A stretch of DNA of 45,107 bases from Sistotremastrum niveocremeum HHB9708. Its lineage: Eukaryota > Basidiomycota > Agaricomycetes > Sistotremastrales > Sistotremastraceae. Shown piece by piece: positions 1 to 45,107 of this stretch. The stretch spans positions 1 to 45,107 of the forward strand of contig KV419434.1 of the NCBI GenBank assembly GCA_001630475.1. Reading direction: 5' to 3'. The position numbers were made by a program, and so were the translations under genes. The notes under the pieces are model-generated. The model was not told where the DNA came from and did no database searches. It saw only the letters and a program-made list of their open reading frames with translations. Each line of letters starts with the position of its first letter. Position 1 is the first letter of the stretch.

Positions 1-884
1 CTCGGCTCGCGTTTCTCGTATCCGTCCCAGATATTCAGGATCAGATTTCACACAGATCTCGGTGGCATCCAAGGATTTCTCAGAATGGCTCTGACCCCCG
101 ACATATATCGAGACAGATCACTCGATCGATTAAAGGACTGGCGGCAAGATCGAGTGTATCAAACAACCGTCTCGACTGGTCATGGCTTGAGGGACAGAGG
201 CGACTTGAATCTGGATCTTGGGAGGATGATGGGAGGAACGCGAGGTCATTAGAGTCGTGGGCTTGAGGGCTGGAACCCGTACGTCTCACATATTTTGATG
301 CCGTTACCAAATAACTGACAGTGTTTGTCTTTAGACCGGATGAATTGCATCTACTATGCTGTACTCATGTTTTATAGACCTGAATCGACTCTCTGGTGCT
401 CTCCTGATTGATGGCACACTGACAGCGCGTTGGCTACTTTGATCCCGAATCCCTTCCTGATTCACGGAAATTCTTCCTTGCTGAAATTTCTATGAGACGC
501 CATCGAAGCCCTTCTGTGTGCTCCTCAATCTGCATCACACTCTCACCGACCCCGGTTCGACTGCTCTCCGGAACGCTAACTACGATAGTCAAGTCGCAGT
601 CGCATCTTTTCTTCCCGACCTCAAGCACGACGTCTCGCATTACAATCTCGCGAAGACTCACCCAAATCGAGCGAATTCTGTCAACTCTATGCTTCCGTTC
701 GCTGTGTTCATTCTCTAGTACTGTCCAGGGCCTCGTTACTCAAAGATGCCGCGTTCGTGTCCAAGCTATAGCTGTATTTCAAAGTTTGCGCCGAATACTG
801 TTATACATTCAATTTGCCTTTTGAAATATGCTGAGAAAATTATGAGACTAGTCGGGTGGATTGATGAACCGTGCGAGAAACTAT
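1..884. repeat. Array 3'-flank cassette, unit A
   Basis: Non-coding flank beyond the 3' end of copy A, clearly alignable by eye to 5493-6380, 14341-15254 and 21423-22329. Shared landmarks are CTCGGCTCG at the outer end, a conserved block near 510-600 reading as a TGCATCA(C/T)(A/G)CTC-type segment, and the AGCATATTTCAAA block (minus sense) just downstream of the stop codon. It shows that the duplication unit included flanking DNA, not only the gene. I see no convincing gene in it. Confidence 0.7.
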
Positions 885-3800
885 TCAGTCCTCTTGATGC
901 GCATTCTCCAAGGCTGGCGACTGGTCAAAAACCGCCCGCGAATCTGAGTCAAGGGATGGATCAGGTATAGGCTTGGACGATGAGGGAACGGGAGGAGGGT
1001 CGAGGGCGGTCATTGGAATGTCAGAATGTGAATCTGCCAAAGCGACAGCGTCGACGTCGACATTTTCTGGAGCTGGGGCGGCAGGTGAGTCGGCAGAGTG
1101 GGGGAGGAGAGGATCTGGCTGCGAGGCATCATTGAGAGGCGAGGCGTGGGACGAAGAGTGGGATGCTGATGCTGGTTGAGTGGATATACAGGCGATTGCG
1201 CCGGCGGGAGGAGAAGAGAGAAAATCGAGTTCTGCGGGTTCGGTCAATGCAATGCAGAGGAAGAGACGAGCATGACTCACCTGTCAAAAGATTGTGGGCG
1301 CGGGCGCCAGTGTCGTCGTTGGTGAGATACCGACCGCCTTGCTTTTCGTGGAAGTGAAGGTCAATGCATAGCTGGAGAAATCGACGGACGGTAGTAGGGT
1401 CTGAGAATTGTGAGAGGTCGAAGGAAGTGAGATAGGAGATGATCGTGTCGCTAGTCGTCCTCCAAGTGTTATAGTATGGATGTCGAGAGAAGTAGTCGAT
1501 GAGTGGAGAGAGATCGATGTCAGTCGGAGGAGGAGAAGCAAGAACGACAAAGACTGGGGAGAGTGTGTGCGGAGCAAGTCTGGACTGATCGACCTCTTTG
1601 AAGAATTCATTGATTTCGTGCAGAAGTTCGTGTTTCCGATCTTTGACACTGAATTCGACAACAGAAGGGTAGATGTCACGTGGATACTGAATGTATGATT
1701 TGATGAGATCGAGTCGATCGACGTGGGAGAGGATCCGCGTGACGTCATCGCTCTTCCCCTCCACAAGTAGGTCGTGGCAATGCTTCTTCGCCAAATCAAA
1801 GATTGTCTTCCGATCTCCCAACTTCCCGTTGTGATTATACAAGCACAGAACTCGGGCAACGCATTCTTCGAATGGGAGAGCAGCGAGGGATTGAAGATCG
1901 GCGTTGTTGTCGTCAAAAGAAGCGGACAAGAGTTCCTCCCTAAATCCCTCTGGGTAGGATTCCAGCTGAGGGGTAATGCCGTCAAGTGCTGCTTCAACAT
2001 GAGTGAGGGTGAATGTCAAGAGGAGGGCGACCCACTGTCCAAGAGAGTCTGGGATTCTGTACGTATCCGAGTCTGGTTTTCAGCGTCGGTATACTGCCAA
2101 AGATAAACCCTGTTCACATCGCGAGATTCTAGATCTGGATTGATACAGAGTCGGAGGAATCGACGGACAGCAGTATAGTCTGATATTCGTGAGACGCCTA
2201 AGGAAGTGAAATAGGTGATGGTCGTAGCGCTAGTCTCTCTCCAAGTGGCCGAGCGTGGATGTCGAGAGAAGTAATCGATGAGTGGGGACAGATCGATGTC
2301 AGTCGGCGGAGGAGAAGCGAGAACGTAAAAGATGATGGAGAGGGATCGAGGACCAAGTCTGGACTCATCAACAGTCTTGACGAATTCATTGATTTTGCGG
2401 AGAATCTCGTGTTTGCGATCTTTGACAATGAACTCGACAAGAGGATGTGAGATATAATCTGGACACTGAATGAAAGACGTGATGAGGTCGAGTCGATTGG
2501 CGTGGGAGAGGATCTGCGTGACGTCATCTCTCTTTCCCCCTTCAAGAAGGTCGCAGCAATGTTTCTGCGCCAAGCTAAAGATGTGATGGGGATCTCCCAA
2601 CTTCCCTTCGTCCTTGTACAAAGACAAGACGCAAGCAATGCATTCGTCGAATGCCAAAAGAGAGAGGCCACGGAGATGTTCCCCGCCAGTGTCACCAAAC
2701 TTATCGTCCCGATGTCTGAATGAGGCAGCCAAGAGTGCATCCTTAAATTCCTCTGGATACGATTCAACTCTGAGCAAAGTCTGAACCAGTTCTTTTGTCA
2801 TTTTTGGTCCCAATTCCCTCCAATTTTGCTTGTCGTAGGGTATAAATTGCTCTGCTCGAGCTTTGAGCGTCTCTCGGACTCGGACCGACGTGTCAGTCGC
2901 CAGCAGCCGATTCTCCGTCTTCTCCAACTGATCCGCTGTTCCCTCACCATTTTCAAACCAATCACTGTAAGAAAATGATCCCGCCGCACGTTCCAGGAGA
3001 ATCGGCTGGCTGGATTCCGCCATGATGTCCATGAATGCGCCCACCAACTTCTTTGGGTTGTTCGTGTTGAATTCTACCCTCCACTCAGCCAAAAAAAGAA
3101 AAAAGTGAGCCGGCGACCCTAATATCAAAGCGATCATATTGACAGCCACCAGCGGCACCAGGATCAGCAGGAAAACACCACATTCCCATACCGAGGAAAG
3201 CACGAAACCGAGTGACACGACCCACTCCAATGGGCCGGGCACATGTGCAATGAACTTCATTGGCTTTGAGAGGGTTCGGAATATCTTGAGCAGCACTGCA
3301 CTAAATGGCCCGCCGAACGGCGACACTTCGAATATCAGAGAATGCATCGTCGCCGCCGCCGCCGCCGCAGGCATAAGTGAGGAAATCAACAGGCCTACTT
3401 TCCACGCGATCAGCAGCCTCTGTGTCTCTTGATCGAAAGATCCTGCAAGATTTCGGAGTTGAGACAGAAGTCCAGTCATAAAGAGTCCGATAGATGCCAA
3501 GAGGATGATGTGGAGGCCTTCGACGAGATACTTCAGCCACCGTTTAGCTACTGTCTCTCGTGTGACGTGTCGTAATACTCGTTCCCTGTAAGTGGAACCT
3601 TCTGGCCTAATCGTTAACTTGCTCATCCACTGACGACCAAGTACAGAAAGTACGGCATCGGAAATCTAATCCTGGTCAGTGCGTTCACCCTCTCGACGAT
3701 GCATAACGATGTCGCTCACTGCGAGTATCAGTGCCAGATAATAGAGCACACAAACGTTCTGCGCCGATATCTTGGGCGCTGGCACAGGCATGCTCGTCGG

Positions 3801-4823
3801 ATTGCCTGGGTTATATGAGTTCGGAAACAAATTTTGGGTTGCAGGCACAACAAAAGCCGTGAGCACGGCTGAAAACAGAGCGATCTAGTAATCTCCCGCA
3901 TAAACGGTTCATTTCGAGTCTCGAGTAAGAGAAGAGTACGTACAAAGACTAGAGAAACATCCATGCGCTTTATCCATTCGTCCACTTCCTCTTTCGTCTT
4001 TGTCATTGCCATCTCGAATAACGCCGCGCACGTCGACTCGTCCTCCAGTGGCTTCAGTTCGTACGGTTGATCATCTGAGAGGCCTATTAGTTTAATCTAG
4101 ACACATGGGACATTTCGCCAACCTTTTATGGCGTCCTTGATCAATATATCGAATTTACTCCCGTGCTGAGAAAGGACTTCTTTGACGCTCTTCAGAAGTT
4201 CAATGACCTCAGTCATGGGATTCGGAAGCGCCGCTGCCTGTGTTTCGATTTCCCCGATCACTGCGTCGGACGCATTCTTGGAGTTAGATGGAACCGGGTC
4301 ACTTCGCCTGTTGGTATCAGACAGGGCGCCGGGCATATCGAGGGTGGCTTCGCCTGATTCAGGGGCCGTTGTGCTACGAGAGCGCGCAGTCGTTGTCGAT
4401 GGAGCGTGAGATGTAGTCGATAGAAGAGGGGACGAGGCCCTGTCAGACCCGCGAATGCCACGAGCAACCTCGTTCACAGCCTTTCGAACATTGGCTGTGA
4501 TAGAGAATTAGACAGTTCCAGGGGCACACTGCACAGACGGACGCACCTTTCAGTTGTCTTCTCGTCGAACCTTTCAGGAATTTGCTTTGCTTCCCCAACG
4601 CTTTTTTGACGTCCATCATCACCTCTCTGAGATCCTCCATTACTTTCTGCTGCTCCTTCGCCGTAGAATTTTGCTCCTTGATCAAGCTGACAAGGAGATC
4701 GAACGCCGGCGTGTTCTGGATATCTCTAAGAGGAATATTTATTGACTCGAAGGTCGTAGGGGAGGTCGGACGAGAGACAGTAGAGTGATTATCGAGACTT
4801 CGGGGTTCCGTGGGCAACGACAT
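885..4823 (-). CDS. DUF6535 family membrane protein, copy A (duplicated C-terminal module)
   Basis: Seven exons read on the minus strand: 4823-4547, 4494-4123, 4074-3944, 3884-3720, 3665-2063, 1988-1281 and 1231-885, giving about 1200 aa. The ATG at 4823 (MSLPTEP) matches the start context of copies B and D; a longer in-frame start near 4901 is less likely. The order is: coiled coil (LIKEQNSTAKEQQKVMEDL), Ser/Thr/Pro-rich linker, VKEVLSQHGSKFDILIKDAIK motif, DUF6535 with helices ending LFSAVLTAFVVPA and VEGLHIILLASIGLFMTGLL, then two tandem C-terminal modules, each containing LASPPPTDIDLSPLIDYFSRHP, and a Ser/Pro-rich tail. Paralogues have one module and 955-962 aa. The 1989-2062 intron joining the modules is my best frame-consistent choice; another pair (donor after LESRD, acceptor before LESYPEGF) is possible. 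The molecular function of the family is unknown; a membrane protein is inferred. Confidence 0.8.
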
Positions 4824-5492
4824 AGTGAACGGTGAAGCGGAGTATGAGACGCAGAAGATGATGGGGGATAGGAAGTTGAAGAGCCGGCTAAGTGCATCCA
4901 TCGAGCGTTATTAATGACCCTTGGTGCTAGCACCATTGCGCTACCATTGCCTCCTGATGGTTCAGCTCAGCTCATTCGACAGACACAGCCTTCGTGGAAG
5001 TCGTCATCAGCGAAGGAGACGAGCGTCATTGCGCGTTCTGGATTTAGCTAAGTATTTTACAGAATAACAATTCCATTGAATATGACTCACAATTTGCGGG
5101 GAGAACGTGCTATACTCGTGTAAGTCGTGTTACCAGTAATTCGACTGGGCATCAACAACGGCAAACAAAGCTCCCTCGCCAACGTCAACGACGTTGATCA
5201 TGACCCGATTCTCTTCTTCTGAATTGATTCAGCTCGCCGATCTCTCTTTAACGTCTCTCATATCACCTCGTTTGACCAACCTCCCAATGATCTCAGCGAA
5301 GAAGGAAGAACGGGGACGAATATAATAAGCGCCGAGAGCGGACGAACGATATCGACCTTGATATTTCGTCGTGACGATGCTGGACTTCAATCAAGATAAA
5401 TGATGAAGTCTTTCTTGCTCAAAGAGTGTCAAAAAATCTATCTGGATATTCTCTGGCCATCAAATCTTTTCTCTCGGCTTACATCTGAACTC
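4824..5492. repeat. Array 5'-flank cassette, unit A (internally deleted)
   Basis: Upstream region of copy A. Near 4980 it has the CACAGCCTTCGTG block also found upstream of B, C and D. It then passes directly to the far end of the cassette (AATAAGCGCCGAGAGCGG, 5324), which in unit B lies about 3 kb further out (14190). About 3 kb of cassette is therefore missing here. It should hold the promoter of copy A; no TATA box was assigned. Confidence 0.55.
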
Positions 5493-6380
5493 CTCGGCTC
5501 GCGTTTCTCGTATCCGTCCTGGATATTCCTGATGGGTCCGATTAGGAATCGCAACGCTCTCGGCGGCATCAAGGTATCTCCCAGGATAGGTCCGAATTCT
5601 GAAATACCACACCACATCACTCGATCGATTGGAAAACTCGCGGCAAAATTCAGTGCATCACCCAGCCGTTGAATCGATCAAAACTTACAGCAAGCTCGAG
5701 TGTGGATTTTTGGGCGTGTGATGGTAGGGATGCGTGATGAGCAGTAAAGAGGTTGATTTTAGAGTCGTGTTTTTGTGGGCTGGAATTGGTGCGTCTTGAT
5801 TTATTTCGAAGTCGTTTTCAATCGTTGATTGACTTGCATTTTTCGTTCTGTAGTCAGCTCATATGGACCTGCAGGTCTGAATCAACGCTCCAGTGATCTC
5901 GTAATCAACGGCTAACGGACAGTGCGATAGCTATTCTGATCCCGAATCAGTTTTTAGGTCACGAAATTCTTCTTCGGCGATTTTTTTTTCTTGGAAGACA
6001 CTCGGAGTCTCTCTGTTGTGTGCTCTTCAACTTGCATCATACTCTCACCAATGCGTTCTCAGCTGCTCATCGGGACTTCAAAGTACGATGATCAAGTCAT
6101 TCTTCGTATTTCCGACCTCAGGCACAAGGTCTTCCACTACGATTTCATTACCAAATCGGTTGCACTTTTGTTATATTCTCTGTCTTCCGCTCGTTGCATT
6201 TATTATCTTGTAATGTCCATCGCTCTCAATACTTGAAGACGGTGCATTCGTCTCAAATTTACCACTGTATCTCACAGATCTGCGCCCACTCCACGACAAT
6301 ACATTCATTTCGACATTTGAAATATGCTCAGAAAGATGTAAGAATATCTCAGCCAATTGATAAACCGATCTGGACACCAC
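5493..6380. repeat. Array 3'-flank cassette, unit B
   Basis: Counterpart of 1-884, downstream of copy B. It begins CTCGGCTCGCGTTTCTCGTA like the window start and keeps the TTGCATCATACTCTCACC block near 6030. Small indels and substitutions separate it from the other units. No gene recognised. Confidence 0.7.
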
Positions 6381-6659
6381 TTAGTCCTTTTTCTGCGCAT
6401 TCTCTAGAGCTGGCGACTGCTCAAAGACTGCCTGCGAATGTTGGACCGGCGAGAGGGATGGATTAGATGTAGACTCGGACGACGGTAGAGTCGGCGGAGG
6501 ATGATTGAGGGGGGTCAAGGGAATATCAGAGGGTGGATTTGCAAAAGGGACCGAGTTGAACTCGATATTTTCTGGAGCTGGGGGAAGCGAGTCAGCATAA
6601 GGGAGGAGAAGATGGTCTAGCTCTGGGGAATCGTCAGGAGTCGGGGTACGGGACAGAGA
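6381..6659 (-). pseudogene. Orphaned 3' end of copy B last exon
   Basis: This open stretch encodes the Ser/Pro-rich C-terminal tail expected of copy B, ending in SPALENAQKKD and a stop, just as A ends in SPALENAHQED and D in PALENAHNED. Removing both 746-bp elements and two of the three 8-bp target copies joins 8168 directly to 6659 in frame. That restores 92 residues after SSH. No stop or frameshift is seen in the orphaned part, so the separation looks recent. It now lies 1.5 kb downstream of the stop codon and is probably untranslated. Confidence 0.8.
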
Positions 6660-6667
6660 GTGAGATG

Positions 6668-7413
6668 TAGTGTTGCAAAATATGATATGATATGATATTT
6701 TACCCAAATTTTGGAATATCAATATCGATATCGATATCACAAATCCCAGAATCTTAGAAATATCATATCAATATCGCGATATCGATATTTTGTTTTCAAA
6801 ATCAAAATATCATATCGATTTAAATCGATTTTTATCACTTGTGCGATATAAATCAGTTTGATATCAGTTTTTATCAGTTTAAATTGCAATTTTTTCTCAA
6901 ATCCTTCTGTAATCTACATATATCCTCCAGTATATCATGATATCATGGTACAGTGGTGCTATATCAGCCTCTACATACAGTTTCCAGTGATATCTGTGAG
7001 TGAGTGATGACCTCATGGGAAGATTCAGCACCTGTGGGACCTGTGATGGAGGGTGATGTGGGTGACATCCGGTACCCAGAGGGTGGGAACTTGCCTATAT
7101 ATGAGAGATAACACAGTATTATAGCATATAGGAGGCTATATATCACTTGGAAGGTGATATATACTGAGATATTGAGCCCCATATACCCCAAATTGCACCC
7201 CAAATTGACCCCAGATGACCCCAAAATCACATCAGTTTTTATCAATTTTGATCAATATTTTGCGATATCGCAAATTCTGGGAAGGGCGATATTATCATAT
7301 CAATATCACCTCCAAGATCAGAATATCATATCAGATATCATATCGCAAAGTGATATGATATGATATGATATGCGATATTTTGCGATATGAAATATCATAT
7401 TTTTGCAACACTA
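6668..7413 (-). mobile_element. hAT-type non-autonomous element, 746 bp (element 1)
   Basis: The ends are TAGTGTTGCAAAA and its reverse complement. The flanks carry the 8-bp duplication GTGAGATG at 6660-6667 and 7414-7421. Terminal CA/TA-GTGTTGCAA repeats with 8-bp duplications are characteristic of the hAT superfamily. The body is AT-rich with GATATGATATG tracts and encodes no transposase. It is an inverted, nearly identical copy of element 2; a few substitutions are visible. The strand given is relative to element 2 taken as plus. Confidence 0.9.
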
Positions 7414-7421
7414 GTGAGATG

Positions 7422-8167
7422 TAGTGTTGCAAAAATATGATATTTCATATCGCAAAATATCGCATATCATATCATATCATATCACTTTGCGATATGATAT
7501 CTGATATGATATTCTGATCTTGGAGGTGATATTGATATGATAATATCACCCTTCCCAGAATTTGCAATATCGCAAAATATCAATAAAAACTGATAAAAAC
7601 TGATGTGATTTGGGGGTCATCTGGGGTCAATTTGGGGTGCAATTTGGGGTATATGGGGCTCAATATCTCAGTATATATCACCTTCCAAGTGATATATAGC
7701 CTCCTATATGCTATAATACTGTGTTATCTCTCATATATAGGCAAGTTCCCACCCTCTGGGTACCGGATGTCACCCACATCACCCTCCATCACAGGTCCCA
7801 CAGGTGCTGAATCTTCCCATGAGGTCATCACTCACTCACAGATATCACTGGAAACTGTATGTAGAGGCTGATATAGCACCACTGTACCATGATATCATGA
7901 TATACTGGAGGATATATGTAGATTACAGAAGGATTTGAGAAAAAATTGCAATTTAAACTGATAAAAACTGATATCAAACTGATTTATATCGCACAAGTGA
8001 TAAAAATCGATTTAAATCGATATGATATTTTGATTTTGAAAACAAAATATCGATATCGCGATATTGATATGATATTTCCAAGATTCTGGGATTTGCGATA
8101 TCGATATCGATATTGATATTCCAAAATTTGGGTAAAATATCATATCATATCATATTTTGCAACACTA
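7422..8167 (+). mobile_element. hAT-type non-autonomous element, 746 bp (element 2)
   Basis: Same terminal repeats and length as element 1, with GTGAGATG at 7414-7421 and 8168-8175. The two elements share the middle GTGAGATG, so the site reads target-element-target-element-target. The right terminus, read on the minus strand, supplies the stop codon of copy B. No coding capacity. Confidence 0.9.
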
Positions 8168-11043
8168 GTGAGATGATGCTCCTGGTTGAATGGATGTAGA
8201 GGCGATCGCGCCGGTCGGAAGAGAAGGGAAAGAATTGAGTTCTGCCGTCACGGTCAATAGAATGCAGAGGAAAAGACGAGGATGACTCACCAGCTAACAG
8301 CTCGCGGGCACGATCGCGAGTTTCATCACTGGTGAAACACCGATAGCCGTCCTCATTGCGCAATTGTGTATTAACGCATTGCTGGAGGGATCGACGGACA
8401 GCAGTAGAGTCTGAGAATTGTGAGAGGTCGAAGGAATCGAGATAGGCAATAATCGCGTCGCTAGTGTCCTCCCAAGTGTCATAGCGTGGATGTCGAGAGA
8501 GATAGTCGATGAGCGGGGAGAGATCGATGTCAGTTGGAGGAGGAGAAGCGAGAACAAGAAAGACACGGACGAGGGATCGAGGATTGAGTCTGGACTGATC
8601 GACCGTCCTCAAGAATTTATTGATTCCGTGGAGAATTTCGTGCTCGTGATCTTTGACAATGAATTCAACAAGAGAACGGTCCACGCCATTTAGATGCTGA
8701 ATGTAAGATTTGATGATGTCGAGTCGATCGACGTAGGAGAGGATCCGCGTGACGTCATCGACGTTTCCCTCCCGAATAAGGGTGCTGCATTGTTTCTCCG
8801 CCAAGTTAAAGATCCTCTCCCGATCTCCCAACTTCTCCTCGTGGTTATACGAGCACAACACTCGAGCGATGCATTCCTCAAATGGGAGAAGAGAGAGACC
8901 GCGCAGATCGGCGTTGTCTGCTCCGAATGACGCGGAGTAGACCTCAGCATTGAATCGCTCGGCTATAGGACAGACGTTGGCAAGGACTCTCATCGCCTTC
9001 TGAGTGATCTCCTTTGATTGTTCGTGATGATATTTGACAAACTGAGTCATTCGTGCTCTGAGCGTCTCACGCACTCGGACGGAGGTATCTGTCGCCCTCA
9101 GTCGATTCCACGTCTTCTCCAATTGATCTGCCGTTCCCTTCCCATTCTTGAACCATTCTACATACGAGAATGACCCTACCGCTCGTTCCAATAGTTTTGG
9201 ATCGCTCGCTTCCGCAATCAAATCCATAAACGCGCCGACAAGTTTCTCTCGATCACCCTGGTCCAAGTCGATCCTCCAATCATCGACCAGCAATGCACAC
9301 AGCCACAACGGCCAAGCAATGATCTTGCAACCAGCAGGGAGTATTCGATAAAACGGGATACTTTTGATTCGGCGATCCAGCCACGCCGCTATCTTGTCCA
9401 CTTTGTATTCCAACCAGTCGAAAGAGACGCTCAGGACTCTTGCGGACTTGAAGAGCACTTTGCTGAATGGCCCTCCGAACGGTGACACTTCATATACTAG
9501 CGCGTGTGTTGTTGCGGCCAGGACCACAACCATGATACTACTGGAGAGGATGATGCCAAGGACCCATGCTGCGAAGATCCTAGGTGTACTTCTCTCGAAT
9601 GATCCACTGAGGTTTAGAATCTGATAGAGCAGACCGGTCATGAAGAGACCAATAGACCACAGCAGCAGGATGTGGAGTCCTTCGACAAGATACCCAAGCC
9701 AGCGTTTAGCCAACTCTTCGCGGGCAATATGACGGAGGAGTCGTTCTTTGTAAGTGTTGCCAACGGGTCTGGTAGTCAACTTGCTCATCCATTGACGACC
9801 AAGAACGGAGAGGACAGCGTCCAAGATCTATGTTTTTGTCAGGGTCCATTGTGCGGTTCACATTCTTCAATCCACTCACGGCAAGGATCAACGCGAGATA
9901 ATAAAGAATGCACACGTTCTGAGCCGACGTGTTGGGAACTGGTGGAGGCGAGTCGGTTGGGTTGCCAGGTGAGTTATTGGACGAAGGGAAAAGGTTCTGG
10001 TTGGCAGGCACAACGAACGCAGTAAGCACGGCCGAGAACAACGCGATCTGCGAATCAAAATTAATCGATGCATTGGATCTATCAGGAGAACGACACTTAC
10101 AAAGACTAACAAAACGTCCATTCTCTTTATCCATTCGTCCACTTCCTCCTTTGTCTTCGTCATCGCCATCTCGAACAATGCTGTACAAGTCGATTCGTCG
10201 TCCGGTGCCTTCAGCTCGTATGGCTGATCATCTGGCACCAACTGTCAACTAACGCTCGGTGGTTATCTCAGAACGCGTACCTTTTATAGCATCTCGTGTA
10301 AGTATGTCAAATTTCCTGCCGTGCTCGATCAGGGTCTCCTTCACAGTTTCCATGGTTTTGCTCAATAGCACGAGAGTGTCGTGAATAGGATTACTTGGAG
10401 GCCTCGCCGCTGTCTCTATTCCTTCCGCGGTCGTGTCATCGGCGCCTATTTGTTCTCCAAGTCTCTCAGGTCGATTAACTGAAAGACCCTCAACGTCTGG
10501 GCTTGGGGCTGTCGTGAGAGTTTGATCACCGTCAGTGGATTCTGGCATTTGATGCATGGGAGGTGGCGGTAGATTAGGGGATGGGGATATAGAGTCGCTA
10601 GCTTTCAGTTTCATCGGGCTCATGTCATCTTCAGGATCAAGTTTCTCATCTAGATTCTTTGCGTCAGTCATTTTGAAACGTGATGCGATATCATACTGAC
10701 CGTCTGAAACAGCCCGCGCCGATATTCCATGATCCTGCAAAGCTCTCTTCATATCCTTCATGACCTCCGTTTGTTCCTCCAGCGCGTCCCTTTGCTTCTG
10801 TGCGATGAAGGCTTGCTCTCTTAAGGCTATCCTCTGCTCTTCCAGTATCAGGTTCTGCTTTTCGAGTGCATCTTGCTGTGCTCTCGACGTAGCATTTTGC
10901 TCTTCAATCAATCTTATGAGCCGGTTGAACATCGGCGTGTCGAAGGGATCAGGGGTAGCCGGCAGATTGGACCCCTGAGTGATGGAAGATGGGAGGGAGC
11001 GGAACGGAATATTTGGATCAGGAGGTTCTGAAGGGATGGACAT
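8165..11043 (-). CDS. DUF6535 family membrane protein, copy B (C-terminus truncated by transposon insertion)
   Basis: Six exons on the minus strand: 11043-10701, 10649-10281, 10231-10101, 10047-9880, 9827-8291 and 8241-8165, about 874 aa. The ATG at 11043 begins MSIPSEP. A long coiled coil (LIRLIEEQNATSRAQQ and further Gln/Glu-rich heptads) precedes the VKETLIEHG motif. The DUF6535 region has hydrophobic helices around ALFSAVLTAFVVPA, CILYYLALILAV, GLHILLLWSIGLFMTGLLYQ and ILSSSIMVVVLAATTHALV, with another possible helix at IIAWPLWLCALLV. The single C-terminal module holds LASPPPTDIDLSPLIDYLSRHP. The last exon should encode a tail of about 116 aa. Instead an in-frame TAG at 8165-8167, the first three bases of an inserted hAT-type element, ends it after SSH. 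The missing 92 codons survive intact at 6381-6659. A truncated but functional protein or a recent pseudogene are both possible. Confidence 0.82.
9166..9677 (-). other. 512-bp tract identical to copy C (gene conversion)
   Basis: Inside exon 5 of copy B, covering the third to fifth membrane helices and the LVGAFMDLIAEASDPKLLERAV segment. By eye every base equals 16529-17040 in copy C. Just outside, differences appear at once (C/T at 9165 and T/C at 9678) and then continue at roughly one in seven to ten bases. Confidence 0.85.
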
Positions 11044-12218
11044 GGTGGATGAGGGGTGGATGCGAATGATGGGAGGGTTCGGGGTTCAAGAGCAGGCAGT
11101 TTCATCGTCTTCACGGCGTGTTATGAGGGACAAGTTGAGACCACCATGGTACCATTGCCTCATGTGTAGCTTCTGGAGGGTTCTTTGGCCAATGGCGTTG
11201 TTTTACTCGAGCGTCTTGTCTGGCCGGCACAGCCTTCGTGTGAACGGTGCCTCGATGTACCATAAATCTTTAGAATATTGAGAGACATTCTTCGAGTTTA
11301 GAATGCCATTTTTGAGGTAATACGCACCTTGGTTTTCGAATGTTTCAAAGAGGTTTCGCTTGCACAGATTTTCAGTTCCGTTGAAGCTCGAGAGCGTGCC
11401 TAGGTTTAGTAAGTTCCCACGCTCCTTGCACGTCGTTCTTCACTATCAACGACGTCCATAGGCTGGATGCTGAATCATTCATTAATTATTTCCAACGATA
11501 TGACTCTGGATTGGCATCAAGGAGCGCCTCTCGCTTCGTTGATATAGAAAAAACTCACATGGCTGCCACAAGTTTCGGATGACTCTGAGCGCTAACCATC
11601 TGCAGGCTGCTGGTGAATCGACGTTGCACGGATATCTCAAGAGACTCCAGTTCTCTTTCCCTCACCGTCTAGCAGTATTTCCATCTAGCTATCGCCCTGG
11701 ACTGTCCTTGGAATCTTCTTATTGGTCTGACACGCACCCTCTTCCGCTGATTTCTCTTCCGCGAGATCTGAGGCTGCGCTCGACTCGAGCCCATAGACCT
11801 TCAGGTCGCAGATGAAAGATGGTTTAGATGAATCCAGTAAGGATATTCGGCAGTCACGGTGCAAGAGATCTCGGTTCTAGCTACATTGATAGCTCGAGAA
11901 GCAGGATGGGGTATATCAGTCGACTACCCGTGCGTCTTCTGTGCTTTCTTTTACCTCCGTTTGGAATTCAATGTATCGCATCACCGACAGCATACACTAA
12001 GGTCCATCAAATTGATTGGGTGGCTTTCGTACGATGCTACATCTGCTCGACGGCTCGGCGCCTCGTCCTCAATATCACTATAAAATCTTCACAATATCCT
12101 CAGTGATCCCTTACGCGTCCCAATCTCGGCCTCTGACCTGGATATTGACACTGGCTTGCTCGCCTCCCAGCTGCAGGAGCACTCTTGATAAGTACCCAAA
12201 TGTTCGCATGCATGTGGT

Positions 12219-12413
12219 TTACTTCCAGTCGATTACCCTATCAACACCGTCATCTTCGAGAAAGTATCGTTGATGTCGCATCCGAATATTGCGCATTGGT
12301 TTCCATATTGTCGATTTTTCCAAGCTTGACCCGGCGACTTTGCGTAGCACCATATTAACTTCACCGCCAACTAGAGCGTGTTTGACTCCCGTCAGCATGA
12401 TTGCAATTTTCAT
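12219..12413 (-). other. Weak candidate reading frame shared between flank cassettes (unit B)
   Basis: It reads IAIMLTGVKHALVGGEVNMV and later HQRYFLEDDGVDRVI. The same frame occurs at 19963-20286. A 12-nt length difference between the two keeps the frame. By my hand count, differences fall about evenly over the three codon positions, which argues against strong protein constraint. No known family recognised. It may be a decayed exon. Confidence 0.2.
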
Positions 12414-13152
12414 CCTATGCTTTACGCTCTTTTGCGCCTGCCGCCACTTTCTTCAATTCTCAAAAACCTCGCGTCGATACGAAGTCAATCTGTCTTACGA
12501 TGTCTTACTCGTAGCGTATCGGATAAGCTATCGACGAATCATCTAATTCGTAACTTTCAAACGAGTGGTCTTGTCTTGTCTTGTCTTGTCTCGACCTCGA
12601 CCTCCTGCGAAGAACTCTATACGATCTTCTGTCTCCCGTGATCTTCGCCGTAGATGGAGCGCATATCTGGATTCATCTTCATGTCTGACGCAAGCGGAAA
12701 CTGATGAGCTATTCAAATCCATCACGCCTTGATCCTCTCCTCAACGTCTGGCCATCCTTCGAAGCCCATGTCCACCTTGGTAGGGTACAGCGCGGCCGAG
12801 AAATCTTCTAGTCAATCGCACTGTCAATTTGCAAGCCTTTCTTCACGCACACCGAGTAAGCCAGTCTTGCACCACCCCCTGCCTTCGAAAATGGTCTCAT
12901 GCCCTTCCGTTCCGTGATGGACTCAGTGACTCACTCAACCTCTACACTGCCGAAGAAGGACCAAGAGCCGCCGCAGTCAATACACTACTGTAATACAACT
13001 CTGGCGGCAAGCTGATTACCTTTGTGTCGTTCTTGAACCAGAACGCAAAGAACGAAGATCGAGAGCAAGATCGAGAGTCGAGGGGAAGTGCGGGTCTGAT
13101 TTCAGTGATCTGCGGGGGCGAATTTCTTCATGATTTTCGTTGAGCTCGAGAC

Positions 13153-13898
13153 TAGTGTTGCAAAAACGGATATTAAATATCGCAAAATATCGCATATCAT
13201 ATCATATCATATCGCAAAGTGATATGATATGTGATATCAGTATTCTGATTTTGGAGGTGATCATGATATGATAATATCGCCCTTCCCAGAATTTGCAATA
13301 TCGCAAAATATCAATCAAAACTGATAAAAACTGAGGTCATTTTGGGGTTATCTGGGGTCATTTTGGGGTGCAATTTTGGGTATTTGGGGCTCAATATCTC
13401 AGTATATATCACCTTCCAAGTGATATATAGCCTCCTATATGTTATAATACTGTGATATCCCTCATATATAGGCAAGTTCCCACCCTCTGGGGACCAGATG
13501 TCACCCATGTCACCCTCCGTCACATGTCCCACAGGTGCTGAACCCTCCCATGAGGTCATCACTCAGTCACAGATATCACTGGGGACTGCATGTATAGGCT
13601 GATATAGCACCACAGTACCATGATATCATGATATACTGGAGGGTATATGTGGATTAGAGAAGGTTATGAGAAAAAATTGCAATTTAAATTGATAAAAACT
13701 GATACCAAACTGATTTAAATCGCACAAGTGATAAAAATCGATTTAAATCGATGCGATATTTTGATTTTGAAAACAAAATATCAATATCGCAATATCGATA
13801 TGATATTTCCAAGATATTGGGATTTGCGATATCGATCACGATATCAGTATTCCAAAATTTGGGGAAAATATCATATCATATCATATTTCACATCACTA
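13153..13898 (+). mobile_element. hAT-type non-autonomous element, 746 bp (element 3)
   Basis: It starts TAGTGTTGCAAAAACGG and ends in TCACATCACTA, with a perfect 8-bp target duplication CTCGAGAC at 13145-13152 and 13899-13906. It has the same orientation and internal order as element 2, including the CCCACCCTCTGG block, but clearly more substitutions and a decayed right terminus, so it is an older insertion. The length is again exactly 746 bp. No transposase. Confidence 0.9.
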
Positions 13899-14340
13899 CT
13901 CGAGACGTATAATTTTGTGATATCGTTATCTGTGTATGATCAAATACCAATCACGACGTCTCACAAGTCACTTGCCGTGAAATTTCCTCGCTCAATTTTC
14001 CAGCGAGTCCAAATAAAGGCAAACAAGCCCCCTCATCAACGACATCCTTGACGAGGGCCATAGCAAGGAACATTACTCACCATCACTCAATCTCACAAAA
14101 CTGCTTTTAATTCTAGATCTCTCAGGTCACCTCATTGGACCGAAACGGGGATTGCTCATGAACCGAAGAACAAGCATCGCGACCCAATACAATAAGCGCC
14201 GAAAGCGGCCGAACGACATGGAGCTCGAGATCTCGTCTTAACAGTGCTGAAATTCAACTTGCAGATAGAGCCGTCTTGTGATCATACAATGGCTGAATCT
14301 TGTCAGGAATCGTCTGTCTTCTAGCAATCGAAACTGTGCT

Positions 14341-15254
14341 CTCGGCTCAGATTTGAGCTCGCCGGCTAGCGTTTCCAGGATTCATGCTGGATATTCATGA
14401 TCAGGCCGGTCAGGACTCGCAACGTTCGTTCTTGGTGACGGCCATGGGTCTCCTAGAATGGCTCCGACTCCCGACATATCGCAATAGATCACTCGATCGA
14501 GTGGAGGACCTCAGCAAGATACGAATCCATCAAACATCCCACTCGACTCTTCATGGCTTGAGGGACAGAGGTGACTTGTCTGCGAATCCTGGGAGGATGA
14601 TGGAAGGAACGCGAGGTGAGAGCCGTGGTCTTGTGGGCTGAAACCCGTACGTCTCACCTATCTCGATTCTGTTACCAAATCACTGACACTGAATTGCATC
14701 TACAGTACTATACTGTACTCATATTCCACAGACCTGAATCAACTCTTGAGCGCTCTCCCGATTGACGGTCAACTGACAGCACGTTGAATCTCTTGATTCC
14801 GAATCAGTTTCCAGGACGCGAATTTTTTTCTGGGGCGGAAACCGTTCTTGAGAAGATACCCAATCCCCTTTCTGTTATCTGCTCATCGACTTGCATCATG
14901 CTCCCACCAATGCATCTTCAACTCACCGGGACTCAACGAAGCATCAGAGTCAGAACATTCTTCTTCTTCCCGGTCTTAGGCACGACCTCTTCCGTTACGA
15001 TCTCACTACAAGATTGGCTGAACTTTTGTAATATTTTTTGGTCTTCTGGTCGCTACATTTATTGTCTCGGCCTGTCTGTCGCTCTCAATTCTCAAAAACG
15101 GCGGGTTCGTCTTGAATTGATTACTGTCTGATACAGTTTGCACCGAATACACAATACTACATTCATTTCGGCATTGATAATATGTTAAGAAAGTCGTGGG
15201 AATATTCCAGCGAATTGATGAACCGAGCTAGAGACTGCCAGACATCAATCAGTC
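14341..15254. repeat. Array 3'-flank cassette, unit C
   Basis: Counterpart of 1-884, downstream of copy C. The ATCACTCGATCGA block (14489), GGCTTGAGGGACAGAGG (14555) and TTGCATCATGCTCCCACC (14892) are shared with other units, the first two most clearly with unit A at 118 and 185. No gene recognised. Confidence 0.7.
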
Positions 15255-18200
15255 TTATTTACGGGCATTCTCTAAAGCTGGCGACTGAGCGAAAACGGCC
15301 CGTGAATCTGAGGGGAACGGTGGATCGGATTCAGACTCAGACGATGCAATCATGTGTGGAGGGGGAGTAAGGGTGAGCATAGGAATATCAGAGTCTGAAT
15401 TTGCAAAAGTGGCAGGGTCGGCATTGATATCTTCAGGAGCTGGGGAAAGGGAGTGAGCAGGAGAAATGAGCGGACGGTCTGGCTGTGAGGCATCGTTGGG
15501 AGGCGAGGTGTGAGACGCAGAGCGGGACGCTGATGCTGGCTGCTTGGATGTAGAGGCGATTGCGCCAGTGGCAGGAGAAGAGAGGCGAATCAGGTGATCG
15601 AGTTCTGCGGGTACGGTCAATAGGATGTAGAGGCAGAGACGAAGACGACTCACCTGCTAACAGATCGCGGGCGTGAGCACGAGTATCGTCACTATTGAAA
15701 CACAAATGGTTGTCCACATCGAGGAATGGGTTATCAACGCATTGCTCGAGGAATCGAAGGACGGCAGTGGAGTCTGAGAATTGTGAGACGCCGAAGGAAG
15801 TGAGATAGGCGATGATCGTGTCGCTAGTCTCCTTCCAAGTGAGATTGTACGGATGTCGAGAGATGTAGTCGATGAGCGGGCACAGATCGATGTCAGTCGG
15901 AGGAGGAGAAGCGAGAACAAGAAAGACTTGGGAGAGGGATCGAGGACCAAGTCTGGACTGATCGACCATTTTGACAAATTCGTTGATTCCGCGCAGGATC
16001 TCGTGCTTGCGGTCCTTGACAATGAATTCGACAACATCAGAGTAGATGACATATGGAAACTGGATGTGAGTTTTGAGGAGGTCGAGTCGATTGACGTGGG
16101 AGAGGATCCGCGTGACGTCATCTCCCTTTCCCTCTTCAAGAAGGTCGTGGCAATGTTTCTCCGCCAAGTGAAAGATTGTCTGGCGATCTCCCAACTTCCC
16201 CTCGTGGTTATACGAGCACAACACACGGGCGACGCATTCCTCCAATGGGAGAAGAGCGAGAGGACGGAGATCGGTGTTGTCTGCTCTGAATGACGCGTAG
16301 TAGACCTCAGCGATGAATCGGTCGGCTAAAGGACAGACGCTGGCAAGGACTTGGATCTGCTTCGGAGTGATCTCCTTTGATTTTTCGTTCTGATCCTTGA
16401 CAAACTGAGTCATCCGCGCTCTGAGCGTCTCCCGGACCCTGATTGAAGTGTCCGTCGCCGTCAATCGATTCCACGTCTTCGCCAACTGATCAGCTGTTCC
16501 CTCCCCATCTTCGAACCATTCAACATATGAGAATGACCCTACCGCTCGTTCCAATAGTTTTGGATCGCTCGCTTCCGCAATCAAATCCATAAACGCGCCG
16601 ACAAGTTTCTCTCGATCACCCTGGTCCAAGTCGATCCTCCAATCATCGACCAGCAATGCACACAGCCACAACGGCCAAGCAATGATCTTGCAACCAGCAG
16701 GGAGTATTCGATAAAACGGGATACTTTTGATTCGGCGATCCAGCCACGCCGCTATCTTGTCCACTTTGTATTCCAACCAGTCGAAAGAGACGCTCAGGAC
16801 TCTTGCGGACTTGAAGAGCACTTTGCTGAATGGCCCTCCGAACGGTGACACTTCATATACTAGCGCGTGTGTTGTTGCGGCCAGGACCACAACCATGATA
16901 CTACTGGAGAGGATGATGCCAAGGACCCATGCTGCGAAGATCCTAGGTGTACTTCTCTCGAATGATCCACTGAGGTTTAGAATCTGATAGAGCAGACCGG
17001 TCATGAAGAGACCAATAGACCACAGCAGCAGGATGTGGAGCCCTTCGACAAGGTATCCGAGCCAGCGTTTAGCAAGTTCTTCCCGAGCGAGGTGACGTAA
17101 GAGTCGCTCTTTGTACGTGCTGCCAACAGGCCTAGTGGTCAACTTGCTCATCCATTGACGCCCGAGCACAGATAGCACAGCATTCAGAATCTAGCAATTC
17201 ATCAGTATCTCACTTCCGTCCTTTTCATCAATAAACTGACAGCGACGATGAGGGCCAAGTAATACAAGATGCAGACATCTTGCGCTGACGCATTCGGCAC
17301 GGGAGGCGGAGAGTCGGTTGGATTTCCGGGGGTGTTGTTTGAAGAGGGGAAGAGATTTTGAGTAGCAGGCACCACGAATGCAGTGAGTACGGCAGAGAAT
17401 AGAGCAATCTAACATGTTTTTGTCACTGATGGCTCTGCAATTCTCATATAAGCTGCACTTACGAAGACCAGAGAGACGTCCATCCGCTTTATCCATTCGT
17501 CCACCTCTTCTTTCGTCCTAGCCATCGCGATTTCGAATAGAGCTGTACAGGTCGACTCGTCTTCTACTGGCTTCTCATCGTACGGCTGATCGTCTGCGCA
17601 TGACCATTAGCTTCACTGTCGAACGATATGCGGCCTGGCACGTACCTTTCAGCGCATCTCGAATCAAGACGTTCAACTTGGTTCCGTGGTCCAGAAGAGT
17701 TTCCTTCACGCTTTTCATCGTCTCGTTCAGTATTAAGATGGCGCTATGAATTGGATCTTGAGGGGAATCTGGTATCGGGGGTGCAGCGGCTTCTTCGACC
17801 CCCACGTGAGCAGCGGTCTCGCCGACGGCTTGTTGAGCGTCTCCGCCGGGTGTTTCCACAGGTGTTGGGTTCTGGCGAGACTCTGTAGCGACGTTGCTTG
17901 GGAGTGCTGCGGGACCGAGTTCTGGATTCGTCGAGGTTGATTCGGGAAGAGGTTCCGTTGAATGTATATCAGCTGATGCGTTGACTGCGTTCCGAGGTAC
18001 GTTATCGTCATCTATATCCAAATTAGCCTTCCAAATCATCCAATCCATCATATATCCAACCTTGTGTCCCAACGCTTTCTGCACCATAACTCGTGTTCCT
18101 ATGGCCGCGTAGTGCACTTCTCATGTCTTCCATGACTTCGCGTTGTTGTTCCAGAACTCGTCTTTGCTCGTTCCCAATGACATTTTGCTCTTCCAACGCG

Positions 18201-18376
18201 ATTTTTTGCTCCCTTACAGTGGCGCTGAGCTCCTCGATCAAGCCAATTAAGCGATTAAAAAGTGGAGTGTCGAAAGGGTCTATAACAGGAGCCGACGACG
18301 CCGGCGCTTTCGAAGAGGGGATATGTGAGTCGGGCCAGGGGCTTGGGGGATCTTGGGGATCTGGCGGCATCGACAT
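15255..18376 (-). CDS. DUF6535 family membrane protein, copy C
   Basis: Six exons on the minus strand: 18376-18061, 18011-17646, 17593-17463, 17408-17241, 17190-15654 and 15604-15255; the sum is 2868 nt, or 955 aa, with all phases consistent. The ATG at 18376 (MSMPPDP) is the first real ATG; the frame also opens upstream at a TTG. Approximate layout: coiled coil 35-100, acidic/Pro-rich linker, VKETLLDHGTKLNVLIRDALK near 205-227, DUF6535 from about 250. Hydrophobic helices lie near 265-285, 305-330, 373-397, 411-435 and 489-509. The C-terminal module spans about 510-840, with LASPPPTDIDLCPLIDYISRHP and VVEFIVKDRKHEILRGINEFV, and is followed by a Ser/Pro-rich tail. Exon 5 is 1537 nt, exactly as in B, and holds a 512-bp tract identical to B. 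Function is unknown. Confidence 0.85.
16529..17040 (-). other. 512-bp tract identical to copy B (gene conversion)
   Basis: Partner of 9166-9677, in exon 5 of copy C. The tract begins and ends abruptly inside the exon, while the rest of exon 5 shows many substitutions between B and C. Confidence 0.85.
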
Positions 18377-19395
18377 TGGCGGAGACAATCAGAGGTTGGG
18401 AAGGGGACAAGGGTGGTGGTGGGAGACGAGGGAAAAGAGCATATTGTGATGCGTCCATTCAGCGATATGAAGACCTGGGTTGGTTTACCATGGTACCACT
18501 ACTCCATGTACCTAGTTCTTTGGCCAATAGCATTCCTTTCGTCGAGCGTCTTGTCTGACGAGCACAGCCTTCGTGTGAACCGTGCCTCAACGTGCAATAG
18601 ATCTCTGAAATATAGAGAGACATTATTTGAGTGCAAAATATCATTTCTGAGTCGAAACGTACCTTGTCCCCGGAATGTCTTGGAGGATGTTCCGCATGAA
18701 AAGAATTTGCTTCCGTTCAAGCCTGAAGCGCGTGCCTGAGATGATGTTCCCACGTTCCTGCTTGTCGTCCACTATCAGCGACGTCCATGGGCCGGATGCT
18801 CATTCATTCCTTGATTATTTTCGAATATATTACTCTAGATTGGTATTCAGAAGTGGCATTTGCTTCGTTGCTGGAGGAAAGACTTATATGGCTACCACAA
18901 ATTATGGATGACGCAGAGCGCTAACCAGCTTAATACTAACCATCTGCATGCTGCTGGTGAATCAACGTTGCACAGATATCTCAAGAGACTCTAGCTCTTT
19001 TTTCCTCACTGCCAGAATTTCCATCTGGCTGTCGCTTTGCCCTGAACTGTCCATCAAATCCTCTGGTTGTTACTGAGACGTATCTCCCCCGACCGCGCCA
19101 TCCTCATGCGCCAAATCCGATGTGGAGATCGAATGGAGCTCTTCAACGTTTGAGAATTTGGGGACATGGATCGCAAGGATATTGATGGCTTAGGAGGCAA
19201 TCATGGCGACAGGACGGATGTTGGTTCTGGGTATCATGAGAGCTCAGGATGCATGATATCGGTCTGCTGTCAGGTACGTCCTCAGGTCTTCTTTTGGAAT
19301 CTAACATGTCACATCACCAACAGCATGCGCGAAGACACCTCTGCTGGATTGGTTGGCTTTCGTATGATGCTATATCTTCTCGATGGTTCCCCAGC

Positions 19396-19815
19396 TAGGG
19401 TTTGAAGGTCCGGTCCGGTCCGGTCTTTGGCGTTTTTTGAGGCGGGACCAGGACTGATTTGCGGTCCTGGTCCTTGGGATTTGGTGGGACCAGCAACCAG
19501 GACCGGTCCTAAAAAGACTGGTCCTGGTCCGGTCCTTCGGTCTTTTTGATTATTTTCATTCATTTTCAGGGTTTTAACTATCTATATCTACTCAGTTGCA
19601 GTTGTTCTACCTATATAACATCAAAGACCACTGCCTAGATGCCTGTGGGAGGCTGTAGGGGCATCGGTCCACCAGTGGTCCTAAAGACTGGTCCTAGATC
19701 AGTCCTAAATCTCAGCACGAGGTAGGACCAGGACTGACAGTCCGGTCCTAAACGGTCCGGTCCTGGTCCAGTCCTTGGTCTTTAGCGGTCCTTAGGACTG
19801 GACCTTCAAACTCTA
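19396..19815. mobile_element. hAT-type non-autonomous element, GGTCC-rich, 420 bp
   Basis: Terminal inverted repeats TAG(G/A)GTTTGAAGGTCC at both ends and an 8-bp duplication TCCCCAGC at 19388-19395 and 19816-19823. The arms are packed with GGTCC/GGACC motifs; the centre (19560-19650) is unrelated AT-richer DNA. Deleting the element and one target copy restores colinearity with 12040-12075 of the paralogous unit B flank, which acts as an empty site. Not coding. Confidence 0.88.
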
Positions 19816-19962
19816 TCCCCAGCGCCTCATTCTTAATGTCGGTATCAGATCTTCATCTTATCTCATGGATCCCTTGATCGTCCTAACCTCAGCCTCTGGC
19901 CATTCTATTAACACTTACTTGCTCGCCTCCCAGCTGCAGGAGCACTGGTCCATCCGTCTGTG

Positions 19963-20286
19963 TTAAGCGCCCAAGAGTGGAATGTTCGCATGCATACGGT
20001 CTACCTCAAGTTGCTCGATTACCCGTGCAACGCCGTCATCATCCAGAAAGTATCGCTGATGTGGCACACGGCTATTGCACACTCGTTTCCACATTGCAGA
20101 TCTTTCCAAGCTGAACCTAAGCTGGACCTCGGTGACTCTGCGTACCACCACGTTCACTCCATTGCTGATTAGAGCGCATTCGACTCCCGCCAGCATGATT
20201 GCGATTCTACTCCTGAATTTCATACTCTCCTTACACCCGCCACCACTTACTTTGCTCTCAGAAACCTGTGAACGATCCGAAATCAA
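19963..20286 (-). other. Weak candidate reading frame shared between flank cassettes (unit C)
   Basis: Counterpart of 12219-12413, with IAIMLAGVECALISNGVNVV and HQRYFLDDDGVARVI. It is longer at both ends. No domain, signal peptide or membrane segment is seen. It could be a remnant of a second gene carried by the duplication unit. Confidence 0.22.
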
Positions 20287-21422
20287 GGTGCTTTACGACG
20301 TCTTTAGCGTAGCATATCGGATTTATACCATCGACGAATCATCCGCTTCGTGACTGCCAAACGGGCATCCTCGTCCTGTCTTGCCGTAGATTTTACGTAA
20401 TATCCTTCCGTCCGTCATCTTCGTCGAAAATTTTGGCGCGCGAGTATCTGGACTGACCTTCACATCTGACGAAAACGGGAGCTGGAAGTCTGTTCGAGCC
20501 ATTCCCTATATTCAAAGCCGCCTCATCTCTCTTGGTGGCCCCATAGCCCTTCTGCGCTTTGATAGAATCCGTGTCGGCCAAGAAATCGTTGCGTCGACTT
20601 TTCTGTCAACACGCACATCTTTTGTCAGAATCACCTCAGTCATTCAGTCGTCAAATCAAGATTCATCTGCACTATGACTCAACATTCAACAATAGATTCG
20701 TATCCTTTTGTGTCGTGATGGACTCACTGCTTCGGCCCACTCAACTTCTGTGATACAAGTCTGGCGACTCGCTGAGTACGTTCATTCGTTCTTGAACCGG
20801 ACACCAATTCACAAATATCGAAAGCTAGATCGAGAGTCGAGGGATGGTACGGTTCGTATTGAATTCATGTGGGATACGGAGACCGTGTGACATAATTTTT
20901 GAGAATGATACTTGGTGACTGCGAACTTGAATCTTCCTTAGTCGGTTGTGATATCCTTGCCTGTCTTATTCCGATCGTATACCAAACACGACACCTCTCA
21001 AACTACTTGCGGAGGATATTTTCTCTCCATCGCTCGATTTACCAGAGAGCACCAACAAAGCCAAACAAGCTTCTTCAACATCGTCGACGACGACACCACC
21101 ACCACGACGGCCTCAACCAGATTCTGTCTCTCAACATCAATCAAGCTCAAAATCTCCTTTATCAATTCTGTCATATCACCTCGGTGGACGCACCTGTGGA
21201 TCATTCAGTGAAGGAGAAACACCCGAGACCGAAGAAATAAGCGCTCAAGCGTCGAACGACATCAGACATCGCGAGAGCTCGAGACCTCTTCTTGACACTG
21301 CTGGACTCCGGAAAGACAAGATAACTGATCAAGTCCTTCTCGTTGAACGAGTGTCTGACCATCGTCGACAATCTATCTTGGATATTCTCTGGCAATCAAA
21401 CTTTTTTTCTCCGCTTACATCC

Positions 21423-22329
21423 AAACTCGGCTGCGAGCATCCAGTATTCATGCTGGATATTGAGGATCAGGACTCGCACAGTGCTCGGTGGCATGAGATC
21501 TCCCACAATAGCTCCAGCTTCTGAAATACCACGCCACATCACTCGATCAATTGGAAAACTCGCGGCAAAATTCAGTGCATCAAATAGCCGATCAAAAGTT
21601 CAAGTTATAGCCAACTCGAGTGTAGACTTTGGGCGTGTGATGGCAGGGATGGGTCATGAGCAGTAAAGAGGTCGATTTTAAAGGGGTGTTTTTGTGGGAT
21701 GGAATACGTACGTCCTGATTTATTCTGAAAGCCGTTAATCGCTGATTGACTTGCATCTTTCATTGTGTATTAGATTTTATAGACCCGGATCAACTATCCC
21801 CTGCTCCGCTGGCTAATGGCGAATCGACAGCGTGATGGCTGTCTTGATCCCGAATCTCTCCCTTGGAGACACTAAATTTCTTCTTTGGCGGAAACCGTTC
21901 TCGAGAAGAAACCTTAGCCCTTTTCTGTTATTGGCTGGCAATGGCTGCTCATCGACTTGCATCATGCTCCTACCAATGCACCATAGACCGCTCACCGGGA
22001 CTCAAAGAAGTACGATGGTTAGAACATTCGACGTCTTCCCGGTCTCAGACACGACGTCTTCCATTACAGTAGGAGCTCACTTCCAAATCGACTGACCTTT
22101 TGTCATATTTGAGCTTCCGTTCGCTAAAATCAGTCTCTTGTTCTGTCTGTCCGTCGCGCTTACTACTCCTCAGACAGCGCGTTCGTCTCCAGTTTACTGC
22201 TATATTTCACAGTTTGTGCCCAACGTTTAACACTTTACACATTAATGAATTCATTTTGGGTTTGAAATATGCTAAGAGAGTCGTGATAACATTCGAGATC
22301 CCCACTTGTTGAACCGTGGTAAAGATCGA
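21423..22329. repeat. Array 3'-flank cassette, unit D
   Basis: Counterpart of 1-884, downstream of copy D. It is most like unit B in the ATCACTCGATCAATTGGAAA block (21538) and most like unit C in TTGCATCATGCTCCTACC (21956), so the units appear mosaic. No gene recognised. Confidence 0.65.
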
Positions 22330-25300
22330 TCAGTCCTCGTTGTGCGCATTCTCCAGAGCTGGCAAATGGTCAAAGGCTGCACGGGAATCCGCAGCCATGG
22401 GTGCCTCGTTTTCAGACTCGGACGACGCACTCATGGGTGGAAGGTGAGTGAGGGTGACCATGGGAATAGCAGAGTCTGTATCTGCTAATAAAGGGACGGT
22501 ATCGAGATCGATATGTGCAGGAGCTGGGGAAGGGAACTCGGTAGAAGGGGATAGTAGTAGGGGGTCTGGGTGTTGGGAATCGTAGGGAAGCGGGAGGGTT
22601 GTAGAGCGAGATAGTGATTCTGGTTGGATAGATGTAGACGCGATTGCGCCGGTGGCAAGAGAAGAGGTGGAGTTAAGCTCTGCGGGTACGGTCAATAGAA
22701 TGCAAAGGAAGAGCCGAGGATGACTCACCTGCTAATAGATCGCGGGCACGAGCGCGAGTCTCATCACTTGTGGGATACCCGGAGCCGTCCTCATCGCGGA
22801 ATCCGTTATCAACACATTGTTTGAGAAACCGATGGACAGCAGTAGAGTGTGAGATTTGTGAGAGGGGGAAGGAGTTGAGATAGCCAATGATAGTGTCGCT
22901 AGTCTCGTCCCAGGTGAGCCAGTATGGATGTCGAGAGAAGTAGTCAATGAGTGGAGACAGATCGATGTCAGTTGGAGGAGGAGAAGCAAGAACAGAAAAG
23001 ATTTCAGAGAGGGATTCAGGACCAAGTCTGGACTGGTCGATCGTCTGCACGAATTGATTGGTTCCGCGTAGAATATCGTCTTTCCGATCCTCGACAATGA
23101 ACTTGACAACTTCAGACTCGATGTAACCTGGATTCTGAATGTAAGATTTGATGAGGTCGAGTCGATCGACGTGGGAGAGGATTCGCGTGACGTCATCTCT
23201 GTTCCCCTCCAAAAGAAGGTTGTGGCAATGTTCCTCTGCCAAGTGAAAGATCCACCTCCGATCTCCCAACTTCCCCTCGTGGTGATACGAGCACAGAACT
23301 CGCGCAATGCATTCCTCGAATGGGAGAAGAGAGAGGGGTCGGAGATCCTGGTTGTCTGGTTTGAACACATCCTTTGATATCGAGTCCCGAAAGTGCTGAG
23401 GGTATGAATGAATGGCAAAGAAGAACTGGAGATGCTCCCCTGTTAGTTTCTCTCCCAGTTCCCTCAGTCCTCGACTGGTACATGGCACAAATTCCCCCAG
23501 ACGAACTCTGAGCGTTTCACGCACTCGAACTGAGGTGTCTGTCGCCATAATTCGATTGTAGGTCTTCCCTAGTTGATCCACTGACCCCTGCCCGCCATCA
23601 AACCATTCTATATATGAGAATGATCCTACCGCGCGTTCCAATAGCCTCGGATCACTCGCTTCGGCGATCAAATCCATGAATGCCCCCACCAGTTTATTCT
23701 TATCCTCCGTATCAAACTCCACTCTCAACCATAAAATCGCAAGGGATGGTACCCAAATGGGCGCAGTGGTCAAAAGCAAAAGCACCAACAGAACAGTACG
23801 CCAGGACATCCAACTGGCGGCGATACGTGCCTCCATCCACTCGTCAAACTTGCCATTTTTGGACCACTCGATCGCCAGCACGCAGAGACTCCAGAAGGTC
23901 TCAGCTATCCTGACAATAAGGTTGCTGAATGGCCCTCCAAACGGAGATACTTCATAGAACAGAGCGTGTATAGTCGACGCCGCTACCACCCCCAGGATGA
24001 TTGAAGAGAAACACATGCCTACTTTCCACGTATTGAGCAATCTCGGTGCGTCCTCATCGAATGATCCGGCCAAATTTCGGAGTTGATAGAGCAGGCCGGT
24101 CATGAATAGGCCGATCGATGCCAGAAGGATAATGTGAAGGCCTTCGACGAGAATCCTCAGCCACCGTTTGGCCAGTGCCTCCCGTGCGAGATGGCGTAGT
24201 AACCGTTCCCTGTAAGTTGATCCCTCTGGTCGGGTTGTCAGCTTGCTCATCCACTTACGACCGAGGACGGACAGCACCGCGTCCAAAATCTATTCCAACT
24301 TCAGCATCGATATTTCAGGTTTGTGCTCGCTGAAATTCGCGCACCGCAAGGATGAGAGCTAAAAAATGCAGTATGCAGACGTTCTGTAAGGATATGTCGG
24401 GAAGTGCAGGAGGAGAGTCTGATTGACTACTGGACGATGGAAAGAGATTTTGGATCGCAGGAATGAGGAATGCAGTGAGTACTGCAGAAAACAGAGCAAT
24501 CTAGACCTTTTTTGTCACTGATCATGGTTTGGTCTATGAATAGATCACACGTACAAACACCAAAGAGACGTCCATCCTTTTAATCCACTCGTCGACTTGT
24601 TCTTTCGTCCTAGCCATCGCTATCTCAAATAGCGCCGTACAAGTCGATTCGTCTTCTAAGGGTTTCTCGTCGTACGGCTGATCGTCTACACATGACGGTT
24701 AGCTCTGTTGTTGAACGATAAGTTGCCTGGCACAAACCCTTGAGCGCATCTCGGATTAAGACATTCAATTTCGAACCGTGATCCAATAGAGTTTCCTTGA
24801 TGCTTTTCATAGTCTCATTCAATATCATGATCGCATCGTGAACATGACCTTTTGAAGTCTCGGAGTTCGATGGTGCGGGTTCAGTCGCGTCCTCAGCTCT
24901 CGTATTGCTCACGATCTCGGTAGCAGCGAATTTTGACGACTCTTCAGCGACTTGATCATAGAAGCCATCCGATTCTGTTATGGAAGTGGGGACTGCCTCT
25001 GTCACTGACGATGCCAGAGGATTAGGCGATGGAGGTTGTTGGTGAGGATCCTGAGACGAGTCCCTCGCTACGAGCACGGGACGACTTGGCTCCGCAGAAA
25101 TTCCTTGGGCTGCATCTTCTGATTGACAACATGCATTTCGGTTCAAGCTGACTAACAAAGATCTGAAATTAAACGAACCTTTTGGTCTAATTTCCGGCAT
25201 GACATCGACCGCTTCTGTGATCTGAATGTGGCGAGCATACAAGGCTCGCCTCATATCTCTGATCAAGTCTCTCTGATCCTCCAATATTAGGTTCTGCTTC

Positions 25301-25488
25301 TCAAGAGCCTCTCGTTGCGCGTGTGAGGTCGCATTTTGGTCTTCGATTAGTCTGATCAACCGATTGAACATCGGTGTATCGAAGGGATCAGACGCTGCTG
25401 CCAGACTGGACTGTGGAGCTTCGGGTATAGGGATGAAATCCATCGTGGCATGTGGGTGTATATCTGGAGGGCCTGGAGGGGCGGACAT
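22330..25488 (-). CDS. DUF6535 family membrane protein, copy D
   Basis: Six exons on the minus strand: 25488-25179, 25118-24738, 24685-24555, 24500-24345, 24289-22729 and 22679-22330; the sum is 2889 nt, or 962 aa, with consistent phases. The ATG at 25488 starts MSAPPGPPDIHPH. The coiled coil (NRLIRLIEDQNATSHAQREALE) and the IKETLLDHGSKLNVLIRDALK motif match the family. DUF6535 helices are clear (GLHIILLASIGLFMTGLLYQ and others), but the stretch between the fourth helix and the C-terminal module differs from B and C; TVLLVLLLLTTAPIWVPSLAIL adds a strong hydrophobic segment. The C-terminal module keeps LASPPPTDIDLSPLIDYFSRHP. Exon 4 is 12 nt shorter than in B and C, and exon 5 is 24 nt longer. 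The exon 4 donor is GTGCGC, a usable variant. This and C are the best-preserved copies. Confidence 0.85.
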
Positions 25489-26390
25489 GGTGGATGACGA
25501 GTAGGATGGTGATGGAAGAGGGGGGTCAAAAGAGGATCACGCTGTTACATGCTGCGTGCGTCCATTATCATGAAGAACCTAGGTAATGCCACTGTGGTAG
25601 CACTTTCTCTTTGACCAATAGCATCGGCTTCGTCGTCTTCTTGCCACAGCCTTCGTGTGAACGGTGCCTTGATGCGCAATAACTCTCTGAAATACTGAGA
25701 TAGATTATGACCATGTATAATATCATTTTGATGGGATACACACTTGTCCTTCGAATGTTTTGGAAGAGTTTAGCTCGGACAGAATCTGGTTCCGTTCAAG
25801 CTTGAAGCTTGAAACGCGTACTCGAGATTACGTTCCCACGCTTCTGCTCGTCGTTCTCCACCATCAGCGATGTCCATCAGTTGGATGCTCTGCCACTTTA
25901 CGATTCATGCGAGTGAAAGCAGTCTGGATTGACATCAAAGAGAGCTTCCCGGGTGATGGATGTTGACAAGACCGACAGGGCTTCGACAATCCTCGGATAA
26001 CGCTCGGCTCCAACTATCTGCAGTCAGCCGGCGAGTCGACGTTGCGCAGATATCTTAGAAGGCTCTAGCTCGCCTTTTCCTCTCAGTCAGATAAAGGAAC
26101 CTTTTCTTCAAGATTGCCAAAAGGTGTCCATCAACTCGTCTTGTTCTTGATACGCGTCCTCTCACCGCACAATCTTCGCCGGCCAGATCTGATGTGGTCT
26201 TCGAGTTGCGCTCTTCACCGTTCGAGAACTCTAAGCCATGGATCTGCAAGGATTTTGATAACTTAGGAGGCAATTAATGAGGCGAAATTTGGACCGATGT
26301 CGGTTCTCGGTACAATGATAGCTCAGGGTGGGACATATCGGTCTACTGCTAGGTGCGTCCTCTGTTCTTCTTTTCTCTCGTTTGAGATCT
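25489..26390. repeat. Array 5'-flank cassette, unit D (truncated)
   Basis: Upstream region of copy D with CCTTCGTGTGAACGGTGCC (25650). It matches the first 0.9 kb of the unit B and C cassettes, then stops within a TCTTCTTTT-type segment where it meets exon 3 of remnant E. The distal 2-3 kb present in B and C are absent. Confidence 0.6.
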
Positions 26391-27063
26391 GACAGGGCCG
26401 TACAAGTGGATTCATCTTCCATCGCTTTTTGCTCGTAAGGCTGATCGTCTAGTACCCGCTGTCAAATCATCACATGGAAAAATCCAACACCACCCACCTT
26501 TGAGCGCGTCCCTTGTCGAAATATCAGATTTCTTGCCATGGGCTATCAATATGTCCTTCGCACTTCCAAGGCTATCTTTGACAGCCTCCATTGCTGTGCT
26601 CATGTGCTGAAGTATTTCGTGGATTGGACTTTTTGCCGTCTCCTTCGTCGGCGCTTCAGCCTCGGATTCTAGCATAGGTTGTTGATGAGGCGTCGTATAT
26701 ATGGAATCTGTATGGACATCAGGATTTTATTACAGCAATTTCATAAAACCAATTTCATGCTCAAAGAACGGAAGTCGTCAGCCAGAACCACGTACCTCGT
26801 GTTTCGCCTCGTGTTGCATCTCGACCCTGGATTACGAGATTTTCTATGGCTTTTTTGACCTCCTTGGTCAAGTCTCTTTGCTCTTCTAGAAAGTTCCTTT
26901 GCTCTTTCATTGTGGCATTTTGCTCGTGGATCAATCCGAGCAATTGGTGGAATAGTGGATGATCGAGCGAGTCTGGCGTTGGCTTCGCGTGTGAATTGAG
27001 CGGCTCTCCAGGAGCCTCAGCTGTCATGACGATGGTGGATGATTGGTCTGTGATGTTTGGCAT
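26231..27063 (-). pseudogene. DUF6535 family 5' remnant, copy E (chimeric end)
   Basis: Exon 1 (27063-26796, MPNITDQ) has the coiled coil LIHEQNATMKEQRNFLEEQ. Exon 2 (26707-26498) has the VKDSLGSAKDILIAHG motif and RDALK. Exon 3 starts at 26448 with DDQPYEQKAMEDESTCTAL. Near 26390-26397 the homology to other copies stops. The frame then runs into DNA matching the flanks of B and C, ending at a stop at 26231. The spliced frame stays open (696 nt, 231 aa) but lacks every membrane helix and the C-terminal module. This fits a deletion that joined the flank of D to exon 3 of a fifth gene. It is most likely a pseudogene; a soluble coiled-coil fragment is possible if it is expressed. Confidence 0.75.
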
Positions 27064-27705
27064 GATGAACGAGAGCTAGGGGGAATGGCATGGAGAACGG
27101 TTCCCTGATGGTGAAGACATACTTAAGAACGTTTCCTTACCGCCTTGCGTCTTACAGACATTCATGGTAACATTCCAATGTCCGTGAAGGCATGTATGTC
27201 TCACCGAACGCGGCTTCATATCTCGTGAGACGGCGTGTCTTACAAGTTAATTTGGAATTTTAGTAGTGGGAAGCACTGGCTGACTCACAATCGGAGAGTA
27301 ATTGTTGAGAATATTTCAGCATTCGAATGATTCGTACGCGGCATTCATCTTCTGCGGGAGATATTCCTCGATGCTTCTTCATCCGACCCCATTTGTGAAC
27401 GAGACTCGAGGAGAAGCCAGGAAACGGCATTTGCCGAGTACGCCTCGCGGTAGCAAAGTCCGTGCGCAAAGTGACATCATTTCCGAAGGGGAATTCCGAC
27501 ACGGACATAACGCGATGTCCGTTCCGCAACCCCGGCTCAGCTCAAGACCTGGCCAGCTCAGCAGCCGAAGACAACTTCGCTGCGACCAGTCCGTTGTCTC
27601 TCGCTCGAAAGTATCGTAGTGATGTCAGGTTCAGTGGTGCTCATGTAGATTACCTTAAAAATGATACTCTTGCCACATTCCTATAAGTCTTTACTGGCTT
27701 ATCTC
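27064..27705. other. Intergenic stretch without a recognised gene
   Basis: Upstream of remnant E. Apart from the inverted-repeat arm at 27441-27516 I find no supported gene; short open frames here lack splice-consistent extension or family resemblance. Confidence 0.5.
27441..27516. repeat. Inverted repeat arm 1
   Basis: About 75-80 bp that match the reverse complement of 29000-29080 imperfectly, including the shared core GTGACATCATTTCCGAA and GGACATAAC. In the sense running away from the gap the two arms share a short frame MSVSE..FGNDVTLRTD.AT. The pair brackets the gap and about 1.5 kb. Confidence 0.6.
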
Positions 27706-27901
27706 TAGGGTTGTAGAAATATAATATACTATATCGCAATTATATCGATATTTGTATCATATTGTATCACGATACAATATATTTTCTCCAGAGGACCACA
27801 TATTGCCAAAATATCGATATATATTGTATATCATGATATATATTAAGGGTCCAATAAGGGTCCAGAAGGGGCATATTCTGGGTATTTTTGGGCCATATAT
27901 G
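27706..27901. mobile_element. Partial AT-rich element with TAGGGTTGTA end
   Basis: It starts TAGGGTTGTAGAAATATAATA and continues with ATATCGATAT/CAATATA-type sequence until the assembly gap at 27902. The start resembles a hAT terminus and the element at 44892. The other end and target duplication lie in or beyond the gap, so class and size are uncertain. Confidence 0.5.
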
Positions 27902-28351
27902 NNNNNNNNNNNNNNNNNNNNNNNNNNNNNNNNNNNNNNNNNNNNNNNNNNNNNNNNNNNNNNNNNNNNNNNNNNNNNNNNNNNNNNNNNNNNNNNNNNN
28001 NNNNNNNNNNNNNNNNNNNNNNNNNNNNNNNNNNNNNNNNNNNNNNNNNNNNNNNNNNNNNNNNNNNNNNNNNNNNNNNNNNNNNNNNNNNNNNNNNNNN
28101 NNNNNNNNNNNNNNNNNNNNNNNNNNNNNNNNNNNNNNNNNNNNNNNNNNNNNNNNNNNNNNNNNNNNNNNNNNNNNNNNNNNNNNNNNNNNNNNNNNNN
28201 NNNNNNNNNNNNNNNNNNNNNNNNNNNNNNNNNNNNNNNNNNNNNNNNNNNNNNNNNNNNNNNNNNNNNNNNNNNNNNNNNNNNNNNNNNNNNNNNNNNN
28301 NNNNNNNNNNNNNNNNNNNNNNNNNNNNNNNNNNNNNNNNNNNNNNNNNNN
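27902..28351. other. Assembly gap, 450 unknown bases
   Basis: Run of N. Its round length suggests a scaffolding estimate. Repetitive sequence on both sides (AT-rich element left, inverted repeat right) probably caused it. Open frames across it are artefacts. Confidence 0.99.
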
Positions 28352-28439
28352 GAAAAAATTAGACCTCCTATTTCCACTCTTGAGTACTCCAGAGTACTCC
28401 AGAGCGCTCAGGAGTCAAAATAGGAGGTCTAATTTTTTC
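28352..28439. repeat. Hairpin-forming inverted repeat beside the gap
   Basis: The 22-base arms 28352-28373 and 28418-28439 are exact reverse complements (GAAAAAATTAGACCTCCTAT...), and pairing continues with few mismatches toward the loop. The loop holds two copies of GAGTACTCCA. It could be a small foldback element, the end of a larger one hidden in the gap, or an assembly artefact. Confidence 0.75.
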
Positions 28440-28999
28440 TGAAGGCTTATACCAGCAGATCATGAATCCGAGAAAATCAGATAGGATGAGCCACTTTTCA
28501 CTTGAATGCCTCAGTTGAATGATTTACATACATGTATTGAGATATCTACAATAAAGTACACAGAGATTTGAATGAATGACTGCCCGTAGCACATGCTATC
28601 ACAAAAGAGAAAGAAAAAGGAAAGAAGAGAGCAGGACGCAGAAGATGGGGGGAAACGGGCCTATCTACGCGCGCACTGAGTGTCCACTGAGCCGCCATGT
28701 CATTCCTCCTCGTCCTATCCTCCAGCTCACGAGTCCCCCTGAGATTGTCGCGTGTCTCGACGCGTAATGACCACCTAGCACTGCGAGCCGCGAAAATTGA
28801 AGTCAGTCTCAGCATTTCTACATTCCGGGGCTCAGTACTTACTGATATACTCATCTTACGATCTAAACACGAGATTTTGTTGTCTCGATCGAATTTGACG
28901 CGTTGGAAAAGAGCCCTGTGTCAGAGGGACGGACGAGAGGAGAGCGGGCGAGAGCAGGTGCGAGGGCAGCGGAGATCAAAAGTTAGCCGGATTACGGGA

Positions 29000-29080
29000 C
29001 CGATATCGAGTTATGTCCGTTTCGGAACCTTTCGGAAATGATGTCACTCTTCGCACTGACCTTGCTACCACGCCTCGCTT
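29000..29080. repeat. Inverted repeat arm 2
   Basis: Partner of 27441-27516. It reads CGGAAATGATGTCAC and GCTACCACGCCTCGC in plus sense and is followed directly by the first copy of the 43-bp direct repeat. Confidence 0.6.
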
Positions 29081-29085
29081 CCACG

Positions 29086-29128
29086 TCATTGCCGTCTGGT
29101 GCACCGGAGCAGAACGACAAGCATTAAT
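29086..29128 (+). repeat. 43-bp exact direct repeat, copy 1
   Basis: Starts TCATTGCCGTCTGGTGCACC and ends CAAGCATTAAT. It is identical to 29672-29714, 586 bp away; flanks differ on both sides. Confidence 0.85.
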
Positions 29129-29671
29129 CGTAGCGGTGCATTCGCACCAAGTCCCCTCCTCGGAGTCTCAGGTTGTTCGGGACAGCTTGGTGCACATCCA
29201 TTTTATTGACCAAGGGAATACCACCGATATAGTGCATAGGAACAAGATGACATAATGTCAACTGAACACGCAAAAAAATAGCGAAAGAAATCGATCAAAT
29301 GTCTGGTAGAGGGATATTGATCGGTATAGGGTGCCATGTCCAAACAGACAAATCAAGTGTATGGCGCCGAGGTCCTGAAATTTTGAGGAATCTCGAATGA
29401 TTTTCTAACCCGCGCACAGCACTAGCGGACCAAAAGTCGACTAAAATCACCATGTCGGGGCCGTGAAACAATCGGAATAACATAGGAACAACAATGACTG
29501 CTTTTTGCTATAGTAGGAAGGAGCTCACAGTTTTTGGGTGAAGATCATGGGGGAAACCCCACGGCAGTCGAAAACCGTGCTGCCGGCATGTCAGGTATGG
29601 TCATGGACGGGCGCCTGTACACGATCACAATGCGATAAAACCCTCTCTACAGAGTAGAGGAGGGGATTACT

Positions 29672-29714
29672 TCATTGCCGTCTGGTGCACCGGAGCAGAA
29701 CGACAAGCATTAAT
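29672..29714 (+). repeat. 43-bp exact direct repeat, copy 2
   Basis: Identical to 29086-29128. The spacing and unrelated flanks suggest a small interspersed repeat or the termini of an inserted segment, but no target duplication was found. Confidence 0.85.
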
Positions 29715-29910
29715 TACTGGGTCAACACTGTTAACATTCGATCTTACACTACATTATCGTTCCTATTATCAAATCCAGCTCGTCTCAGCTCGTCTCGACT
29801 GCCCAACCCCTCCGACCCAATTTCTTGATCGAAAATTACCTGAAAATACAAACTCAATGCACTTCGGCTCCTCTTCGAGGTCTCTCGATGCAAATCGGTC
29901 ATTTATATTG

Positions 29911-30304
29911 TCATTGCGAGCTGCCACGTCTTCTTTTGATGTAGTGCATTTCCACCATATCCACTTCTTTGCGACCCCTGAAGTCTTGACTACGCACGAC
30001 GACGACGACTACTGACAAACCGACTAGAATAATGACACCGACGACGACGAAGGCTCTGACTTTGGAGTCGGGCGAGTCAAAGTTTGAGGCAGCGTTTGTG
30101 ATCGACTGAGCTGGACTAGGAGATAAAAGGAGATGCTTGAGACGGTGATCTCGACAGCGACTCGCCCGGGCCGGTGTTGACGATTGTTTGTGCAATGTCT
30201 TTTACCCTCATCGTGTCATCGTCTCCAGCTCCAGCGCACTTGCCAGCGAATGTACTAGTACTGTCTATACAGCGATGATCCCCAGTATGAACGTGCGACG
30301 ACAT
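29911..30304 (-). CDS. Possible small single-pass membrane protein (uncertain exons)
   Basis: A minus-strand frame ends with a clear hydrophobic helix (VRAFVVVGVIILVGLSVVVV) followed by a basic tail (IKRRRGSSQ, stop at 29911). Upstream, an ATG at 30304 opens a Cys/Ser-rich frame (SSHVHTGDHRCIDST). Joining them needs an intron ending in TTTTATCTCCTAG near 30118; several donors are possible, so no exact model is given. Type I topology would be expected if a signal peptide exists, but none is seen. Family not recognised. Confidence 0.3.
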
Positions 30305-30740
30305 ACTTCTACCGATTGTGCCGTGTTTGTCATATTCTATATCTCCCTCGACGAGTCGAAGAAAAAATGATGGCGAAAATCCCTCATCTGCCGAATATTT
30401 GTGAATATCAGCATGTAAGCTGACTGTCTACTCCCTTCGATCCATATCACTTCTCTAGCGCTGCTTCATAATCGAAATAATCCTCGGCATGGACATGGAA
30501 CGATGGGAAAATGACTGTACGATAAATCATGCTAAGCCTTCGTAATCTCGTAAGCTTTGACGATAATCGATCATCGACTCTGGACTCGCATCTCCTCTAT
30601 CCCGAGAACTAATAAAACCCCTTGAAGCTATCGAGTCGATCCTCATCAACACATCTCATCTCCATACGCACTAATCCACCACTTCCTCCCACAACCCAAG
30701 CATCACATTCACTCATTCAACCGAACACCAACTACCAATA

Positions 30741-31047
30741 ATGAAATCCCTCATCCTCCTCACATCCCTCTTCACCCTCACATTCGCAGGTCTCACCACC
30801 ACTTCTTCCGCCCCTAGTGGTGCAGCAGATCTCGTCACATGTCTATTTGACGATAAACCCGTTTTCGAAAAGGTCTTTCTCTTTCCCTTTCATATATTGA
30901 GAGAAGCTGATAATGTGACAGTATACTCCGTATTGCGAGACGCTGGAACCGGAGGCGAGTGCTGTTACGTGCGGTGCTAATGATACTTGTATCGCGAACT
31001 TTTGTGAGTGCTTGGAGTTTTGCTCTCGATCCTATTCTGATTCGTGA
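30741..31047 (+). CDS. Small secreted cysteine-containing protein
   Basis: The ATG at 30741 starts MKSLILLTSLFTLTFAG, a good signal peptide, so the product is probably secreted. Exon 1 is 30741-30872. A 49-nt intron (GTCTTT...CTGATAATGTGACAG) fits fungal rules apart from a weak donor. Exon 2 from 30922 gives YTPYCETLEPEASAVTCGAN and then DTCIANFCECLEFCSRS, stopping at 31047, for 85 aa. A perfect GTGAGT donor at 31004 with an acceptor at 31060 would instead end the protein at ANF through a stop formed across the junction (71 aa) and remove three cysteines. The leader before the ATG is rich in CA and CT, typical of fungal 5' ends. Family not recognised; an effector-like or wall-associated role is a guess. 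Confidence 0.65.
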
Positions 31048-34000
31048 TCGGCGATTTTAGGAACGCGAGTCGTTGGATTGACTTTTCCTCCCCTCCTCCC
31101 TGTTCTTCATTGAATCATGCTCTGTCATGTCATAACCAGTTGTACGAGTAGATACGAACGAAACTTACATTAAATTTAATACATATATTACAATACTTTC
31201 TCGATATATCATGTCCCCCAATCGAATTTGAGACAGAATCTCGATATCTCGGAGAATATTCAAATGAGAGACGAAATTGCCATTGACAGAGCAAACTTGG
31301 AAAAATTAGAGACTTGAGCTATTGGAATAATGAGGGTGATTTTATTTTCCCGTCTCTTCGACCTAGGCATCCCTTCTGATCAGCTGAAGAATATCCCGAT
31401 TGAGCCTCATGTCATTACGAATCTGATCTCCTTTAAAAACGCGTGATATCTCTGTTAAGTTCCCATCACTTCATTACTGTACCGATGCTTACCGACGTCC
31501 TGACCAAGCGTGATCCATGGCCTTTACTGTAAACATTACGCGTCGAGTGATATCGTCTTCTTCGTGCTATAGTATTCGCTGCTCGATGGCATCAACTCGC
31601 AAGTTACAATTGCAATGAGTCTTTGGGGATATGGTGGACATGTATAAGATTTAATGAGTAAATATGATACTTCAAATGCAATGCTTCTGATACAATTGTA
31701 CAGTAATCGATAGACTATACATCAGATGAAACCCAACACCGCCACCGACGCGGCACTACACTATTCTACATGATTATTGATTTGATTATTTGGTTGATTG
31801 TATGAGGGGAGGGGAGGGGGGTGCATCGACGCCGTCGGACTCGAGGTGAGGAGGCGGAGCAGGATGAGAGGATGGAATGGATGAGACGGTTTTCGATAGG
31901 GTCGAAATGGGGTGGTTGGTCTGCGGAAGGGGATGGTGAACACGAGTATGGATGGATGGATGGAAGAAGAGACGAACCATGAACCTCTGTGACAAGAACG
32001 AGGGAAGAGAAGAAAGAGATGAGGGATGGGGGATGGATGAAGAATCGCGTCGATGCTTGCAGTCCTCCAAGACCGCTTCAGCTGAAGACAATGGATAGGG
32101 ATAGTAGATCCGAAAGAGGCGAAAAGTCGAGTATGGCAGCGGTGTGTGGCAATGCGATATTCAGCAATGGCAGCTCTCGATCGACGTCGTATCGTATCGT
32201 ATCGTATCGTATGATGTGGGCTGAGCGAAGAGGTCTCGTAGCTCAGCCGACCCGGCGGCTTAATTGCCTTTTATAGACCGAGTCGGCGAGCGCAGGAGCT
32301 GGATGCAACGACGAACTCGCTGAGCGAGGAACGACTCGAGAGGATGGGGGGAGGATGGTATAGAGAGTGCTTTTCTCCGGCGCGGGTGTGCAGCCTGGAA
32401 TATGCTTTGTTGCTGAGTGGATGAGGGGATGAGGAATGGAGGAAGGAAGGGGGGAGGCTTTATATTGGATTTAGGGGTGGAGGGGGTTGGCGTGATGGAT
32501 GCGTGCTTTGGGATCGTGGTTGCGGCCAGCGGTGCGATCGGAGGGGGAATTGGAAAGGGTCCACGTAAGCTTTTGGGAATTGAGGTGACGTGCGGATTCC
32601 ACGATGTTCTGGATCATACGACGACTATTCTTGGTCATTCGAATCCAATTCCGAGCTGGAGATGGCTTCCGGGCTCTGCGATGTTCCATCCGATTCCATC
32701 CCTTTGCTCAGACTCAAGCCGTGCCATGATTGACAATCGACGCCGATCCCGTGAGCATTGTGCAATCTGCTATGGCATCCGTTCTTACTCACCGCAGTCA
32801 CTCAATCACTCAGCATAACGACACGACACTCAGCAAGACACGACTCGCATCATCCTTATCTCACAATACATTCCACTCCACCCCAATTCTCAATCCACAG
32901 CTCCCAGACTCGACTCTTCGACGTCGACTCGGAGAATATTCTGGATCTTTAGGCCCCCTGCTCCCCTGCCAGCGCATAGCTCCTCCCAGGCTCTGCTCCT
33001 CCAGGCTCATCGCTACACCACTATTGAATACGCTAGGTCTGGGTTCTCGATTTCGATTTCTCGAACTGGGGCTTCGTCATTGTTATTGCATTAGATTCCG
33101 CGGATCGCACGACGAACGACGAAGGCCGCCGCCATATCCACAAATTCTTCGACTAATCGTTCTTCTTCTCATACATTCTGCTGAGTCCTGACCGCTCCAT
33201 AATCACACACAATCCTTCTTCTGAGCTCATCTCCCTTCTCTCGGCACCATCCCCGACTATTCTTCTCTTCCCATACCCGGTTCTCACCCCGTAACGCAAA
33301 CGGAAAACGCCCCATCCCCCGATCAAAGCACAATACATTCCCTTCCTCATCCATCCACTGCAAGAACGCAACGAACCGAACCGAACCGAAACGCAGATCC
33401 CTCGATCGTCCCGTCCTCCAACCCCTGAATGCGGCATCAGCAAGGCTAAAGCACTCACCCACCCATCCACCATCCCAACGTCTCCTCTGACTGATTGATC
33501 GAGTGATCGATTCATTAATCGAAATTGACGTCTTGTCTGAATCCTCGCTGTTCCCTGCTCCCTGTTCCCTGTGAAACAATAGCTCCAATAATAGTACTTG
33601 TCTGAGTGGAGCTCAAGACGCTCGCCCTGTCATGTCACCCCCTAGTCTCAGGTTCCTAGAATCCTAGCAATACCCTTACTGTACTCTATTGATGTCTTGA
33701 TGTCTTGTGACCTCCATCAATTGGTATTGCTCGAACAGGAAGTCTATTCTATTCTATTGTATGCTATTGATTCTTGTTACTGTGTTCCTGTTGCTATCTT
33801 GAGCTTGGTATCCAAGACGTAGATCTATCTCAGGTTCTCGCTTTCTTATCCTCTTCTCCCGCGGCACCCTGCGGACCACGGATAACGGGCACGGATCTGC
33901 TATCCCATTCTTTCACTCTTCTTGGGCTCTCTTTGTATTGTATTAAGCTTCTCGTCAGAATATCCATCCTGTCAACGACTCTTCGCGAATTCGTCCTCAA

Positions 34001-36049
34001 TTGACAATAGAGCTAATTGGATGAAAGCGACCCTATGTCTTGATCATGCTATTCATCCTTTCACTCACTTTCGTCCTCGTATATGTGTATCATCCCGCTC
34101 CTCGTCAGAATGTCTCGTCAACCCTCCCTTACACTACAAATTACGGATCTGTCTATCTATACTCGAGTATATGCGTATCCAGTCTCGCTTGCGCTTTCGC
34201 AGTACTAGTTCCGTCGTCTTCGTATCGGTATTAACGTATTAACATACTCGTGATCTCGTCAGAACGTCAGAACATCCTGAGTCTTCCATTCGCCAATATA
34301 GTTAATTAGCAATTGAATGCAAACGGCCCTCCTATTCAATAAAGTGATCTCGGAATTGCTTGGCTAAGGACTCCCTCCTTTCGATCGTAGGAGCTTAATT
34401 GGATCTTTCTCTTCTCCCTAGAAAGACGATGGTGCTAAGCCTGCTTGAGATCCGGAACTCATCGCGCAAGCCCGAGTCGTTCGTTCACCGACAAGGCAAG
34501 CCTAAAGGGGAAGCTATTTGAGTCCGAGAGTCCGAGGCTGAGAAGGTTATCAGCGCCTGCAATGGTCGGACTCATTTTCAGATATTTCACTGTAACCGTA
34601 TTGGAGCGCTCTGATGGATGGAGCTTGGAATTTGGAATTTGGAATTTGGAGTTTGGAGTATATGTTATATGTTATACGGGCTCGATAGCGTTCTACGTCG
34701 GTGTCGGTGTCGGTGACGGTGAGCAGTCGGAGAGTAATTTGGAATTGAGGTGAGATATGAAGGATGAAGTCGGGCGCACGTCGGGGCATGAAGGAGGATA
34801 TATTAGAGCTTGAGAGGCAGACGTCGGGAGATGGTGATGTCGGATGACAAGTCCGGAGGACCAGAGGGCCAGAGTCGTTTCGTCGTTTGGAGGATGATGA
34901 TGATGATCAATCACTGGTGAAGAAAGAGGAAGAAGAATTTGAACCTGAGAATGTTGGAAGGTTATCGTAGGGGCGCTTGTCGCAGTCGCATCCATCTCCT
35001 CGAGTTCTTCCTCTTGCTCTCCATCCTCAAATATTCCACTCTTTGAAAATATATAGCTTTGGATCGTTAATAGACCCCCATTGTACACCGTTGACCACCA
35101 GAAGCCGGAGCACGAGACTGAACTGATGCAATTTTTCTTGAAAGATCGAGTGCAGGGGGGGGGTTGGAGCTGAGGGTTTTGGAGCTGAGACGCGGGGGTC
35201 TTTCAGTGTCGGTGTCGGTGTCAGTGTGAATGCGCGATGGGCGATGGGTGATGGATGAGGGCGCAATCTGAGGAGAATATCGTAGAGGTGCTTGTCGTAG
35301 GCATAGTCGAAGTCGCAATCGCACCTGCCCCCTCGCCCCTCCCCCCTCCAGATCTTGCGCTCTCCGTTTGCAGATGTTCGAGACTCAAAGATCAAGGAGT
35401 CGTTGATTCGTTCGGCGAAAGGATTGCCAGGATTCGAACGGAAAGCAGAGCAAAGGAGACGTACATGTAGACGCAGAGCAGAGTAGGACTGAGCTATATT
35501 GTGAGTCGAAACTTTTGTTCGATCGTTAACGTTGGCAGGATCGATAGCTGTTTCAGAAAGACTTTTCTTGGACCTGGGCCCAAGCGAGATCTTGCCCGTC
35601 GACGAGTGGTCTAGTACTGTGTCGAGTGAGGGAGTGGTCGTCGTTTTCTTGGGAGCTACCGTGGATCAGCACCGCGGTCGGGACCTTCAAGTTGTCCAGG
35701 CTGAGTGTGTTGATGATCGATGATGTGGCCTAGATGAGGCCGTCGACGTCGACGGTGGTGTCGGATGACAGGATCACCCAAAGGCCCAAAGGGGAAGGAA
35801 TTTGAGTCCGATCGCGCGAGAAGCTTACTGTACCGTAATGACTAACTCGGATTCGGAGATCCCGGAGATGCTTTATTCGTTCGCAGAGTCCGATTTTTGG
35901 ATAATATTATGGTAAGAGTACAGAACAGAGCAGAACAGATAAACCCAGAATACGAGAGAGGAGATTAGAATGCTATACAGGAAAAATACAATAAGGAAAA
36001 CGTTGCAGAATATTCATTGACAGGAGATCGTCAGATTTCGAAGTCCGAC
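31048..36049. other. Gene-poor stretch with microsatellites
   Basis: About 5 kb in which I find no gene I can support. It holds simple repeats: CGTAT x5 near 32188-32210, AACCG near 33365-33385, GGAATTT x3 near 34626-34646, GTCGGT near 34698-34715 and 35207-35222, and a run of nine or more G at 35156-35164. Low-complexity open frames here, such as Pro/Ser-rich ones at 31786-32091, reflect composition rather than coding. Confidence 0.55.
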
Positions 36050-36369
36050 TCAATTCCTTCGTCCAAGGCCAAAATCTATCAAAATCATCAGTATCCAATT
36101 TCAATCTCTGAATAAAACTCTCCAGCTCGAGCTAGCTCTCGAGCTCTCGAGCTCTCGAGGTACATACCAGCCTGAGCAAACCAACTCTCCAACATATGAG
36201 CAGTAGCATCTCTCTCCCTATCACTAGCCGCAACGATGGCATTCGTACTACGCGCTTTCCCGTTTTCTTCTGAGGAGGAAAAGACGAGGACGTTCTTTCG
36301 GAGGGTTATGGAGTCGCAGGGTGTGCCGCGGTAGAGGCGGGTTGAGGCTTCTGCGTAGGTTTGGGGCAT
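36050..36369 (-). CDS. Hypothetical small protein
   Basis: A real ATG at 36369 opens MPQTYAEASTRLYRGTPCDS and runs through ASDRERDATAHMLESWFAQA, which has balanced composition unlike its surroundings. A GTATGT donor after 36168 and an acceptor TTTTGATAG before 36075 give a 92-nt intron and a 75-aa product ending FGLGRRN at 36050. Without splicing it would be 93 aa ending at 36088. The intron contains the CTCGAG-rich palindromic tract 36125-36160. No signal peptide, membrane helix or known family. The acidic alternative frame after the acceptor (LALDEGIESDFEI) looks more protein-like but does not match the donor phase. Confidence 0.4.
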
Positions 36370-39110
36370 TTTTTGCGAATATTTGGTATGAGTTGATGTG
36401 AGCGGATATAAGCGAAGTGGATATTAGATATGGGTGGAGGGGATGTTAGAAGAGTTGACGGATGTGGTGTTGGAAGTTTGGAAGTGGATGATGGGGGCGT
36501 TGGGGGCGTTGGGGGTGGTTTGGGTGTGGATGTGGAAGGAAGGGAAGGTGTTATGATGGTGAGTTGGTGAGATTTATACAATGGACCTATTGACGGAGGT
36601 ACAGGCCTTCTAGGAGTCCTGGGAGGTATTCGCAGATTCGTGCGTTCGTGGGTAGTGCGAGGAGGAGAGAGAGAGGCTGGTCGGCGAAGAAGACGAGTAT
36701 GAGAGGAGAGGAACGAATGAAGTCCGAACAACGAGTGAAGGTACGAAAAATGCACCCGCTGATATGGATGCTGATGCTGATGCTAAGGCTGAGCGCTGAG
36801 CAGGTGAGGGGCTCAAACTGCTTGCTTGTTCATACACTCGCTTGACCCATCTTTAACTAATTCCATTCTCCTCCTCCAGATTCCCGGCCTCGCATTGCCG
36901 ACATCCTTCCATTCTCACTCCGCCTTCCCCAGCCCTCAGAAGCTCTTCCCTCTAACACTGAATTCGTGGGATCAAATTCGTGCTGCGAATCGACATCAAA
37001 CGCTCAGGCTCAAAGTCTTCTTTTCTGATCTGACTCAGTCTCAATCTCTTCTTTTCGTCTCGACCAACGCGACTGTCGAGCCTCCCACCTTGATATCCTG
37101 CTTTCCCGGTTCTCTCTTCCCTTTCGTGTCAAATTTCTCAGTCAGGCAACTCCCCAGAAGCTCATATCCGTACTGTAAGCGAGGCGCTTATTGAGCCGAT
37201 CGCAAAGCTTCATCAAATCCTCGTCTAATCATCAATTCTTGCATTTTGATTCCCTGTCAAAGTCGAAACGTCGAACGTCGAAATGCTACCAATCTGTCAG
37301 CTTCATATCGAGCTACCGATATTGATATTCGCTTGTACACTTGATCCCTGCGAATTCTCATCTCGTCTTGATATTTGTGTCTGGGAACGATTTCTTCATC
37401 GGGAATAAATCCCTCAATCCACCTTCTTTCGTCTTCTTTCGTCTTCCCTCGGCGTCGGGGGGTCCAATCGGTCAGACGGCGCGAAATAGATAATCGACCG
37501 ATTACTAGACTTTTGGGATCTGTTAGTAACATGATCTGGGCTTGCGGTCTTGGGTGACTTGCTAAGATTGGTATTCTGTGCGATTGGCGCTGTGATGTTT
37601 GAGAGCTGCGAGCTCGGCATGCTTTGTATTTTTGAGTTTGAGTTTTGGCTTTCACCGGGACTCGGGCCATTCTTATAGCCGGGCCGAATATTTCTCTGTT
37701 TTTGACTTTGAACGCTTGACCTCAATCTAGAATTGCTTTCGGCCGACTTCGTAGTCACTAGTCTTTCTCCTCTGTGCGACGAATCACGGTGTAATTTGGC
37801 CATTTCATCTTGGATTTCACTTCGACCGGGACTTGGGTCATTCTTAAAACTGGGGCCGAATATTTCTCAGTGCAAATTCGACTTTCAACAATATTCTATG
37901 TCTTTCGCATTGACTCCCGGCCCGAATTCCTCATCGCTCATGCCTCAAATGATCTTGCTGAAGACAAACGTGCTACTCCAATAGCATCTCCATGAGTCTC
38001 TCCGATCCAATTCCGTTACCCTCACCAGGCTTCCCCGAGTTTCAGCTTCTCGGCGGCGCCGAACATTATCTTATCTTATCTGATAAGTCGTTGTTCTTCG
38101 GCCGCATCGTACGTTGGACTTGATCGGTTCGGAATTTCGTTGGAGGGTTTTTATCTTATCGGATTCTGATTTTCTCACTCACACTCTATTCGACCCCATA
38201 AATGAACTTCATTCGCTACAAAATTACAATTCGTAGACTGGATGTACTATATTATACATACAAGTCTCTGATCCTCAACTCGTTCTTCTATGACACTCGT
38301 TCTCCATCAGACATTGCTAGTAAGATATCTTCCGGTCAGAATGAAACAAGAGGAAATGAAACCGATATCGCGATCACAGCTCAGACCGAGCAGACCGCGC
38401 TTCGCCGCTTTCGGAGATAGACGTTCCCACGTGGTCGGAATTTCCGAATTCGGATGTTCCTACTCCGATGAAATTTTGACTGCACTTCCAACCTCTCTCT
38501 CCATCCACCATCTCTCGCACCTTCAACGCCCCTATAACATCCCTCGGCACTCTCTTTCGACGAGCGTTGCATTTTTTGAGAGGATGGACACGTAGCGTGA
38601 GAGTGAAAGAGGATGAGTGTGGCCTGATGTGATACAGCGGTGTTTCTACGATTTACTCAGACCTCCGAACTTTCTCGCAAGTCCGAAAAGTTGCGCAGGA
38701 GCGAATTCGGAGATGCTCATGAGTGCCGCGGATTCGCGGAGGTAAAATTTCTTCCTCCTCCTCCTCGAGTATTCATTCCTCATTCCAGACTTTCACCAGA
38801 CCTCTCATCGCCAGGTGACCAGAATATATATTAGCACAACACGCGTCACTCGAAAGTCTAATCTTACGATCGTCATTCGAGTCATCCGTTCCTATGAAGG
38901 CACCTGATGCTTGTTTCGGATTGCGATTTCGGATATCGTTAGGGAATGTGGAGTCATGAAAGACTCATTTTCTTATGTAAGACACAGGAGGAAAGAAACG
39001 TCCCTTCGTGGCGTTGCTATAAAGCCCGACAAGGTTCTCACCCAAACATCTGCGCGAAAGTCCTCCCCGCCTCCCGCCTCCTCTGTCCTTATCCCTCCTC
39101 CGCGACGGTC
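36370..39110. other. Mostly non-coding stretch; weak minus-strand frames at 37257-37803
   Basis: 36370-36840 is low complexity (GGGGGCGTT repeats, GATGCT repeats). At 37414-37803 a minus frame from an ATG at 37803 reads MAKLHRDSSHRGERLV with a Ser/Asn/Gln-rich body; it overlaps another frame at 37257-37670. Two related 45-bp segments (37660 and 37826) lie here. None of this is enough to define a gene. 38000-39110 shows nothing recognisable except the promoter region of the next gene. Confidence 0.4.
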
Positions 39111-40664
39111 ATGTCTATCACTCCAGAGCAGGTTCCGGGAAGCTCGTTCACATCACCCGACGCGTCGACGTTGGACTTTCAGGATCAGGATGGAAGTCGG
39201 GGTACGACTATCATTGAAGAGCCAGAGAAGTCGATACGGAATTTTGGAGGCGAAGAAGAAGACGAAAAAAGAGATGTCGAATTGGCCGTTGCGGCGCAAC
39301 CTGTCTCAGTACCAGCACCGTTAGACGATGGACCTCCTGATGGTGGATATGGATGGGTAGTTGCTGTTTGTCAATTTTTTATCAACTGTGAGTCCTTTTT
39401 TCGTACGGGTTCAGGGACTGTTCCTGAGTTTCTTTCTTAGTTGCTACTTGGGGTTATGCAAGCGCTTATGGTGTTTTTCTGTCATTTTATCGTGAAACGA
39501 ACTGTGAGTATCTCTCCATGATCTTGACGTCCCTGTTTGAGACCCGTACTAGTCTTCCCCGGCGCAACCGACATCGAATTCGCGCTCATCGGCGGACTTC
39601 TTCTCAGCGTTGCATTCCTCACCTCTCCCCTATCAAATTTCCTCTCGAAAACCTACGGCTTCCGAATCCCAATGTCTGTCGGCGTCGTCATCTTCACCCT
39701 CGGTCAGATCTTCGCCGGCCTCTCGACGAAGATATGGCAACTATTCCTTACCCAAGGTGTCATGTTCGGTCTCGGAGTCGGACTGGTATACATGCCTACC
39801 CTCCCCGTCCTCACACAATGGTTCAACAAACGTCGAGGATTAGCTAACGGTCTAGCGTCCGGCGGAGCAGGAGCAGGGGCTCTCGTCATCTCTATCCTGA
39901 CGCGTAACAACATCCAAAAACTCTCCCTGAAATGGGCATTCATCATCAACGGCCTTATCGCATTCGCACTCCTCACCCCCTCCGTCCTACTCATGAAAAC
40001 TCGCGTCCACGCAACAGGAGCAAAATTCGAGCCATTACAACCTCGTTGGTTATGGCATAAAGGATACGCCTTCGTCCTCCTCTGGTTCTTCTTCTCCGTC
40101 CTCGGATATATCATCGCCATCTACTCCGTCGCAACATACGCCACCGCGGGCCTGGGACTCTCCCAAACCCTCGCAGCGAACATTCAAGCCATCACTTGTG
40201 GCTTCCAAATAATCGGCCGGCCAGGTGTCGGATTATCCCTCGATCGATTCGGTCGAATTAATGGTGGATCAGGAGCGACGCTCATAGCGGGCTTATCATG
40301 TCTCCTCATCTGGATATTCGCAGATTCCTACGGACTCCTCATATTTTTCTCGGTGATCCAAGGTCTTACTGGTGGGACGCTCTTCGCGACCTGTGGATCC
40401 ATCACCGCCGAAGTAGTGGGGGTGAAGCATATCGGATCGGCGATGGCGATCATGTGGCTCGTTGGCGTTCTGCCGAGTACATTTGCTGAGCCAATTGGGC
40501 TTGCACTTGTCGACTATTCGACCAACCATTTGGGGTGGACGGGGAGGAAGGCCTTCGAGATTTCAATTTGCTTTTCGGGGGGATCGTTTATTGTTGCTGC
40601 TATCGTGCTTATGGGAGCTAAGCGACATGTTCAAGGGAATTGGAACATGTTAACAAAGGCCTAG
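39111..40664 (+). CDS. MFS monocarboxylate-transporter-like permease
   Basis: Three exons, 39111-39387, 39441-39503 and 39553-40664, total 1452 nt or 483 aa; all introns are short with GTGAGT donors. The ATG at 39111 (MSITPEQVPG) is followed by an acidic cytosolic N-terminus of about 75 residues. The next segment, DGPPDGGYGWVVAVCQFFIN, is the conserved first-helix signature of the MCT/SLC16 branch of the major facilitator superfamily. Further hallmarks are the loop between helices 2 and 3 (SNFLSKTYGFR), VMFGLGVGLVYMPTLPVLTQ with WFNKRRGLANGLASGGAGAG, and GRPGVGLSLDRFGRINGG after the sixth to eighth helices. About twelve hydrophobic segments are visible. Fungal relatives (Mch/Esbp6-like) are proton-coupled or facilitative carriers of small acids, but the substrate cannot be told from sequence. 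It lies upstream of two hydrolase genes in the same direction. Confidence 0.92.
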
Positions 40665-41106
40665 ATGCATTGTTTCTCTCTCTTCTTCTTTCGTTTCTCT
40701 TGATTGATGACATTTTTAATGCTAATGCTTGTACGATTATTAGATCTGAGGATGATCTTCTCGAACTTTCCCTTCTGTTGCGTCAATATTAGAATTCAAA
40801 TGTAGTATTAGAATTTTGTATCAAATGTCACATAGACAACTTGCTCAGACCATCTCAAAATCTTGTTGCCCAACCCAACCAAACATTTCAAACGCGTAGG
40901 TCGTTTCGATTAGTCAGCAACGTTAACTGGGCGGATGCAACGTCGCGGCCGATCTCGGCCAGCAGTGACTCGGTGACGCTCAGGACTCTGGTTGACATCT
41001 AAGCCTTTCAAGTGGAGTGCAGAGTTCTTTCAATCTTCCTTCACTGTCGAGTCCTTCGTCTTCCAGACCCTGCTTTATTCCGCGAGCACTCATTTGCAAA
41101 CTGAAC
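40665..41106. other. Intergenic region between permease and first hydrolase
   Basis: It contains the permease 3' end and the promoter of the next gene. No extra gene or clear TATA box found. Confidence 0.5.
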
Positions 41107-42380
41107 ATGTCAAATTCGAGCAGCCCGATTCTCGCATCGCCTCCTGGAGACTGCTGCGCCCAAGGATTTAAACATCGTGGAACTCCTGTCGGGCAGAAAA
41201 TCCACGTCGGAGGATTGGATACCTACATCACTTATCCGCCGAAGGAATACGAGAACAAGCCGCAGAGGATTATCTTCGCTTTCCCTGATGTATGTCTTCG
41301 TCTGGCGGTTGCGCTGATCATGGATGGATCTCCTTCGATTGACAGGTCTTTGGAACATTCTATGTGAATACCGATCTCGTCCTCGACCATTTTGCCTCTC
41401 ACGGTTTGTAGTCACTTGTTATACGAAATGCTCGAAGAACTGACTCGAAGTGCTATCTTCTGTACTTCAGGCTTCTTGGTTATCGCTCCCGACTATCTTC
41501 AAGGTCCTCATTTTATTCTTCGGTCTTACAGTCATTGAATTCCACAGGCGATTCGGTGGCACAATACTACGAGGAAGGAGTGGGATACAAGAAAGGAGTT
41601 GACCTTGCTGCTTGGGTTCAGCCTCATCGAGAGTTCGCGATCAAGGCGACGCCCATCTGGATTGAAGCGGTGAAGGCCAAATTTGGTGTGTCCGTCAAGC
41701 TCATGTTGTTATCGTCTAATAACAATGATGGATAGGAACTCCTGATACCACTTATGGCTGTGTTGGTGAGTGGGATTTGCCGGCATTCTTGTCGACCCTT
41801 CGTTTAAAATGAGTCATTCAGGATACTGCTTTGGAGCGCCCTTCGCTATGGGACTCTTGGCTCATGGGGGTGTCTCTGCAGGTGACCGCCGCAGTGTTCG
41901 AATATGATCGTTCAAGAGAGACAACTGAATAAATCAGGTGCATTTGCACACCCTGGCTTCTTGACCGAAGACGATTTTCGTAATATCAAAGGTGCACAAT
42001 TTTATTCCATCGATAAATTCGAAATTTTTATTCCAACAAAGGGCCTCTCCTAATGTGCTGTGCTGGTATGACCTTAGAAATTTGCTCGGAAAACGACGCC
42101 GTCTCATGGTTGCTACGATTTCAGAGACCGATTTCACATTCCCTACATCTTCCAGGCACCGAGCTGAAGAGATCTTGGCGGAGACCAAAGCAACCTATCA
42201 CGTTCAATTATTTTCTGGAGTAAAGCATGGATTTTCGACGAGAGGCAATCCAGATGATCCCAACGAGCGTGAGTTTCTCTTTGCGTTTCTGCGATCTCTC
42301 TTATCTGATCTTGTTTCGAAGGTTGGGTTAAAGAGGAGTGTGCGAGAGGCATGATCAACTGGTGGAATAGATTCTTGTGA
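41107..42380 (+). CDS. Dienelactone hydrolase family protein, tandem copy 1
   Basis: Ten exons: 41107-41289, 41346-41403, 41471-41503, 41548-41685, 41736-41765, 41822-41881, 41938-41991, 42042-42065, 42125-42268 and 42322-42380; total 783 nt, 260 aa, a normal length for the family. It starts MSNSSSPILASPPGDCCAQG and continues KHRGTPVGQKIHVGGLDTYI. The nucleophile motif GYCFGA is split over exons 5 and 6, with Cys as catalytic residue. The Asp in GETDFTFP and the His in GVKHGFS complete a Cys-Asp-His triad at the usual places. The family cleaves dienelactones or related esters in an alpha/beta-hydrolase fold; the true substrate is unknown. No signal peptide, so cytosolic. It is closely similar to the gene at 43385 with identical exon lengths. 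Confidence 0.92.
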
Positions 42381-43384
42381 ATTGGATACCTAGAGCCCTC
42401 CATAGCGAGGATTATGGCGGCGTCGGTACATTTATGGACATGATTTCAATCGGATAGCGTTACTTTCATTGCGATGGATAGAAATACAGTATGATGGGCT
42501 TCATAAGGCGCTTCACTGGCATGGGTCGGGACCCTTGTTCAAGGACCGTGATGAGCGTATATTGTGCTCTCGTCCGAGGGCAACGGATGACCGCAGCATA
42601 GGCTCGTCCTTTAGTTTGAAACTTAGATAGAATTTGGATCGAGAAGAGGTCCAGCACTTGTCAAGGCACTCGACAAGAGGACACACAGGCCAACAGGACC
42701 AAGCAAACCCGAATCAAGAAGTCCCGACCGCGTTTCTTAGTCAGCAACTCAGCTCGGCCCGAACTGGCGAGGCGAAGACGTGCTTGGGAAGAAACCGACC
42801 GTGATAGCACATCGACTCACTGGGACCAATGCAAGAGGTACTAGTATATTTTCAAGTGCAAAATCACTTTAAGAAACCCAGCTCTACGGTCTACTACAAG
42901 GCTGATTCTGTCTCGAGCGTCCTTGCCAAAGCTCCAGTATGGCATAGCAACGTGCACTGGGTCCCGTTTCCAGTATTGGATCCCGCTCAACGAGAATCTA
43001 CTATACTCTATCTAGAATCACTCTTTATTGACATTTCGGCCTCGCACGGCACCTGAGCTTCGAAAGCCTGAGGTAAGGTAATTGCTATATCCAATTCAAT
43101 GTCAGGCTGATCAAGGTACCGTTCAGTCTCGTCACTCGAGAGATAGGAGAATTCTCCGATATCCCACAGTTTTGGACGTTCTCGTACACGGTGATGAATT
43201 GACTCAATTGAGATGAGAGAAGGTCGAAAGCCAATTGGGGATACTCGTTCTTATTGCGCGTTCTCTTCTCATCTGTCTGGGCGGGGTATAAGACACCGTC
43301 GAGTCTAACGCAGAGTTCCGTCAACCTTTTTCATTCACTTTCTAACGAGTTTCAACCTGATTCTGCTCTGGTCCTCGCTCTCTC
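42381..43384. other. Intergenic region between the two hydrolases
   Basis: About 1 kb. Open frames at 42466-42657 (minus) and 42829-43056 (plus) have no recognisable features and no splice support. A TATAAG motif is listed separately. Confidence 0.5.
43287..43292 (+). promoter_or_regulatory. Possible TATA box of second hydrolase gene
   Basis: TATAAG inside GCGGGGTATAAGACACC, 93 bp upstream of the ATG at 43385, a distance compatible with a short fungal 5' leader. Based on motif and position only. Confidence 0.4.
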
Positions 43385-44654
43385 ATGTCAGAATCAACTA
43401 ACGCAGTTCTTGCCTCGCCTCCTGGAGAATGCTGTGTGAAAGGATTTAAGCATCGTGGAACTCCCGTCGGACAGAAAATTCATGCGGGAGGGCTAGACAC
43501 GTACATCACCTATCCACCGAAGGAATACGAGGGCAAGCCGAAGAGGATCATTCTTGCATTTCCAGACGTATGTCTTCCTCAATAATAGCGGGTGCGCTGA
43601 TAATGATCAAGACTCTCAGATTTTTGGGACTTTCTACGTAAACACTGATCTTGTCCTTGACCATTTCGCCTCCCACGGTTCGCAACCATCGGTTTCCATC
43701 ATACTTGATTGGCCAAATTTCCTCACATCTGCATCAGGATTTTTGGTTATCGCTCCCGATTACCTTCAAGGCCTGCACTTCCCGTACTGTTCTTCGTTCT
43801 TCCTTGATAAATCCCATGATAGGTGCTTCGGTCCAAGAACATTACGAAGAGGGCGTGGGCTTCAAAGAAGGATTCGACCTTACCGCATGGGTCCAGCCCC
43901 ACCGAGACTTCGCAATCAAGGCAACACCCATCTGGATCGACGCGGTGAAAGCAGAGTTTGGTTCGAATAGCAGGCCTACGTTATTTTCACTATTATTAAA
44001 CGATGATCAGGATCCTCTGATACTACCTATGGCTGCCTTGGTGAGTTGCATGCACCAAATTTCATACGCCAGTGTCAGACTACTATTCATATTCAGGTTA
44101 TTGTTTTGGGGCACCGTTTGTTTTGAATCTATTAGCCAATGGAGGTGTTTCGGCAGGTGATACGCGAGGTCTATTCTGAAGATAAAAGAAAGCAACCGAC
44201 TATTTACTCCAGGCGCATTCGCACATCCCGCTTTCTTGACCGAAGATGATTTTCGTAATATCAAAGGTGCAGATATTCCTGTTATGGGCTAGTTCTCCAG
44301 GTCTGAATTCCCCACTCAAGGACCTCTATTTCTATCATGCGCTGGTATAGCACTATCACAAAACCGACGCCGTCTTGATCCTTAAATTTTCTCCAGAGAA
44401 CGATTTCACATTCCCTGCCTCATCCAGACACCGAGCCGAAGACATCTTGGCTGAAATCAAAGCAACATATCATGTCCAGCTATTCTCTGGAGTACAGCAC
44501 GGATTCTCAACGAAAGGTAATCCAGATGATCCCAATGAGCGTGAGCGAATTCACGAAGTCCATCTAATGATTCATGTTTGATCTTCTTTGCGCAGGATGG
44601 GTGAAAGAGGAAAGTGCGCGAGGAATAATAAACTGGTGGAATCGGTTTCTTTGA
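43385..44654 (+). CDS. Dienelactone hydrolase family protein, tandem copy 2
   Basis: Ten exons: 43385-43567, 43620-43677, 43738-43770, 43823-43960, 44011-44040, 44097-44156, 44213-44266, 44321-44344, 44397-44540 and 44596-44654; total 783 nt, 260 aa. Every exon has the same length as in the copy at 41107, so this is a tandem duplicate. It starts MSESTNAVLASPPGECCVKG. Catalytic motifs are kept: GYCFGAPF (Cys), GENDFTFP (Asp) and GVQHGFS (His). After exon 3 the donor reads GC (43771-43772, CAAG then GCCTGC), where copy 1 has GT. A GT donor further on would break the frame, so a GC-AG intron is the simplest model. Introns differ in sequence from copy 1, so the duplication is not very recent. Confidence 0.9.
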
Positions 44655-44891
44655 TCCTACATTGGCTTGAACAACACACATATTACACGAACCTTTGCAT
44701 GTTCGTGTACCTGTAATACCACCTATTACCGGGGATGGCTTTAGTGTCGCGATTATCGTCTTATATGTGAATATATGTTCTCATGCGAGACCATCCAGCT
44801 CGCTTTGAATCTGCCGGCTTAATTCAAATCACTAAGGCAACTATGCAAGGTATCCGTAATGTCCCTGCCGAAACACACTGAGGGGCATGAA
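44655..44891. other. Downstream flank of the second hydrolase
   Basis: Short non-coding stretch with the 3' end of the hydrolase gene; nothing else recognised before the AT-rich element. Confidence 0.5.
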
Positions 44892-45107
44892 TAGGGTTGT
44901 ACAATACGATATAATACAATATTTTGCCCACTTTTCATTTATATTGATATTGTATACTGATATTGTGATACAATATACTGATATATATCGATATATATCA
45001 ATACATTTCCCTAAAATAAGGTTGCCCACGAGTATATACTCGTGAGTATGGATACCCTACAGGCAGGTACCCTAGCCCTCAGGGCCCTGTACTCGGACCT
45101 GTGAAAA
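44892..45107. mobile_element. Partial AT-rich element with TAGGGTTGTA end (runs off window)
   Basis: It begins TAGGGTTGTACAATACGATA and is dominated by ATATTGATATTGTATACTG-type sequence, like 27706-27901. An inverted ACTCGTG/CACGAGT motif lies at 45028-45043. The far end is outside the window. Its relation to the element at 27706 rests on the shared terminus and composition. Confidence 0.5.

Follow-up and report, generated by a model that had tools for sequence, protein, structure and literature searches.

In Podospora anserina, the HET-D/HET-E (HNWD) recognition domain is exchanged within its gene family, and concerted evolution, both within and between loci, is confined to a C-terminal domain of these proteins (PMC1805685). 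The wtf drivers of Schizosaccharomyces are membrane proteins encoded by several exons; conversion among their copies is pervasive, and their trees disagree from segment to segment (PMC6526906). For basidiomycetes, the mechanisms of somatic incompatibility "remain completely unknown" according to one study (PMC8229728). In the literature searched, DUF6535 (PF20153, IPR045338) is almost absent, occurring as a table row in one Flammulina CO2 study. This fits the view in a preliminary description of this DNA that the domain has no assigned role. For the wider family, there was nothing pertinent among the matches listed.

The DNA analyzed here (the window, 45,107 nucleotides) contains four head-to-tail DUF6535 genes (A to D) and a 5' fragment (E), all on the minus strand (Table 1). 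The preliminary description had proposed five such paralogues, and we found them at the same positions. Spliced models of A to D all give open frames. The DUF6535 assignment also held, because the hits of A to D (contig C41) exceeded the Pfam cut-off of 23.9 bits, with exon 5 scoring 38.6 to 40.5 bits. Among exon-5 members of the family, 26 of 29 matched the Pfam entry, which covers the membrane domain only; the C-terminal module is without any Pfam entry. Exon 3 is 131 nt in A to D, as had been noted. This is ordinary family conservation, because sister copies also match the full 43-residue exon. The match of E is limited to the first 21 of these 43 residues, its break lies beside the D upstream flank (as judged from flank similarity), and its reading as a 5' fragment stands. 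An altered membrane segment had been singled out in D. It is present, but it is not special to D: most copies differ greatly in exon-5 alignment columns 121 to 245 (the variable membrane segment). B and C are identical in these columns because of a conversion tract (see below).

Table 1. Features of the DUF6535 array, in window coordinates
Feature	Position	Strand	Remarks
Gene A	885..4823	-	7 exons, 1210 aa; spliced open frame; DUF6535 above cut-off
Extra module exon of A (module 2)	1281..1991	-	Intron joins module 2 to module 1
Tail exon remainder of B, beyond the inserted element	6381..6667	-	Continues into family tail ending SPALENAQKKD
Twin element in B tail exon	6668..8167	.	Two inverted copies of one 746-bp non-coding repeat
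Gene B, to stop inside the inserted element	8145..11043	-	914 aa if last intron unspliced
Conversion tract in B, membrane half to hinge	9150..9689	-	Partner is the C tract
B upstream flank	11180..11331	.	Duplicated at 18515-18666 (C), partly at 25645-25728 (D); repeat families D11, D13
B-C intergenic stretch	12099..13112	.	Copies in C-D interval; families D17, D18
Gene C	15255..18376	-	6 exons, 955 aa; intact in present model
Module stretch common to C and C38_63 (other contig)	16093..16419	-	327 columns, 10 mismatches
Conversion tract in C	16513..17052	-	Partner is the B tract
Gene D	22330..25488	-	5 exons, 982 aa; intact in present model
E, 5' fragment	26384..27063	-	ATG at 27063; ends within exon 3, adjoining D upstream flank

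Gene A has a coiled-coil-like and disordered N-terminus, the DUF6535 membrane part, two C-terminal modules, and a disordered tail. Its extra exon, described earlier as a module gain, does encode a second module, which is 57% identical to the first and has its best nucleotide match in the modules of C and D. Gene A is a fusion of two gene types. The suggestion that a transposon truncates gene B was also correct. The arms of the inserted element are 99% complementary and lie 8 nt apart, its ends are TAGTGTTGCAAAA, and the 8-mer CATCTCAC is found at both flanks and between the copies. By general criteria, the element is hAT-like. Eleven full-length genome copies of the 746-bp repeat were listed at 90% identity or more, the query included, and there are three further copies at 74 to 75% identity.

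Flank DNA was duplicated along with the genes, as first described (repeat families D11 and D13 to D18, together with blastn flank matches that are biased toward alignable blocks). Parts of the B-C interval recur in the C-D interval (12099-12183 = 19862-19946; 13027-13112 = 20786-20871). We also scanned all 22 aligned exon-5 sequences for conversion tracts. The tract that had been proposed between B and C was recovered, with 1 mismatch in 524 columns (3 in 540 by a looser rule) between flanks of 71% and 84% identity. C38_56 and C38_63 have a tract of 717 columns with 1 mismatch. Furthermore, one module half is common to copies on different contigs, C and C38_63, and the flanks of this stretch are 71% and 83% identical. 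Mis-joined or chimeric repeats in the assembly might have produced both the tracts and the twin element, and unjoined contig ends with 100% identity do exist (C108/C111, 1,328 bp compared; C91/C19, 6,381 bp). However, the tracts begin and end inside genes, between diverged flanks, in seven pairs with identities graded from 0.895 to 0.999, and the group-wide step in silent-site divergence (see below) is independent of any single join. An assembly artefact is therefore very improbable. The C108/C111 and C91/C19 ends were also considered as alleles, which we rejected because 100% identity indicates contig-end overlaps.

Of the 22 aligned exon-5 sequences, 18 entered the rates, trees, and PHI test; the others were C38_131, C25_114, and C38b, which are divergent, and C38_118, which has a premature stop. 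Fourfold-site divergence was 0.57 to 0.68 in exon 3 and on across the membrane half, values close to saturation, but it dropped to 0.21 to 0.43 in the module. When the module was compared with three relatives outside the group (C38_131, C25_114, and C38b), its fourfold divergence was 0.60 to 0.64. This is near saturation, and therefore the low values within the group reflect exchange and not slow mutation. The flanks could not be used as a neutral clock, because their fixed-offset divergence hardly departed from that of shuffled sequence (upstream, 0.556 versus 0.577; downstream, 0.555 versus 0.572, quartiles 0.344 to 0.578). Trees of the membrane half, hinge, and module mutually rejected one another (six p-AU values, all ≤3.2e-4). 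PHI within the module core was not significant (p 0.057), which we counted against our overall explanation. The C-terminal module evolves in concert across the array copies and also between contigs. Rapid turnover with ectopic exchange has firmer support than the preliminary description had claimed, as judged from the module half common to two contigs, the incompatible domain trees, and the group-wide homogenisation of the module.

Low silent divergence in the module might instead come from codon bias, silent constraint, or antisense coding, and module third positions are indeed distinctive, being rich in C and T. However, the step persisted after correction for codon usage (0.89 of saturation in the membrane half versus 0.47 in the module), the outside relatives gave near-saturated values for the same module, and the antisense strand of the module core contains stops in 18 of 18 copies. 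We rejected all three causes on these grounds, and the chance that such an artefact explains the step is minimal.

The membrane half is strongly constrained, and the module is less so. Omega was 0.05 to 0.13 in the membrane half versus 0.44 to 0.70 in the module in nine of nine close pairs, which are non-independent (they have genes in common) and of which the B-C pair includes its own conversion tract. By domain, there is neither uniform constraint nor relaxation throughout, and these were among the outcomes that the preliminary description had named as refuting it. Site-wise analysis of the module gave positive selection at 2 of 157 sites, fewer than the chance number, and the recognition or incompatibility role suggested in the preliminary description is so far unsupported. 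Split-sample omega at hypervariable sites was 1.14 to 1.54 over six settings. Compared with 12 simulations run without positive selection, a value of 1.15 was within their range, and that for the other direction, 1.28, was just above all 12. We do not claim this excess as positive selection, because the simulations nearly reproduce it.

These selection results are compatible with an ordinary, highly duplicated family of membrane adaptors or sensors in which the module is less constrained, homogenisation follows passively from the similar DNA of tandem arrays, and there is no recognition role. The many broken copies agree with this explanation, and the variability of the module away from its hydrophobic face would be expected on any exposed surface. 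However, passive exchange should not halt near the module boundary, and within that very exon the membrane half is near saturation despite its higher protein identity (76% versus 65% for the module). The large size and spread of the family also argue against it. We consider it a serious contender, with somewhat less than an even chance of being right.

The module spans about 200 to 250 residues and is predicted to be all-helical, with good model confidence. For the whole of exon 5, the mean pLDDT was 62.3, and the membrane half was poorly modelled. Variability is periodic in 3 of 11 module helices (at about 336-352, 416-427, and 449-465 of C exon 5), roughly opposite the hydrophobic side. Foldseek gave no match for the module with E ≤0.001 (best PDB, 0.054; best BFVD, 0.047), and sequence searches gave none. 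Its weak Foldseek neighbours include many alpha-helical repeat proteins, and the remaining large group is made up of 14-3-3 chains. The predicted likeness to alpha-helical repeat proteins (HEAT/ARM/TPR type) is one of fold class only. We counted the lack of a confident structural relative against the recognition reading, together with the lack of demonstrated positive selection and the broken or partial units (at least 8 of 27 in the array group), which are also expected from relaxed selection.

The 34.7-Mb genome has at least 151 DUF6535 hits and about 170 gene units, and these include a sister array on contig C38 and numerous lone copies. The family might be one of selfish killers like the wtf meiotic drivers in fission yeast, in which case drive would have spread these membrane proteins and nonallelic gene conversion would have diversified them. 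The multi-exon membrane proteins, conversion, and disagreeing segment trees are common to both. However, the present family is far larger, its membrane half is under strong constraint, and its C-terminal module is large and helical. These features and the many lone copies are not known of wtf genes, and we regard a wtf-like drive system as improbable. NLR-like genes lay near family members somewhat more often than expected (out of 47, 3 versus 1.9 expected within 5 kb, 7 versus 2.9 within 10 kb, 10 versus 3.8 within 15 kb, and 10 versus 5.4 within 25 kb). The p values were 0.004 to 0.28 across distances, uncorrected for multiple testing. This association is a weak lead only, and we counted its weakness against the recognition reading. 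The assembly contains no four-fold TTAGGG, which has no bearing on a telomere link of the array, and a search for uniqueness in the DNA outside the window yielded nothing and carries no weight.

In our explanation, A to E are part of a large family of multi-exon membrane proteins that evolves by birth and death. Each protein combines a coiled-coil-like and disordered N-terminus, four conserved DUF6535 membrane helices with a variable hydrophobic segment, a hinge, the helical module, and a disordered tail. Tandem duplication copies units of about 7 kb, and C-terminal modules keep moving among copies, those on other contigs included, by ectopic conversion or unequal exchange. The module therefore evolves in concert, and the membrane half persists as old, separate, strongly constrained lineages. 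Tandem duplication plus module exchange, with a concerted module, is very probably how this array evolves. Even without a recognition role, it shows clearly that concerted evolution can be limited to one domain within a single exon.

The concerted C-terminal domain is what the family has in common with HET-D/HET-E. The module may be a specificity domain. The family differs from HET-D/HET-E in being membrane-embedded and in having a module that is not a short repeat array. No NACHT or other NTPase domain and no WD repeats were found either: only DUF6535 was above the Pfam cut-off in the parts scanned. The conserved membrane half might act as an anchor or executor, and the exchangeable module might offer a surface that binds partners. 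The family as a whole might be a sensor repertoire that behaves like the HET-D/HET-E one, most plausibly for self/non-self or immune-type recognition. That the exchange mechanism also serves recognition is plausible, although we would not put it as high as even. The bolder proposal, that DUF6535-module proteins are a mushroom recognition repertoire in which a membrane executor carries a helical specificity module re-dealt by ectopic conversion, is unlikely. Still, the concerted module and retained membrane half make the family a concrete, testable candidate for recognition. If the proposal is true, these proteins would supply the molecular layer so far missing from somatic (in)compatibility, or from antiviral or antibacterial immunity, in Basidiomycota.

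The genome that holds the array (34.7 Mb in 111 contigs) yielded spliced models of genes A to D (Table). The window makes up the opening 45 kb of its contig C41. Exon 3 measured 131 nt in all four, as the preliminary description had it; exon 4 measured 156 to 168 nt, and the large exon 5, which encodes the membrane half, a hinge, and the C-terminal helical module, 1537 to 1683 nt. Intron 1 of C (18060-18012) is one chosen among several open alternatives. E had been described as a 5' fragment, and its match does end within exon 3. Because the DNA between E and D is similar to the upstream flank of the other copies, E looks like a deletion remnant. The truncation of B by a transposon also held, with the frame stopping inside an inserted element that we take to be hAT-like. 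Its two inverted copies are ~99% alike and make a near-perfect 1.5-kb hairpin inside the gene; the same 8-mer (CATCTCAC) lies on both sides of them and between them. This twin element is either two insertions at one target or an assembly effect. Elsewhere in the window, a dienelactone-hydrolase-like stretch (PF01738) is at 41965-42354, and 44394-44545 is a tandem repeat of that DNA, ~2.3 kb further along (85% across 152 bp).

Table. Array genes and other features of the window
Feature	Position	Strand	Remarks
A		minus	open frame after splicing, 1210 aa
B		minus	open frame 914 aa, counted to the stop within the inserted element
C		minus	open frame after splicing, 955 aa
D		minus	open frame after splicing, 982 aa
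E	start 27063		match covers only 21 of 43 exon-3 residues, then ends
Non-coding element, two inverted copies	6668-8167		in B tail exon; ends TAGTGTTGCAAAA
Third element copy	13153-13898		between B and C
MFS transporter (PF07690)	39528-40664	plus	outside the array

A Pfam scan of the parts examined placed DUF6535, the membrane domain already named for these proteins, above cut-off and no other domain. The module matched no Pfam family, and no relative of it was found by sequence among solved structures. Hydropathy analysis indicated four membrane helices common to A to D, then a variable hydrophobic segment, with a basic loop behind helix 2 and a long, hydrophilic N-terminal region that is coiled-coil-like by eye. 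An AlphaFold2 model of the module, made from the five window sequences only, consists of helices apart from a single short pair of strands (mean pLDDT, 81.6; pTM, 0.73). The model of the whole of exon 5 had a mean pLDDT of 62.3, so its membrane part is unreliable. Foldseek found no match to the module model in PDB and BFVD at an E value of ≤0.001. Many of the weak neighbors were helical-repeat proteins and others were 14-3-3 proteins, which we read as likeness in predicted fold class only.

The family is large. A profile search gave at least 151 DUF6535 matches (150 of 312 candidates scored), and each of two module queries gave at least 153 (150 candidates scored). A simple distance rule joined these into 170 gene units in 71 clusters (95 carrying both parts, 35 with DUF6535 only, and 40 with the module only), a count that includes at least three duplicates (two on C91 and one on C108). 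The C108/C111 and C19/C91 contig ends (L026, L028, L041, and L042) overlap, unjoined, at 100% identity, which leads to some double counting of the array copies located there. Two DUF6535-only members, L004 and L006 (contigs C4 and C22), have another C terminus by eye, so the C-terminal parts joined to the membrane domain are of at least two kinds. The nearest relatives of the window array are a second array of 17 units (C38:12-134 kb) and units on C108/C111 and C42. Intergenic direct repeats occur in this sister array at C38:114903-115419/117131-117647 (517 bp, 1 mismatch) and C38:21951-22225/26100-26374 (275 bp, identical).

Tandem units, ectopic exchange, breakage, and fusion are all established in this group. 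The proposed conversion tract between B and C was recovered as 524 columns with 1 mismatch, between flanks of 71% and 84% identity. A tract in C38_56 and C38_63 of the sister array spans 717 columns with 1 mismatch (flanks, 60% and 68%). Toward its end, the module of C38_63 resembles C38_56; at its start, it resembles the module of window gene C, which lies on a different contig (327 columns with 10 mismatches). These pairs ranked first (C38_56/C38_63), second (B/C), and sixth (C/C38_63) of 231 in a GENECONV-like scan, where 122 pairs reached the lowest p possible with 200 shuffles, many of them mirroring generally lower module divergence and not separate events. PHI gave a z of -31.9 over all of exon 5. 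By region, p was 0.001 in the hinge and, more weakly, 0.011 in the membrane half; the module core taken alone did not reach significance (p = 0.057). Trees of the membrane half, hinge, and module were each rejected by both other data sets.

The module gained by A was confirmed as well. Two C-terminal end types exist: type 1 (B, C, D, and others) has ..DLLA or ..ELLA, followed after an intron by a tail that ends near PALENA, and type 2 (C38_19, C38_29, C38_88, and C111_2) has ..Q(T/S)LLD, an intron, and a tail starting near AAL(D/N). The first module of A has end type 2, with its intron and AALDG start kept, and beyond AALDG come a module and tail of type 1. The simplest reading of this sequence is that A is two gene types fused by ectopic recombination. 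Paired separate module matches also occur in other units, e.g., near C39:216 kb and C19:445 kb.

Concerted evolution is confined to the C-terminal module, and the membrane half is constrained. Among 18 genes (153 pairs), the fraction of fourfold sites differing was 0.63 in exon 3, 0.68 in exon 4, and 0.57 to 0.65 in exon-5 columns 1-360; consecutive 60-column windows of the module gave 0.43, 0.21, 0.29, and 0.35. Corrected for codon usage, columns 1-120 were at 0.89 of saturation, versus 0.47 for the module core. Against three relatives beyond the exchange group (C25, C38:232 kb, and C38:131 kb), divergence was 0.60 to 0.64 in the module and 0.68 to 0.73 in the membrane half. Therefore, silent sites of the module are not intrinsically slow. 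Module divergence was similarly low whether the genes compared came from different contigs (C41 × C38, 0.29) or from the same one (C41, 0.23; C38, 0.32). Fourfold third positions in the module core (columns 394-594, 18 copies) are 0.40 C and 0.29 T, and its Val and Ile codons are mostly C-ending; in the membrane half, unlike the module core, the four bases are about even.

Computed per domain, as the preliminary description had suggested, dN/dS was 0.05 to 0.13 in the membrane half versus 0.44 to 0.70 in the module, which was higher in 9/9 pairs with membrane-half dS of <1 (these pairs have genes in common, and B-C includes its own conversion tract). Over all 153 pairs, the median was 0.08 for the membrane half (24 usable) and 0.50 for the module (all usable; median dS, 0.45), and parsimony counts gave 0.13 (membrane half), 0.31 (hinge), and 0.61 (module). 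These low ratios indicate that the membrane half is in use, with no decay. Of the 27 array-group units (A to E, 17 on C38, four on C108/C111, and one on C42), 19 have an exon 5 that is open throughout the membrane half and through at least most of the module; B, whose interruption is in the tail exon, is among them. The broken or partial units are E, C38_41, C38_76, C38_118, the module-only C38_122 and C38_126, and two on C108.

We looked for positive selection because the recognition role proposed for the array requires it. The site-wise test of the module did not find it: 2 of 157 sites had p < 0.05, versus 8 expected by chance. Variability was periodic in three of 11 module helices (p = 0.0005, 0.0075, and 0.0075, uncorrected), with the variable side roughly opposite the hydrophobic side (187, 202, and 145 degrees). 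When the most variable module sites were chosen in one part of the genes, pN/pS in the other part was 1.15 and 1.28; the same choice in the membrane half and hinge gave 0.58 to 0.77. In 12 simulations that kept every site at 1 or below, the means were 1.02 and 1.00, and the largest values were 1.27 and 1.20; one direction is thus inside the simulated range and the other just above it. The module has a variable face, which is probably exposed and may be either driven or merely free. Recognition is about as likely as the plainer alternative, a duplicated family whose C terminus is free and which has no recognition role.

The DUF6535 family is already known to Pfam; in the literature searched by the family's names, we found no description of its behavior. 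The seed families listed in the cited passage of a survey of fungal NLR N termini do not include DUF6535 (PMC9815663). NLR-like NPHP3_N genes adjoin DUF6535 units at C8:489-497 kb, C22:123-138 kb, and C34:128-135 kb; the genome-wide proximity excess is weak, about twofold. Conversion and membrane nature are common to DUF6535 genes and wtf drivers, as the cited part of that work describes them (PMC6526906). For the HET-D/HET-E repertoire, the cited section reports exchange of repeats both inside single loci and among loci, and selection acting at the interface (PMC1805685). The DUF6535 genes are not classed with HET-D/HET-E, because neither an NTPase nor WD repeats were found in the parts of them scanned with Pfam and positive selection is undemonstrated. 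The membrane half would serve as anchor or executor, with the module binding some varying partner, and an anchor with an exchangeable binding module matches the mode described there (PMC1805685). DUF6535-module genes may nonetheless work like HET-D/HET-E.
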